The notes under the pieces were generated by a model. The model was not told the DNA's origin and ran no database searches. It worked only from the letters and a program-made list of their open reading frames with translations. Made by a program: the position numbers and the translations under genes. Below, piece by piece: positions 1-64,000 of a stretch of 64,000 nucleotides of DNA; the first letter of the stretch is position 1; the number at the start of each line of letters is the position of its first letter. The stretch is from Phycisphaerae bacterium (GTDB lineage Bacteria > Planctomycetota > Phycisphaerae > Tepidisphaerales > Tepidisphaeraceae), in the NCBI GenBank assembly GCA_030448225.1, contig JAUJNJ010000030.1, positions 1 through 64,000 of the forward strand, in the 5' to 3' direction.

Positions 1-1470
1 TACTACCTGATCTCCCTCACCTCCCCCGGTGAGGCCGACCCCGCCAAGGCAGAGGCCGACGCGGCGGCCGCCGCCGCGGCCCCGGCCGCGCCGGCGGGCC
101 CGGGCGCGCAGGCCGACGCCGAGGCGGAAGCGGAAGCCGAGGGCGAGGCCGCCGCCGACGCCGACCCCGCCGAGCGGCTGGCGGTCGAGGCGTTCCGGCA
201 GGTGCTGGACTCGGTCAAGCTGCTCGACCGCTCGAAGCTCAAGCAGGAGCAGGACGAGCGCCTCTTCGCGACCCGCGCGCTGTTCGTGAACTTCACCGAG
301 AAGAAGCTCCGCGAGTCGCTCGTGCCCCAGCAGTGGTTCCGCCTGATCCACAAGGGCAAGGACGTCGGCTACGTCTACTCGATCGAGGAACTGGCCGACG
401 GCATCCCGCAGCCGGACGAGATCAAGCGGCGGGGCGGCGTCGGCGCGGTCGGCAGCGGCGAGTCGGGCATCCTCGTCGGCACCCGCACGCGCATGATCCT
501 CAAGACCGATCCCAAGGCCGCCGCCGCCGCCGCAGCAGCAGCGGCGGGGCGCGAGGGTGGCGCCGAGGCCGCCGCGGCCGCGGCACCGGCGGCGAAGCTC
601 GAGCCGACCGAGAAGCAGGTCGACGCCGAGCACTGGATGTACATCAGCCTCGACCGCGCCCACGAGGACTGGTCGAACATCGTCGTCACGACCGACCGCA
701 AGACCGGCGCGAAGACCAACGTCGCGGAGTTCGGCACGAGCGACCGCCAGCGCGGGTTCGCGCTCGACGCCGGCAACCTCGAGCGCGGCGTGCGCGGCGA
801 CAAGAATGACCCGAACCAGCCGCCGGTCCGCCGGGTCGAGGATTACCTGCTGAACGTGACGCACGTCACCCAGCAGCACAACCCCGAGCCCGTCGCCCGC
901 TCGCTGCCGCCGTGGTATCTGCCTCAGGCGATGGACAAGATGCTGCCGCGGCTGCTGCCGTACAAGCGGCCGAAGCAGTACCTGTTCGCGACGTACATCG
1001 GCGAGCAGCGCGAGGTGATGCAGCGGTACGTTGACGTCGAGCCGTTACAGAAGGTGACGCTGGCCGGGCGGGTGATCCGCGCGATCCCGATCCGCGACCG
1101 CATCACGCTCAACGGGTCGGTGACGACCCACTTCCTCAGCGAGGGCGGCCAGTACCTCGGCACCGAGAACCCGGACTCGGAGATCGCGGTGCTGGCGAGC
1201 GACGAGAAGACGCTCCGCGAGATCTGGAAGGACGCCGACCTCTCCCGCCCCGGCGACGTGAAGCAGCCCGGCGCCGCGCCCGCCGGCCCGCCCGCCGGCC
1301 CCGCCGCCCCGGCCCGCCCCGCGCCGTCTCGTCCGGCCCCGGTCGGTGATGCCCCCGTGCGCCCGCGCCGGCCCGCGCCGCCCGCGCTGAGCGACGACAC
1401 GCGCCTCGACGAGCCGACGTCGCCCCTGCGGGCCCCCGGCGGCCGGCGCGGCGCCGACAACACCCGGTAG
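1..1470 (+). CDS. Ala/Pro-rich hypothetical protein, 5' end outside window
   Basis: The frame is open from base 1, so the gene begins before the window; 489 residues are visible. Residues 15-60 are a low-complexity Ala/Glu/Asp stretch. A folded part of mixed composition follows (about 60-180), then a poly-Ala patch (about 170-195), a second folded part (about 200-415) and a Pro/Ala/Arg-rich tail. No signal peptide or membrane segment is visible in this part. I do not recognise the family. The Ala and Pro runs could be interdomain linkers of a secreted or envelope protein, but that is inference. The frame is unbroken and ends at TAG. Confidence 0.8.
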   Translation, partial: YYLISLTSPGEADPAKAEADAAAAAAAPAAPAGPGAQADAEAEAEAEGEAAADADPAERLAVEAFRQVLDSVKLLDRSKLKQEQDERLFATRALFVNFTEKKLRESLVPQQWFRLIHKGKDVGYVYSIEELADGIPQPDEIKRRGGVGAVGSGESGILVGTRTRMILKTDPKAAAAAAAAAAGREGGAEAAAAAAPAAKLEPTEKQVDAEHWMYISLDRAHEDWSNIVVTTDRKTGAKTNVAEFGTSDRQRGFALDAGNLERGVRGDKNDPNQPPVRRVEDYLLNVTHVTQQHNPEPVARSLPPWYLPQAMDKMLPRLLPYKRPKQYLFATYIGEQREVMQRYVDVEPLQKVTLAGRVIRAIPIRDRITLNGSVTTHFLSEGGQYLGTENPDSEIAVLASDEKTLREIWKDADLSRPGDVKQPGAAPAGPPAGPAAPARPAPSRPAPVGDAPVRPRRPAPPALSDDTRLDEPTSPLRAPGGRRGADNTR

Positions 1471-1492
1471 GGCGACCGGGCCAATCGTGGAT

Positions 1493-1526
1493 CGCCTTCG
1501 AACGCCGTGGGAGCTTGCTCCCACGG
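1493..1526. repeat. REP-like palindrome, GTGGGAGC family, copy 1
   Basis: A perfect 10-bp stem (CCGTGGGAGC and its complement) with a TT centre occupies 1505-1526, preceded by CGCCTTCGAACG. The same 34 bases recur at 16638-16671 in the same orientation. It lies downstream of a stop codon. Dispersed intergenic palindromes of this size are typical of REP sequences; no function is shown. Confidence 0.75.
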
Positions 1527-1610
1527 TTCCGCCCGAACGTGGTCCTCCCGCGGTCTTGAGCCGGCGGCGGCGGCGACTCATCCCGCCGGGCGATCTAGCC
1601 GATAACGAGC

Positions 1611-1638
1611 AGAGGGCACGGCCAACCCCGTGCCCTCT
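1611..1638. other. 11-bp inverted repeat just before a start codon
   Basis: AGAGGGCACGG at 1611-1621 pairs perfectly with 1628-1638 across a 6-base loop. It ends ten bases before the ATG at 1648. It could terminate transcription from the gene before or form a 5' leader hairpin; there is no T-tract. Confidence 0.5.
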
Positions 1639-1647
1639 CTCATTCCC

Positions 1648-2373
1648 ATGATGCGAACCACCGCCAAATTCCTCGTCGTCTGCGCGCTGCTCCTGGGGGG
1701 CACCGCCGGCCTGATGTACGTCCAGCGGCACGACGTGGCGGCCCAGAAGCTGCGCGCGGCCGAGCAGCGCAACGACCTGCTCCGCCGGGTCGTGCAGAAC
1801 CTCACCGCCGAGACGCGCGTCGCCGACGTGATCGTCACCGAGCAGCACGTGACCGAGGGCCGGCTGTTCACGACGCTCCTGTTCGTCGAGTACGCCAAGG
1901 ACGGCCGCCCGCTGCCGGGCAAGCGGTTCACGATCGCCGGCAACGTCGCGCACATCGACGCGATGGTCGTGAAGTTCGACGGCAAGTTCGTCGAGCAGAA
2001 CGACCCGCTCCGCGGCCACAGCGTCGCGCTGTTCACCCGCCTGTACGGCGAGACGCAGGCCCCGGCGCAGGGCTTCCCGATCGACTCGCGCGGCGGCGTC
2101 CCCGACGTCTACCGCGGCGCCGACCCCGCCGTCGCCGCGTTCGAGCGCGAGCTGTGGACGAACTTCTGGAAGCTCGCCGACGACGCGTCCTACCGCAACG
2201 AACTCGGCGTCCGCGTCGCCCAGGGCGAGGGCGTCTGGTGCCCCTTCCAGAAGGACCGCCTCTACACGCTCACCATGGAGTCCGACGGCGGCCTGAACAT
2301 CACCTCCGAACCGCTCAAGGGCATCTACCGCGAAGCGATGAAGCAGGGCGCGCCCGTCGCGTCGGGGAAGTAG
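1648..2373 (+). CDS. Membrane-anchored hypothetical protein
   Basis: About 241 residues. The first 25 include basic residues and a hydrophobic stretch (FLVVCALLLGGTAGLMYV), so the protein is probably held by an N-terminal signal anchor with the rest outside the cytoplasm. A short Arg/Glu-rich helix follows (about 30-50), then a mixed domain with no motif I recognise. A GTG at 1630 is in frame but lies inside the upstream hairpin, so the ATG pair at 1648/1651 is preferred. The frame is intact. Confidence 0.75.
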   Translation: MMRTTAKFLVVCALLLGGTAGLMYVQRHDVAAQKLRAAEQRNDLLRRVVQNLTAETRVADVIVTEQHVTEGRLFTTLLFVEYAKDGRPLPGKRFTIAGNVAHIDAMVVKFDGKFVEQNDPLRGHSVALFTRLYGETQAPAQGFPIDSRGGVPDVYRGADPAVAAFERELWTNFWKLADDASYRNELGVRVAQGEGVWCPFQKDRLYTLTMESDGGLNITSEPLKGIYREAMKQGAPVASGK

Positions 2374-2509
2374 TCGAATCCGAACGCGCGATGTCGGATC
2401 TCAAATCCGCGTGACGCGTGAATCATCTGGACCGAGAAGCGCCGCGCATCACGAACCGAGTAACGCGCGTCGACGATCCACCCCGACTCCCGCACACCCG
2501 CGCCCCCCA

Positions 2510-2535
2510 CGTTTCGCGTCCGCCCCGAAGGGGCG
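2510..2535 (+). repeat. REP-like repeat flanking the transposase (upstream copy)
   Basis: The unit starts CGTTTCGCG and contains a GCCCC/GGGGC hairpin around GAA. An inverted relative lies at 3176-3202 beyond the transposase, and a third, more diverged relative at 25839-25870. Repeats in opposite orientation on both sides are typical of RAYT genes. Confidence 0.6.
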
Positions 2536-2580
2536 AGGAATCTTCTTCCCGCGCCTCGTCCCCGTCGTTACGCTTCCCGC

Positions 2581-3190
2581 ATGGTCCTCGCGTACCACGT
2601 GGTGATCAGCTTCTACGGGTTCTGGCTTCCCAACGACCCCCGCGGATCCAACTCGACGTTCGTCCGATCCTCTCGCCTCCTCCCGTTCGGTCCCGCGACG
2701 TACACGAGCGAGCGCCGGTCCGTTGCACGCAAACCCCACGACCGTGCCGCCCGCCGGGCCGCCAAGGCCGCGATCCTCTATGACCCGGTCGTGATCGACG
2801 GGCGACAGGCGCTCGCCATCGCCAAAGGCTTCGACGACGCCGCCCGGCGGAACGGGTATGTGATCTGCGCCTGCGCGATCCTCCCCACCCACGTTCACCT
2901 CGTCATCGGGCGACACCGGTACTCGGTCGAGCAGGTCGTGAACCTGATGAAGGGTGCCGCGACGCGCGCGGTGGTCGAATCGAAGATTCACCCCCTCGCG
3001 CGCCACCCACGGGAGGACGGTTCGCTTCCGTCGTTCTGGGCGCAGGGCCTGCGCAAGGTGTTCCGCAACTCACCCGACGAGGTGCGCCAGAGCATTCGCT
3101 ACACGGAGGACAACCTCACCGACGCGGGACTGAAACCACAACATTGGCCCTTCGTGGTTCCGTACCTCGGTCGACCCGGCCCTTCGGGCC
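2581..3190 (+). CDS. REP-associated tyrosine transposase (RAYT), Y1/IS200-like
   Basis: The protein begins MVLAYHVVISFYGFWLPNDP, a start I associate with planctomycete TnpREP proteins, and carries the HUH motif THVHLVIG at about residues 101-108. Y1-type enzymes cut and rejoin single-stranded DNA at hairpins through a tyrosine. Here they would act on REP palindromes, and REP-like repeats lie on both sides. The frame stays open to 3570, but after about residue 203 it overlaps thiS and reads as low-information Arg-rich sequence. I therefore end the gene near 3190, about the usual family length; the true stop was probably lost to an indel or lies in the repeat. The catalytic Tyr was not assigned with certainty. 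Confidence 0.75.
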
Positions 3191-3202
3191 TGGCGCGAAA
3201 CG
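3176..3202 (-). repeat. REP-like repeat flanking the transposase (downstream copy)
   Basis: Read on the minus strand, this stretch matches the 2510-2535 unit: CGTTTCGCG followed by a CCCGAAGGG hairpin. Its hairpin (GGCCC, loop TTC, GGGCC at 3178-3190) also sits between the transposase and thiS, where it could act as a weak terminator. Confidence 0.6.
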
Positions 3203-3220
3203 GGGTATGCTCGGTGACGT

Positions 3221-3418
3221 ATGAACGTGAAGGTGAACGGAGATTCGCGCGAGGTCCCCGACGGGGAGACGCTCCGCGCGCTCGTCGAGCGGTACAACCT
3301 CAAGCCCGAGAAGGTCGCGATCGAGTTGAACCGCCGGCTCGCGCGGGCGGAGAGGTACGACCTGCCGTTGAAGGACGGGGACGAGGTGGAGATCGTGACG
3401 TTCGTCGGCGGGGGGTGA
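3221..3418 (+). CDS. thiS: Sulfur carrier protein ThiS
   Basis: 65 residues with the ubiquitin-like pattern of ThiS: MNVKVNGDSREVPDG at the start, a central helix, and the end GDEVEIVTFVGGG with the required C-terminal Gly-Gly. In the family the terminal glycine is adenylated and thiocarboxylated, then donates sulfur to ThiG for the thiazole ring of thiamine. The frame is intact. A GTG-start membrane protein follows after four bases. thiG lies 1.5 kb further on rather than next door, with two unrelated genes between. Confidence 0.9.
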   Translation: MNVKVNGDSREVPDGETLRALVERYNLKPEKVAIELNRRLARAERYDLPLKDGDEVEIVTFVGGG

Positions 3419-3422
3419 GGTC

Positions 3423-4112
3423 GTGGGCCGCTCGGCGCAACCCGATCCTCCCACGCCGGCCCCCGCCGCCGGGGCGGTCGACACGTCGGACCTGCTGGGC
3501 AACGTGCTGCGCGACCGCTCGGTCGCCGGCCGGTTCGGCGCGCTGGAGGCCACGCTCGGCGTCGTCGTGATGAGCTTCCTCGGCTTCGTGATCGTCGTGG
3601 TCGGCGCGGTCGTGATCGCCAACGCCTGGATCGCGAACTACCCGAGGCTGGGCGACGCGGCACGCGTCGCCCTTACCGCGTGCTGGTTCCCCGTCGCGTA
3701 CTTCGAGCGGCGGTCGTTCCTTTACTACCTCGACGCCTTGTCACACGCGTCGCACCCGTTGCCGGTCGGCGTGGCCGTGCGGCAGGCGCGCCGGCACGGG
3801 CTGGCGCGCATCGCGGCGACGCTGTGGTGGGGCGGCCACGCGGCCGCCGCCGTAGTGCTCGCGCACTGGTTCGTGGGGCACGTGACGTTCGCCAACCCGA
3901 CGGCGCCGGAGCGGGCGATCCAGCTCGTCGCGCCGTTGCTCGTCATGTTCGGCGCCGCGTTCGCGATGAACACGCACCTGCTGATCGCGGCCTACGCGCT
4001 CCCCCGCAGCGCGCGCCTCGTCCGCTGGATCTGGCGGGCGCGGATCCTGCTGGACCTGGCGGTGATCTTCCTCGTGCCGACGGTGCACGCGAACGTCCTC
4101 AACCCCGCCTGA
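3423..4112 (+). CDS. Integral membrane protein of unknown function
   Basis: 229 residues from a GTG four bases after thiS, which implies co-transcription. After a Pro-rich cytoplasmic start there are about four hydrophobic segments: near residues 42-65, 75-90 (weaker), 135-160 and 165-190, with a last one at 205-225. I see no catalytic motif or known family. The position directly after thiS is the only hint of role and is weak. The frame is intact. Confidence 0.7.
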   Translation: MGRSAQPDPPTPAPAAGAVDTSDLLGNVLRDRSVAGRFGALEATLGVVVMSFLGFVIVVVGAVVIANAWIANYPRLGDAARVALTACWFPVAYFERRSFLYYLDALSHASHPLPVGVAVRQARRHGLARIAATLWWGGHAAAAVVLAHWFVGHVTFANPTAPERAIQLVAPLLVMFGAAFAMNTHLLIAAYALPRSARLVRWIWRARILLDLAVIFLVPTVHANVLNPA

Positions 4113-4219
4113 GGCGGCCGCGCCACGCGCCCGCCGCCCGCCGGGGGAGCGATTCCCGTGGCGGCGCCGGCGATTGCCCGTTGTTCGCCCGAGCCCGCCA
4201 CACCTAAGCTGCCCCCGGA

Positions 4220-4240
4220 GGAGGCGGCTCGGCCGCCTCC
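4220..4240. other. 9-bp hairpin upstream of the DUF3568 lipoprotein gene
   Basis: GGAGGCGGC at 4220-4228 pairs with 4232-4240 across loop TCG. It lies between the membrane protein stop (4112) and the lipoprotein start (4272). It may be a terminator-like structure; there is no T-tract. Confidence 0.4.
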
Positions 4241-4271
4241 CGTCTTGCGAACACCGATCCGAAGGAGCGAC

Positions 4272-4667
4272 ATGAACCTCGCCAAGTACCTCGTGGCCCT
4301 CACCCTGTTCGCCGGCATGATCGGCTGCGCCTCGCGCCACGAGCAGGGCGTGAAGAGCAATTACCGCCAGCAGTGGACGGCCGTCGCGGCCGACACGAAG
4401 ACCACCACCGAGGCGGCGCGGGCGGTCCTCGAGGAGCGCGAACTGATCGACCTCACCGCCACCGCCACCGCCGGCGACGGCGTGGCCTCGGGCAAGCCCG
4501 CGGCCGGAAGAAGGTCAGCGTCGACGTCCAGAAGAAGAACGCCGGCAGCCAGGTCTCGGTCACCGTCGGCACCCTCGGCGACCGCGCTCGCCGCCGAACT
4601 CGCCAGCGAGATCAAGGCCCGCGCCGAGCCGCGAGGAGTGACCCCCGCCCTTCCAAAGAATACCTAA
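4272..4667 (+). CDS. DUF3568-type lipoprotein, two compensating frameshifts
   Basis: The start ATG has a good Shine-Dalgarno (GAAGGAG, about six bases before). The signal peptide MNLAKYLVALTLFAGMIGC ends in a lipobox Cys, so the protein should be lipidated. The mature part (YRQQWTAVAADTKTTTEAAR, then KKVSVDVQKKNAGSQVSVTV, then ALAAELASEIKARAE) matches what I know of DUF3568 proteins. The middle part is in a different frame: one indel near 4498 and another near 4585 restore the original frame. The TAA stop coincides with the first bases of the adjoining inverted repeat. Confidence 0.75.
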   Translation: MNLAKYLVALTLFAGMIGCASRHEQGVKSNYRQQWTAVAADTKTTTEAARAVLEERELIDLTATATAGDGVASGKPAAGRRSASTSRRRTPAARSRSPSAPSATALAAELASEIKARAEPRGVTPALPKNT

Positions 4668-4781
4668 CCACGGAGGCACGGAGATACGGAGGTGACACGG
4701 AGGCGGTTAAGAAGGGCACCTCACGATACAGACGCCTGCTCTACTCTGTGCCGTCTCCGTGTCTCCGTGACTCCGTGGTAA
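4665..4781. repeat. CACGGAG-family inverted repeat, copy 1
   Basis: The left arm (about 4665-4703) is a run of CACGGAG-like units starting TAACCACGGAGG. The right arm (about 4745-4781) is its complement, ending CTCCGTGGTA. The spacer is about 40 bases. The stop codon of the lipoprotein gene is the first triplet of the element. Related elements lie at 30587, 32328, 35681 and 38767. Confidence 0.8.
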
Positions 4782-4907
4782 GTCTTCCCCGCTGAAAGGC
4801 CAGGTGTCAAGCGCCCCGGGGACCCCAACGTCCCCGCGGCGTTCCGCTTCGCTCCGCGGCTCCCGGCGGGCGGCGTGGCGGGCCGACATCGGGTAAGATT
4901 GCGGGTT

Positions 4908-5727
4908 ATGGACGTCTTCCGCATCGGCCCGTTCGAGATCCGCAACCGCCTCTTCGTCGGCACCGGCAAGTACGCGACGTACGAGCTCATGCAGCAGGGC
5001 GCTGGACGCGTCCGGCTGCCAGGTCGTGACCGTCGCCGTCCGCCGCGACCGCCTCGAGGACAAGCAGGGGCGGCGGCTCACCGACTTCCTCGACCTCGAC
5101 CGCTACGTCGTCCTGCCGAACACCGCCGGGTGCAGCGCCGCCGACGACGCCGTGCGTGTCGCCCTGCTCGGCCGCGACCTGCTGGAGAAGGCGGGCAACA
5201 AGGGGGCGGGCTGGGTGAAGCTCGAGGTGCTCGGCGACAAGCGGACGCTCCTGCCCGACCCCGTCGGCACGCTCGAGGCGACGCGCGAGCTCGTGAAGGA
5301 GGGCTTCACCGTCCTGGCCTACACGAGCGACGACCCGCGGTCGGCCGTCCGCATCAAGGAGGCCGGGGCCGCCAGCGTGATGCCCGCCGCCAGCCCGATC
5401 GGCAGCGGGCAGGGCGTGCTCAACCCGCTGAACGTCTCGCTCTGCCTCGAACTGCTGAAGGAGAACGACCCGCACTACCCGGTGATCGTCGACGCCGGCG
5501 TCGGCACCGCCTCGGACGTGGCCGTCGCGATGGAACTGGCGCGCCGACGGCGTCCTGCTCAACACCGGCATCGCCCACGCGAAGGACCCCGTGAAGATGG
5601 CCATGGCGATGCGCCACGCGCTGGAGGCGGGGCGGCTCGCTTATCAGGCGGGGCGGATGCCGAAGAAGGCTACGCGACGGCGAGCAGCCCGTTCGAGGGC
5701 GTGATCAGCTATATTCCGGGGGAGTAG
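4908..5727 (+). CDS. thiG: Thiazole synthase ThiG, three indels
   Basis: Read across frames, the protein runs from [20 protein letters not shown] through [28 protein letters not shown] (with the Lys that forms the imine with deoxyxylulose phosphate), [18 protein letters not shown] and [15 protein letters not shown] to [12 protein letters not shown]. ThiG joins deoxyxylulose-5-phosphate, dehydroglycine and ThiS thiocarboxylate into the thiazole. Length and order are normal. Frame changes lie near 5000 (one extra G in a GGG run), 5543 (one base missing) and 5668 (one C missing). Such single-base errors in a biosynthetic gene fit consensus error better than decay. Confidence 0.88.
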
Positions 5728-5742
5728 TCGGAGAAGACTCAC

Positions 5743-6000
5743 ATGACCGGCAGCGCGTTCCGGGACCGGATGCGGGTGAACCCGTTCCAATCGTTCCTGG
5801 TGAAAACGGCGGACGGCGACACGTTCATCGTCGACCACCCCGACTTCGCGATGATCAGTCCCCACGCGACGGAAATCATCATCTACGACAAGGACAATCA
5901 CTTTCGCGTCGTGTCGATGAACCATGATCGTGTCGCTCGAACCCGTGCGCGACCAGACCAAGAAGCCGGGCAAGCTGAACCGCGCCGCACCGGGACCGCC
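5743..6000 (+). CDS. Small hypothetical protein upstream of rsmG
   Basis: About 85 residues, starting MTGSAFRDRMRVNPFQSFLV, with TADGDTFIVDHPDFAMISP in the middle and a clear beta-rich pattern. Proteins of this kind, which describe a short 'position/value' domain, are common hypothetical genes in planctomycetes; I know no function. The frame slips near 5922, after which MIVSLEPVRDQTKKPGK reads in frame 2. No stop is seen before the rsmG start at 6001, so the two genes abut or overlap slightly and the 3' end is approximate. Confidence 0.6.
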
Positions 6001-6703
6001 ATGCCCAACGCCCTCTGGACCGAAATCGCCGCCCGCGCCAACGTCACGCTGAGCGACGCGCAGCACGCGCCTCTCTCGCTACCTTCGACCTGCTGTTCGA
6101 GGCGAACCAGCGGATGAACCTCACGCGCATCACCGACGCGCGCACGCCGAGGTGCAGCACGTGGCCGACGCGCTGACCCTGCTGCCGTACCTGCCGCCCG
6201 ACGCGCACCGCCTGGCCGACGTCGGCAGCGGCGGCGGGGTGCCGGGCCTGCCGCTGGCGATCGCCCGGCCGGACGTCGCCGTCACGCTCATCGAGGCGAC
6301 GAAGAAGAAGGCCGCGTTCCTGCGCGAGGCCGCGCGCAACTCGGGCTGGCGAACGTGGCGGTGCTCGAAATGCGGGCCGAGGACGTCGGGCAGACGCCCG
6401 AGCACCGCGAGTCGTTCGACGTCGCCGTCGCCCGCCGTCGCCACGATGGACTGGCTGGCCGAGTGGTGCCTGCCGCTCGTGAAGAAGCGCGGCACGATGC
6501 TGGCGATGAAGGGCCAGAAGGTGGCCGAGGAACTGCCGATCGCGGCCAAGGCGATCAAGATCCTCGGCGGCGATCCGGCCGTCGTTCACCCGGTGGAACT
6601 GCCGGGCACCGAGCACCGCGTGATCGTCGAGATCCACAAGAGCAAGAAGGGCGATTTACGCTACCTACCCCGCGCCGCCACGCGCGAAGGGGCCGCTGGC
6701 TGA
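6001..6703 (+). CDS. rsmG: 16S rRNA (guanine527-N7)-methyltransferase RsmG, several indels
   Basis: Reconstructed across frames: MPNALWTEIAARANVTLSD, FEANQRMNLTRITDAR, LADVGSGGGVPGLPLAIARP (the SAM-binding glycine loop), VTLIEATKKKAAFLREAARN, AVLEMRAEDVGQ and AVATMDWLAEWCLPLVKKRG, ending HRVIVEIHKSKKGD. This order is that of RsmG (GidB), which methylates G527 of 16S rRNA with SAM. Frame changes occur near 6068, 6150, 6350 and 6430, and probably once more near 6670, where the usual basic tail is garbled. Total length is normal for the family. Confidence 0.85.
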
Positions 6704-7405
6704 GGGAGGGCGACGAAGGAGCGATCAGCCGCGAGTTGAGCGGGCGATGGCCCGCGAGGATCCGGGTGATCGTCAGTACAGCCAGCCACCACGCCGCCAG
6801 TCGAGTCATGGTTGAAGGATGAAGGCGGGGTGCTCATTCCCGCGACGGCATTGGGCTGGCAGGTGGCGGCTTTGGGTTTGAGTTTCGGGGGCAGCTCTTG
6901 TGGGTGCAGGCGGTCACGCTCGATTGCACCTGCTGATGTACGTTTACGAATGGTTCCGCTCGCAGTGGCTCGCCACCGTCGACGCTCGCTGGGTTACCGT
7001 GAGGAAATTTGGGCATCCTGCGAGCCCACGTTGATCTTCGCCGTCGCGTTCCTCGGTCCCGTTTCGTGGTGGGTCGGGGCCATCCTCGATCGCACGGGGA
7101 CGGTGTCGGTCGGCGGCCCCGGAGAGCGTGGATAGCGAAGCTGATCAACGCGGGCGTATTCCGTCGCACGCCGATCGAAACGATGGCCCCGGGAGTCGAT
7201 CGGGGACAGGGCAGGGGCCAGGGGTTCTTGCAGCACGCAGCACGACGGGCACGCCGGCCGGTCGATTCATGGCGTACGCCTTCTCCCAGCGACCTGGGGA
7301 CGGGAGGTGGGTCGCTACGCTGCTTCGATTACGGCTCGACGATTAGCGGGGTGACGCCGACGCCGTTCCCACGCCCTCGACCGCGCCGCTAAGGAGATCA
7401 GCACG
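6704..7405. other. Long gap without a convincing gene
   Basis: About 700 bases. Frame 2 contains a hydrophobic stretch near 7030-7090 (TLIFAVAFLGPVSWWVGAIL), and frame 3 contains a short MYVYEWFRSQWLATVDARW stretch at 6930-6990. These may be pieces of a small membrane protein broken by indels, but I cannot join them convincingly. A purine-rich AAGGAGATC lies just before the next start at 7406. No clear terminator or repeat was seen. Confidence 0.4.
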
Positions 7406-7856
7406 ATGGACCCCTTCCTCAAAGCCGCCTACGACGAAGCGATGCAGGGCCTGGAAAGAGGGCGGCCTGCCGATCGGGTCGGTGCTCGTGCGGGGCGACG
7501 AGATCGTCGGCCGCGGGCACAACCGCCGGGTGCAGAACGGCGACCCGATGGCCCACGCCGAGATCGACTGCCTCACCCGCGCCGGCCGGCCAGCGGACGT
7601 ACAAGGACACCGTGCTCTACTCCACGCTCATGCCCTGCTTCCTGTGCAGCGGGCGGCGGTGCAGTTCGGCGTGCCGAAGGTGGTCGTCGGCGAGTCGTTC
7701 AACTTCCCGGCGGCGAGGGCCCGGCGGCATGTCGCCGCAGTTCATGCGCGGGCAGGGGATCGAGGTCGTCGACGTGGCCGACCCCAGTGCATCGAGATGA
7801 TGCGCGCGTTCATCGCCGCCCACCCGCAACTCTGGTACGAGGACATCGGGCGGTGA
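7406..7856 (+). CDS. Cytosine/nucleoside deaminase family protein, several indels
   Basis: Read across frames: MDPFLKAAYDEAMQGLE, then GLPIGSVLVRGDEIVGRGHN, MAHAEIDCLTRAGR (zinc-binding His and catalytic Glu of HAE), TVLYSTLMPCFLCSG (the PCxxC zinc ligands), VPKVVVGESFNFPGG, and finally MMRAFIAAHPQLWYEDIGR. The pattern resembles yeast-type cytosine deaminase and related nucleoside deaminases more than TadA, because of the GRGHNRR and YEDI ends. Indels are evident near 7460 (extra A), 7590 (extra C), 7650 (missing G), about 7710-7725 (missing Gs) and 7792. An AAGGAG site precedes the ATG. Confidence 0.8.
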
Positions 7857-8132
7857 ATCCGCGGGCGCGCGACCGAGAGCCGCGGGCGTTCGTGAGGACG
7901 CTGTTCGACGAGGGCAACCGTTGAAAGCAAACTCCGCGGCGTTCCGAAGGCGCGACGTAGTCGCGGGCGGTGCGCCGAACGGGTTCGCGGATCTCACGGG
8001 TCGCGCAACCGCTTCGCGGCCGGCCCGAACGGACGAGGGCGACGATCCGGTCAGAATCGGGGGCGAGAATTGCGGCCCGCGAGGTCGCGCGGTAGACTCG
8101 CTACGCGTGATCTGTTCGCGCGGAGGTGCTGA

Positions 8133-8816
8133 TTGAACGATCCCGGCGCCATCCTCGACTACGCCAGCCCGCGGCCGCGCGGCAAGGTGCGGCTTCCGTC
8201 CCAGAGCACGCTCGAGGTGCGCGAGGACGCCGACAGCGTCACGGTCGTCGAGCGGCTCAGCGGCAAGGCGGGGGCGATCCTCGCCATCGTCTTCGCCGCC
8301 GCGATGTTCGCGCTGCTGACGGCCACGTTCCTCGGCAACGCGCTCCCCAACCAGCGGTGGCAGCGGTCGATCGAGGATGCGGTGGAGGTCGGACTCCGCA
8401 GCGGCGCCCTGTTCGTGGTCCCGGTCCTTCTCGCCGGCCTCGTCGTGATGTTGCTCGTCGTCAACAACACCTGGCGGCGCACGGTCCTGCTCGCGAACGC
8501 CGACGGGCTCCTGCTGCGGTTCTTCGCGCCCCTCACCCCGACGCGGGTCCACGCCTGGCCGGCGGATCGGGTGGAGGCCGTGCGGGTGGAGTCGACCGAC
8601 GTTCCCGCCGCCGCGGCCGGCGCCGCCGGCGCGGCGATCAACGTGGCGGCCGCGTCGCTGGCGGAACTGCAGATCCACCCGGTCGGCGGTTCGGTCGCCC
8701 ACCTCTTCACCGACCACGAGCACTGGCGGCTCGCGCCGCTCGCCGACTCGATCGCCCGCGCGCTCGGCCGCGACGCGGCGGCCGGGGCGGCCGCGCCACC
8801 CTCGTTTACAGTCTGA
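8133..8816 (+). CDS. Two-helix membrane protein, paralogue of the next gene
   Basis: 227 residues from a TTG; the GGAGG at 8122-8126 at good spacing decides this start. About 45 cytoplasmic residues are followed by two membrane helices (about 46-70 and 85-110) and a soluble C-terminal domain with a PH-like mix of strands (ADGLLLRFFAPLTPTRVHAW, ending in a helix). The next gene has the same layout and similar phrases, so the two are probably ancient duplicates. No family name is known to me. The frame is intact. Confidence 0.75.
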   Translation: MNDPGAILDYASPRPRGKVRLPSQSTLEVREDADSVTVVERLSGKAGAILAIVFAAAMFALLTATFLGNALPNQRWQRSIEDAVEVGLRSGALFVVPVLLAGLVVMLLVVNNTWRRTVLLANADGLLLRFFAPLTPTRVHAWPADRVEAVRVESTDVPAAAAGAAGAAINVAAASLAELQIHPVGGSVAHLFTDHEHWRLAPLADSIARALGRDAAAGAAAPPSFTV

Positions 8817-8894
8817 TACTCGCACAGTCGCCCGCCGACTCGCGCCGATGTCGCCGCAGTCCTCACACCTGTCGACCGTCCGTATGATGTGCCG

Positions 8895-9539
8895 ATGCAG
8901 GCCGATCCTTCGTCCTCCACGGCTGCGGTACCGCCGTATCGCCGGCAGCACGGCCTGCCGCCCGGCAGTCGCGTCGAAGTGGATGAGGCGGACGGCGTCC
9001 TTACCGTTCGCTTCCCACCCGGCGAGCCGTCGGCCGCCTACCGCCGTGGCCGCGTGCGGCGGGACGTGCTCTTCGGCGTCGTCGCCGGCGGGGCGGTGTT
9101 CGCACTCGCTGCGGTCCTCTTTGACATCGGCCTCGACGTCCGCAACGTCAGGGCCCGCCTCGACGCGCTGATGTTCGCGGCCCTCGCCTCGTTGCTGATG
9201 ATCCTCATCGGCCACACGCATTACATGACGGCGATGGCGGTCGCCCGGCGTGCCCACCGGCAGGGCGCGGTTCTCCGCCTCGGCCCCGACGTGCTCCAGA
9301 TCGAGACGGCCGGGCCGTTCGAGCGGATGACGTTGTCGCTCCCGCGGACGCGGCTCCGGAGCATTCGGGTGCTGACGTGGACCATCCGACTTTCGGGCGA
9401 CGATCCCCCGCCCCGCCCGGTGCTCGTCGTTACGACGACCGACGGCGCGGCGGTCAGGCTGCTGCCCGGGCGCGACGTGCGGGAACTACGCGTCGTCGCG
9501 GGCGTACTCTCTGAACGGCTCGGGCTTCCCGGCGCGTGA
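8895..9539 (+). CDS. Two-helix membrane protein, paralogue of the previous gene
   Basis: About 214 residues; ATG at 8895 or an in-frame GTG two codons earlier. The layout repeats that of the previous gene: N-terminal soluble part with RVEVDEADGVLTVRFPP, two membrane helices (about residues 62-82 and 96-115), then a soluble domain with RTRLRSIRVL and RPVLVVTTTDGAAVRLLPG. The C-terminus binds nothing obvious. Intact. It ends just before the dinG region, but the dinG start lies 140 bases further on, so it may be a separate unit. Confidence 0.75.
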   Translation: MQADPSSSTAAVPPYRRQHGLPPGSRVEVDEADGVLTVRFPPGEPSAAYRRGRVRRDVLFGVVAGGAVFALAAVLFDIGLDVRNVRARLDALMFAALASLLMILIGHTHYMTAMAVARRAHRQGAVLRLGPDVLQIETAGPFERMTLSLPRTRLRSIRVLTWTIRLSGDDPPPRPVLVVTTTDGAAVRLLPGRDVRELRVVAGVLSERLGLPGA

Positions 9540-9666
9540 GGCCGCGTCAGGACGGCGAAGATGTGCCCGCCCGCAGCTTCGCAGCAGAGCCGCGGCCCGC
9601 TGTACTGCGAGGGCGCGAGCGGCTCCCCCGAGCGTATAAAATATCCCAAACAAATCCCGCCCACGG

Positions 9667-9672
9667 TAGAAT
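9667..9672 (+). promoter_or_regulatory. Possible -10 element before dinG
   Basis: TAGAAT lies eight bases before the TTG start, in an unusually AT-rich patch for this window (TATAAAATATCCCAAACAAA at 9634-9653). Either TATAAA or TAGAAT could serve as a -10 box. This is a guess from composition only. Confidence 0.25.
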
Positions 9673-9679
9673 CACCGCC

Positions 9680-11797
9680 TTGTCCGACACCACCCTCCAC
9701 GACATCCTCGGCCAGGACGGCTCGATCGCCCGGCGGCTTGCGGCGGACTACGAGTTCCGCCCGCAGCAGCTCGAGATGGCGACGGCGGTCGAGCGCGCCC
9801 TCAACGGCGGACGCCACCTCATGGTCGAGGCCGGCACGGGGGTCGGCAAGTCGTTCGCCTACCTGCTGCCGGCGATCGACTACGCGGTGAAGCAGAAGAA
9901 GCGGGTCGTGGTCAGTACGCACACGATCTCGCTCCAGGAACAGCTCATCGACAAGGACATCCCGCTGCTCCAGGCCGTCTACCCCGACGAGTTCACGGCC
10001 GTGCTCGTGAAGGGGCGCGGCAACTACCTCTGCCGCCGGCGGCTCGAGCAGGCGCGGGGGCGGCAGAACATGCTGTTCGAGGACCAGCGCCAGCTCGAGT
10101 CGCTCTGGGCGATCGAGGAATGGGCGAATGACACCACCGACGGCTCGCTCACCGACCTGCCGGCCGTCCCCGACCCCGGCGTCTGGGAGCACGTCCGCGC
10201 CGAGCAGGGCAACTGCCTCGGCAAGAAGTGCAAGCACTACAACGGCTGCTTCTGGCAGGCGGCCAAGCGGCGGATGCAGTCGGGCACGATCCTCGTCGTC
10301 AACCACGCGCTGTTCTTCTCCGACCTCGCGCTGCGGATGGCTGGCGTGAACTACCTGCCGAAGTACGACGCGGTCATCCTCGACGAGGCGCACACCGTCG
10401 AGGACGTCGCCGGCAGCCACTTCGGCCTGCAGATCAGCGAGAGCGGCCTGAAGTACCAGCTCCGCTCGCTCTACGACCCGCGCAAGGGGCGCGGCCTGCT
10501 GAGCGTGCACGGCTCGGCGGCCAACCCGGCGATTCAAGACGTGATCGAGCTGCACGACCGGGTCGATTACTTCTTCCAGCGCTGCATCGAGTGGCAGCAG
10601 CAGTTCGGCCGGGGCAACGGCCGGATCCACCGGCCCGACATCGTCGAGGACGACGTCAGCCCGAAGCTCAACGACCTCGCGATCCATCTCAAGGAGATGC
10701 TGGCCGGCCTGAAGGAAGAGGAGGAGATCGCCGAGCTCACCTCGACGGCGGACAAGGTGCAGATCCTCTGCCAGACGCTGCGCGCGATCGTCGGCCAGAC
10801 GCTGGTCGACGCCGTCTACTGGATGGACGTCGCCACCCGCACGCCGCGGCGCGTGAGCCTGCACGCCGCCCCGGTGAACGTGGGCGAGGGCCTGCGGCGG
10901 CAACTGTTCGGGAACGTGCGGAGCGTCGTGATGGCCAGCGCCACGCTGTGCACCGCCGTCGAGCCCCAACGGCCGCGGTTCCGCGGGTCGATGGGCGACC
11001 CGCGCGCCGTCCAACCGTCAAACCCGCTGCGGGGGCTGGAAGACGACGACGCCCAGGTGCCGCCGCCACCGCCGCCGCCGCCGGCCGAGGTGGGGCCGTT
11101 CACCTACATCAAGTCCCGCCTCGGGGCCGACGACGCCGAGACGCTCGAGCTCGGGTCGCCGTTCGATTACGCCACGCAGGCCACGCTCTACGTGGAGACG
11201 GGGCTCCCGGAGCCGTCGGACGCGCTGCGGTTCATGCCGGCGGCGTGCGACAAGATCATCGAGTACCTGAAGCTCACCGGCGGTGGGGCGTTCGTGCTGT
11301 TCACGAGCTACAAGATGCTGATCGACGCGGCCAACCGGCTGAAGCCCGCGATCGACCGCCTCGGCTACCCGCTGCTCGTGCAGGGTCAAGGCGCGCCGCG
11401 GAAGGTGCTGCTGGAGCGGTTCCGCGCCAGCAACGCGTCGGTCCTGTTCGGCACGAGCAGCTTCTGGCAGGGGATCGACGTCCGCGGCGAACAACTGCGG
11501 AACGTGATCATCGTCAAGCTGCCGTTCGCCGTCCCCGACGAGCCGGTCGTCGAGGCCCGCCTCGACGCGATCAAGCGATCGGGCGGCAACCCGTTCATGG
11601 ACTACTCGGTGCCCGAGGCGATCATCAAGCTGAAGCAGGGGTTCGGCCGGCTCATCCGCAGCAAAACCGACAAGGGGATCGTCGTGATCCTCGACAGCCG
11701 CGTGAAGGGCAAGCGCCGCTACGGCAAGCTCTTCGTCGACGCGCTGCCGGCCTGCCGCGTGGAGTACAGGGGGGCGAAGCAGGAGGGTAGAGGGTAG
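9680..11797 (+). CDS. dinG: DinG/XPD-type ATP-dependent DNA helicase
   Basis: About 705 residues, unbroken. Walker A GTGVGKS at about residues 52-58, DEAH box near 235, and a QGFGRLIRS motif VI near 655. Four cysteines of an iron-sulfur domain are visible: one near 118 (YLCRRR) and three in NCLGKKCKHYNGC near 178-190. DinG enzymes unwind 5' overhang DNA, R-loops and forked structures, and the Fe-S domain is needed for this. TTG at 9680 is chosen because LSDTTLHDILGQDG looks like a natural start; the frame is open further upstream without good sequence. Residues about 440-465 form a Pro-rich insert. The stop TAG lies inside the heptad repeat that follows. Confidence 0.88.
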   Translation: MSDTTLHDILGQDGSIARRLAADYEFRPQQLEMATAVERALNGGRHLMVEAGTGVGKSFAYLLPAIDYAVKQKKRVVVSTHTISLQEQLIDKDIPLLQAVYPDEFTAVLVKGRGNYLCRRRLEQARGRQNMLFEDQRQLESLWAIEEWANDTTDGSLTDLPAVPDPGVWEHVRAEQGNCLGKKCKHYNGCFWQAAKRRMQSGTILVVNHALFFSDLALRMAGVNYLPKYDAVILDEAHTVEDVAGSHFGLQISESGLKYQLRSLYDPRKGRGLLSVHGSAANPAIQDVIELHDRVDYFFQRCIEWQQQFGRGNGRIHRPDIVEDDVSPKLNDLAIHLKEMLAGLKEEEEIAELTSTADKVQILCQTLRAIVGQTLVDAVYWMDVATRTPRRVSLHAAPVNVGEGLRRQLFGNVRSVVMASATLCTAVEPQRPRFRGSMGDPRAVQPSNPLRGLEDDDAQVPPPPPPPPAEVGPFTYIKSRLGADDAETLELGSPFDYATQATLYVETGLPEPSDALRFMPAACDKIIEYLKLTGGGAFVLFTSYKMLIDAANRLKPAIDRLGYPLLVQGQGAPRKVLLERFRASNASVLFGTSSFWQGIDVRGEQLRNVIIVKLPFAVPDEPVVEARLDAIKRSGGNPFMDYSVPEAIIKLKQGFGRLIRSKTDKGIVVILDSRVKGKRRYGKLFVDALPACRVEYRGAKQEGRG

Positions 11798-11955
11798 AGG
11801 GTAGAGGGTAGAGCGTAGAGCGTAGAGAGCAGAGAGTAGAGAGTAGAGGACGACGACGGACGGAGCCGGTGGAGTGTCCCGCGTCTTCCTCCACCCTCCA
11901 CCCTCCACCCTCCACCCTCCACCCTCCACCCTCCACCCTCTACCCTCTACCCTCG
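11784..11955. repeat. Heptad array inverted repeat (GGGTAGA / CCACCCT)
   Basis: The left arm (11784-11850) is a tandem array of 7-mers, GGGTAGA then GCGTAGA and GAGTAGA variants. The right arm (11888-11955) is about eight CCACCCT units followed by two CTACCCT units. The arms are complementary in register, with about 37 bases between. The left arm supplies the dinG stop codon. A related GGTGGAG-type inverted repeat lies at 46592-46839, and a half copy lies inside hrpB near 50230-50280. Confidence 0.8.
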
Positions 11956-12000
11956 TTTTCCTCATTCGACCCTGACGCGCAACTCGTTACGCTCCGCCGC

Positions 12001-12937
12001 ATGGGCATCCTTCAGCAACCGGTGCAGAACAAGTTGTCGAAGCTGATCGGCGCCGTGCCTTCGACAACCTCACGGTCTCGGTCCTCGGCGGCTCGCTCGA
12101 GGCGCGCGGCATGACGATCGCCGGCGACAACCCGGCCGAGCCGGTGCTGACCGTGCGGCGGATCCGCGCCGAGATCTCCATCCCCGCTGCTGAAGAAGGA
12201 GATCGTGATCAAGTCGCTCACGATCGAGGCGTCGCCGTCTGTCGGTCGTGAAACGCGCCGACGGCAAGACGAACCTGCCCAAGCCGATGAAGGTGACCGA
12301 CGACGCGGACGACGCCGCCGCCGCGCGCCCGCGCCCGCCGAGCTGGCCAAGCCCCGCCCGCGGCGCGCACGACCGGCGGGCGCGGACGAGGACGACGCGG
12401 CCGGCGCGTGGAAGCTCGAGGCGCAGCGCGTCCTGCTCGTCGACGGCGAGGCCCACTACCACGAGCACCAGTCCGGCGGCGGCGAGCCGCTCCACTTCGC
12501 GGCCGAGCCGCATCCTGGCCGAGGTGAAGGCGGCGGCGGGGGCTGGACTTCACGTGCATCATCGAGTCGCTCGGCCGCCGGGGCGCGCCCGCCGAGGTCG
12601 GCCAGGTGAAGTTCGCCGGCCGGGCCGACGAGGTGGACGACCTGTCCCAACTGCCGCAGGCGCGGATCGCCGCCACGCTCGACCTCGGGGAACACCTGCG
12701 GGCCGACGTGAAGGTCCCGTCGCTCCGCCCGCCGCAGGGACGCGTCGACGCCGAGGGCGGCATCGACGTCTCGGCCCTGCGCGCCTCCCGCCCGACCGCC
12801 TCGCGCAGATGCTCGCCGGCGGCGGCGGCGGCGGCGGTCGCGTCGACCTCACGCTCCGCGCGGCGTACGAGGGCGGCGGCGTCACGGTCGAACACCTCAA
12901 CGTCCGCGCCGCAGACCTGCGGATCCAGCCCGCGTGA
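12001..12937 (+). CDS. AsmA-like protein, many indels
   Basis: Read across frames it starts MGILQQPVQNKLSKLIGA, continues SVLGGSLEARGMTIAGDNPA, EPVLTVRRIRAEIS and VKRADGKTNLPKP, and ends VDLTLRAAYEGGGVTVEHLN...RIQPA. The 'layer of LEARGMTIAGDNPAEP' followed by beta-strand repeats is the pattern of AsmA/TamB-type proteins, which span the periplasm or shape lipid transport; about 312 residues is short for that group. No signal anchor is visible at this start, so the true N-terminus may lie upstream, where the heptad repeat now sits. At least seven frame changes occur. Confidence 0.55.
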
Positions 12938-13037
12938 GCGGCCGCGGACGTGGTGGGCACACGGGCACGCGAGACCGCGCGCGCACGTTGCCGGGCTCCT
13001 ACCATTGACACCTCCCGACCCGGGCGCCCCCGCCCGC

Positions 13038-13107
13038 GTTTAGCCGCCGCTCGCGAGCGGTGCGATACGGCGTGCCGGATCGCGCGCTCTGCGAGCGGCG
13101 GCTAAAC
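13038..13107. repeat. 17-bp perfect inverted repeat, TTTAGCCG family
   Basis: GTTTAGCCGCCGCTCGC at 13038-13054 is the exact complement of 13091-13107, with 36 bases between. The left arm also starts a short perfect palindrome (CCGCTCGCGAGCGG, 13047-13060). The TTTAGCCG lead followed by a GC hairpin recurs at 14383 and 25888. It lies in the 316-base gap between two genes; nothing else is seen there. Confidence 0.7.
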
Positions 13108-13253
13108 GGGCGCGGTCGTGTGCCGAACGATCGCACCGGGTGGAGCATTTGGCGGCTGATGCGCGCGCGAGATCTTCCCCTTCGGACCCGAATCGATAAC
13201 CTACCGGCGGGGGAGCAGCACACGCCCGGGCGCCGTAAGGGAGAGACACCACG

Positions 13254-14228
13254 ATGTTCGGCAACGCCAAAGGTTGGGCCATCTCCGGCGTCATCTTCGC
13301 GATCATGGCGTCGTTGCTCTACGTCACGTCGCGGGTGCCGCCGGTCTCGGAGCCGACGGGGAAGATCAAGCTGAGCGCGCCGCCATCGCCGCGCCGGTCG
13401 ACCCGACGACGCTCCTGCCGCCGATGCGCGGCGACTGCGACGCCGCGCGATCTACCGCCAGGCGATGCTCGAGCACGACGCGAACGTGGGCCTCTACGGC
13501 CCCGACGGCAAGTACGCCGGCAGCCGCCACGCTGCTGACCGACGAGAAGCCCAAGGCCGTGCAGTTGATCGTGCAGGCGACCGACTGCGGAAGTTCGACC
13601 TGTTCGCCTCGCGGCCCGAGCCGCTCGTGCACTACCGCCCGGACTGGCCGGAACTGGAGACGATCAACCGGCTCGGCATGCTGACGAAGCAGACGGGCAT
13701 GGTCCACCGCACGCGCGCGGGCAGTTCGACGAGGCCGAGCGCCACCTCGCCGCGTCGTTCGCGCTGGGCTACCGCCTGTACGGCGAGCGTCGTGTGGGAG
13801 CAGTTCAACCACGGCCTGAACCTGATGTACGAGTCGGCCAAGGGAGGTGGCGGCTCGTCGCGAACGGCCGGAAGGACGCGGCCAAGGCGGGCCTACCTCG
13901 ACTTCGCGTCGGGCCTCGAGGAGTACAAGGCGGCCTCGATCTTGCCGGTCGCCAGCGTGCTCACGTCGATCGACAAGGAGGACATCGGCCGCGCGGGCGG
14001 CGACATCCGCGGCTGCTCGCGGAGCGGAGCCCGGAGCGGATGTGGAAGGTCGAGGCGGCGCGATGGCGCTGGGCCGATGAAGTACAACACGACCCGCCGG
14101 GGCGACCAGATCGCCGCCAGCCGCGCGTCGTGAAGCGGTACCTCAACGACCCGGACCCCGCCGTCCGCGAGGCGGCGAAGCTGGCCGACGGCCTGACGCT
14201 TCTGGACTACCGGATGATCCGCGGATGA
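13254..14228 (+). CDS. Signal-anchored hypothetical protein, many indels
   Basis: ATG with AAGGGAGAG about ten bases before. The start MFGNAKGWAISGVIFAIMAS is a signal anchor. Across frames follow LLPPMRGDCDA, AIYRQAMLEHDANVGLYGPD, HYRPDWPELETINRLGML, RHLAASFALGYRLYGER, YLDFASGLEEYKAASILPVA and RYLNDPDPAVREAAKLADGL. The helical parts (FDEAERHLAASFALG; DPAVREAAKLA) suggest TPR- or HEAT-like repeats, but no family was recognised. About seven frame changes occur in 975 bases. It is probably an envelope protein of about 320 residues. Confidence 0.6.
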
Positions 14229-14382
14229 GCCGGGGTCGCGCATCAGCTGGCGACGCGCCGGCAGTCGGGCAGGGGCGGGGGCAACCCTGCGAAACCCTCC
14301 GGCCGACCGGCGGCACGTATGCCCGGCTCGACGGCGTGACGCGGCTCCCCTTCCGTCGTTTCACCCAAGTTCATCGCTCCCA

Positions 14383-14415
14383 TTTAGCCGGCGGGCTTGC
14401 CCGCCGCGACTGCGG
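14383..14415 (+). repeat. REP-like hairpin TTTAGCCG family, copy 2
   Basis: TTTAGCCG leads into an 8-bp perfect stem CGGCGGGC (14389-14396) with TT centre and complement 14399-14406. The same layout, TTAGCCGGCGGGC, recurs at 25888. It lies in the 366-base gap before the ABC exporter; otherwise I see nothing there. Confidence 0.65.
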
Positions 14416-14594
14416 AATCGTGGGCGCGCTCCACCCGACGGTGACCGCCGTAGTCCCCCCCGCACCGGCCGCGGCGCTGCGGGCGCGCCGTGTCGTCGCT
14501 CCCCGCCGATCCGGATTGCTCATTGACGCTCCGCGGCGCGCGGTAGCGTATGCCCCTTTGCGCCGCCGGCCCGCCCGCCGGCGCCGATCGAACG

Positions 14595-16603
14595 ATGACC
14601 ACCCGACCGACCGCCCCAACCCCCGCCGCCAAAGGAGCCGCCGCCGCGCCTCGGCCCCGCCGCCGCCGCGCCCGGCCCCGCCGCGTCGGCGTTTCCGTCG
14701 TCGCTCGGTGACGTATCCAACCGCGTCCTGTTCCGCTGGATGTTCCGCTTCGTCCGCCCGGTGCGGGCTGCCGCTGCTGTCGTGCCTCTTCCTGGCGCTG
14801 GGCGTGACGGCCGAGATCTGGGCGTCGCGTCAGCGGGCTGGCGGTCGAGAAGATCCAGCGGCTCCACCTCGACGACGACGCCGCCGGCCGCACGTCGCAG
14901 GGGTTCCGGCGCGTGGGTCGGCGGGACCGAGCCGCAGGCGGTCGAGCTGCGGCGGGCGGTCGTGCTGCTGCTGGGCGTCACGCTGATCTGGCTCGTGCTG
15001 CGGTACGTCCGCGCGGTGGCCGACACGCGGTTCAGCATGTCGATGGTCTATCACATCCGCGAGGCGATCTACGACCAGCTCCAGCGTCGGCTTCGGCTTC
15101 CACGACGCGGTCAGCAGCGGCCAGCTCATCAACCGCGCGTTGTCGGACCTCCAGAACGTGCGCGCGTTCCTCCAGACCGCGATCCTGCTCACGCTCGAGA
15201 TCGTGCTGGTCGTGATCGGGTACATCATCCTGATCGCCACGCGCAGCCCGCTCGTGGCCGCGCTGAGCCTCGTGCCGCTGCCGATCTGGACGCTCTACGT
15301 CCTGCGCTTCAGCCGCCGCGTGCAGCCGGCCGCCAAGGCGGTGATGGAGGCCGAGGACAAGAACGTGTCGATCCTGACGGAGAACATCGCCGGCGTGCAC
15401 GTCGTGAAGGCGTTCGCGACCGAGCGGCAGGAGGTCGAGAAGTACAACGCCAACGCCGACGCCTACTTCGGCCGCGTCCGTGCCCGCATCCGCATGTTCG
15501 CCGACTTCCAGCCCGTGATGCGGCTGATCGGGATGACGTCGCACCTGTCGCTGTTCCTTGCCGTCGGCGTGCTGATGATCAAGGGGCGGATGAACGCCGG
15601 CGACTTCCTCATTCTCGGCACCGCGATGAACGGGATCCTCAGCCGGCTGCAGCAGGTGTCGACGATCAACGAGCAGTACCAGAACGCGATCGTGTCGGCC
15701 CGCCGCCTCTACGAGGTGCTGATGGCCCCGGCCACCGTCCCTGAGCAGGGCGCCGCCGCGCCGCTGCCCAAGGGCCCCGGCACCGTGCGGTTCGAGCACG
15801 TGACGTTCGCCTACGGCGCCGCCGGCAAGCCGGTGCTGCACGACGTGACGTTCGAGGCGCCCGGCGGGCGGATCGTGGCGATCGTCGGCCCGACCGGCGC
15901 GGGCAAGACGACGCTCGTGAACCTCATCGCCCGCTTCTACGACCCCCGGGCAGGCCGTGTGCTGATCGACGGCGTCGACGTGCGCGACGCGGCGCTGTCG
16001 AGCCTGCGCACCGAGGTGGCGTTCGTGTTCCAGGAGACGTACCTGTTCAGCGACACCGTCGCCGGCAACATCGCCTACGGCCGCCCGCACATCGACGCCG
16101 GGCAGATCGAGGCCGCCGCCCGGCTGGCGCAGGCGCACGAGTTCATCGAGCACCTCCCGCTCGGCTACGACACGATGCTCGGCGAGCGCGGCAGCAGCCT
16201 CTCGGGCGGGCAGCGCCAGCGCCTCGCGATCGCGCGGGCGATCCTGACCAACCCACGCGTCCTGATCCTCGACGACGCGACCGCCAGCGTCGACCCGGAG
16301 ACGGAAGACCTGATCCGCCGCGCGATGCGGTTCGTGATGACCGGCCGCACGACGTTCGTCATCGCCCACCGTATCAGCACCGTGAAGCAGGCCGACCTCG
16401 TGCTGGTCATCGAGGACGGCCGCATCACCCAGAGCGGCACGCACGAACAACTCATGCGCGAGCACGGCCACTACCGCGAGATCGCCGCCGTCCAGCTTTA
16501 CGGAGACGATTTAGACCGCGACGGCGACGGCGACCTGCCGTCCCACATGGACCGCTCCCGCGACCAGGGCCGCGTGACGGCCGAGAAGGACGCGGCGGTG
16601 TGA
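14595..16603 (+). CDS. ABC exporter half-transporter, Asp-type Walker B, N-terminal indels
   Basis: MsbA-like fusion of a six-helix domain and an ATPase. From 15113 on the frame is intact: GPTGAGKTT Walker A (near 15890), FQETYLF Q-loop, LSGGQRQR signature (near 16200), Walker B VLILDDATASVD and switch His in IAHRIST. The Walker B ends in Asp-Asp, where an active site has Asp-Glu. Together with the altered signature of the next half-transporter this is what heterodimeric exporters show. The start ATG at 14595 (MTTRPTAPTPAAKG) and the first helices are spread over all three frames, with slips near 14690, 14768, 14838, 14915 and 15088. The substrate is unknown. Confidence 0.85.
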
Positions 16604-16637
16604 GTGCAATGTCGAGCGGCAAGAGCGTTTCCCATAG

Positions 16638-16671
16638 CGCCTTCGAACGCCGTGGGAGCTTGCTCCCACGG
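16638..16671. repeat. REP-like palindrome, GTGGGAGC family, copy 2
   Basis: 34 bases identical to 1493-1526, including the 10-bp stem with TT centre (16650-16671). It lies 35 bases after the ABC exporter stop. The flanking bases differ from copy 1. Confidence 0.8.
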
Positions 16672-16715
16672 ATCCCCAGAACGCGGATGGTCGCGCATGG
16701 AAAGTAAAGTAACCC

Positions 16716-16850
16716 CCTCCCTCTCCCCAGTACGCTGGGGAGAGGGAGGCGGAGAGGGGATCCTGAAGCCAGCGTCCCGTCACATCGGCGCGCTTGCCGC
16801 GCGAACCCCTCTCCCCTGCCCTCTCCCCGGAGAACCGAGGAGAGGGAGGT
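16716..16850. repeat. CTCTCCCC/GTAC compound hairpin, copy 1
   Basis: Two hairpins are joined by a long-range stem. The left hairpin CCTCCCTCTCCCCAG (16716-16730) has loop TACG and a perfect 15-bp complement (16735-16749). The right hairpin CCCTCTCCCCGG (16819-16830) has loop AGAA and one mismatch. GGAGAGGGG at 16751-16759 can pair with CCCCTCTCC near 16806. The whole could fold as a three-way junction. The same plan recurs at 28345, 46654, 49081 and 60155. Confidence 0.8.
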
Positions 16851-16898
16851 TGCAACTCGTGCTCCGATGCATCGCGGGTAATCACGAGCAGGCACCGT

Positions 16899-17324
16899 AT
16901 GGCCAGGTCCGTTGAAAAGATCACCGTCGGCCGACCAGGCGCGGACGGCGCGGCCCGCCAAGTCGAGCCGACGAACTGGCGCGACGCGGAGTCGACGATC
17001 CGGGAGGCCCTGCGCGGCAGCACGCTGCCGGTCTCGCTGTGGGGCCCGGCGCGTTCGAAGACCGATTCGACGGCAAAGGTGATGATCATTTCGCGTCTCC
17101 CGGGGGATCACCCGGAAAAGGAGCCGCAGCATCCCGGCGACATCCATCGCGACGCGAGACTGCGTATGGGCCCGTACGAGGTGCGGATCGAGTACCACCA
17201 GCATCGCGGTGTGTTCATCCGGTCCGGCGTCAGCACGGCGGGGGTGTGCGAGGTCACCCGAGTGTTCTTCCACTGCGAAGGCGTGCACGAAGACTGGGAC
17301 TGGGCGGAAGAGGAATCGATGTGA
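16899..17324 (+). CDS. Small hypothetical protein between the two ABC halves
   Basis: 142 residues from ATG 16899 (MARSVEKITVGRPGADG). Contains TNWRDAESTIREALRGS, a likely helix, and a strand-rich second half (MGPYEVRIEYHQHRGVFIRS, EVTRVFFHCEGVHEDWDWAE). No membrane segment and no known family. A probable slip lies near 17060, where KTDSTAKVMIISRL breaks the pattern. Its position between the two exporter genes may be chance. Confidence 0.5.
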   Translation: MARSVEKITVGRPGADGAARQVEPTNWRDAESTIREALRGSTLPVSLWGPARSKTDSTAKVMIISRLPGDHPEKEPQHPGDIHRDARLRMGPYEVRIEYHQHRGVFIRSGVSTAGVCEVTRVFFHCEGVHEDWDWAEEESM

Positions 17325-17416
17325 CGGCGGCCAACGCCGGCAGTGTTGGGCCGATGTCGTGGGACAAGCCCAACGTACGACAACAAGAGTGAAGCGCCCG
17401 AACGAGCAGAGACCGA

Positions 17417-19368
17417 ATGATCGCAGTCGCCGCCGACAACAAGAAGAAGCCCACCAAGGCGCCGCAGCCGGCGAACGTGTCGGACGACGAGCAGGAGGAG
17501 GCGCGCTACAAGCCGATCGACGCGGCGCTCGTGCGGCGGCTGCTGGGCGTGCTCGCGCCTTATAAGTGGCAGTACGCGCTGGCCCTCGCCCTGGGCCTCG
17601 CCCACGTGTCGCTGGAGATGCTCTCGCCGCGGTACATGCAGGAGATCATCGACCGCGTCGCCGCCTACGTGGCCGACCCGGCGTCGCCGGCGCTGCCGTC
17701 CACCGTCATCTCGCGCGTCGTGTCGGCGCCGCTCGCGTGGGCGGGGTACGCCGGCGGGCAGGGGGGCGAGCGGGCGGCGATCGCGGGGGTGGTGGCCACC
17801 GTGCTGCTGTGGGCGTGCACGCTGGGGCTGTCGGTCATCCTTCAGCGTTACACGATCCTCGTGATGACCGGCGCGGGCGAGCGCGTGCAGTTCGGCCTGC
17901 GGCGGCGGCTGTTCGCGCACCTGCAGCAGTTGTCGATGAGCTACTTCGACAAGACGAAGCTCGGCCGCGTGATCAGCCGCTGCACGAGCGACATCGGCAG
18001 CCTCCGCGAGGTGAACGTCTGGGGCCTGTACCAGATCAGCGCCAACCTGCTGATGATGCTGATCGCCGCCCTCATGCTCGTCGCGACCGACTGGCGGTTG
18101 TTCCTGTCGGTCGCGTGGCTCGGGCCGGTGCTGTTCGTGCTGAACCGCATCTACCTCTCCCGCAGCGCGGTGTGGCACCAGGTCGCCCGCGAGGGGTACA
18201 CGAAGGTGTCGACGAACCTCGCGGAGAACATCACCGGCATGCGCGTCGTCACCGCGTTCCACCGGCAGGAGCCGAACCTCGACCGGTTCAACGCGCTGCA
18301 GGAGACGAACACGGTCAACAACCTCTCCGTCGCGCGGATCAACGGCGTCTACCAGCCGTTGCTGGACCTCGTCGGGTTCGTCGGCAAGGCGATCATCCTG
18401 CTGTTCGGCGGGTACCTCATCGTCAGCGGGCGGCTCGGCGCGGGCAAGGGCGTGGGGGCGGTGGTGGCGTCGTACCTCTACGTCGACTGGTTCATGACGC
18501 CGATCCGCCAGCTCGGCCAGTTCTACACGCAGGTGATGATGGCGATGGACGGCGCCGAGCGAGTGGGCACCAGGGAGAACACCGCGCCCGAAGTGCAAGC
18601 CAAGCCCGGGGGCGAGGCCCTGCCGTGGAGCGTCGGCCGCGGCGAGGTCGTGAGCGCGTCACGTTCGGCTACAACCCCGACCGCCCGGTGCTGCACGACG
18701 TCAGCTTCGTCGCCGAGCCGGGGCAGCCGATCGCGCGGGTGCGCGCGACCGGCAGCGGCAAGCGCAGCATCGTGTCGCTCGTCGCCCGGTTTTAGCCGCC
18801 GCAGCACGGGCGCGTGCTCGTCGACGGGCACGACGTCCGCCACGTCACCGGCGAGAGCTTGCACCACCAGATGGGGCTCGTGCTCCAGACGAACTACCTG
18901 TTCACCGGCACGGTGATGGAGAACGTCCGCTACGCCCGCCCCGGCGCCGGGGAGGACGACGTGATCGCCGCGGCCAAGGCGATCGGGTCGTACGACTCGA
19001 TCATGACGCTCAAGGACGGCTTCGCCACCGAGGTGGGCGAGCGCGGCGCGAACATGTCGCTCGGGCAGCGGCAGCTCATCTGCTTCACGCGCGCGTTCCT
19101 GGCCGACCCGCGGATCTTCATGCTCGACGAGGCCACCAGCGCCGTCGACACCGCCACCGAGCAACTCGTGCAGAAGTCGCTCGAGCGCCTGCTGGAGGGG
19201 CGCACCACGTTCGTCGTCGCGCACCGCCTCAGCACGATCATGAAGGCCGACCTGATCCTCGTGATCGACGCCGGGCGGGTCGTCGAGCGGGGCACCCACC
19301 GCCAGCTCATCACCCTCGGCGGCAAGTACGCGCACCTCTACGAGCAGTTCGTGCACCACAGCGATTGA
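17417..19368 (+). CDS. ABC exporter half-transporter, non-standard signature; one slip and one in-frame stop
   Basis: About 650 residues. A soluble N-terminal tail (NKKKPTKAPQPANVSDDEQE) is followed by six helices (17545-18560), then the ATPase. The signature is MSLGQRQL instead of LSGGQ; Walker B is FMLDEATSAVD with the catalytic Glu; the switch His is in VAHRLST. Paired with the upstream half, the degenerate ATP site would use that gene's Asp and this gene's signature. Near 18652 the frame slips by one, Walker A reads RATGSGKRS where GATGSGKSS is expected, and TAG at 18793-18795 replaces the Tyr of RFY. All damage lies within about 150 bases, which suggests a bad consensus patch rather than decay. 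Confidence 0.8.
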
Positions 19369-19454
19369 CGGGCGGGTTCTCCCGGTCGGTCATCGGCGAT
19401 CAGTCGTTTCGCCCGGAGCGGGCAAGATGCGTCCGTATACGCCCCGGCCGACCC

Positions 19455-19550
19455 GTAGTTGCGACGCCTGCGTCGCGGTCGACGCGCAGCGGCGACGCTC
19501 ATGACAGACTTGTGGCTGCGCCACAACCGCGACGCAGGCGTCGCCACTAC
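19455..19550. repeat. Inverted repeat with GACGCCTGCGTCGC arms
   Basis: Arms 19455-19479 and 19526-19550 are complementary over 25 bases with one mismatch; each contains GCGACGCCTGCGTCGC or its complement. Between them an inner CTTGTGGC/GCCACAA hairpin is visible. It lies in the 560-base gap before the histidine kinase, which also holds a weak CTCGCCCCC/GGGCGAGGG stretch near 19630-19660. Confidence 0.65.
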
Positions 19551-19927
19551 AGGAGTGCCCGCCGTCGCTTGCTGCCCACGATCGCCGGGTGACGTGGCGG
19601 TTGCGTGTCTACCGCGCCACGCCACCGGACGCACTCGCCCCCGGAAGTAGAGGGCGAGGGAGGGAGGACGCCGTCGCCCGGCGGACGCTCGCGTCGCATC
19701 GTCACGCCGCGCCTGAAACGGGGTCCGCCCGCGCGCCGCGCGTCCGGTAACGCCGGGGCGGTTATGCCCCGCGGTCCGCGCACCGATAGTGTAGACGGAA
19801 GCGTTGCCGGCCGGCCGGGCCGTCGCCGCGGGGGCCGCCTTCGTTGTTCGGGGCGGCCTCGGCCTGCGCGGCGCGCGGCCATAGCAGTAACGGCGGCGGC
19901 GACGGCGGCAGACCGGGGACGCGGGAT

Positions 19928-22237
<2,310 letters not shown>

Positions 22238-22498
22238 GCGGCGGCCGGCCGAACCGTCGAACACGCCTCGCCCGCGGTGCAACGCCGGCCGGTCGGCAAC
22301 GTCTTACGGGCGATGATGCCCGGCCCACGCCCTCTCCTATTCCGCCCAAACCTTCCCCGATCCGCCGGCCCCTGTGCCGGCCGCGGATTGCGTTTGATTC
22401 TGCATTGTCACCCCCGGAGAATGTCGTGCCGCGCGCCGGGTCGCCGCGGCCGGTGACGCGCCGATTGACCGACCGGGACCGCCGCGGGGACGCGCCAG

Positions 22499-25400
22499 AT
22501 GCCCTTCAAAGCCCGATGCCCGGCCTGCGGCAAGTCCGCCACGTTCCCCGACGCCGACGCCGGGTTGCAGGCGGTCTGCATGGCGTGCGGGCGGCGCTAC
22601 GACGTGCCCCGCCCCAAGGGTGCCGGGCGCAGCCGACGCGGACGCCAGCACGCGGCGGCGGCGGGGGCGTCGTCGGCTGGGCGGCCTGGATCGTCGTGCT
22701 GCTGGCGGTCGGGGCGGCGGGGCTGGCGGCGGCGGTCCTGATCGCCCGCATCGACCCGCCCGCGCCGGCGCGGCTTCGAACGCGCCCGCCGCGCCGCCCG
22801 CGCCGGGCGGGCGCGCCGGCCTGCGCCCGCCGCGCGCCGACGTCAGGGCCCTCGTCGGTCGACTTCGCGACGCTGGCGGTCCTGAAGTCCGAGGCCGAGG
22901 GCGCTGGTGGTCGAGGGCGGCTGAAGGAGGCGCGCGAAGTACCGCCAGTTCGAGCAGATCGTCGCCGGCGAGCGGATCGAGGACGCCGCGTCGCGCGGCC
23001 TCGTCAGCGCGCCGCCCGCGCCGAGCGGCAGGCCGTCTACAACCAACTGCTCGCCGCCGCCGCGCCCGCCGGCGGGCGCGCCCCCAACCCACTCGCCGTC
23101 GACCCGCTCGCCCCCGCCCGCCGCCGACCGCGCCCCGCCGGGGCCGTCGTGTCGGCGCAGGACCCGCTGGCGACACCGAAACCGGCACCGCCCGCCGCGA
23201 CGGTCCCGCCGCGACCGGGCCGGCCGTCGCCGCCGCCACCACGCCCCCGGGTCCGCCCGCCGCTCAAGCCGATGCCCGAGCCGCCGGAGGTGATCTCCGA
23301 CGAGCAGATCGGCGCGTCGATGCGCGGGCGGCGTCGAGCACCTGCTCGGCGAGTTCGACGAGCAGACGCACACGCTGGGCGGCGCGCAAGCGCGCTGGTC
23401 GACGCCCAGGCCGGCGGCGCCAACGCGCTGGCGGTCTACCGCGCTGATGGCAGGCCAGCCGCAGCATCCCCGACCCGCGGCTGAACCCGCGCGGCCCGCG
23501 CGTCGCGGCGATGATCGACGCGATGAAGCGGTCGAAGCTCGACGTCGGCCACCTGCAGACGTATGCCCGCGCGATCCGGGCGACGGCGCTGGCGTCGCTC
23601 AACCGGCCGCAGGACCAGGGCGCTGCGCGACGACGTGGCCTACCTGCTCGGCGCGCCCACCGCCGGGGCGCGTACACGTACAACACGATCGGCCGCTCGC
23701 CGCCGGGCGCCGACGACAACGCCGACGGCGTGCCCGACCGGGGCCCGTGGGACAACTCGAACAGCCAGTACGGGCTGCTCGGCGTCTGGGCCGGCGCCGA
23801 GGCAGGCCTGGAGGTGCCGCGGCCGTACTGGCAGGCCGTCCGCCAGCACTGGGTCGCCACGCAGAAGCCCGACGGCACGTGTCCCTACAACGCGTCGGGC
23901 GACGGCGAGCTGTCGATGACGGTCGCCGGCGTCGCGTCGCTGCTGGTCACGCAGGACTGGCTCCGCAGCACCGAGCCGCTGCCCGCCGCCGTCGCCTCGG
24001 GCGCCGCGCCGCCGCGCGTCGGCCGCCAGCCGTTCAACCAGGCGCTGCGCCGCGGGCTGGCGTGGCTCGAGACCGGCGACAACGTGCTGCAGGTCAACGG
24101 CGGCGGGTGGACGGCGTACACGCTGTTCGGCGTCGAGCGCGCCGGGCTGGCCACGGGGATGAAGTACTTCGGCGCCCACGACTGGTACCGCCGACTCGCC
24201 GCCGAGGTCGTCAAGCGACAGGAGAAGAACGGCGGCTGGTCCGGCCAGCCGGGCGACACCGCGTTCTGCCTGCTGTTCCTGGCGCGCGGGCGCCACCCGG
24301 TCCTGATGAACAAGCTCCGCTTCGGCGACGGCATCGACGCCGACCCCGACGCGGCCGCCGACGCCGACGCGGGCGCTGATGCGAAGGGGGGCGCCGACCC
24401 GAAGGCGGGCGCCGGCGCCGAAGCCGACTCCGATGCCGACGGCGCGTGGGCCAACCGCCCGCGCGACGTCGCCAACCTCGCCCGCTACGCCGGCCGTCAA
24501 CTCGAGCGCGACCTGAACTGGCAGGTCGTACCGATCGGCCGCGCGCACCACGACTGGCTCGACTCGCCGGTGCTCTACCTCGCCAGCCACCTCCCGCCGA
24601 GCCTGACGCCCGAGGAGCGGGACAAGCTCCGCGCCTTCGTGCGCGACGGCGGCATCCTCTTCACGCACGCCGACGCCGGCAGCGCGGCGTTCAACGAGTT
24701 CGCCGAGCGGCTCGCCGTCGACCTGTTCGCCGACCGCCACAAGATGCGCGACCTGCCGGCCGACCACCACCTGTACGACATGGCGTTCAAGGTCGACCCG
24801 CGCCCGCCGATCCGCGCGGTGACGAACGGCGCGCGGCTGCTGATGGTCCACTCGCCGACCGACATCTCCGGCGCCTGGCAGACGCGCGACGAGAAGACCA
24901 AGCGCCACCTGTTCCACTTCGGCACGAACCTGTTCCTCTACGCCGCCGGCAAGCGCGACCTGCGCAACCGCCTCGACTCGCCCCACGTGACCGACCCCGG
25001 CCCCGCGGCGCCCAACGGCCGCGTCGGCGTCGCCCGGCTGAGCTACGCGGGCAACTGGGACCCCGAGCCCGGCGCCTGGCCGCGCCTCGCCCGCTGGTTC
25101 CAGCGGCAGACCGGCACCGGCGTCGACCTCAAGCCGATGCCGCTGTCGGGCCTGACCCGCGCGAGCGTGGCGTCGACGCCCGTCGCCCACCTCACCGGCA
25201 CCGCCCGCTGGGCCGTGCGCGACGAGGAGGTGCGGGCGCTGCGCGAGTACGTGGGGGCGGGGGGCGTGCTGCTGGTCGACCCCTGCGGCACGCCCGACGG
25301 GGGGTTCGCCCAGGCCGTCGAACAAGACCTGCTCGGCAAGGCCTTCCCCGGCCGCCGCGCCGAGGCCGTCGCCGCCGGGCACCCGCTGATCAGCGCGGGG

Positions 25401-25652
25401 CGGCCGGGGATGGACGACCTCGCCGAGCCGCGCCTCCGCCCGTTCGCCCAAGACGCGCTGCGCGACGAGGCCGCCGGCCAGCCGCTGCTCCTGCGGGCCG
25501 GCAAGGGCCACGTCGTGCGGGCGCCGCTCGACGTCACGTCCGGCCTGCTCGGCACCGGCACCTGGGGCATCCTCGGCTACGCCCCCGGCTACGCGCAGGC
25601 GCTGGTGAAGAACGTGATCTTCTGGACGATGGACGGACAGCCGACGAAGTGA
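22499..25652 (+). CDS. Zinc-ribbon, prenyltransferase-like repeats and DUF4159 protein; 5' part frameshifted
   Basis: About 1050 residues. Start MPFKARCPACGKSATFPDAD with a second CMACGR pair: a zinc ribbon. Next a Gly-rich linker and one membrane helix (AAWIVVLLAVGAAGLAAAVL), then a Pro-rich linker, then an alpha-barrel-like region with repeats such as NGGGWTAYTLFGVERAG and NGGWSGQPGDTAFCLLFLAR, as in squalene-cyclase-type folds. The C-terminal DUF4159 part has LRAFVRDGGILFTHADAGS. A large extracytoplasmic enzyme-like protein is likely, its chemistry unknown. From 23655 on the frame is intact; about nine slips lie between 22620 and 23655. This domain set is common in planctomycetes, where such genes often sit near MoxR/DUF58 genes; none are here. 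Confidence 0.8.
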
Positions 25653-25838
25653 CCGGCGCGGGGGGGGGGCGATCGACCAGCGGCCGCGCATCACGTGCGC
25701 TTGATGCTCCCGAACCCTCCGACCCCGACCGCCCGGAACCGCCCGCGGTGATCCACGACGATTCACGCGCGCAACCCGCGCAATCCCGGTAACATCACCG
25801 CACCCAATTGAGCCCATCCGAACAACCCGACGTCTCCA

Positions 25839-25916
25839 GTTTCGCCGCAGGCCCGAAGGGCCCGCCGCAGGTTAGTCGGACAGGCTCTTAGCCGGCGGGC
25901 TCGCCCGCCGCCACCC
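25839..25916. repeat. Two REP-like hairpins side by side
   Basis: 25839-25870 (TTTCGCCGCAGGCCCGAAGG and on) resembles the repeats that flank the RAYT gene. 25888-25916 (TTAGCCGGCGGGC, TC centre, complement) is the third TTTAGCCG-family hairpin. A run of nine Gs lies at 25660-25668. Both sit in the 309-base gap between the DUF4159 and STAS genes. Confidence 0.6.
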
Positions 25917-25961
25917 CGCGCCACCCGGCGCGGCACCGGTTACCACCGAGGTGCGTACGCG

Positions 25962-26396
25962 ATGGCGGTTCTGCAAGAAACGGTTGTCGGGGGCGTGCCG
26001 GTCCTCGCGCTTTCCGGCGTGCTCGACCAGGCCGGCGTCGGCGCGCTCGAGCCGCGGGTGGAGGCGATCGTCCGGCGAACCGGCGCGGCGACCGTGATCG
26101 CCGACCTGTCCGGCGTCGCGGCGCTCGGCACGAGCGGCATCTCGATGCTGCTCGCCGCCCACCGCGTGCTCGGCCGCGCCGGCGGCCGCCTCGTGCTGAT
26201 CGGCACGCCGCGGCTACTGCGACGAGGTGCCGCGCCGCTGCCGTCTCGGACGTCGTCTTCCACATCGAACCCGACCTGCCCGCCGCCCTCGCCGCCCGCG
26301 CCGCCACCCCGAACCGCCGCGATCCGACGCGACAGCAGGCGGCGGCAACCCGAGTTAGAGCGTGGGGTGCGACTCCTCGCCCACGGCGATCAGGAT
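25962..26396 (+). CDS. STAS-domain anti-sigma-factor antagonist-like protein, one slip
   Basis: Start MAVLQETVVGGVPVLALSG, with VIADLSGVAALGTSGISMLL holding the conserved Ser of the phosphorylation site and RLVLIGTPRLL ending the sheet. Such proteins bind anti-sigma kinases in partner-switching circuits. The frame slips near 26222, after which SDVVFHIEPDLPAALAARAA reads in another frame; the end at about 26396 is therefore approximate. No kinase or sigma factor lies adjacent, although a hybrid kinase lies two genes upstream. Confidence 0.75.
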
Positions 26397-26477
26397 GACC
26401 GGCGCCCCGGGCGACGCCACGGGGCAATCCAAGCCGCGATTGAGGACGTCAACCTCAGATGTAGTGTTCGAAGCGCA

Positions 26478-26590
26478 GCACTGTCATCCCGAGGAGCGAC
26501 AGCGACCAGGGATCCCCGAACGGCAGGATGCTTCTCTCCACCCCGAGACGGGTCGGGTCGCTACCGCTCCCCTCCAGATGACACGCTACG
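26478..26590. repeat. GTCATCCC/GAGCGACAGCGAC inverted repeat
   Basis: The left arm 26483-26508 (GTCATCCCGAGGAGCGACAG and on) and the right arm about 26552-26582 are imperfect complements. It lies in the gap between two convergent genes. A second left arm with two mismatches in 26 occurs at 61410-61435. I recognise similar 'GTCATCC...' units as common in bacterial intergenic DNA; no mechanism is known to me. Confidence 0.65.
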
Positions 26591-26664
26591 CGTGGAGTGG
26601 ACATGCTCTATCGTTACCGCCGCCGCCGCCGACCACGACGCGGCCGCCGCAAGTGCGATCCGGC

Positions 26665-28179
26665 TCACGAACGCTTTGCGCCCTTCTGCCGGCCCGGCTC
26701 GCCGGACGGGCCGCCGCCGAACTGCTTCCAGTAGTGTGCCTTGAACGGGTTGACGGCCGGCCCGACGGCGTCCTCGTTCACGAGGTCGGGCTGCACCGAT
26801 TCCCACCACGCGTCGTACCCGGCTTCAAGGCGTGCGACGACGTCGGGGTGGGCGGCGGCGAGGTCGCGCTTCTCGCCGGGGTCGGCCTTGCGGTCGAAGA
26901 GTTGCCAACCCTGCTTGATCTTCGGCACGCTCACGAGGTTGTACCGCGCGTCGCGCACGGCGCAGTTCGCGTGCTTCGCGCCGGCGGCCTGGCCGCGCTC
27001 CCAGCGGCCGACGTGGGTGAACAGCAGGCGGTCGGGCCACGCGGCGGCGCCCTTGGCCGGGTCGGTCAGCAGCGGCACGAGGCTGCGCCCCTCGAGCTTC
27101 GCGGCGGTCGCCTCGGGGATCTCGGCGCGGGCGAGGTCGGCGATCGTCGGGAACAGGTCGACGTGCGCCGTGAGCGCGTCAACGTCGGCGCCGCCGGCGA
27201 GCGTGCCGGGCCAGTGGACGAACAGCGGCACGCGGGTGCCCCCCTCGAACGGCGTCCCCTTCTGCGCGCGCATGCCGGCGTTGTAGACGCGCGTGCCGGC
27301 GGTGCCGCCGTTGTCGGTCATGAAGATCACGACCGTGTCCCGCTCGATCCCCAGCGCCTTCAGCTTCGCCATCAGCCGCCCGACGTTGTCGTCGATGTTC
27401 GTGATCATCCCGTAGAACGCGGCGGCCTTGGCGTCGACGGTGCCGGCGTAGGGCTGCTCGTACTCCGGCGGGCAGTCCAGCGGCGCGTGGGGCGTGTTCG
27501 TCGCGATGTGGCAGTAGAACGGCACGCCGCCCTGCTTGTCGCGAATCCAGCGCATCGCCTGGTCGAAGAAGACGTCGGTGCAGTACCCGCGCGTGCGGAC
27601 GAAGCACCCGTTGTGGCGGATGGCGGGGTCGAAGTAGGTGTTGCCCGGCGCGTCGCCGCCACTGCCGGGGTACGTCTGGCCGATGCCGCCGGCGCCGTGG
27701 ACGAACACCTCGTCGAACCCGCGCTTATCCGGCTGGTAGGCGTCCTCGTCGCCGAGGTGCCACTTGCCGAAGATGCCCGTCGCGTACCCGGCCGACTTCA
27801 GCACCTGCGCGTAGGTGGTGGCGGTGAGGCTGAGCCGCTCGCGCTCGTGAATCGTGTGCGTGACGCCGCCGCGGAACTCGTGCCGGCCGGTGAGCAGGGC
27901 GGCGCGGGTCGGGGCGCACGTGGGGCTGACGTGGAAGTCGGTGAACCGCACGCTCTGCGCGTGCAGGCGGTCGAGGTTCGGCGTGCGCACGACCGGGTTG
28001 CCGTGGCACGCGAGGTCGCCGTAGCCCATGTCGTCGGTGATGATCAGGATGACGTTGGGCGGCCGCATCCCCTTCACCGGCGCGGCGGGCGCGGCGGGCG
28101 CGGCGGCGGCCGACGCGTGGCGGGCCGGCGTGAACGTCAGGAAAACGATGGCACAGAGCAAGACCGAACGTACCGTCAT
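26665..28179 (-). CDS. Type I sulfatase (arylsulfatase family)
   Basis: 504 residues, unbroken. Signal peptide in the first 24. PNVILIITDDMGYGD gives the metal-binding Asp pair near 49-50, and TCAPTRAALLTGR gives the Cys-x-Pro-x-Arg motif with Cys 88, which is converted to formylglycine. Further sulfatase landmarks are GIFGKWHLGD, IFMTDNGG and WQLFDRKADPGEKRDLA. It hydrolyses sulfate esters, probably of polysaccharide, outside the cytoplasm. It needs a formylglycine-generating enzyme, not seen here. First of three sulfatases on this strand. Confidence 0.9.
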   Translation of the reverse strand: MTVRSVLLCAIVFLTFTPARHASAAAAPAAPAAPVKGMRPPNVILIITDDMGYGDLACHGNPVVRTPNLDRLHAQSVRFTDFHVSPTCAPTRAALLTGRHEFRGGVTHTIHERERLSLTATTYAQVLKSAGYATGIFGKWHLGDEDAYQPDKRGFDEVFVHGAGGIGQTYPGSGGDAPGNTYFDPAIRHNGCFVRTRGYCTDVFFDQAMRWIRDKQGGVPFYCHIATNTPHAPLDCPPEYEQPYAGTVDAKAAAFYGMITNIDDNVGRLMAKLKALGIERDTVVIFMTDNGGTAGTRVYNAGMRAQKGTPFEGGTRVPLFVHWPGTLAGGADVDALTAHVDLFPTIADLARAEIPEATAAKLEGRSLVPLLTDPAKGAAAWPDRLLFTHVGRWERGQAAGAKHANCAVRDARYNLVSVPKIKQGWQLFDRKADPGEKRDLAAAHPDVVARLEAGYDAWWESVQPDLVNEDAVGPAVNPFKAHYWKQFGGGPSGEPGRQKGAKRS

Positions 28180-28344
28180 CCGTCACTCCTCCAGCGCGTC
28201 ACTGGTTCATCGAGTTTGGAATCGCATCCGTCACATGCTTCGGAATCGCGGTACACCGGGAGCAAGCTGCTTGGCCGCTCGGAGCGTCGCGCGCTCGGTT
28301 GCGTCCAACGCTCTTCACCGGGGTGCGTCCGATGCCATCGCCCC

Positions 28345-28460
28345 TGTACTCACGGGAGAGGGTGAGAGAGAGGGGATCTCGCGACCCGGGTCCCACGTCA
28401 GAGACGCCAGTTGCAAGATCCCCTCTCCCCTACCCTCTCCCCAGAGTACTGAGGAGAGGG
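28345..28460. repeat. CTCTCCCC/GTAC compound hairpin, copy 2
   Basis: GAGAGGGGATCT at 28368-28379 and its perfect complement at 28416-28427 make a 12-bp stem. The right hairpin CCCTCTCCCCAG (28433-28444) has loop AGTA and one mismatch. The left hairpin is weak (CCCCTGTACTCACGGG). It lies downstream of the second sulfatase (minus) and upstream of the first. Confidence 0.75.
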
Positions 28461-28514
28461 AGTGCACAACGCTGCCGGCTATTCGCGTTGATCTTGTCGC
28501 GGTCGATTCGCGTG

Positions 28515-30396
28515 CTACGGCCGCGCCGCGGGTTGTGCGGGCCGCGCGCGCCTTGCATTGCGTGCGCCGCCGTCCGGCTCAGCGTCGTGTTCTTCACGGC
28601 CGAGCTTTGCCAGCAGCGACGCCGCCGCGCGGCTCGTGTACTCGCCGGTGAACGGGGCCTTCGCCTCGATCGCGTCGACGGCGGGGCGGGCGCGGTCGCC
28701 GATCGCCTCCAGCGCGTTCAGTGCCTGAAGCGCCTCGGCCTCCGACCCGCCGAGCCGCGTCGACGAGCAAGCCGGCAGGTCGCGCTCGTGCTGACGACGC
28801 AGAGCGCCTCGGCCACCGCGATCCGCACGACCGCCGAGGGGTCGTCGAGCATCGTCGCGAGCGCGTCGTCCGCGCGCCGTCGCGGCCGCGGATGCGCAGC
28901 CGGGACGGCGGCCCAGTAGCGGACGGCGGGGTCGGCGTTCCCGAACGGCAACTCCGCTGCTGTACGTGGCGACATCGCCCGCCATCTCGGCGGCGGTCAT
29001 CACCTTCTCGACCGGCAGCGCTCCGCGTCGGCCGCCATCGTGTGGATCGGGTCGGCCCTCGCCCGCCGCAGCATCTCGGCTTCCGGCAGGATGCCGCGAC
29101 GTCGCGCGTCCGCACGAGGTGTCCCAACAGGGCCGCCCGTGCTCCAACGCCTCGTGATGGGCCGGATCGCCCGCGAGGTTCGTCACGCTGTGCCGGTCGG
29201 GGGCGACGTCGAACAGTTCCTCGGCGGCCGCCGGGTCCAGAACGTCGACTGCGTCGCATCGGTCTGGCCCGCCTTGAACGCCGCCTCCCACGACCGCGTC
29301 GCGGGCATCTTCCACAGGTAGTTCAGGTGCTGCCCGGCCGGGCGGTGCGGCATGAAGTGGCGGACGTAGCGGTGCAGCTCGTCGCGCAGCGTGTACGACA
29401 GGTCAGGCAGCTCGTCCATCCGACCGCGGAAGCCGAACGCGTACTCCCGCTCCTTCGGCTGGTTCGGGCCGAGAAACGCCTGCCCCTGCATGTACTCGGG
29501 CACGGCCGCGCCGGCGAGGTTGAGCAACGTCGGCCCGAGGTCGATCAGGCCGACGATGTGGTCGAGCTGGCCGCGCCCGCGGCGGCCGGGGCTGGGTGCT
29601 GGTACTTCTTCGGCACGCGCACGATGAGCGGCACGCGCAGGCCCGACTCGTAGAGGAACCGCTTGCTCCGCGGTAGCACGCCGGCGTGGTCGGCGTAGTA
29701 GAAGACGATCGTCGTCGGCGAGGCCGGACGCTTCGAGCTTCCGCAGCCACTCGCCGACCTGCTCGTCCATCTGCTCGATCTGCCGGTAGTACCGCGCTCC
29801 AGTCGCGGCGGATCTCGGGCGTCCGGGTGGTAGGGGTTGGCGACGCGCGTCGAGGTCGTCCGCCTCGCCCGCGGGCTTGTGCAGCGAACTCGTGCGACGA
29901 CTCGAAGTTACGCACGAGGAAGAACGGCTGTCCTCCTTGCGGCCAGCGCCGACCAGTCGGCCCCTTGTCCCACGCCCTTGTCCGACCCGCCGGGCGGGTT
30001 GCCGATGTTGTAGTCGGTCTTGCCCGGGTTCATGCAGTAGTACCCGGCGTCGCATGAGTTGCGGCAACAGCCTCACGTGGGCGGGGATGTCGTACCGAAG
30101 CGCGCATGTGGTGCGTGCCGAGCGTCGACGCGTACATCCCGGTGATGATCGTGCAGCGCGAGCGCACACCGGCGACGCGGCGAAGGCGTTGTGTGTGCTG
30201 CACGCCCTGCGTCGCGAGGGGCGGTCGAGGTTCGGCGTGCGGGCGAACTCACGTCGCCGTAGCAGCCGAGCAGCGGCCCGTTGTCCTCGCTGACGAGCCA
30301 GAGGATGTTCGGCTTGTTCAAACCGGCGATCGGCTCGGCGGCGGCGGCCGGGTGATCGAACCTGGCGACGGTGAGCAGCAGAAACAGGGCGAGCAT
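28515..30396 (-). CDS. Sulfatase with C-terminal HEAT-like repeats, many indels
   Basis: Start [20 protein letters not shown] is a signal peptide (an upstream ATG at 30432 is possible). Then [21 protein letters not shown] and [11 protein letters not shown], which should hold the formylglycine Cys; [53 protein letters not shown] and [15 protein letters not shown] phrases follow. After about 29200 the chain carries [19 protein letters not shown] and then [16 protein letters not shown] and [24 protein letters not shown]-type repeats. This layout matches heparan N-sulfatase-like planctomycete proteins. At least fifteen slips occur, unlike its intact neighbours on both sides. The exact start is uncertain. 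Confidence 0.75.
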
Positions 30397-30544
30397 TGCT
30401 CGGGCTATGCCAGGCAAGGGTCCTCCGCACATCAATCCGGGCGGTCCGTCGCGAGATCGAGAAGAAGTGCCCAGCCCGCGCGGTCCATCGCACCGGCCGG
30501 AGTGGCACGATGATACCACGGCGTGACGCCGGCGGGACCAACGA

Positions 30545-30575
30545 AAAACGCGCGCCGGCTCGCGGCGCGCGTTTT
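30545..30575. terminator. Bidirectional rho-independent terminator
   Basis: A perfect 13-bp stem (AAAACGCGCGCCG at 30545-30557, complement at 30563-30575) with a 5-base loop; the outer four pairs are A on one side and T on the other. It lies 3' of the third sulfatase gene on the minus strand and about 150 bases upstream of the second. It is the clearest terminator in the window. Confidence 0.75.
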
Positions 30576-30586
30576 CCGTAAGTATG

Positions 30587-30698
30587 AAAGGCAACCGCGG
30601 AGCCGCCGAGACGCGGAGGTCGGCGGAGAGAGGTCCGCGAGCGACGTCGCTTCCCTCCGCGTTCGTCTCCGCGACGCCGCGTCTCCGCGGTTGCCTTT
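30587..30698. repeat. CGCGGAG-type inverted repeat, copy 2 of the CACGGAG family
   Basis: The left arm starts AAAGGCAACCGCGGAGCCGC and continues with ACGCGGAGG units (30587-30627). The right arm (30654-30698) is the complement and ends GCGGTTGCCTTT. The unit is a GC variant of the CACGGAG repeat. It begins 24 bases after the stop of the third sulfatase. Confidence 0.75.
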
Positions 30699-30721
30699 GC
30701 TCGTTTAAATCGACCGCGCGA

Positions 30722-32233
30722 TCAGGAGCCGCCGGGTGCCGGGGCGGGGGCCGGCGCGGGCGGGGTGGCGTCTGCGTCGGCGTTGCGCTTCGCGGCGCGG
30801 CGGGCCTTGCGGCCGGGCTTGGCGTCGGCCGCCGCGGCGGCGTTGTTCTTCTTTCTCTTCGGGTTCTGCTTCCACAGAGGTTCGACGTTCTTCGCGTCCC
30901 ACGCGTCGTACGCCGCCTTCAGGGCCGTCACCTTCTCCGGGTGCTGCGCCGCCAGGTCGGTGGCCTCGCCGGGGTCCTTCGACAGGTCGAACAGCGCCGG
31001 GGCGGTCAGGCCGCGGGCGGCGACGAGCTTCCAGTCGCCCGAGCGGATCGCCCACTGGTTGCCGAACCGCCAGTAGACGTGCTCGTGCGGGACGGCGGGC
31101 CGCTCGGCGGCGGGCGGGGCGGTGTTGGCCGTCTCGGCGCCGATGTACGGCAGCAGGTCGACGCCCTCCAGCGGCTTGTCGGCCGGGGCCGTCGCGCCGG
31201 CCAGGGCGAGGGCGGTGGCGTGGATGTCGAGTTGGATGACCGGCTGGTCGTACGTCTTGCCGGCCGGCACGCGGCCGGTCCAGCGGACGAAGAACGGCAC
31301 GCGCACGCCCCCCTCCAGCGTCTGCGCCTTGTACCCGCGCAGCGGCCGGTTATCCGACGCGTTGACCGGCGGGCCGCCGTTGTCGGAGACGTAGAAGACG
31401 ATCGTGTTCTCGTCCTGCCCGTTGGCGCGCAGGCGATCGAGGACGACGCCGACCGCGTCGTCGAGCGCGCTGGTCATGGCGGCGTACGTCTTGCGGTCGC
31501 CGGTGAGGTTCGGGAAGCGGTCGAGGTACTTCTGCGTCGCATGGAGCGGGCCGTGCACCGCGTTGAACGCGAGGTAGAGGAAGAACGGCTCGTCCCGCCC
31601 CCTCCGGCGGTCGAGGTAGGCGGCGGCCTCGCGGCCGAAGGCGTCGGTGAGGTAGGTCTCCTCGGCCGGCGCGGGCTCGGTGCCGCGCAGGATCGGCTGG
31701 GCCTTGGTGTCCCACTTCAGGTACGAGTGCGCGCCGCCGAGGAAGCCGAAGAACTCGTCGAACCCGCGCTTCTGCGGGTGGAAGTGCGGCGCGCTGCCGA
31801 GGTGCCACTTGCCGACGAGCGCCGTGGAGTAGCCGGCGGCCTTGAGGCGGTCGGCGAGCGTGGTCTCGGTCGTCGGCAGGCCGAGTTGCTCCTTGCTGAC
31901 GCCCGGCTGCGGGCCGGGGTTGAACTCGTGGCCGAACCGTTGCTGGTACCGCCCGGTCAGCAGGCCGGCCCGCGTCGGGCTGCAGTACGGCCCGGTGACG
32001 TAGCCGCTGGTGAAGCGGACGCCCTCCTTGGCGATCGAGTCGATGTGCGGGGTGGGGATGTCCTTGCACCCGTGGACGCCGAGGTCGCCGTACCCTTGGT
32101 CGTCGGCGACGATGATGAGGACGTTGGGCTTCGGCGCCGCGGCGTCGGCCGCCTGCGCGGCGGCGGCGGGCAGGAACAGTGCGACCGCCGGCGCGACCGC
32201 GCGGGCGAGCGTCTTGAGGAATCGCGTGCTCAC
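30722..32233 (-). CDS. Type I sulfatase, Lys/Ala/Pro-rich tail
   Basis: About 503 residues, unbroken. GTG start with GGAGG four to five bases before. A signal peptide covers the first 30. KPNVLIIVADDQGYGD is followed by YCSPTRAGLLTGR with Cys 84 as the formylglycine precursor, then ALVGKWHLGSAPHFHPQKRG, VFYVSDNGGPP and ALFDLSKDPGEATDLAAQHP. The last 60 residues are basic and Ala/Pro-rich (KPGRKARRAAKRNADAD), an unusual tail that could bind acidic polysaccharide; that is speculation. Same strand as the other two sulfatases, with a terminator between. Confidence 0.9.
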   Translation of the reverse strand: MSTRFLKTLARAVAPAVALFLPAAAAQAADAAAPKPNVLIIVADDQGYGDLGVHGCKDIPTPHIDSIAKEGVRFTSGYVTGPYCSPTRAGLLTGRYQQRFGHEFNPGPQPGVSKEQLGLPTTETTLADRLKAAGYSTALVGKWHLGSAPHFHPQKRGFDEFFGFLGGAHSYLKWDTKAQPILRGTEPAPAEETYLTDAFGREAAAYLDRRRGRDEPFFLYLAFNAVHGPLHATQKYLDRFPNLTGDRKTYAAMTSALDDAVGVVLDRLRANGQDENTIVFYVSDNGGPPVNASDNRPLRGYKAQTLEGGVRVPFFVRWTGRVPAGKTYDQPVIQLDIHATALALAGATAPADKPLEGVDLLPYIGAETANTAPPAAERPAVPHEHVYWRFGNQWAIRSGDWKLVAARGLTAPALFDLSKDPGEATDLAAQHPEKVTALKAAYDAWDAKNVEPLWKQNPKRKKNNAAAAADAKPGRKARRAAKRNADADATPPAPAPAPAPGGS

Positions 32234-32327
32234 AGGACCTCCGTGGACTTGGGTGATGCCGACATCGTCCGCCGACGCCGCGTCATACGCAACGCCGGAG
32301 GGGCGGCGATATTGCGGGGGGGAGAAA

Positions 32328-32586
32328 GTTGAACCACGGAGACACGGAGACACGGAGGTGGGGCAGAGGATCGAAGATTAGATTGGGGGGCTCACCCGTT
32401 CCGTTGCCGCAGCGCGTTGCGCACTCCATCTCCCCCGTACTCGGGGGAGATGGCGGGGGTGAAGGGCGAAGCCCAAGGATGAAGGATGAAGGCGGACGGA
32501 TGAAAAGGAGAGCGCTCCAGATCTTTTCATCCTTCATCCTTCATCCTTCCGCCTTCATCCTTCGATGCAGTGTCTCCGTGGTTCAA
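32328..32586. repeat. Nested inverted repeat: CACGGAG outer arms, two inner hairpins (copy 3)
   Basis: Outer arms: GTTGAACCACGGAGACACGG at 32329 onward and TGTCTCCGTGGTTCAA at 32571-32586. Inside: a perfect 12-bp hairpin CCATCTCCCCCG (32426-32437, loop TACT), which is the CTCTCCCC/GTAC type, and a long stem of GGATGAA units (32475-32508) pairing with TTCATCC units (about 32523-32562). Three repeat families are therefore nested here. The element lies between two divergent genes, so it may touch both promoters. Confidence 0.8.
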
Positions 32587-32707
32587 TTCCTCCGCCACGC
32601 CGAAGACCGCCGCTCGGTTGTCCTATCCGCTCACGCGAGCGGTTACAACTGAGGGCGGCAACGTTTCGCCCGTCGCGTCTCGCCCGCCGTTCGGATCGCG
32701 GAGGCCT

Positions 32708-35685
32708 ATGTCTCGTCGACTGCAGACCGTCCTCTCGTTGCTCGTTCTGATCGTGCTGCTCGTGCTGCTGCTCCTGCCGCGCGTCGGCCGCGCAGGGCAA
32801 CGCCGTGGCAACTCGACCGCCGCCGCGCGCCGGCCGGGGAGATGATCCGCCTGCCGGTCTCGGCGCGACACGCGGGTGTCGGCGGTCGGGGCGCGCCGCG
32901 ACGGGAACAACGGGGCGTCGCCGAAGCTGAAGCTCAAGAGCAACCAGGAGATGACGCTGCCCGACGTGGACGTGCGGCCGCTGAAGGGGGGGTTCGGGCG
33001 GCGACGCTCCACGTGCCTCGCGGCGAAGGAGATCCTGCACCGCGTGACGACGAGCAGCATCGCCGCGGAGTGGACCGAGGGGACGGGGACGAACTACGCG
33101 GTCGTAGGCGCGTCGACGTTCGCCCACGCGCGGCACCCGGACGGGCCCGTGGGCGCACGCCGGCGGCGACCTCACGGCGGTGACGCTGGGCGGGGGCGGG
33201 AGCGTGTGGGCGATGGCCGACGCGTTCCCGCCGGACGAGGCGGGGTGGCAGCGCTGCGGCCGTCGACCCGGCCGTCGTGGCGCGCGGGTGGCGGCGTCAG
33301 CGGCGGGTTCCTCGTCTTCGACGACACGGGCAGCGAGTGGACGCGCGACGGCGAGACGTTCGGACGTCCGCCCGTTCCCCAACCGCTTCGTCCACAGCAA
33401 GGACGGCAACGCCGCGTCCGCCCCGTACCTCGTCGTGACGCTCGGCGACGCCGACACGGAGCCCCCGGACGCCCCCGCCGACGTGCGCCCCGCGCGCCGG
33501 CCGACCTGCCGGCCGGCGAGCGCGAGTGAGCTGGGCCACGCCTCGCCGACGCGGGGCCGGCCGGCACCGTCGGGTTCGTCGTCACGATCGACGGCGTGCT
33601 TCCGCGCCGCGCTACCTCATCCCCTCGCGCGGCGGCGTCGCCCGGCGGGCGGGTGACGATGCACCTGCGCGACCTCGGCCTCACGGCCGGGCAAGCCGCG
33701 TGAAGGTCGGCGTGTCGGCCGTCGACGGGCGCGGGGAACGTCGGCCCGGCGGCCGAGGCGGAGGTGGTCGCTTCAAGCGCGGGTCGTGCCGCCGCTGCCG
33801 GGCGTGACGCCGGAGCCTTCAAGGCGGCCGGCGACGTTGCGCTGCCGCGGATCGGCGGGGCGGAGGTGGCGATCGTCGACGCTGGCTCGACAAGGTCCAG
33901 CCGGTCACGGGGAAGCTCGTCCCTCGCGCAGCCGCCAGAGTACCTCGCGGCCAACCATCTCTTGGACGCGTCGCGGAAGGTCCTGCGCCCACGCTGCGAG
34001 GAACGAGTTCGTGTCGTTCCGCGGTTGCGCGCGCGGTGAAGGACGTTACGCCGTGGCTCTCGTTCCAGGGGAAGGTGGACGCCGAGGACCGAGTTTTTTC
34101 GCTTCCGCCACGTCGCTACGCCGGACGGGCCGATGCTCGACCCCGTCCCGCCGCTCGCCGGCGCTTCAGCGTCCCCGCGGCCGACCAGGCGATCGACGGG
34201 CAGACGCACGCGATGCTCTGCGAGATCTACGTCGGGCATGACACGGCCGCGGGCGAGCGGCGGGGACGCTGATGCTCACCAGCGGCGGCGAGCGGCTGAC
34301 GATCGACGTGACGCTGACGGTGTGGACTTCACCCTCCCGGACTACCTGCGCTTCTTCCTTGAGCTCAACACCTACGGCCTGCCGCCGGAGACCGAGCGTG
34401 CATATTACCGTCTCGCCCACCGCCCACGCGGTGCTCAACCGCGTGCCGTACCAGCAGAACGGGCACGTCCCGCAGGGCAACGCGCCTATGTGGGACGGCA
34501 AGCGGCTCGACTTCGCCGCGTGGGACGCGCGCTTCGGCCCGCTCGACGGTTCCGCGTTCGCCGATTTGCCCCGCAAGAACGTGCCGCTCGAATTGTTCTA
34601 CCTCCCGCTCCACGAGAACTGGCCGACGCCGATCGAACCGAACTACAACGGCGACTACTGGGCCGACCGCGCGTTCCCCGCCGCCTACCGCGCCGCCTTC
34701 GTCGCGGCGACGCGCCGCGCCGAGCACTTCGCCGCCCGCGGCTGGAACGACACGCTCTTCCACGGCTTCCTCAACGGCAAGAACAACTCCAAGGGAGCGC
34801 GGCTGGTCGCGCGGGTCGTCGCCGTGGCTGCTCGACGAGCCTGCCCACTTCCAGGACTTCTGGGGCGCTCCGCTGGTTCGGCGAGGCGTTCCACGAGGGG
34901 TGAACGGGGAGAGCGCGAAGGTCAACCGGCGGCGGCAGCGGTGCCGCCGGCGGCCCGCGGATGATGTACCGCTGCGACATCTCGCGCCCGCAGTGGCAGC
35001 GCCAGTCGCTCGATCACGTGCTCGATTACAACGTCGTGTCCTCGCCGCCTTCCGCGAGTACGGCCGGCTCGTCCTCGACCGCAGCCGCGAGTTCGGGCAG
35101 ATCGTGATGGTCTACGGCTCCACCAGCGACCCGCGCGCGAGCAACATGCAGCCGGTCGGCTGGTGCCTCGACGCGTGGGCGAGCGCGCCGACGGCGTGCT
35201 GCCGTGGCAAACGGTCGGCACCGACGCGTCGTGGACGACCGCCGACCCGCCTCGCTCCTGTACCCCGGCCAGCCGGCGGGACGGGCCGATCCGGTGCCGT
35301 CGGCGCCTCAAGGCCTACCTCCGCGGCCAGCAGGACGTGGAGTACCTGACGATGCTGGCGCAACTGAAAAAGCAGTCGCCGACGGAGATCGACACGCGCT
35401 GCGCGACGTGCTGTCGATCCGCGGCGAGCCGCCGCGGCACCGGCTTCACCGGCGGCGAGGACGCGGGCATCGTCACCTACGACGCGGTTGCGCCCGCAGG
35501 ACGCGTGGGCGGCGCGCGCGCGTCGGCGAGGTGCTGTCGGCTCTACGCCCCCGAGCCCGAGCGGCGGATCGTCGACTTCCGCACGCCGCGCCGCGACCTG
35601 CCGCCGGCATGCCGGCGGGTACGTGACGGCCGGCGAGACGCCGCCGGTTCAGCGGGGCCGGTGGACGCCGGCGGTGCGGAAATGA
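32708..35685 (+). CDS. DUF4091-type (glycoside hydrolase 123-like) protein, very many indels
   Basis: The start MSRRLQTVLSLLVLIVLLVL is a signal anchor. Fragments in all frames fit one chain of about 990 residues; the clearest are LPDYLRFFLELNTYGLPPE, HVPQGNAPMWDGKRLDFAAW, FADLPRKNVPLELFYLPLHE, NYNGDYWADRAFPAAYRAAF, RGWNDTLFHGFLNGKNN and AYLRGQQDVEYLTMLAQLKK. The catalytic region of DUF4091 proteins has this look, related to GH123 N-acetylgalactosaminidases. The nearby sulfatases fit a role in degrading sulfated polysaccharide. More than twenty slips make this the most broken gene in the window. The TGA stop overlaps the next inverted repeat. Confidence 0.65.
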
Positions 35686-35857
35686 ACCACGGAGGACACG
35701 GAGAGCACGGAGGTGGGAAACAGACGAAGAGGAGGATGGACGATGGAGGAAGACGAAATTACGGCATCCGCGTCGTTCGCCTTCCTCCATCCGCCATCTT
35801 CCATCCTCGTCTTCTCCTCCGACCTCCGTGTCTCCGTGTCTCCGTGGTTCAATTCTT
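35681..35857. repeat. Nested inverted repeat: CACGGAG outer, ATGGAGGA inner (copy 4)
   Basis: Outer arms: TGAACCACGGAGGACACGG at 35683 onward and CCTCCGTGTCTCCGTGTCTC to 35857. Inner arms: GGAGGATGGACGATGGAGG (35731-35751) and CTTCCTCCATCCGCCATC and on (35780-35819). The TGA of the preceding gene is the first triplet. Confidence 0.8.
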
Positions 35858-35967
35858 CCGCCAGCCGCGAGACCTTCTAAGGGTTGTCCCGTGATCGCCT
35901 CATCCTGTTGGCGGCCGGCGAGAACGGCTGCTGACGGCGCGCGGTTCCCGCTAGCGTCGTCGTCCTC

Positions 35968-36233
35968 ATGACCCAACAGGCGATCGGCTGGGCGGCGTCG
36001 GCGGTGTTGCTGGCGACGATCGGCACGCAGATTTACCGGCAGTGGAAGATCGGGACGAGCCACGGCGTCTCGCGGTGGCTCTTCGTCGGGCAGTTCGTCG
36101 CCTCGGCCGGGTTCGCCGTCTACAGTGTGCCTGTGCGCGACGTCGTGTTCATCTTCACCAACTGCCTCATGGCCTCGGCGCGGTCGCGGGGTACGGCGTG
36201 GTGGTCTGGCACCGGCGGCAGGGTGGAAGGTAG
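35968..36233 (+). CDS. SemiSWEET/PQ-loop small transporter, one slip
   Basis: About 88 residues with three helices: IGWAASAVLLATIGTQIYRQ, SRWLFVGQFVASAGFAVYSV and VVFIFTNCLMAS, the last continuing as VAGYGVVVWHRRQGG after a slip near 36178. KIGTSHGVS between helices 1 and 2 is the usual PQ-loop connector. SemiSWEETs form homodimeric sugar pores. The frame is otherwise intact. Confidence 0.75.
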
Positions 36234-36307
36234 GGCGGCCCCGGCGTGACGCGAACCGATCCGGATGCCGCGATGCCGGTGCTCCCTGTACGAGCCGACC
36301 CCGACGA

Positions 36308-37290
36308 GTGACGCGCCCCCACCGACCGCCGGCCGCGCCGCCGCTCGTGCTGGCGACGGTCCTGTGGGGCTGCGGCTTCACGTGGGCGAAGGCGGCGGGC
36401 AGGGCGTGCACCGGGCCGTCGGCCTGCCGGACGGCCGATGCTCGGGCCGATCTTCATCCTCGCCTGCCGCTTCGCGATCGCCGGACTGGCCGTGCTGCTG
36501 ATCGTGCCTGCGTCCCGCCGGGGTGGACGCGGGCGAGCCGGCGGCGCGCGCGACCGGCGTGGGCCTGCTGCTGGCGGGCGGGCTCGTCGTGCAGCACCTC
36601 GGCCTCGACCGCACGAGCGAGGCGGTCGCGCGTTCCTCACGAGCCTCACGATCCTGTTCGTCCCCCTCATCCTGCTGGTCGTGTTCCTGTGCCGCCGGGC
36701 GCCGGTGCTGTGGCTCGGCGTCGTGCTCGCGACGGCCGGGATCTGGCCGATGACCGGGGCCGCGCCGACCGGCTTCAAGGTGGGCGAACTGCTCGGCCTC
36801 GCCTGCGCGGCCGCGTTCGCGGTCTACATCCTGGCGGTGAACGCCGCGTCGCGCGTCGAGAACGTGGCGGCTGACGGCGGGGCAGTTCGTCGTCACCTCG
36901 CTCGTCTGCGCCGTCGCCTGCCTGTTCGTTGAAGGCGGCCCCGCTCGCCTCGCCGGCGGGGGGGGCGCGCGTCCTCGCCGGCCCCGGCGTCGGGCTGAAC
37001 CTGATCCTGCTGAGCGTGTTCCCGACGTTCCGGCGTTCGTGCTGAACGTGTTCCAGCCGCGGCTCGACCCGACGCGCCTGCGCGCTGATCTACCTTTTTC
37101 GTCGAGCCGTCGTGGCCGCGGCGCACGCCTACTTCGCCCGCGACGCGGAGATCGGCCGACTCGCGCTGGCCGGAGCGGGACCGATCCTCGCGGCGAACGT
37201 GATGGTCGAAAGGCTATCGGCCCGGTCGAAGCGGCGGCGGGTGTGGGGTCCTCGGCTGGGTACAGCGCCTGTTCGCAATTCCGGTCGAAG
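36308..37290 (+). CDS. EamA/DMT-family transporter, several indels
   Basis: GTG start (VTRPHRPPAAPPLVLATVLW). The pattern LWGCGFTWAKAAG, MLGPIFILACRFAIAGLAVL, GLLLAGGLVVQHLGLDRTSE, AFLTSLTILFVPLILLVVFL and LGLACAAAFAVYILAVNAAS is the two-times-five-helix plan of EamA drug/metabolite transporters. The second half (VTSLVCAVACLFV, VGLNLILLSVFP, GAGPILAANVMVE) is in a different frame, and several slips lie between 36400 and 37190. The end is uncertain and probably lies at the edge of the following repeat. Confidence 0.75.
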
Positions 37291-37648
37291 GTGAACGCCA
37301 AGACGCCAAGACGCCAAGGTAGGAAGAGAGAGCGTTGTTGATAATTTGCGGACGCTGCGATTCTCGGTGACGGGTGGGCGAGATGTGATCATCGGGGCGT
37401 GCGTCCGACGCGTTGCAACCGCCGCGCCGCACTGGAGGGTGAGCCAATGTCGCGACTCACGTCCCGCACCAGGGACAATTTCAGCGAGATCCCCTCGAAC
37501 CCTCCCCCGAATACAGGGAGAGGGGACCGATGCAGCACATTTCAAACGGACGCGCTGGAACCCGTTACGCACGATCTACTGGCAATCTAAACCGGCTCTT
37601 TCTTCCTTCTCTTCTTCTTGGCGTCTTGGCGTCTTCGCGTTCACCTTC
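37287..37648. repeat. GCCAAGAC-type long inverted repeat with 300-base spacer
   Basis: Arms GAAGGTGAACGCCAAGACGC and on (37287-37318) and the complement CTTGGCGTCTTGGCGTCTTC and on (37617-37648) match over about 32 bases with one mismatch. Inside are degenerate CCCTCTCC/CAGGGAGAGGGG stretches near 37493-37525. Both arms overlap the presumed ends of the flanking genes. Confidence 0.75.
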
Positions 37649-38721
37649 AAAACGCACGGATCTCGCGGCCCTCAGCTCAGGTGTGTGTTCCGGCCGGTGG
37701 CTGAGGCCCAGGTCGAGGATCTGTTGGATCAGCGGCTCGTAGTGGACGCCGGCGGCCTCGCTTTCGGCGAAGTCCTCGCCGAACGCGAGTTGCGGGTTGG
37801 GGTTGGCCTCGAGCAGGTAGGGTTCGCCCTCGGGGTCAGGCGGAAGTCGAGCCGGGCGTAGCCGGTGAGGCCGAGGATGCGGTAGATGCGCTTGCAGAGC
37901 CGCGGCAGGTCGCGCTCGAGCGTCGGGCCCAGGCCGCCCGCCGCCCGCGAGGGGCTGCCCCAGCGCTTCTGGTAGACCGGGTCGAACTTCGCCTTGTTCG
38001 TCGCGATGATCGGCATGTCCTCGGGCGCCTTCGCGAACAGCAGCTCCCACACGGGGAACGTCCGCAGCCGGCTGTTGCCGATCACGCCGACGTACAGCTC
38101 GCGGCCGGGGATGTACTGCTCGGCGATCGCGTCGGTCTGCAGCGCCTCGTGCACGTAGCGCACGCGATCCCGCAGCCGCTCGTCGTCGTAGACGATCGAC
38201 GCCCGGGCGATGCCGATCGACCCCTCGACGTTCACCGATTTCACCAGCAGCGGGAACCCGAGCTTCTTCGGGCGGTGGATCGCCCGGCGGCGGTGGAAGA
38301 CCGCGAACGCGGGGACGTGGATGCGGTGGTAGGCCAGGATCTTCTTCGTCAGCGCCTTGTCGCGCGCGATCGTGAGCCCGCGCGGGTTGCAGCCGGTGTA
38401 GTGCTGGCCGATCAGCTCGAGGTAGCTGACGACGTGCTGGTCGAAGAAGTGGAAGCCGCGGAAGCCTTCCAGCAGGTTGAACGCGACGTCCGGCTTGAAC
38501 TCGGTGACCGCCTCGCGGATCAGCCCCAGGTCGTCGTCCAGCCCGAGCTTGCGGGGCTCGTGGCCCATGTTGTGGAGCGTCGCGTAGACGTCGTACTCCA
38601 TCTTCCACGGCGGGTTGCCGTCGTCGAAGGTCATCCCCTCGATGTCGTCCGGCGGCACGAGGTCGCCGTCCATCAGCATCAGGACGCGCATCGGCTTAGA
38701 TTTCGCTTTGCGTCGGCTCAT
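37565..38721 (-). CDS. ATP-grasp ligase, D-Ala-D-Ala-ligase-like
   Basis: About 355 residues plus a read-through tail. MRVLMLMDGDLVPPDDI starts a pre-ATP-grasp domain; DVAFNLLEGFRGFHFFDQHV is typical of D-Ala-D-Ala-ligase-like proteins. Then KKLGFPLLVKSVNVEGSIGI, the nucleotide-binding Lys region, ELYVGVIGNSRLRTFPVWEL, and the metal-binding end LDFRLTPEGEPYLLEANPNP. The substrate is unknown. One slip near 37840 moves the ANPNP part to another frame. The last residues (GEREDAKTPRRREG) are the repeat read as protein; the native stop is probably the TGA in GTGAACGC near 37643, in a shifted frame. A metallopeptidase gene follows upstream on the same strand. Confidence 0.85.
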
Positions 38722-38766
38722 CGCGTTGGACTCGGGGACGCTGGCATCATCGAAATGAAAGTCGTG

Positions 38767-38938
38767 TTAACCACGGAGACACGGAGACACGGAGAGAGGA
38801 GAAAGACGAGGATGGAGGATGGAGGGACGGAAGATGGAGGAAGATGAGGCGCGTCGCAGTCTCGAACGCCTTCCTCCATCCTCTATCTTCCATCCTCCAT
38901 TATCGCCTCCGCCTTCGCTCCGTGTCTCCGTGGTTCAA
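38767..38938. repeat. Nested inverted repeat: CACGGAG outer, ATGGAGGA inner (copy 5)
   Basis: Outer arms: TTAACCACGGAGACACGGAG and on (38767-38794) and CTCCGTGTCTCCGTGGTTCA (38918-38938). Inner arms: GAGGATGGAGGATGGAGGG and AGATGGAGGAAG (38809-38844) against CTTCCTCCATCCTCTATCTT and on (38870-38898). It lies between the ATP-grasp start and the metallopeptidase end. Confidence 0.8.
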
Positions 38939-38952
38939 TTCCTCTTCGCCGT

Positions 38953-40110
38953 TCACATCGCCACCCGGTGGTTGCCGTCGTGGAGCCAGTTCATCGTCTG
39001 GACGGTGACGAGGACCATCGTGTCGAGCTTCGTGCGCTCCGCCGGGCGCACGAGGCGCAGCCGCAGCTCGCGGCAGCGGTCGATGATGTCGTCGATCACC
39101 TGCTCGATCGTGTACTGGTACTCGCCGGTCCAGCGCGACACCATGCGGCGCAGCTCCGGCTTGATCTGCCGCAGGAAGCGGGCGGCCGACGGGCGGCGGC
39201 GGTACTTCGGGTCGTCGCTGAACAGGCGGCGCAAGTCGTTGTCGTGGAAGTCGGGGAACTCCTGCATGTAGTGCAATCGCTTCGCCTTGTAGTGCTCGCG
39301 GAGCGTCTGCTTCAACGACCGCAGCGGCCGCGACTGGCGGCGCGTGGTGATCGCGGGGGCCGCGCCTTCGAGCTCGGTCATCAGCTCGTCGACGTACTCG
39401 AGCTTGCGCATCGCGCCCCACCCCGCGTAGCGCTGCCGCCACCCGCTGCCCGGCCGCAGCCAGACGGCGAACGTCTCGGCGAAGTCCTCGGCCGGGTGGG
39501 CCTGCGCGTACCACATGTCGAGGTGGATCACGTAGCTCTTGCTGTACGGCTTGGGCTGGTAGTACTCGGGGTACGGCGCGGCGAAGCTGCCGAACAGCTC
39601 GCGGTAGCGCTTGCGGAAGTGCAGGCGGTAGGCGTTGTCCATCGCGTGGCCGACCTCGTGGCGGAGGATGCGCATGCACGAGGTTTCGGTGCCCCCCTCG
39701 CACTCGTACATCTGGCGGCGCTCCAGCGCCTTGAGCCGCGGGTGCGCGAGGTAGAACGGGATCGCGATCCCGGAGTGACCGTCGGGCGTGAAGAACTCGT
39801 TGGAGAGCCAGAAGTAGGGGCGGAACGCCAGCCCCTTGCGCGACAGCTCGGCGTGGACGCGGTCGACGTACCCCTCGAGTTCCGTCCCCTCGATCCGCAG
39901 GTCGAGGTCGGACAGCCGCAGGTCCATGAGCTGCTCGTCGGTGTACTCCGCCCACACCGGCTCGCGCGACGACCGGCGGCGACGGCGGCGCGCGGCGGGC
40001 GCGGCAGCGCGGGGCGCGCGCTTCACGGCCGGTTTCTTCGCGGCGGATCGTGTTCGGCGTGTGGGCACGGTGTCGCGCGAAACTCTAGCGGTGAACCGTA
40101 ACCGTAGCAA
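38953..40110 (-). CDS. Putative zinc-binding metallopeptidase (HExxH)
   Basis: 385 residues, unbroken. The N-terminal 50 are highly basic (RRRRRRSSRE) with no signal peptide. HEVGHAMD at residues 151-158 is the zinc and catalytic motif, and AEDFAETFAVWLRPG near 207-220 probably supplies the third ligand; these are the marks of the 'putative zinc-binding peptidase' group. The C-terminal half (YKAKRLHYMQEFPDFHDNDL, YTIEQVIDDIIDRCRELRLR) has no known motif. The gene directly precedes the ATP-grasp ligase on the same strand with only the nested repeat between, so the two may serve one pathway. Confidence 0.8.
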   Translation of the reverse strand: MLRLRFTARVSRDTVPTRRTRSAAKKPAVKRAPRAAAPAARRRRRRSSREPVWAEYTDEQLMDLRLSDLDLRIEGTELEGYVDRVHAELSRKGLAFRPYFWLSNEFFTPDGHSGIAIPFYLAHPRLKALERRQMYECEGGTETSCMRILRHEVGHAMDNAYRLHFRKRYRELFGSFAAPYPEYYQPKPYSKSYVIHLDMWYAQAHPAEDFAETFAVWLRPGSGWRQRYAGWGAMRKLEYVDELMTELEGAAPAITTRRQSRPLRSLKQTLREHYKAKRLHYMQEFPDFHDNDLRRLFSDDPKYRRRPSAARFLRQIKPELRRMVSRWTGEYQYTIEQVIDDIIDRCRELRLRLVRPAERTKLDTMVLVTVQTMNWLHDGNHRVAM

Positions 40111-40200
40111 CCGCCGCGAACTCGCGCGCCACGTTCTTTTGAAGGCGGCGACGCCGTTCGTTAAGATCTTGCTTCACACGTCTTCGGAAAGGGGTTCGGC

Positions 40201-40659
40201 ATGAACGCGTCGCGGCTGGATGACGATCGCCAAGCAGGAACTCGGGGCGAACGTGGCGGAGTACCGGGCAAGGAGAACCACAACCCGCGGATCATGGCGT
40301 ACCTGCACACGACCGGGAGTTGGTGGACGACCGACGAGACCGCGTGGTGTTCCGCCTTCGTGAACTGGGTGATGAAGAAGGCCGCCTTCGCCGGCACCGA
40401 CAGCGCGAGGGCCGCCAGTTGGGCACTACGGCACCGGGCTGTCGGTCCCGTGCTACGGGTGCATCGTCGTGCTGACGCCGGGGAAGGACCAGGCGACGAG
40501 CGGGCACGTCGGCTTCTGCACCGGCTGGGACAAGCAGGGCATCTACATCCTCGGCGGCAACCAAGGAGACGCGATCAGCGTGAAGCGGTTCCCGTGGGCG
40601 CGCGCCGCAGCGACGGCTACCGCTGGCCGATGATCATCTCCCGGAACATGACGGCGTGA
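40201..40659 (+). CDS. TIGR02594-family (NlpC/P60-CHAP-like) protein, indels
   Basis: Across frames: MTIAKQELGANVAEYR, ENHNPRIMAYLHTTGSWWTT, DETAWCSAFVNWVMKKAAF (catalytic Cys), YGCIVVLTPGKDQATSGHVG (catalytic His), IYILGGNQGDAISVKRFPW and GYRWPMIISRN. This is the TIGR02594 pattern, a cysteine-peptidase/amidase fold often in phage or secretion-linked wall enzymes. Start MNASRLDD at 40201 is likely out of frame with the first motif. Slips lie near 40215, 40270, 40425 and 40612. No phage genes are nearby. Confidence 0.75.
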   Translation: MNASRLDDDRQAGTRGERGGVPGKENHNPRIMAYLHTTGSWWTTDETAWCSAFVNWVMKKAAFAGTDSARAASWALRHRAVGPVLRVHRRADAGEGPGDERARRLLHRLGQAGHLHPRRQPRRRDQREAVPVGARRSDGYRWPMIISRNMTA

Positions 40660-40731
40660 CGCCGGAGGTGGTCCGACCGGCGTAACGGTCGCAGGACGGT
40701 CCGAAGGGGAAGGGCGTCGGCCGGTCGCCGA

Positions 40732-42495
40732 TCATTTGGCGGGCGTCGCCGGCGGGGTCGCCGCAGGGGTCGCGGGTGCGGCGGCGGCCGGCGGTTTGGG
40801 CTCGGCGTTCAGTCCGGCCTGCAGGACGCGCCGGCGGGGTTGGCGATGCTGAGCGGGCCGGCCAGGCGGTTGGCGGTGAAGATCGCGGACTGCGCGCTTG
40901 TCGTGCAAATTCGCCTGCGGCTGGGACTTCTGGAACGACGAGCCGTTGACGAGCAGGTGCCCGCCGGCGACGTCGATCGCGGCCACGCCGTTGGCCCAGT
41001 CGGCGAAGTTGCAGTTGGCGAACGAGACGGTCCCGGTCCCGCCGAGCCGCATACCTGGTGGGCCGCGCCCCAGAACGCGCAGTTCTGGAACTGCAGGTTG
41101 CCGGCGAACGTGTCGAACGTGACGACCTGCGTGGGCTTGTCGCCGACGAAGCTGACGAACTGCCCGTTGGTGATGAGGATGCCGCCCGGCTGGCTCGCCT
41201 CGACGAGCACCGCCACGCTGCTGGCGTCGGCGCCGAGGCCGAGGAAGCTGCCGTTGGCCGCCCCGTCGGCCGAGGCGATGAAGCGGTAGGCGACCTTGTA
41301 GCCGTAGCGGTAGGCGTTGAGCACCGACTGCCCGTCGGTGCGGGCGAAGACGAACGCCTCGGCGTTCTGCGCCATCCACGCCTGGATGCCGCTCTTCTCG
41401 TCCCAGTTCCAGAACGCGCCGCCGAAGTGCACGTTCTCGATCCGCCCGACGTCGTAGCACTTGTCGACGAAGATCCCCGCGCGCAGCGGCTGGCCGTAGA
41501 GGTTGCGCACGAGGTGCCGCGGCGACGGGTTCGTGCCGAGGTCGACGCCCTGGTACGGGTTGACGAGCAGGCAGTCCACGACCGCCACGTTCTCCCCGCC
41601 GGCCGACGCGACGCACCACGGGTGGGGATGATCTTGTCCGGCTTCTGGTCCGGGTAGAAGACGGTGACGCCCTTCAGCAGCCGCGTTGGCCGCGAGCGAG
41701 ACGAACGGCGTGCCTTGGTCGACCCGCGCCGGCGACGGCCAGCAGCGTGGTGCCCGCGTCGGCGCCGCCCACGCGGGCGGCGGGGCCTTGAGACGCCCTC
41801 GAGCGTGACGTTCGACGGCGACGAGGTTCGTCTTGATCAGGTACCGGCCCGCCGCGCGACGGTGCCGCCGCCGGCCTTGGCGGCCGCGTCGAGGGCGGCT
41901 TGGAAGGCGGCGGTGTCGTCGGTGTTGCCGTCGGCCTTGGCGGCGAACTGCCGCACGTCGACCGCCGCCGCCAGGGCCAGGACGGACGCGGGGCCGGTCG
42001 TCGCGGGCTGCGTCGCGGCGGCGGTGGTCGCCGGCCAGCTGCCCGACGGCTGCAGGGCGGGCGTCGTCGACGGGACCAACGCCGGCTGCGCGCCGCGGCC
42101 GCCTGAGATCGGCCGACGCCGAGGCGACCGGCGACTGCGGCGGCGGCCGACCCCAGCGCGGGTGGTTGGGGCCGGGCGGTGACGGGGCGGACGGCTGCAG
42201 GGCGGCCGGTTGTGAGTTGCTCTCGCCAGTCGAATCCGGTGTCCCTCGCGCCACCTTGGCCGGCGCGGCTCGGCTGCGGCCGCAGGCTGCTCGGTACTTC
42301 CGTCCTCTGCGCGCTCTGCCGTCGCACCGGTGGCCGCCAGAGCCGCCGCGTTGGCCTGGTGATTGCGGCTGGAAGATCCGGCGTGGGTCGGCCGTCGCCG
42401 AATGCCGGCGAGGCCGGGGCGGCAAGCAGCAGGGCCGCGAGCAGGGTGCCGAGCCGCGGACAGCGGGTTGTGGTGTTGGTCGACGGCTCAATCAT
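40732..42495 (-). CDS. Pectate-lyase-superfamily (beta-helix) protein, 5' part frameshifted
   Basis: Signal peptide MIEPSTNTTTRCPRLGTLLA and on. A long Pro/Ala linker follows, then DVRQFAAKADGNTDDTAAFQ with AALDAAAKAGGGTV, the start of a pectate-lyase-3 beta-helix. The middle is intact (41036-41640): HPWCVASAGGENVAVVDCLL, YGQPLRAGIFVDKCYDVGRI, IQAWMAQNAEAFVFARTDGQ. The C-terminal part reads VSFANCNFADWANGVAAIDV in another frame, then a Pro/Ala tail. About ten slips lie in 41640-42400 and three in 40800-41060. A secreted polysaccharide lyase or hydrolase is likely. Confidence 0.75.
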
Positions 42496-42691
42496 GACGG
42501 TCTCCGGGCGGCGCGCGTGTCGGTGCCCGCGTCACCCGCCCCGGCGTCCTTCATCCCGCAGCGGTCGCCCCGTGTCAAATCCCCGCCGGGCTTAACACGC
42601 CGTCCCGGCGCGCGTCGCGCGTCGTCTTGCGGCCGCGGCGATACTATTGGACGTGCCGCTCTGAAGATCGTTCCCGCACGGGTGGCCGCGT

Positions 42692-43073
42692 TCACTTCTG
42701 CCGCCACTCCCCGTCGTCGCCCTTGAGGTGATCGCCGCCTTGGCCCGCTTGAAGTTGCGGGCCGCGTTCGTGCGGGCGACGACGTCGGCGATCGTCGACT
42801 CCTTCTTGGCGATGAGCTCGTACAGCTCGCGGCGGTCGGCGTTCTCGTCGTCGGCGGCTCGCGCCGCCGCGTCGTCGAGCGAGTCGCGCGCCGAGCAGCC
42901 CGGCCGACGTCTCGCCGATCACCCCCGCGTCCTTGTGCTGGCGGACGACGGTGAAGCGCTCGCGGAAACGAACCTGGAGTCGCTCATCCGGTCGGCGCGG
43001 GCGGCGGTCAGCGCGCCAGCAGGGCGATCGTGCCGGCGGGCGGTGAGCGCGAAAGTGTCGTCGTGAAGGTCAT
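42692..43073 (-). CDS. ydbL: YdbL-like DUF1318 protein, indels
   Basis: Starts MTFTTTLSRSPPAG. Across frames: DLQVRFRERFTVVRQHKDAG, VIGETSAGLLG, DDENADRRELYELIAKKEST, IADVVARTNAARNFKRAK and the end GDHLKGDDGEWRQK. The RRELYxLIAxKExT...RNFxxA...GEW.QK pattern is that of DUF1318 (YdbL). In E. coli YdbL works with YdbH and YnbE, and here ynbE- and ydbH-like genes lie directly upstream on the same strand. The signal region is garbled by a slip near 43013. Confidence 0.7.
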
Positions 43074-43152
43074 GGTCGTTCTCGGGTAGGTGCGTCGGAA
43101 GTTCTCGCGGCGATGGAGGAACGAAGCGTCGCGCCGTCGCCTCAGTTCGCGT

Positions 43153-43426
43153 TCAAGGCACCGGCGGCGTTGTGCCGACCGCCGCTGCCGGCGGCGTCGC
43201 GGGCGTGCTCACGGCCGGTTGGGTGGCGGCCGGGCGCTGAGGCGGGCGGTGCCGCCGGCGAGCAGCTTGTCCTCGAACGCGAAGAACTGGTCGAGCTCGC
43301 GCGCACCTTGATGTTCGTCCATCGTGATGTGGATCGGCTTCACCTCGATCGGCTCCACCGCCACCCGCGCGCACGACGGCAGCACGCCGCCACGGTCGCC
43401 GCCAGAATCGGGCTTCGTGTTCTCAT
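43153..43426 (-). CDS. ynbE: YnbE-like small lipoprotein, two slips
   Basis: Signal MRTRSPILAATVAA then, after a slip, a lipobox-like LPSC followed by ARVAVEPIEVKPIHITMD and NIKVRARELDQFFAFEDKLL. The alternation VxVEPIxVKPIxITMDxNIKV is the edge strand by which YnbE stacks on YdbH in E. coli. The C-terminal tail is Pro/Ala-rich (TQPAVSTPATPPAAAVG). One base is missing near 43381 (lipobox) and one near 43316 (MDxNIK). About 90 residues. Order ydbH-ynbE-ydbL is as in E. coli. Confidence 0.7.
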
Positions 43427-43544
43427 GCTCTGTCCATCTGCAGGAAAGCGGCGGCGGGAAACGGACGAATAAGGACGGAGCGGGGTGGATGCGTGAGACG
43501 ATTTCGTCTCCCGCATATTCGCGCCAATTCCCACCATCTACCGT

Positions 43545-46498
43545 TTATCCGCCGCCCCCGTTCCCTCCGCCCGACAATCGGTCCTGTAAGCCGGGGTATT
43601 CGTTGAGCAGTTCCTCGAGCCCGCGAAGTTCCACGTCAGGAACAGTTCCTGCAGGTGCTCGCCGGTCCGGCCCTTGCCGTGGACGTCGACGCGGGCGACG
43701 AGCGTGCCGGCGTCGTCCGCGTCGAGGTCGATCTTCAGCCGGTCGTACTCGAGGTCGCGCGCGGCTCCCTCGAGCACGCGCTTCACCTGCGCGAAGTTCG
43801 GGTCCTGGCCGCCGCGCGTCGGCCGCGTCCATCGCGACGCCGGCCGCCTCGACGTCCGCGAACCGCAACGTGCCGGACGCGCCGGGGCGGGTAGAGAACC
43901 CGTCGCCGAACCGCACGTGCGGCCACCCACCGCGACGAGGAGCCGGCCGTAGAGCGTGCCGTCGCCGGTGGCCCGGCCCTTGGCGACGCTCGCCAGCAGG
44001 TCGTTCACCCGCAGCCCGTCCGCGTAGAGCACGACCTCGACGTTCGGCTCCGCCGGTCGATCCAGAACGCGTGGCTGTACAGCCGCCCGCCGGCCACGTC
44101 CACCGCGTCTGTTCGACGAGGATCGATCGCGGCCCCTCGACGCGGAACTCGGCCGCCGTCGTCGAACGTCGGGTCCCCCTTCGTCAGCTTCTTCACGGTC
44201 AGCCGCTGCCCGCCGCCGGTGGTGAACGGCGACAGTCCGGTGATCGCGATCCCCCGCCGATCCCCGCGGCCGACACGCCCCGCGTACGTCGGCGAACGAC
44301 GCGTCCTTTACCGTCGCCTCGACGCGCAGCTTCACCCGGCGGGCCGTCGATCTCGACGTGCGCGTTACGCCCGAACGTGCCGGCGAGGTCGAGGCCCCGC
44401 AGCAGCGGAACGAAGCTTCGCCAGATTGGCAGAGTCCTTCAACAGGAACGGCGACGACGCGTCCACCTTCCCTGCCCAGCCGCCCGCGGACTTCACCAGC
44501 GCTCCGCAACCTTCACGTTCGCGCTGGCAGCAGCAGCGCGACCATGCCGCGTCGAATGACGCGCGCATCCGCGACTGAGACGCCGCCGTGGCGCCGCCGG
44601 GGAGACTGCGGTGCCGTCGAGCGTGATCTCGCCGACGGCGAAGGTGCCGCGCGCGGCGGGCGGTTCATCGTGACGGGCAGCTTCAGCTCGATCGTGCCCA
44701 CGGCCGTTTTCGATCGGCGATCCTTCGCCCGACGCGTCGGCCACGTGGACGTCGCCGTCGATCTCGAGCGGCCGGCCGGGCGCCGACGGTCACGGCGAGC
44801 CGGGCGTCGGCCCGGCCGAGGCCGACGTCGACGCCCGCGGCTGACGCGGCGAGCAGGGCGTCGGGCGCGCGCCGCGCCGCGGACGTCGTCGCCCGCGTCG
44901 CCCAGGCTTGCGCTCGCCAGCGGCACGCGCGGCATCGAGCAGCAGCGAGAGCCGGGCCTCCCCCACGCGCGGCAGGCGGTCGGCCGCGCCGGTCACGGAG
45001 CGGATGTCGAGCCAAGGTCTTCCAACAGCCGCACGGTGCCCTCGCGGCGTCACGGTGCCGCTGACGTTTAAGACACCGGCCAGCCTGCGCCAGTTGGGCC
45101 GACCCGTCCGCGACCTTCAGATCGCCGCCGGCAGCAGAAATCTGCGTGGCGGCGGTATCGAACCGCCACGCGTCCAGGCCGGAGGCCGTCGAGTCGGACC
45201 GACACTTCGCCCTCGCCCGAGATCCCGGCCTCGCCAGGCGTCGGCGTCGACGCCGCGCGACTTCAGCATCGCCAGCACCTCGCCCGGCGGGCGACCGGCG
45301 ACCTCGTAGGCGACGCGTGCGGTGAGGGCGGCGGGAGCGGTGGCGGGGCGGGCAATGGCGACCACCGCGCGCGGTGGCGACCGTCATCGCTTGCGGGTCC
45401 TCGCCACAATCGCCGTCGCCTCGTCGCCTTGGCGGCGGCGGCGGCGGTGTTGTGCGGAAAGCCGGCGGCAGTCCGTCGATCTCCGCGTCCAGCCGCACGA
45501 GGCGCGCTCAGCCGTCGCCCGCGGCGGTGAGGTTGAGCAGCGCCGATCGCGGCGTCTTTCCGAGGATGACATCGACGTCCCGGGCGGCGCGGCCGGCGAT
45601 ACTCACGCCGACGCGGCCCGTCACATCCACCCGCGCGAGCCGCAGGTCGGCGGGTCGATCGCCGCGTGGAGCGTCACGCGGCTCGCGGCGGCGACGCGGT
45701 GGCCGCCGACCGTCGTCTCGAACCACGCGTCGCGGGGATCGAGCGTCGCGCCCGGCCGTCCGGCTGCCGTGGCGGCCGCGGTATCGCAAGGCGACGCCGG
45801 CCCGGCCGCCCCGCGCACCGCGCGGCGTGATCGCCGAGCATTGCGGCGGGACGATCGACAGGAGCGACGCGAGGTTCGTCCGCCGCCGTCACCTCGAGGG
45901 TCTGTTCCCCGTCGCCGGGTCGATCGTGCCGACGAACGCGATCGGCGAGCCGGCGGCGAAGCTCTGCGCGTCGACGCGCATCACGCCGCGGCCGAGGTTC
46001 GTCAGCACGCCGCTGATCGGCAGCCACGCGCCTGGCCCTCCCAGTCGAGCCGCAGCGTCGACGACTGGAGCACGAGCTTCGCGAACGGCAGGTCAGTCGC
46101 CGCAGCGGCGTCGGCGTCGCCGTCGCCGTCCGCGGCGGAGAAGGGTCGAGGTCGAGCTGGCCGTCGCGGAGTCGGGCGGCGAGTTCGGCGCCGCGGAGCG
46201 TGATCGTCTCGATCCAGCCGGACGAAGACGTCGACCGGCCGTAGCGGATCGAGACGTCGCCGATGAGGGCGATCAGTCGGCGCGGACCGTTGCCGCTCCG
46301 TGCCCCAGAGCCCGGCGCGCGCACCTCGAACTCCGGCGACCGCATGCCCAGCCCGCGCGGGGCCGCCTCCACCTTCGTCCGCACGACCCGCGGCACGATC
46401 ACGAACTGCACGAGGAGCCACGCCACGAGCGAGCACCCCGCGCCGTCGCGAGGCAGCAGCCAACGGCGGGAACGTTTACGCGGTCGCTTGCTCATCAC
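43545..46498 (-). CDS. ydbH: YdbH/AsmA-like intermembrane protein, very many indels
   Basis: About 980 residues. Start MSKRPRKRSRRWLLP with an inner-membrane anchor AWLLVQFVIVPRVVRTKVEA. Then many short beta-strand repeats, for example RLIALIGDVSIRYG, LVLQSSTLRLDWEGQARG, VAYEVAGRPPGEVLAMLKSR, LAASASLGDAG and VEVVLYADGLRVNDLLASVA, ending LRGLEELLNEYPGLQDRLSG. The layout (single anchor, beta-groove body, ynbE and ydbL downstream) fits YdbH, which bridges inner and outer membranes for phospholipid transport. More than twenty slips. The symbol rests mainly on the operon partners. Confidence 0.65.
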
Positions 46499-46591
46499 GC
46501 GGCGTCGCAGGATTCAGCCCGGGTGCCCATGCGGTTGCCCATTATATGAGACGCGTTGCACGAGGTGGCGGTTAGTGCGAGGGCTGGGAGC

Positions 46592-46839
46592 GGTGGAGTG
46601 GTAGGGTGGTGGAGTCGGAAGTGGTCCGCGTGCATCGATCGACGTTGCGACCTCCCTCTCCTCGGTACTCCGGGGAGAGGGCAGGGAAGGGCTCTCTTGC
46701 AGCAGGCGTTCCTTCACATGGGTCTGTCGTCGGCGAGATCCCCTCTCCCCCGCCCTCCCCCAGCGTACTGGGAGGGGTCGCAACTCGCAAGACCACGCCG
46801 CGAACCCTCCGTTCAGACTCCACCCTCCCACCACTCCAC
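46592..46839. repeat. GGTGGAG outer arms around a CTCTCCCC/GTAC compound hairpin (copy 3)
   Basis: Outer arms GGTGGAGTGGTAGGGTGGTG and on (46592-46616) and GACTCCACCCTCCCACCACT and on (46816-46839). Inner: hairpin CCCTCTCCTCGG (46654-46665), loop TACT, complement to 46681 with one mismatch; right hairpin CCCTCCCCCAG near 46753 with GTAC at the tip; GAGATCCCCTCTCC between. Two repeat families are nested. The right outer arm lies eight bases from the end of the oxidoreductase gene. Confidence 0.75.
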
Positions 46840-46846
46840 TACCCAA

Positions 46847-47832
46847 CTACCTCTTCCCTACTCCTCTCACACGCACCAGCACCTTCCCCATCGGCCCCGC
46901 GGCGGGCGGGCGAAGGCGGCGGGGAGGTCTTCGAAGGCGAAGACGTGGTCGACGAGCGGGCGCGCCAGTGCGGCTGAGCAGGCGGAGGACCTCAATCCAC
47001 GCCGCGTGGGCCTCGACGTTGGCGTAGGTGCCGACGGCGACACCGCCGAGCTTCAGGCGGCGGAAGAAGAGGGCGGCGGTGTTGAACTGCGGCACCGGCC
47101 CGGCCAGCCGGCCGACGAGGCTGACGCGGCCGTTCTGGCCGAGCGTGTCGATCACGTCGGGCAGGAGCGTGCCGCCGATGTTGTCGATCGCGAGGTCCAC
47201 GCCGGCCATTCATCTCGGCCTTGAGCGTCTTGCGCCAACGGGGTCGTGCGGGTCGAGCACGAGCGCGACCTTGAGTTCCTTCACCCGCCGCGCCTGGCCG
47301 CGTCGCGCGACAGGCCGACGACCGTGTGCCCCATCGCCGCCGCGAGCTGCACGCTCGCCACGCCGACGCCGCCAACGCGCCGGTCACCAGCACGAGCGAC
47401 GCCGGCGGGAGGTCGGCCCAGGTGTGATCGCCTGGTACGCCGTCAGGTACACCAGCGTCGCCCCGGCCGCCTGTTCCTCGGTCCACCCGGCCGGCACGGC
47501 GACGAGCGACCTCGACCGGCACGGCCACCCGCCCGGCGAACGTGCCCCACCGCCCCACGCCGGTGTCGCCCCGAACCGCCATGCGATCGCCCGGCTTGAC
47601 GCGCGTCACGTCCCGGCGACGGCACTCACCACGCCCACCGCGTCGCGCCCCAACACGTGCGGCATCGCCGGCCGGCCCGGGTACTGCCCCTCGGCGAAGT
47701 ACCGGTCGGCCGGGTTGAGCCGCGGCGAAGGCAGGTCGAGCACGACCTCGCCCGCGGCGGGGCGAGGTCAGGCACATCGGCGAGGCGGAGCTTGTCGATG
47801 CCGCTGAAGTCGTCGATGAGCCATGCTCTCAT
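46847..47832 (-). CDS. Zinc-less MDR oxidoreductase (quinone reductase-like), indels
   Basis: Start MRAWLIDDFSGIDKLRLADV. Across frames: AMPHVLGRDAVGVV, VTRVKPGDRMAVRGDTGVGR, LPPASLVLVTGALGGVGVAS (dinucleotide loop), VDLAIDNIGGTLLPDVIDTL, NGRVSLVGRLAGPVPQFNTA and MGKVLVRV at the end. The MDR family reduces quinones or enones with NAD(P)H; no zinc-cysteine cluster is seen. At least six slips between 47210 and 47770; the C-terminal third is intact. Confidence 0.8.
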
Positions 47833-48013
47833 GGCGGCCACGGTGACACGGCGAGCCCGCGCGGCTCAAGGGGAAATGTTGCCCTCGGCAAGAGCAGCCG
47901 CCGGGTGACGTCGTCAAACGCAGCGAGCCCGCTTCGACACGATCCGTTCCGGAGATTCGTCCGACATCTCGCGCGCTCTAATGTTCGCCTCGCGTCGTTA
48001 CACTTACAGGGCA

Positions 48014-48885
48014 TGACGCAAACGTCGCCGCGAAGGGAATGCCATCCGCCTTGCCGTCGTCGCCTGTTTCGTGCTCAACCTTCTCACCGGCTGCGTCGCC
48101 GACGCCGCTGATCCCTCGGGTCGAACAACGAGACGATCCAGCCGAAGGGTGTTGAGCGGCGCGTCGGCTCGGGCGTGGGGGCGGTGGAGTGCTGGATCGC
48201 GCGCTCGCCGGGCGCGGCGGGTCGGGAGCCTCGAGGCGTTCGTGCTCTTCTTCGTCGGCAAGATCGACCGCGCCGGGCTGCTGGACCGCCTCCGTGGCCG
48301 GCGGGTGGGGCGACCGGCCGGTGGAGGGTGTGGGGGATGAACTACCCCCGGGTCCGGCGGCGGCCGGGCCGGCATGGCGGCGGTGGCCCGCGGCTGGCGA
48401 CGTACGACGCGGTGCGCCGTCGCCGGCGACCGCCCGATCTTCACGCACGCCGCCAGCTTCGGCACGACCGCCGCCCTCGCCGTCGCCGCCCGCCGGCCCG
48501 TCGCCGGGATGATCGCAGAACCCGCCGCCGCTGCGCGAGCTGATCCTCGGCGAGCACGGGTGGTGGAACCTGTGGCTGCTGGCGTGGCTCGTCTCCGGGC
48601 CAGGTGCCCGGCGACCTCGACTCGCTCGTCAATGCGGGAAGGTCACCGCCCGGGCGGTCTTCATCCTGCGCTGTGCCGACGAGGTCGTCCCGCCGCGGCT
48701 ACCAGCGCGCGTCGTCGATGCGTACGCGGGAGAAGCGGGTGATCCCGCTGTCCCGGCCAAACTGCTGCGCGCTAACGCGCGAGGCGTCTCAACAGTTGTC
48801 GGCGGGGATGGATTGGCTGTGGGCGGGGAGGGAAACGCAGAGGGCAGAAAGCGGAATGCAGGCGGGGGCGGTCGGTGAGGAATGA
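48014..48885 (+). CDS. Alpha/beta-hydrolase-like lipoprotein, many indels
   Basis: RLAVVACFVLNLLTGC is a lipoprotein signal with an LTGC lipobox. Then EAFVLFFVGKIDRA, VWGMNYPG, PIFTHAASFGTTAALAVAAR (probable nucleophile Ser), NPPPLRELILGEHGWWNLWL and QQLSAGMDWLWAG. This resembles alpha/beta-hydrolase proteins of planctomycetes that carry GxSxGTTAAL. The acid and His of the triad were not located because of slips. The first frame (MTQTSPRRECHP) is soon left. End at 48885 is the open frame's stop. Confidence 0.55.
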
Positions 48886-49080
48886 CGGTTCACCCTCAGG
48901 TGTGGCGTGCCATCACGCGGGAGCAGTACTGAACCGGGCCCTCTCGGGTCGAGGTGACGACGTCCTCGATCGAGATCCCTCGCTGTCGCTCCTGGGGATG
49001 GCGGTGCATAGCCCTTCGCCGCCGCGCCTGAACGCGATCGTCTTTCGGGGCCCTCGACGACGGGCACGAGAATCCGCCCT

Positions 49081-49207
49081 CCTCTCCCCCAGTACGCTGG
49101 GGAGAGGGCAATGGAGAGGGGATCTCGCAGCCCGCATCCCATCGCTCGGGACTGCCCGCCGCGCGGCCCTCTCCCCTGCCCTCTCCCCGGAGTACCGAAG
49201 AGAGGGG
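49081..49207. repeat. CTCTCCCC/GTAC compound hairpin, copy 4
   Basis: Left hairpin CTCTCCCCCAG (49082-49092), loop TACG, complement to about 49107; right hairpin CCCTCTCCCCGG (49179-49190), loop AGTA, complement 49195-49206 with one mismatch; GGAGAGGGGATC near 49113 pairs with CCCTCTCCCC near 49167. It begins seven bases after the hrpB 3' end (minus strand). Confidence 0.75.
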
Positions 49208-49213
49208 CTGGCA

Positions 49214-51846
49214 CTAGCAATCGACCTGTGACGAACCACTGGCACTTGCGACACAGCCATGTTCTTCGGCTGCGGTCGCGGCACCCGTCCTCCGCTTCCC
49301 CTTCGCCTCGGGCTTCGCCGTCAGCGGGTCTTCCGGCCAACTGTGCTTGTGGGGTAGCGGCGCTTTCGGGGTCGCGCGGACCTGGAAGTAGGTCGTCGAC
49401 CAGAGCTCCGCAGATCCTCGATCTGCACCGGCCGGTAGTTCGGGCCGAGCAGGTGGAGCGACCGGCGCGGCCGGCGGCGATGCGCAGGTATCGGTCCAGC
49501 CGAACAGTTCCTGTAGCCGCACGGCCAGCACGGGCGACGCGTCGGGCGCGTACGCGAGGCGGATGCGGTTGCCGGTCGGCACCTCGATCGACTCCGGCGC
49601 GTGCTGCTCGACGAGGCGGTCGAGCGTGGTACGCCAGCGCGAGCGGAGCAGGTTCGAGGCACTGCCGGCGGACGTCTTCAGGCTGCGCGGCCGGCGGCGG
49701 CTTTGGCGAGGAGGCCGCCGGGTCCGATGCGTCGAACGCCGGCCACGGGTGCTCCGGCATCGCGGCGGAGCAGGTCGACGCGGCCCAGCAGCGCGGCGGC
49801 GTCCTCGTCGGCGGCGAACGTCTCGGCCGCGCGCTGTCGCAGGTAGTCGCCGAGCCGCGCGGCCGGCCGTCGCGGCGTCGACGGCGGCCTCCTTGTCCTC
49901 GCGCAACAGCAGGTCGCGGTACCAGGCGTGTCGCGGCCGTCACGCGCGCCGCGCCCTCGTCGGTGACGGCCGTGCGCGCTCGCGGCGGACCGACTCGAGG
50001 AAGTGGTCCTCGAGCCACGCCACGTCGATCCGGCTGGCGACGCGGACCACGGCCTCGCGGCTGGCGTTGCGCTCGTCGTGGCGGGCGTCGAGCGCGCGAG
50101 GAAGAACTCGTCGTCCCACACGACCGACTCCGCCATCAGCCGCACGCCGCCGCCCCCGCCGACCATCGCCGCCGCCGCCGGGTCGCCGCCGCCGCCGGCA
50201 GACGCGGTCGGGGCGAGCAGCGGAAGGCGGAGGGAGTGGGGGAGGTGGTGGAGGGTCGGGTGGTGGAGTGGTGGAGTCGTTGAGGCGGCGGGCAGCAGGA
50301 GGCGGTCGTCCTCGTCTTCGCGACCTGACGGGCGGCGACGGGGTCGATGCCGCGGTCGCGGAGACCATGGGCCCAGTGGCTCGCTCCGCCTCGGCGAAGA
50401 GGTCGAGGCGGACGAGGAGGTCGAGGGGCCGCGGCCCTTCGCCGTGCGCGGGCCGCCGGTGGGGACCTCGCGGGCGACGATGTCTTTCTCGGAGAGCAGG
50501 CGAGGCGATCGTCGCCCTCGTCGATGATGCCGTGGGCGGCGGCCTCGATCAGCAGGCGGGCGAGCGAGGTGGACGGGCAGCGCCATCATCCGCCGGCCCA
50601 GGGGCGTGATCCTGGCCGCCGGCGTCGCTCGTGAGGCGCCGAGCATGAAGGAATCATCGGCGCCGGCGAGAGCATCCGCTCGTCGCCCCGTACCAGCCGA
50701 ACTGTCGCGGGTCCGGCTTGCCCCAGGCGTGCAGCGAGCACGGTGGAGCAGAGGTCGACGCGCCGCACCTCCGGCTCCTCCTCGAACGAGGGAGCGCGGC
50801 GGTCCTCGCGGCTGCTCCAGAGACGGATGCACCGCCCTGGACCTGTGCGGCCGGCGCGACCGGTGCGGCTGGGTGGCGGAGGCCTTGCTGATGCCCCAGT
50901 TCGAGGCGGTCGAGGCCGCGGCGCGCAGGTCATAGCCGGCGACGCGCGCGAAGCCGGCGTCGATCACGTTGACGCCGTCGATCAGAGGCTCGTCTCGGCG
51001 ATGTTCGTCGAGGAGGATCACCTTCCGCTGCCGGCCGGCCGGAGGGCGCGTACAAGGTCGAACGGGAGCGAGCCGTGGAGCGGGAGCAGGAGCAGGTCCT
51101 CGCGTCGGCGAGCCGCTTCGAGGCGCTGCGCCGCCCGGCGGATCTCCTCCGTGCGCCTCGGCAGGAAGACGAGCAAGTCGTCCGCTCGTACCGCGCGCCG
51201 CCGCGTTAACCGTGAATGGTTCCGCCACCGCAGCGTGCACCGCGGCGGCCGCGCGTTCGGGCAGGTGTTCGGCGGCCGGCGTGAGGAACGAGACGCTGAC
51301 GGGGAACGTGCGGCCCGGCACGCGCACGATCGGCGCGCCGAGGAACCGCGCGACCGGCTCGGCGTCGAGCGTGGCGGACATCACGAGGATCAGGTCCTCG
51401 CGCGGTCTGCCGCACCTCGTGCGCAGCAGGGCGGCCGTGACGTCGGTGTGGAGGCTGGGTGGAACTCGTCGAGGATGACGGCGCCGGTCCCCTCGAGGAA
51501 CGGGTCGTCGAGCATCTGGCGAGTGAGGATGCCTTCGGTGAGCACGCACGGCGCGTCTGCGGGCCGACGCGCGCTCGAACCGGACGTGGTAAGCCCACCT
51601 CGCGGCCGAGTTCCCAGCCGTTCTCCTCCGCGGACTACCTCCGCCGACTTCGCAAGCGCTACCTGCCGCGCTGGAGCATCACGATGTTCGGGTTGTCGGC
51701 TGCGAACAGCCCCCGGCGCGCCAGCGCGCTCGGCGGCACGCGTGGTCTTGTTCGCTGGCGACGAGCACCGTGCCGCCACGCTCGCGCACGGCGGCGACGA
51801 TCTGCGGGAGGTGGGAATCGATCGGCAGCGGGGTGCGGCGGTCCAC
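49214..51846 (-). CDS. hrpB: ATP-dependent helicase HrpB, many indels
   Basis: GTG start VDRRTPLPIDSHLPQIVAAV. Then RERGGTVLVAS with KTTRVPPAL, PNIVMLQPRR, TEGILTRQMLDDPFLEG, VILDEFH (DExH), SLHTDVTAALLR, VMSATLDAEPVARFLG, IVRVPGRTFPVSVSFL, GRRMMALPVHLAR, and at the end a tail like KHSWPEDPLTAKPEAKGKR. This is the order of HrpB, a DEAH RNA helicase whose cellular role is poorly known. Over twenty slips. Near 50230-50280 the coding sequence holds a GGTGGAG-type repeat read as HHPTLHHLPHSLRLP between the helicase core and the C-terminal domain. Confidence 0.75.
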
Positions 51847-51849
51847 GGG

Positions 51850-52492
51850 GGCAGACTCCAGTCGGGCGGGTCGATGGGGAAACGCCCGGACCTGGCGCAG
51901 CTGTTCGCCTGCCAGACTTCGCCGGAGTGGACGTCGAGGCACGCGGAGGCCAGCCGTCGTCGGCGTGGGCGTGCGTGTCGATGCAGGCGTGGCCGAGGTT
52001 TCGCGGTCGGCCGTTCTTCTGCGGCGTGTGGCCGCAGACCATCGTCTTCCCCGACATGTACGGCCCGGATGTCGAACGTCTCCAGCAACACGAGCGGTCT
52101 GCTCGGCCAGCGCGGAGGTCGGCCACCGCCGGTGTGGACGAAGAAGTACGATCTCTGTCTCGTAGATGTCGACGCAGGCTGCCCGAGGAAAGCCCAATGC
52201 TCGTCTGGCACGTCCGCGTGAGGCGGGCCGTCCTCGTCGAACGGGTTGTACGAGATCAGCAGGTCGCCGCCTGCTGCGCATTGAGGGCTCCAGCGGAGCC
52301 GCGACGAGCGGGTGCGTTTCAACGAGCCGGATGAGCCGGTTGATGACGCCCGCCAGTCGAGACCGCGGTCGACGTAGTCGCCGAGCGTGACGATCAGGTC
52401 GTCCGGCGTTGGCGACGGCGGCCAGCTGCCGAGCGCGCGGGCGCAGCCGTGAAGTCGCCGATGGCGAGGATGCGGGTCGGATCGTGGGCCAT
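51850..52492 (-). CDS. PPP-family metallophosphatase, several indels
   Basis: ATG with GGAGGGG directly upstream. MAHDPTRILAIGDFHGCARA gives the first metal motif GDxHG, LIVTLGDYVDRGLDW gives GDxxDRG; the GNHE motif falls in a garbled stretch. Later ADVPDEHWAFLGQ, KTMVCGHTPQKNGRPR (GHT), CLDVHSGEVWQAN. These are the marks of Ser/Thr-type or Ap4A-type phosphatases. No stop is found before the hrpB start at 51846; either an indel hides it or the genes are fused. Confidence 0.75.
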
Positions 52493-52515
52493 TCCCCTCC
52501 GGCATCTTCGAGGTA

Positions 52516-52778
52516 TTACGTTCGCCGTCGCGCGTCACGTCATGCAGCGCTCGTGGACGAGTCGTAAGGGTGTCGAGATCGGGGCGGTTCGGAACCTCGA
52601 TGTCGTCCGCCAACGTCGTGACGCTTCGGCCGTCGCGCAGACGACGATCGACTGCCCGAGGCCGACGGTGCCGCGAGACGGCTTCCTCTGCCACGATCGA
52701 GCCGCTACCATCGCGGCATCTCGGAAGAGATCGCCGATCGTGGCCGGCTCCGCAAGGTCATCCCGGAGGACCGCTCAT
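52516..52778 (-). CDS. Small helical protein next to the zeta-toxin-like gene
   Basis: About 85 residues across frames: DDLAEPATIGDLFRDAAMVA, MAEEAVSRHR, GQSIVVC and DGRSVTTLADDIEVPNRPD. The 'AEEAVxRHRxxGxSIVVxxDGRxVxLxADDIEV' layout is that of small proteins I associate with zeta-toxin-like kinases in planctomycetes and cyanobacteria. The start (ATG at 52778) and stop are approximate because of slips near 52690 and 52630. Confidence 0.45.
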
Positions 52779-52790
52779 CGTATCTTCTCC

Positions 52791-53350
52791 TTAGCGCGTC
52801 AGGTCGCCGCGTCCGTGACCGCCGGCCCACTGCCGCGTCGACCTTCGGCGAGCAGGCGCGTACAAGTGGGACGGATCCATCATACACCAGCCAGCGATCG
52901 GCGAGGGTAAATACAGGTTGAAGAGGTTCCACAGCCGCGCTGTACCGCCGGCGTATGTCCGCCTCCGGCACGTGGTGACCGCCCGCGCGGACCCGCGCCG
53001 CGACCTGTTCGACCGCCATGCCGGCGTCTCGAAGGTGCAGGAACAGAAGGAGAACCGGTAGCCGTTATTTTGCAGGCTCCCGACCGACGGCACGAAGCCC
53101 GGCTCGCCAGCGTGGTCTCGAACGCGACGGCTCGGCTCGGAGGACAATTCCTTGGAGTCGATTCAGCATGATCCGCCAGCAGCAGCGCCTGAGGACTCCG
53201 GGCGGAACGCGGAAAGCCCTTGAGCAATGACGTCGGCGTTCACGAACTCGACGGGTCGTCGCACGGTCGACAGCAGAACGGGCGCGGCGGTCGATTCCCG
53301 GCCCCGTTCGGGCCGGCGATGATGACGACGTTCGGGCAGTCTTCCGGCAT
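52791..53350 (-). CDS. Zeta-toxin-family kinase, indels
   Basis: MPEDCPNVVIIAGPNGAGKS gives a Walker A motif. Across frames then FVNADVIAQGLSAFRPES, VAFETTLASR, MAVEQVAARVRAGGHHVPEA, DIRRRYSAAVEPLQPVFTLA and DRWLVYDGSVP. Zeta toxins phosphorylate UDP-N-acetylglucosamine; chromosomal relatives of this size often lack a known antitoxin. It starts 20 bases after the aminopeptidase stop, and a small unknown gene follows, so a two-gene module is possible. About five slips. Confidence 0.75.
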
Positions 53351-53369
53351 GCATGGCGAGTCGCCGAGG

Positions 53370-54480
53370 CTACTTCAGGTTCTCCGGGTTCAGCCCCTCG
53401 AGTTCCGGCACGACGAAGCGGCCGTCCTTGCGAGGGACGAGGCGGTCGTCGAGGTGGACCTCGCCGCCGCCGGCCTCGGGGGTCTGCATCATCACGAGGT
53501 CCCAGTGGATGCTGCTCTATTGGCCGTTGCTCGCCTCGTCGTAGCAGGAGCCGGGCGTGAAGTGGATGCTGCCATGATCTTCTCGTCGAACAGGATGTCC
53601 TTCATCGGCTTGGTGCAGTACGGGTTGAAGCCGATCGCGAACTCGCCGACGTGGCGCGCCTCGTCGGAGTCGAGGACCTCGTTGAGCTTCGCCCGTGGCG
53701 GTGCTCGTGGGCGCGATCTTGCCGTCCACGAACGTGAGGCGGACGTCGTTGTGGGTTGTGCCGCGGTAGATCGTGGGGCAGTTGAAGCGGATCACGCCGT
53801 TGACGCTGTCGCGGACCGGGGCGGTGAAGACCTCGCCGTCGGGGATGCCGCCCGGCCGTCGCAGGGGGATGGCGGCGATGCCCCGCGTGCTGAACGAGAG
53901 GTCGGTCTCACCGGGGCCCTTGAGGCGCGCGGTCGGCGGCCGTCAGCATCTCGACGAGCGCCGCATGGCGGCGGCCATCCTCGCGTAGTCCATCGTGCAG
54001 ACGTTGAAGTAGTAGTCCTCGAACGCCTCGGTGCTCATCTCGGCCATCTGGCGCTATCGACGGTGTCGGCCAGCGCCAGACGACCCAGCGGCGGTAACCC
54101 GACGCGCACGTCGCCGTGGACGGGCTTCCAGAGCAGGTCTTCCCACAGCTTCTGCTGGTCCGCCGGCACGTCGGACAGTTCCGACACGTTGTGGCTGCCG
54201 CGAGGCGCGGCCAGCCAGCACTGCACCGCTGTCCTTGCGGAGTCGCTCGACCTCGGCGATCGTCTCCACCACCGGCGCGTGCCGGCCGCCATCAGCAGGT
54301 TGACCTCGTTGCTCTTCAGCATCACGAGCAGCCGCCCCGCCGGCCCGGGCGACGGCGGCGACGACCGCCTTGGCGAACGCGTGCGGCACGTCGATCGCCT
54401 CGAGCAGGAGTTCTCGCCCGGCTTCACCCATAGGAGTAGTTCGGCACGTCGGCGAGCCGTTCGGTGAGGATCGATCTTTG
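53370..54480 (-). CDS. M29-family aminopeptidase, many indels
   Basis: Across frames: [144 protein letters not shown] and [17 protein letters not shown]. This is the order of M29 (AmpS/T-type) aminopeptidases with their glutamate and His metal ligands. The start is unclear because the first frame is interrupted near 54425; about ten slips in total. Confidence 0.75.
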
Positions 54481-54642
54481 TCCAGGCCGTCCGGAAGATT
54501 CAGAAGGAATTGGGATCGGATGCTCGGGCGGAAACCAGCGTGAATGCTGCGGACATCCAGCGGGTAAATATAAAGCGACGCCGTGCTCGCTCTCAATGAT
54601 CCGATGATTGAGTCACCCGATGATCCGGTTCCGCACGCGCTC

Positions 54643-55101
54643 TCACTTGATCGGCGAGTAGTCCGTCGGCGTGAGGATGACCGACTCGACCTTCTTGGCG
54701 AGCTTCACGCCGTCGGCCTCGCTCTCGGCGAGCGCCTTCTTCCAGGCGGGGTCGTTGCGGAACGCGGCCCACGCCTTGTCCTTCGCCTCCACGTCGGGGT
54801 AGGCCAGGATGTAGACGAGCGTGTCCTTCTGGTCCGCCGGCTGCCAGTAGCCGATGTTCGTCATGCCGTGCTTGGCGAACAGCTCGAGCGTGTGCTCGCG
54901 GAACCGCTTGTTGAGCACGTCGATCCGCCCCTCCGACGCGTAGTACGTCCGCATCTCGAAGACGCGCGTGTCGTTCTGGTTCTGCCGGTCCGGCTGGTCG
55001 ACCGCCCGCGACGCCGGCGCCATGAACAGCACCGCCCCCAGCACGAGCGCGGCCACAACCGCCGGGATCAACACCGCCTTGGACGAGATGAACATCTGCA
55101 T
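54643..55101 (-). CDS. NIPSNAP-family protein, secreted
   Basis: 152 residues, unbroken. A signal anchor covers residues 8-30 (VLIPAVVAALVLGAVLFMA). Then RVFEMRTYYASEGRIDVLNK, MTNIGYWQPADQKDTLVYIL and AWAAFRNDPAWKKALAESEA, the ferredoxin-like NIPSNAP fold. Family members are common in planctomycetes with no known reaction. AAGGAGAACC precedes the ATG. Confidence 0.85.
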   Translation of the reverse strand: MQMFISSKAVLIPAVVAALVLGAVLFMAPASRAVDQPDRQNQNDTRVFEMRTYYASEGRIDVLNKRFREHTLELFAKHGMTNIGYWQPADQKDTLVYILAYPDVEAKDKAWAAFRNDPAWKKALAESEADGVKLAKKVESVILTPTDYSPIK

Positions 55102-55176
55102 GATTGGTTCTCCTTTGGCAGCGGATTCTAAAGGGCGGCCGGCGGGGCGTACAGGCGGGCGATCGCGACGACCTCG

Positions 55177-55707
55177 TTATTCGGCGCGCCCGTGACCCGC
55201 CGCGGGCCGCGTGCGCGGCGGGTCCAGCATTGCCGCCACCTCCGACTCGGCGGCCACCGTCACGCGTCCATCGGACACGAGCGCCCAAGCCGGCTGGCCG
55301 TGCGCGTGATCGACGAGCACCGGGAACGCCGGCCGGGCGGCCGCCGACGCGCCGCGGCCGAAGTAGCGGAACGGGCGATCGCATACGGCGCACCGCATGG
55401 TTTCCGGCCGGTCGGGCAACGCCGCGGGGACGAGGTTCGCCAGTCCGGCGGGATACCGGCCGCCGTTCGCGGCGGTGTAGTGCCGGAGCGCGGCGGCCAA
55501 CTGGTTCAAGCGCGACAGGGTCACCGATCGACGCGACGGGGTGTACTTGCGGCTCATCGATCGCTGCACCACGAGGACCATGAGCGCGGCGACGAGCAAC
55601 ACGATCAGGAGCGGCCGCCAACCGAGCGGTCGAGCGGAGGACGAGGCGCGCGTCCCGCTGCTGGGCGGAGCGTAATCCAGCGGAGGCACCGACGGCGGTG
55701 ACGGCAT
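55177..55707 (-). CDS. Single-pass membrane protein of unknown function
   Basis: About 176 residues, ATG start MPSPPSVPPLDYAPPSSG. One helix (WRPLLIVLLVAALMVLVVQ, about residues 30-48), then SRLNQLAAALRHYTAANGGR, a helix reminiscent of type II pseudopilin/DUF1559-like proteins, and ETMRCAVCDRPFRYFGRG with a CxxC pair. It may belong to the H-like pilin-related group, but that is weak. Intact; it ends 12 bases after the pyrophosphohydrolase gene begins downstream on the same strand, suggesting an operon. Confidence 0.65.
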   Translation of the reverse strand: MPSPPSVPPLDYAPPSSGTRASSSARPLGWRPLLIVLLVAALMVLVVQRSMSRKYTPSRRSVTLSRLNQLAAALRHYTAANGGRYPAGLANLVPAALPDRPETMRCAVCDRPFRYFGRGASAAARPAFPVLVDHAHGQPAWALVSDGRVTVAAESEVAAMLDPPRTRPAAGHGRAE

Positions 55708-55718
55708 CACGAGCCCGT

Positions 55719-56072
55719 TCAAAGTTCCGTGTACTTCACGTTCCGCCCCTTCGCCTTGTCCACCGGATACTTCAGCGCGTCCTTCCGCAGCTTCTGCTCC
55801 AGCGCGTCGGCGAGGTCGATCTTCAGGTCGCTCGCCAAGAGCAGGACGGAGTGGAGCACGTCGGCGAGCTCGTCGCGGAAGGCGTCGTGCCTGCGCGCGA
55901 CGATCTCCCGCACCTCGTCGGGGTTCTTCCACTGCGTGAGGGCCAGTAGTTCGGCCGACTCGACGCACAGGCTGATGGCGAGTTCCTTGGGCGTGTGGAA
56001 CTGCGCCCAGTTCCGCTCGTCGCGGTGGCGGAGGACGCGCGTTGTCAGGTCGGCGAGGGTGGCGGCGTTCAT
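55719..56072 (-). CDS. MazG-like nucleotide pyrophosphohydrolase
   Basis: 117 residues, unbroken. MNAATLADLTTRVLRHRDER starts it; the metal-binding motif ESAELLALTQW is at about 38-48, with DELADVLHSVLLLASDLKID following. This EExxE-plus-ExxD pattern is that of the MazG/RS21-C6 group, which cleaves (d)NTPs such as dCTP or house-cleans damaged ones. The next gene starts 12 bases beyond its stop. Confidence 0.85.
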   Translation of the reverse strand: MNAATLADLTTRVLRHRDERNWAQFHTPKELAISLCVESAELLALTQWKNPDEVREIVARRHDAFRDELADVLHSVLLLASDLKIDLADALEQKLRKDALKYPVDKAKGRNVKYTEL

Positions 56073-56374
56073 GCGGTCATCGTACGCGCGCGGGCGGGCG
56101 ACCGCGCGGCAAGGTGCCCGAGCCAGTTCGACCGCCGCACGCCGTGCGGTAGGATGGGCGTGCCGTTCAGCCGGCGCGATCGCGAGGCGCGTGGCGGCGC
56201 GTGGCGCCGCCGGGCGGAGCGCGGCGATGAGGTCGCACTTCTGATCCCGTGGAGTCGACCGGCCGCATCCCAGTTCAATCGCATCGTCGCCTCGCGGCCG
56301 GAATGTCAAGATATTGCCAATTGGCCCGGAAGCGAACGAGCAGTGCATCTCCATCGGCGTCGGAGGCTACTTCC

Positions 56375-57823
56375 ATGCGAACGACCGCGCGACGTGTCAT
56401 CATCGCCTTTTCGCTATGCCTGCTGCTGCTCCCACGCGCGTCGGCCGCACCCGGTCAGACGGCCGACGGCGGGCGGTTCGGGCGGGCGGTGCGGCCGGGG
56501 GAGCGGTTCCCGGCGACGGCAGTGAACCCGGTCTACACCGTGCTGCCGATCACGGTGGAGTGTTGGGCGAAGCTCGACAAGCCGGTGGCCGACGCCGTGC
56601 TCGTGGCCAACGAGCCGCGGCACTCGGGGTCGCACTGGTCGATCTACGCGCAGGCCGAGACGGGCCGGCTCGCGGCGTTCGCCACGGGGCACCAGCCGCA
56701 GGCGATCGTGTCGGATCGTCGGATCGCCGACGGCACGTGGCACTACCTCGCGATGGTGCTGACCGAAACGACCTGCCGGCTCTTCGTCGACGGGCAGAAG
56801 GTCGCCGAGCAGGCGCTCAAGCCGCAGTTCGCCTACCCCGACCGCGGGCCGCTCACGGTCGGGTACGTGGACGGCGTCGACGCGGTGACGGCCGGTTTGA
56901 TCGACGAGGTGCGCGTCTCGCGCGGCGCGCGCGACATCGGCAAGATGCCCGATGCGCCGTTCGAGGCCGACGACGCCACGATCGGCCTCTGGCACTTCGA
57001 CGAGCCCCCGACGGCGGGCGAGTTCGCCGACGCCAGCCGGACGCGCAACGCCGCGACCCTGAAGCGCAAGGCGGACGTCTTCGAGCCGCGCACGATCGTC
57101 CGCACGCGTTGGCAGGACATGGACCTGTCGCCGTTTATCAGCGCGACGATCGGCGCGAACGGGCCGGGCAAGGGCAAGAACGTCGCGTACAAGGGGATCG
57201 CCGTGGGGCTCGGCAACGACAAGCGGGCGGCCGTCTGCTTCGACACCGAACTGCTGCGCGTCAGCGCGGCGTGGACCGGCGACTTCCTGACGATCCACCC
57301 GGAGCGTGAGGGCCTCGCGAAACACCCGGACGTCGCTGGCGACCTGCACTCGGGCACCGCGTTCCGCCCCGGGTGGGCGAAGCCGGGCAGCGCCGACTTC
57401 ACCGACCCGCGCCCGCAGAAGGTTGGCCCGCTGCCGAAGGAGTGGGCCCGCTACAAGGGGCTGTATGTCAACGACGGCCACGTCATCTTCGCCTACACCG
57501 TCGGCAAGCGCGACGTGCTGGAGATGCCGTGGTTCGAGATGCGCGACCTCGAACAACCGGCGGGGCGGCAGGCGAGCGCGGACCCGAAAGGCGTCCCCAC
57601 CTTCGTCCGCACGTTCGAAGTCGGCCCGGGGGACGAGCCGATGCTGCTCCGCGTCGCCGAGAGGATGCCGGCGGAGAACGGGCAGGAACCGCTCGGGATC
57701 GAACTCATCAACGCGCCGGCCGGCGCGGAAATCGTGTCGGGCGGACCTTTTCTCGGCGTGAAACTGCCCGCCTCCGCGGAAGCGTCGGTCTTCTCGTTAC
57801 GCGTGCTACGCGGAGCAGTATGA
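56375..57823 (+). CDS. Secreted LamG/concanavalin-type protein, DUF6797-like C-terminus
   Basis: About 482 residues, unbroken; CGGAGG 8-10 bases before the ATG. Signal peptide MRTTARRVIIAFSLCLLLLP. LamG-like domain near 40-220 (ITVECWAKLDKPVADAVLVA, IADGTWHYLAMVLTETTCRL, GLIDEVRVSRGARDIGKMPD). From about 250, DMDLSPFISATIGANGPG, VAYKGIAVGLGNDKRAAVCF and WARYKGLYVNDGHVIFAYTV are the part I associate with DUF6797 proteins. It overlaps the next gene by ATGA, so the two are translationally coupled, and together equal one long protein seen in related bacteria. Confidence 0.8.
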   Translation: MRTTARRVIIAFSLCLLLLPRASAAPGQTADGGRFGRAVRPGERFPATAVNPVYTVLPITVECWAKLDKPVADAVLVANEPRHSGSHWSIYAQAETGRLAAFATGHQPQAIVSDRRIADGTWHYLAMVLTETTCRLFVDGQKVAEQALKPQFAYPDRGPLTVGYVDGVDAVTAGLIDEVRVSRGARDIGKMPDAPFEADDATIGLWHFDEPPTAGEFADASRTRNAATLKRKADVFEPRTIVRTRWQDMDLSPFISATIGANGPGKGKNVAYKGIAVGLGNDKRAAVCFDTELLRVSAAWTGDFLTIHPEREGLAKHPDVAGDLHSGTAFRPGWAKPGSADFTDPRPQKVGPLPKEWARYKGLYVNDGHVIFAYTVGKRDVLEMPWFEMRDLEQPAGRQASADPKGVPTFVRTFEVGPGDEPMLLRVAERMPAENGQEPLGIELINAPAGAEIVSGGPFLGVKLPASAEASVFSLRVLRGAV

Positions 57824-60128
57824 AGAGGTTTTACGAGGTCGAAACGCCAGTGCTCTCGGACCTCTGCAAGGGCGGCCTCGCCGGTGGCCGCAAGCCGCTC
57901 GGGCTCGTCAGGGCCACCTCGGCACCGGCGGCGGCCTACGTCGTCGATACCATCACCGCGCCCCGACGCCAACCCGTGGAAGAGCTTCCTCGCTTCGGCG
58001 GCGTCGACTTCTTCGCCAACGGCGACGCCGCCGTCTGCTCGGTCAGCGGCGACGTGTGGGCATTGTGGGTCGTCAGCGGCCTCGACGCAAAACTCGAAGC
58101 GGTGAAGTGGCGGCGGTTCGCCGCCGGCATGTTCCAGCCGCTCGGCCTGCGCGGATCGTCGACGACAAGGTCTACGTGCTCGGCCGCGACCAGATCACGC
58201 GCCTGCACGACCTCAACGCCGACGGCGAGGCCGACTTCTACGAGAACTTCAACAACGACTGCAAGGTCACCGCCAACAGCCACGCCTACGCGACGTGTCT
58301 CGAGACCGACCCGGCCGGCAACTTCTATTACGTGAAGTGCGGCGACGGCACGCCGCCGCACGGCGGCACGATGCTCCGCGTCAGCAAGGACGGCTCGAAG
58401 CTCGACGTCTTCGCGACCGGCCTGCACGCCCCAACGGCGCCGGCGTCGCCGGCCACGTCGTCACCGCTGCCGACAACCAGGGAACGTGGGTGCCCGCGTC
58501 GCGGCTCGACGCGTCGTCTCGCGCGGCAGTTCCTCGGCCACCTGCCCACCGCCAAGACCACGCCGCCGCCGACCGATCCGGGCAAGCCGCTCTGCTGGAT
58601 GCCGCAGAACGTCGACAACTCCAGCGGCGGGCAGGCGTGGGTGACCGGCGGGCGGTGGGGCCCGTTCGACGGGCACATGCTCACGTCGTACGGCTCGGCC
58701 ACCCTCATGCTCGTGATGAGCGAGACGGTCAACGGCGTCGAGCGAGGGGGCGTCGTCCGCTTCCCGCTCGGCTTCGACACCGGCATCATGCGCGTGGCCG
58801 CTTCCGCCCGCAGGACGGGCAGCTTTACGTCTGCGGCCTGAAGGGGTGGCAGACCAGCGGCGCGAAAGACGCCGCCGGCCAGCGCGTCCGCTACACCGGC
58901 AAGCCGCGCACATGCCCAAGGCGATGAGCGTCCACCGCAACGGCATCCGCCTCACGTTCACCGACCCGCTCGACAAAGAACTCGCCGCCGACGTCGAGTC
59001 GTACGGCGTGCTGCAGTGGAACTACAAGTGGTCCGCCGACTACGGCTCGCGCCAGTGGTCCGTCGCCCGCCCCGGCGAGCAGGTACGACGAGGTGCCGGT
59101 GAAAGCCGCCCACGTCTCCGCCGACGGAAGACCGTCTTCCTCGAGATGCTGAGCGTCCGCCCGGTGACCCGCAGATGCAGATCACCTACGACCGAATCAA
59201 CGGGCGGCGACGAGATCCGCGGCGACATCTACAACACGATCCACGAACTCGGCGCCCTACGACCCCACCCAACTCACCGGCGTCCCCGCTTCCAGCGGAA
59301 GCCACGCAGAAAACCAGACCGCCCGCACCCCGCGCGCGAAGGAGGACGCAAAGGACAACGCGAAGCCGAAAAGGTCGTTCTCATCGCCGGCAAGAAGAGC
59401 CACGGCCCCGGCGAGCACGAATACGAGAGGGGATGCGCGCTCCTCGCCTGCCTCGAAACGTCGCCCAACCTCAAGGGCATCAAGACCCACGTCGTGACCG
59501 ACGGCTGGCCGAGTGATCCCAAAATCCTCGACGACGCCGACACGATCGTCCTCTTCTCCGACGGCGCGACCACGGCCAGGACCGCCACCCGCTCCTGCAC
59601 GGCGACCGCCTGCAACAACTCGGCAAACTCATGGACCGCGGCGTAGGCCTGGTCGCCATCCACTACACGGTCTTCGTCCCGACGAACAAGGGCGGCAAGG
59701 AATTCCAGAACTGGATCGGCGGCTACTTCGACTACGACTCGGCCGGCAACGTGCGCGAAGAAGTGGTACTCAAAACTCGGCCACGCCACGACCACGTCCA
59801 CGCCGGTGACGAAAGACCACCCGATCTGGCGCGGGTGCGAGCCGTTCGACCAAGACCGAGTACTACTGGCGGATGCAGCTCGCGAGAACGACCCGCGCCT
59901 CACGCCGATCCTCACGTTCGACCCGAAGGGCGGCCCCGAAACCGTCGTCGCCTGGGCCGTCCAGCGCGAAGACGGCGGCCGCGGGTTCGGCTTCACCGAG
60001 GGCCACTTCCCTCGAACTGGAATATCGAAAGCTTCCGCCGGATGGTCCTGAACGCCATCGCCTGGACGGCCAAGGCGGAAGTGCCCGACGCCGGCGTGCA
60101 ATCGACGCTGCTCGAAGAAGAGAAGTGA
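57820..60128 (+). CDS. Beta-propeller-like protein with C-terminal ThuA domain, indels
   Basis: Starts at the ATG overlapping the previous stop (MKRFYEVETPVLSDLCKGGL). Across frames: VDFFANGDAAVCSVSGDVW, DKVYVLGRDQITRLHDLNAD, TANSHAYATCLETDPAGNFY, DNSSGGQAWVTGGRWGPFDG, GVVRFPLGFDTGIMR. These are the propeller parts of PVC-type 'heme-binding/sorbosone-like' proteins. From about 59330 ThuA: TSPNLKGIKTHVVTDGWPSD, DADTIVLFSDGA, GVGLVAIHYTVFVPTNKGGK, KDHPIWRGCEPFDQ, RGFGFTEGHF. It may act in carbohydrate use; ThuA is linked to trehalose in rhizobia. About twelve slips. The stop TGA is the first triplet of the next repeat. Confidence 0.7.
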
Positions 60129-60340
60129 ACCGCAGAGGCGCTGAGGACGCCACTCCCTCTCCCCCGTACTCGGGGGTGAGGGCCGGGGTGTGGGGCGGAA
60201 TGTGGTGGTGGCGGGGTCGGGTGGTTGCGTGGTGGATTAATGGCCTCTCCTACACCACCCCGCCACCACCGAACCACTCCACCACCTTCTCCCGTTCTGC
60301 CCCTCACCCTAACCCTCTCCCCCGAGTACGGGGGAGAGGG
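60126..60340. repeat. GCAGAGG unit, then CTCTCCCC/GTAC compound hairpin (copy 5)
   Basis: 60126-60149 is TGAACCGCAGAGGCGCTGAG and on, a GC variant of the CACGGAG left arm with no right arm seen. Then hairpin CCCTCTCCCCCG (60155-60166), loop TACT, one mismatch; a GTGGTGG/CCACCACC stem around 60202-60236 and 60254-60286; and hairpin CCCTCTCCCCCG (60313-60324), loop AGTA, perfect complement 60329-60340. Three families stack in 215 bases. Confidence 0.8.
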
Positions 60341-60480
60341 GACAATGCACGTTCGCCGCCGCCTGTCATGCTTTGCTGCGCCGCGCGGCGGCCCCGCGCC
60401 GTGCCCGTCCTGATGACGTTATCATGTGGTGGCGGCTGACGGCCGCGCGGTCCCTCGCGTAGCAAGACCATCGGTTCACC

Positions 60481-60909
60481 ATGAGACGGGCAGCTTCGCT
60501 TCCACCACCCGACGCCGTTCAGATCCGGCTGTCAGTCACCTCGGAGCCGGGCGTGCGCGACTACCTCGAAGCGGAGATGATCGTCGACGGCGTGCCGCTC
60601 ATCGCGTTCGAGTACGGACCGCTCGACCTCGTCGAACTCGAACGAGGCTTGCGGCAGGACGGCACCTTCTTCATCTGGACGTGCTGGTGCGGCGTGCCCG
60701 GATGTGGCGGCAACGAGGAGGGGGTGGACGTGCACTACGATGGCGACCTCGTGTACTGGGACGACCGCGACATGAAGCGGGCGTACGTCTTTCGCCTCGA
60801 CGATCTGCGACGCACCTTTGCTTCATCGATCGACGAGGCGCGCCAACTCCTGTCCGCGCGACCGTCGCTCAAATGGGCCCCGGATGGTAACCGGCGGCTC
60901 ACGGACTAA
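60481..60909 (+). CDS. Hypothetical protein with CWCGVPGC cysteine motif
   Basis: 142 residues, unbroken. Strands at the start (QIRLSVTSEPGVRDYLEAEM), then FEYGPLDLVELERGLRQDGT, and TFFIWTCWCGVPGCGGNEEG with three cysteines in CxCxxxxC, likely a small metal site or disulfide. Next VDVHYDGDLVYWDDRDMKRA. No membrane segment. Composition is less extreme than its neighbours. I do not recognise the family; some immunity proteins look like this, but no toxin is nearby. Confidence 0.65.
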   Translation: MRRAASLPPPDAVQIRLSVTSEPGVRDYLEAEMIVDGVPLIAFEYGPLDLVELERGLRQDGTFFIWTCWCGVPGCGGNEEGVDVHYDGDLVYWDDRDMKRAYVFRLDDLRRTFASSIDEARQLLSARPSLKWAPDGNRRLTD

Positions 60910-60929
60910 ATCGGCGTGCTCGGATCAAC

Positions 60930-61379
60930 GTGGAAACCCGCGCGTTCAACCTCGCCGCCGTCGGCTCCGCAGCCGCGTTCGTCCTCGTCCTCGCCGCCTG
61001 GGCCGTGGCCGGCCGGGTCGACCCGCGGCGGCACTTCGTCAGCCTCTCCCACGGCTGCCACCTCGGCCTCGACCGGCGGGGCGCCGACGCGCGCCTGGAA
61101 GTGTTCAGCGATCCGACCTACGGCCCGTACGGCGGCAGCACCCTCGGGATGGCCGGCGCGGCCAGCGACCCGACCGCCCCGACGGTGTCGGGATTCGGAG
61201 ACGTCGCCGGCGTCTATTACCGCGTGATCCGCTGGCCGCAGGGCGGTTCGCTGTGGACGTTTTCAATCAGCCTGCTCTACCCGCTGAGCCTCGCCGCGTT
61301 TGTTCCCGCGATCTGGCTCCTCCGCCGGGCGCGGCGATCGGGGCGAGGATTCGAGGTCGGCCCGCGTCCGGCGAGGTAG
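60930..61379 (+). CDS. Small membrane protein with two helices
   Basis: 149 residues from GTG 60930 (read as MetThr-like METRAFNLAAVGSAAAFVLV). Helix 1 near 9-27, extracytoplasmic loop with SHGCHLGLDRRGADARLEVF and GSTLGMAGAASDPTA, helix 2 near 112-132, basic tail LLRRARRSGRGFE. Intact. Family unknown. Confidence 0.6.
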   Translation: METRAFNLAAVGSAAAFVLVLAAWAVAGRVDPRRHFVSLSHGCHLGLDRRGADARLEVFSDPTYGPYGGSTLGMAGAASDPTAPTVSGFGDVAGVYYRVIRWPQGGSLWTFSISLLYPLSLAAFVPAIWLLRRARRSGRGFEVGPRPAR

Positions 61380-61409
61380 CTGCAGGCTAGCATCGCTCGG
61401 ACCACCGCC

Positions 61410-61435
61410 GTCATCCCTAGGAGCGACAGCGACGA
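61410..61435. repeat. GTCATCCC/GAGCGACAGCGAC unit, single arm
   Basis: Matches 26483-26508 at 24 of 26 positions. No convincing right arm was found. It lies in the gap after two convergent-looking small genes. Confidence 0.6.
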
Positions 61436-61484
61436 ACTGTTGCTTGACGCAACGCGGGGGCGTCTGACGAGTAACGTAGGGCCG

Positions 61485-61859
61485 TCATCCGGCACGTCCG
61501 CGCGGCCGCCTCGACAGCACGATGAGCGCGACTCCGGCACCCGCGAAGCCTAGCGCGAAATACGTGGTCGGCAGGCTGAGAAGGGGTCGAGGCACGTACT
61601 CCTGGCCGGGGAAGGGCGGGTGGTCGAAGGCGATCCCGGCAGGACGCGTCGCTGCTTGGGCACGCAAGCTCTGCTCGAACTGCCGGTACGCTGGCGTCGG
61701 CGTCCTCAACACGTGCGAGTATCCGTAGCTGAGGAGGCCGCAGATGAGCGCAACCGCGAAGCAGACCGCCACCAGATATTCCATCACGCGCCACCACTGC
61801 CACCGATCGTGATCCGGCAACGGTCGCCCATAGTCGATGTGCGGAGGTTCAAGCGGCAT
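61485..61859 (-). CDS. Small membrane protein with two helices
   Basis: 124 residues, ATG start MPLEPPHIDYGRPLPDHDRW. Helix 1 about 27-47 (MEYLVAVCFAVALICGLLSY), a loop with RQFEQSLRAQAATRPAGIAF, helix 2 about 96-114. Intact. No family recognised. Confidence 0.6.
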   Translation of the reverse strand: MPLEPPHIDYGRPLPDHDRWQWWRVMEYLVAVCFAVALICGLLSYGYSHVLRTPTPAYRQFEQSLRAQAATRPAGIAFDHPPFPGQEYVPRPLLSLPTTYFALGFAGAGVALIVLSRRPRGRAG

Positions 61860-61961
61860 CCTCAGTACCGGATAACGTAAGGCCGATCAGTGGCGGGCGG
61901 GCTCGGCACACTTCGGAATCGCGAGGACCACGACGCCCACAAGGTCGGCTGCCGTGCGTGC

Positions 61962-62219
61962 TCAATAGGTATGTTCGACAGCAAAGTCTTTAGGTAAAGG
62001 TGTGCCGTCCTCGAATGGGTCCAGTTCCCTTCGCGCACGTTCAACCAACTCTGCAATCACGTTCGCTGGCACGTCGGAGAAGAGTCGCGTAGTGACCGTG
62101 TGGTCTGCGTCACACCGAAAGACCTCCGCGACGACATTCCGCGAAGCATCCAGCAGTTCGAGCCCCAATCCGTCACGGATCACGTCAGATGCAAGCAGTA
62201 ACTTCCAAGGCGGGGTCAT
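61962..62219 (-). CDS. Small hypothetical protein
   Basis: 85 residues, unbroken. MTPPWKLLLASDVIRDGLGL and LFSDVPANVIAELVERARRE show a strand-then-helix fold; DASRNVVAEVFRCDADHTVT in between. Proteins of this kind are frequent hypothetical genes in planctomycetes and cyanobacteria. AT content is a little higher than around it. Function unknown. Confidence 0.65.
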   Translation of the reverse strand: MTPPWKLLLASDVIRDGLGLELLDASRNVVAEVFRCDADHTVTTRLFSDVPANVIAELVERARRELDPFEDGTPLPKDFAVEHTY

Positions 62220-62387
62220 GGTGCTGTCTCTAGTTGGACGCTACGCCGACCGGACGCACAAATAGCATCTCCCGCCAGGGCACCCGCTCGCGTCGAAGCT
62301 CGGGCCTCAACGTGGCTTGGGATCCGGGTCAGGATGGTGTCGCCCTCCCCAACGATGCCGAATCCTTCGCCCGCGCTCGCAGCGTCC

Positions 62388-63191
62388 TCATTCGCCCGTG
62401 GCGTCGGGCACCGTGGCTGAGGCGTAAGGCGGGCGGAGCCAACTGCTGCAGAGGTAGCCGAGGATCGTGCCCCAGATCAGGACGTTGAACAGGATCGGCA
62501 GCAGGATGCCTTCGGCGCGGAAGCCGTTGAAGGCGGGTTGGCCCAGCGCGGGGGCCATGACGAGCCAGAGGAAGAGCGTGGGGAGCAGGCCGAACGCCAT
62601 CCCTTTCAGCACGGTGGGGCGGGAGACGATCAGGCCGAAGAGCGCGCCCCATAGCGCACCGGCGAGCAGGAAGCCGGCGGCGCCGAGCAGGTGGTCGAGC
62701 GCGGGGGAGCGGGCGCCGAGCCAGGCGCGTTCGGCAGCGACGAAGTTCGGCGCCGGCATGATGCCGGTCCAGAACGCGGTGTAGAGGATCGCCGCCAGCA
62801 CGGCCGCGCCGATCGCGCCGGCCGCCGCGCCGGTGACCCCGCGGGTGCCGGCGGCGTGGACCGGGTAGGACGGGCGGTCGGGCTCGACGGCGGCGGCGAT
62901 CGCGGGGCGCAGGCCCATGCGGGTGTCGGGGTCGATCTCCGGGTTGAGCTTGCGCGGGCGGGTGCGGTCGGCGGCGTCGGGGTCGGCGGCGGGTTCGCCG
63001 GTGCGGCCGGTGAGCAGTTCGCTCTCGCGGTCGCCCGTGCCGAACAGTTCCTCCGACGCCCCGGCCGGGCCGCTGTCGGAGGCGAGGTCGCGGCTGGAGC
63101 GGCCGAGCGCGGGCGTGCGCAGGTCGGGGTTGCCGGTGTAGCCGCTCAACCCGCCGCCGCCGGTGACGTTGCCCGAAGGGTCCCGTGACAT
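62388..63191 (-). CDS. Hypothetical protein with C-terminal four-helix membrane part
   Basis: About 267 residues, unbroken. The first 120 are polar and Gly/Ser/Asp-rich (MSRDPSGNVTGGGGLSGYTG), then RGVTGAAAGAIGAAVLAAIL and three further helices (LLGAAGFLLAGALWGALFGL, VLKGMAFGLLPTLFLWLVMA, GILLPILFNVLIWGTILGYL). Looks like an YqhR/DUF6789-type small membrane protein in the second half; not certain. Confidence 0.6.
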   Translation of the reverse strand: MSRDPSGNVTGGGGLSGYTGNPDLRTPALGRSSRDLASDSGPAGASEELFGTGDRESELLTGRTGEPAADPDAADRTRPRKLNPEIDPDTRMGLRPAIAAAVEPDRPSYPVHAAGTRGVTGAAAGAIGAAVLAAILYTAFWTGIMPAPNFVAAERAWLGARSPALDHLLGAAGFLLAGALWGALFGLIVSRPTVLKGMAFGLLPTLFLWLVMAPALGQPAFNGFRAEGILLPILFNVLIWGTILGYLCSSWLRPPYASATVPDATGE

Positions 63192-63652
63192 CGCGCGTGC
63201 TCCTCTCGCTGTTTTCGGTTGGCGGGTCGAATCCGAACCGCCGGTCAGCGATGAGCCTGCAATCGCCGGGCCATGCCGCCCGGTGGGGGCGACGGGAGTG
63301 CCGGACGGGCGAGCGAGAGCAGGCCGTCTCCGCTCGACGATGCCGAATTGCGCGCGTCCGGCGGATTCGGCTGACTGAACGCGGCGAAACCGCAAGCGCC
63401 CGCTGCGCCCGTTCACGCGCGCGGCGACGAACCGACGCGGGAATCGGGCGTTAGACCAGCTCGCATCTCCGCGCGGCATTGCTCCGGTGCATGACATCGT
63501 CAGCGCAGCAAAGGATCTTACGCGGGGCCCTGGAAGGTGTGTTGCAACAGGGTGGGAACTGGCTACTGCGCGGGACGACGAACACTGCCGTCTTCTCGCA
63601 CACCCTCTTCGGACGACAGGATCGGCGCAGCTATCAGGGGCCGCAACCGGCT
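63192..63652. other. Gap without a recognisable feature
   Basis: About 460 bases between the membrane protein start and the response regulator stop. No repeat of the families above and no convincing ORF. It should hold the promoter of the membrane protein gene (minus strand). Confidence 0.4.
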
Positions 63653-64000
63653 CTAATTGCAGAGCGGGCGGGTGTAGCGGTCGACCTGTTCGAGCATCTG
63701 CGCGATCGAGAACGTCGCCTTCACGAAGTAGTCCTTCGCGCCGAGTTGCTCGGCCCGGCGGATGCAGTGGGTGTCGCACTCGCCGGTGAGCATGATGACC
63801 GGCAGCGACTTCCACTGGGCGTCGCCCTTGAGGCTCTCGAGCACGTCGAGGCCGTCGAGCTCGGGCATGGCGATGTCGAGCAGCACGAGGTCGGGCCGCC
63901 GGGCGGCGGGGCGCTCGAGGCGGGCGAGCGCCTCGCGGCCGTTGCAGGCGGCCTCGGTTTCGTACCCTTCCTGTCGGAGCAACTTGATCAACGCGGCCCG
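63653..64000 (-). CDS. Response regulator receiver domain, 5' end outside window
   Basis: 116 residues visible: the frame runs through base 64000, so the N-terminal acidic pair lies beyond. LIKLLRQEGYETEAACNGRE, then PDLVLLDIAMPELDGLDVLE with the phospho-acceptor Asp, and VIMLTGECDTHCIRRAEQLG with the conserved Thr; GAKDYFVKATF has the Lys. No output domain follows: it ends LCN. A single-domain receiver, CheY-like, perhaps serving a kinase outside the window. Confidence 0.85.
   Translation of the reverse strand, partial: RAALIKLLRQEGYETEAACNGREALARLERPAARRPDLVLLDIAMPELDGLDVLESLKGDAQWKSLPVIMLTGECDTHCIRRAEQLGAKDYFVKATFSIAQMLEQVDRYTRPLCN

Follow-up and report, generated by a model that had tools for sequence, protein, structure and literature searches.

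RAYT genes are known to be flanked by REPs, and RAYTs are thought to move these repeats. In the REPtron, a RAYT (Y1 tyrosine transposase) gene is flanked by inverted REPs, and bare REPs occur elsewhere (PMC3733652). Bacterial MITEs are gene-less inverted-repeat derivatives of a coding element that are scattered through intergenic regions (PMC2229807), and the intervening sequences (IVSs) of 23S rRNA have inverted arms forming a long stem, which is cut by RNase III, with the S23 ORF in the loop (PMC4990558).

Here we analyzed a 64 kb stretch of DNA (hereafter the window; G+C 70.7%) that holds hairpins with arms of short tandem units. We propose, with a probability a little over 0.6, that these tandem-unit hairpins derive from two parallel families of very small mobile elements, one encoding a GxxExxY protein and the other an S23 protein, and are short, MITE-like forms without a gene. 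Each of the three known systems resembles these elements in some respects. As in REPtrons, hairpin repeats flank a gene in inverted orientation and gene-less copies are dispersed, but the gene is GxxExxY or S23 rather than a Y1 transposase, and the arms are arrays of short units. As with MITEs, gene-less hairpins share their ends with a coding element (the copies in genomes G109 and G112 discussed below; CACGGAG arms around ORF-bearing and ORF-less copies), although the coding partner is without a known transposase and a fixed target duplication was not found. The S23 elements have the protein family (PF05635/TIGR02436) and the ORF-in-stem-loop layout (34/50) in common with IVSs, yet they have arms built as arrays of tandem units, many of them directly follow protein-coding genes, and gene-less hairpins exist; moreover, none of 20 S23 loci checked against Rfam matched rRNA, as an insertion in 23S would. 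Because the S23 family shares the protein and layout of IVSs but its 20 checked loci lie outside the known rRNA families, and because no counterpart of the GxxExxY family was found described in the literature searched, we place the elements as a variant of the REPtron and IVS kinds, with a real chance that they merit a class of their own.

Hairpin elements in the window

The genes recognized in the window encode sulfatases, DUF4159, DUF6797, a helicase and ABC transporters; for one sulfatase, the closest relatives in 392 Planctomycetota genomes show 67% identity over the full length and 69% over part of it. Both the gene content and these relatives are consistent with a planctomycete. The window contains about 12 hairpin elements, eight of which are built from tandem units and the others from REP-like CTCTCCCC...GTAC hairpins in inverted pairs. 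The tandem units are either CACGGAG, CGCGGAG or ACGCCAAG, separated by short spacers, or GAGGGTA, AAGGATG, GGATGGA or GGTGGAG in 7-nt arrays. Judging from unit type, the CACGGAG and ACGCCAAG hairpins are probably GxxExxY-type, and the GAGGGTA, GGTGGAG and GGATGAA arrays S23-type. None of the elements is assigned to a strand.

Hairpins with GxxExxY-type units lie at 4658..4787 (CACGGAG, arms 4658-4702 and 4744-4787, without an ORF) and at 30587..30698 (CGCGGAG, arms at about 30587-30618 and 30667-30698), and a 7-nt array hairpin of S23-type GAGGGTA units and their complement lies at 11783..11954 (arms 11783-11861 and 11876-11954). At 37287..37648, ACGCCAAG array arms (37287-37329 and 37608-37648) enclose a loop of about 280 nt in which no recognizable GxxExxY or S23 gene was found, nor was either gene found in the window as a whole. 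Three composites carry a 7-nt hairpin within CACGGAG outer arms: the first (32321..32593) encloses a GTAC hairpin (32426-32453) and an adjoining AAGGATG hairpin (32475-32555), and the others (35679..35855 and about 38766..38940) each enclose a GGATGGA hairpin (35731-35802 and 38804-38908, respectively). GGTGGAG outer arms surround two GTAC hairpins (46651-46685 and about 46733-46788) at 46593..46839, and GTAC hairpins surround a GGTGG array hairpin (60204-60286) at 60155..60340. The remaining elements are inverted pairs of REP-like hairpins, of the CTCTCCCC...GTAC type at 16716..16849 and the GTAC type at 28341..28454 and 49081..49205.

The original prediction had described tandem-array inverted arms in most long gaps, nested in one order and explained neither by single REPs nor by terminators. 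Such arrays, with 7- to 8-nt units, do occur at eight places in the window, but the CTCTCCCC/GTAC copies (16716, 28341, 46651, 49081, 60155) that had been pooled with them are REP-like inverted pairs; at these five places they are short palindromes, present in many copies and in inverted pairs, as REPs are. The argument that the elements go beyond single REPs or simple terminators holds for the tandem-unit hairpins, which form a coherent kind. A constant outer-to-inner order was not found: CACGGAG lies outside GGATGGA or AAGGATG at 32329, 35683 and 38766, but GGTGGAG encloses GTAC at 46593 and GTAC encloses GGTGG at 60155. Nor is nesting universal, as the copies at 4658 and 30587 have no inner tandem array.

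The window arms are not due to chance, because a strict detector of paired period-7, -8 or -9 arms, which overlooks arms with irregular spacers, found three in the window and none in five shuffles of 2-base blocks, and because the predicted folds of 32329-32590 (z = -8.28) and 38766-38940 (z = -10.0) were matched in stability by 0/200 shuffles.

A GGTGGAG-like array also occurs at 50233-50277, with no complementary downstream partner detected; an S23 match beside it was weak (E = 0.32) and was taken as spurious. Between 47209 and 53370, and elsewhere in the window, gene prediction with a simple program produced numerous short gene fragments as well as very long gaps, as if assembly indel errors had broken the reading frames.

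Occurrence across bacteria

We scanned one genome per bacterial or archaeal species for a pair of CACGGAG units and, 30-60 nt away, a facing pair of CTCCGTG units. Such hairpins were found in at least 119 stretches, from at least 12 phyla by record title, a count that holds if the labels are correct, as many of the records are draft metagenome-assembled genomes and single titles may be wrong. Titles among the stretches listed include Acidobacteria, Chloroflexi, Planctomycetota, Proteobacteria, Desulfuromonadales/Geobacter, Bacteroidetes, Spirochaetes, Verrucomicrobia, Myxococcales, Acidimicrobiia, Binatia and Hydrogenedentota. The units are therefore not confined to one assembly, in agreement with the original prediction, which had mentioned similar units in other bacteria and knew of no described mechanism; a literature search turned up no description of such elements.

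The elements have in common the majority-base boundary TTCAC/CACGGAG...CTCCGTG/GTGAA, and their loops differ. The free base between the outer units was complementary across the arms in 69/114 elements, with 15 G-T pairs in addition, against a mean of 47.2 and a top value of 66 in 5,000 shuffles. Since this complementarity exceeds that of all shuffles, pairing tends to survive sequence change, and the expectation that arms would keep their pairing while varying in sequence is borne out.

Sequence flanking the short elements is A-rich on the left and T-rich on the right. By gap type, tandem gaps hold 46 of the 118 short elements, convergent gaps 24 and divergent gaps 12; a further 24 fall within an ORF by a rough call, and 12 at the ends of loci. 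Their distribution extends beyond the positions at which termination would be of use.

At three loci (L027, L040 and L071, from Endozoicomonas acroporae and a record titled Salinisphaera sp. G21_0), CACGGAG hairpins are embedded in a larger repeated element that is bounded on the outside by inverted flanks of its own. Because the two records share closely similar flanks, one of these titles may be wrong.

A single gene between the arms

Facing arm pairs 300-3,000 nt apart were present in only two of the 119 loci listed. In one of these (L044), CACGGAG arms 473 nt apart surround exactly one ORF, encoding a GxxExxY protein of 137 aa (TIGR04256, 149 bits); no GxxExxY gene was found between the wide arm pair of the other (L070). 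GxxExxY and S23 proteins were tested as candidates by aligning the 300 nt upstream of each gene with the downstream 300 nt in reverse complement, with a score of at least 14 taken as a pass, a threshold fixed after the first PF13366 results.

Complementary arms were found in total at 41/51 PF13366 genes (GxxExxY, a PD-(D/E)XK nuclease family) and 34/50 PF05635 genes (S23/23S-rRNA-IVP four-helix-bundle). Ten genomes with CACGGAG elements contributed 17/22 and 16/21, respectively, and a sample of 79 Planctomycetota genomes contributed 24/29 and 18/29, with one locus per genome (29 loci for each family, out of 36 and 37 matching genomes). Controls with swapped flanks rarely passed, whether in the ten genomes (PF13366 3/44, PF05635 1/63) or in the Planctomycetota (5/87 and 1/87), and ParE control genes from the same ten genomes had arms in 0/30 cases (Fisher p ~6e-14 for PF13366 and ~1e-10 for PF05635). 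Matches were testable where they had a locus, as did 30 of the 38 listed for PF05016 and 30 of the 43 listed for PF01797. Second pieces of genes (L132, which belongs to the L127 gene, as well as L157 and L161) were left out, L430 was joined with L431, and L125 and L146 were counted once.

Arms were not detected at 10/51 PF13366 and 16/50 PF05635 genes, and some of these failures correspond to contig ends or to genes that are truncated or score weakly. In a few cases the arms that pass lack tandem units (L243, L300); at L243 (G099:C110:38224-38562), the PF13366 gene lies between long, plain inverted repeats instead of unit arrays. Two genomes, G041 and G029, had 21 and 25 PF05635 matches, many of them low-scoring, and the single locus tested in each (L299 and L302) had no arms, so that an armless multi-copy S23 branch may exist.

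Two families of arms and proteins

The S23 arms have a 7-nt period in 23/34 cases (AGGTTCT, AGGGTCG, GGTGTCT, GTGGATA and others). Those of GxxExxY consist of 7-mers with irregular short spacers (CACGGAG, CACAGAG, CACAGAT, CACGAAG and others), with a best period of 8-10 in 19/41 and no clear period in 21/41. Arm similarity follows protein similarity, with a Mantel r of 0.46 for GxxExxY (0/2,000 permutations) and 0.19 for S23 (14/2,000); this correlation could reflect either recognition or common descent, and descent alone would suffice. Armless loci (L137, L140, L141 and L142 for PF13366; L150, L162, L163 and L165 for PF05635) were left out of the period, Mantel and residue analyses.

The PD-(D/E)XK site residues of the GxxExxY proteins are kept almost throughout (D 47/47, E 46/47, K 46/47), and the predicted fold is of the PD-(D/E)XK kind (mean pLDDT 78). 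Two proteins between arms exceed the TIGR04256 cut-off (149 and 151 bits vs 35), and by family score and PD-(D/E)XK residues the between-arm proteins belong to PF13366/TIGR04256. We know of no catalytic role for S23.

Occupied, empty and gene-deleted sites

Nine genomes were compared from the Acidobacteriaceae genus that includes G001, some of them with tens of CACGGAG matches. In G112, a complete GxxExxY element lies directly 3' of the secD stop codon and 5' of secF, in a gap that is uninterrupted in G001, G111, G113 and G115. Both flanks align up to a common AAG, so the insert amounts to 532 nt plus a 3-nt duplication or microhomology. Between secD and secF, G109 has both CACGGAG arms and the first 25 codons of the gene, followed by a stop; this copy is a gene-deleted remnant at the site of the complete element in G112. 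The same gap holds a short CACAGAG element in G114 and a short 7-nt-array element in G108, and G110 is uninformative.

Further occupied/empty pairs in the genus involve insertions of 152 nt (overlap 3), 137 nt (overlap 4), 147 nt (overlap 8, doubtful) and 164 nt with 7-nt arms (overlap 0). The comparison yielded 30 insertion rows, some of them representing one insertion in overlapping loci; six had an inverted-arm score of at least 12, and the 152-nt insertion (arm score 9) was taken in by eye. No target duplication of fixed length was found, the overlaps being 3, 3, 4, 8 (doubtful) and 0 nt in five pairs, and the 118 short elements gave no such signal. Arms were present at 5/5 PF13366 genes in the genus (400-nt flanks). 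A PF13366 match was not found in G001, G109 and G110, all drafts with many CACGGAG copies, and among the first ten genomes it was absent from G001 and G005; since high-copy genomes thus occur without such a match, a resident gene is not needed for bare hairpins to persist or spread.

A 66-nt REP-type hairpin was also seen in one Acidobacteriaceae genome (L387, 13589-13656), the same site being empty in another (L377).

Proposed explanation and alternatives

The following proposal is based on the observed architecture and its enrichment relative to controls, on one precise occupied/empty site and on a gene-deleted remnant at that site. A complete element measures about 0.5 kb and has a single gene of about 105-140 codons, preceded by a left arm of some 3-4 short units and followed by a right arm complementary to it. 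In the first family the gene is GxxExxY, with D...ExK kept, and short spacers separate the 7-mers of the arms, such as CACGGAG; in the second it is S23, the four-helix-bundle protein of 23S rRNA intervening sequences, with arms that are mostly 7-nt arrays. The encoded protein would bind the arm units, with GxxExxY or S23 as the putative mover or processing factor acting on unit arrays. GxxExxY may cut DNA at or near the hairpin, mobilizing its own element and, in trans, bare hairpins, in the manner proposed for RAYTs and REPs, and an RNA step is conceivable for S23 by analogy with IVSs. Deletion within the gene would leave a gene-less hairpin, and the nesting in the window may have arisen from elements landing in older ones.

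More tentatively, and at somewhat less than even odds, these minimal mobile elements may together constitute one superfamily, present in at least 12 phyla, in which GxxExxY or S23 replaces the transposase and recognizes 7- to 9-nt unit arrays in hairpin arms, the rRNA intervening sequences being only the rRNA-inserted branch and two unannotated dispersed-repeat classes the gene-less descendants. Two annotation labels in wide use, 'GxxExxY protein' and 'four helix bundle protein', would gain a biological setting, a large intergenic repeat class would gain an origin and a candidate mover, and there would be a concrete reading of the nature of rRNA intervening sequences and of their spread. The occupied, empty and gene-deleted states of one site make the mechanism directly testable.

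The elements could instead be mobile with GxxExxY and S23 as passengers or proteins with other roles (e.g., RNA processing, defence or stability), moved by other enzymes or through template switching of replication forks at hairpins. The existence of high-copy genomes in which PF13366 had no match, the sharing of one layout by two unrelated proteins and the failure to find a target duplication of fixed length are all consistent with this reading, which we nevertheless consider unlikely, if well worth weighing, as a complete element has one gene only, the nuclease residues are kept, and unit type tracks both protein family and protein sequence. There is also a slim chance that everything here is REP/RAYT biology, with the hairpins moved by Y1 tyrosine transposases: a Y1_Tnp match was present in 10/10 tested genomes, the GTAC hairpins of the window are REP-like, and inverted hairpins surround 17/30 RAYT genes (450-nt flanks). 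Those 17 cases, however, are single REP-like hairpins or plain inverted repeats, in none of which were tandem 7- to 9-nt units seen by eye, yet such units do surround GxxExxY and S23; among the 30 RAYT genes tested, no Y1 transposase gene lay between tandem-unit arms, all 17 flanked genes having arms of other kinds.

The two specific protein families between the arms argue against both of the remaining readings. One would see the hairpins as host features, that is, bidirectional terminators or mRNA 3' stabilizers kept for their folding, with the small genes incidental, and it draws on the very stable folds, the A-rich left and T-rich right flanks, the many elements directly after stop codons and a convergent to divergent ratio of 24:12 against 74:82 in all gaps (p = 0.04). 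It seems improbable given that tandem gaps hold 46/118 of the short elements and divergent gaps 12/118, and that the gap between secD and secF holds a complete element in one genome but nothing in four relatives. In the other, the arrays would have grown where they are, through slippage and copying templated by hairpins and with no mobility involved, which would account for the tandem units and for unit numbers that can differ between arms; the recurrence of the same 7-mer with the same TTCAC/CACGGAG...CTCCGTG/GTGAA boundary in many phyla and the clean 532-nt insertion, gene included, make it very improbable.

Genomic setting of complete elements

Complete elements were oriented by their own gene, and the upstream neighbor was taken as the longest ORF of at least 150 aa within 500 nt. 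The upstream neighbor lies on the same strand for 31/36 GxxExxY and 21/26 S23 elements, a strand bias that is weak by itself (52/62 upstream vs 39/56 downstream, p = 0.08). Proximity is more marked: the upstream same-strand stop codon falls within 26 nt of the arm in 37/52 cases, as against 5/17 for downstream genes whose 3' end faces the element (Fisher p = 0.004). Given this sense placement after a stop codon, complete elements could be co-transcribed with the upstream gene.
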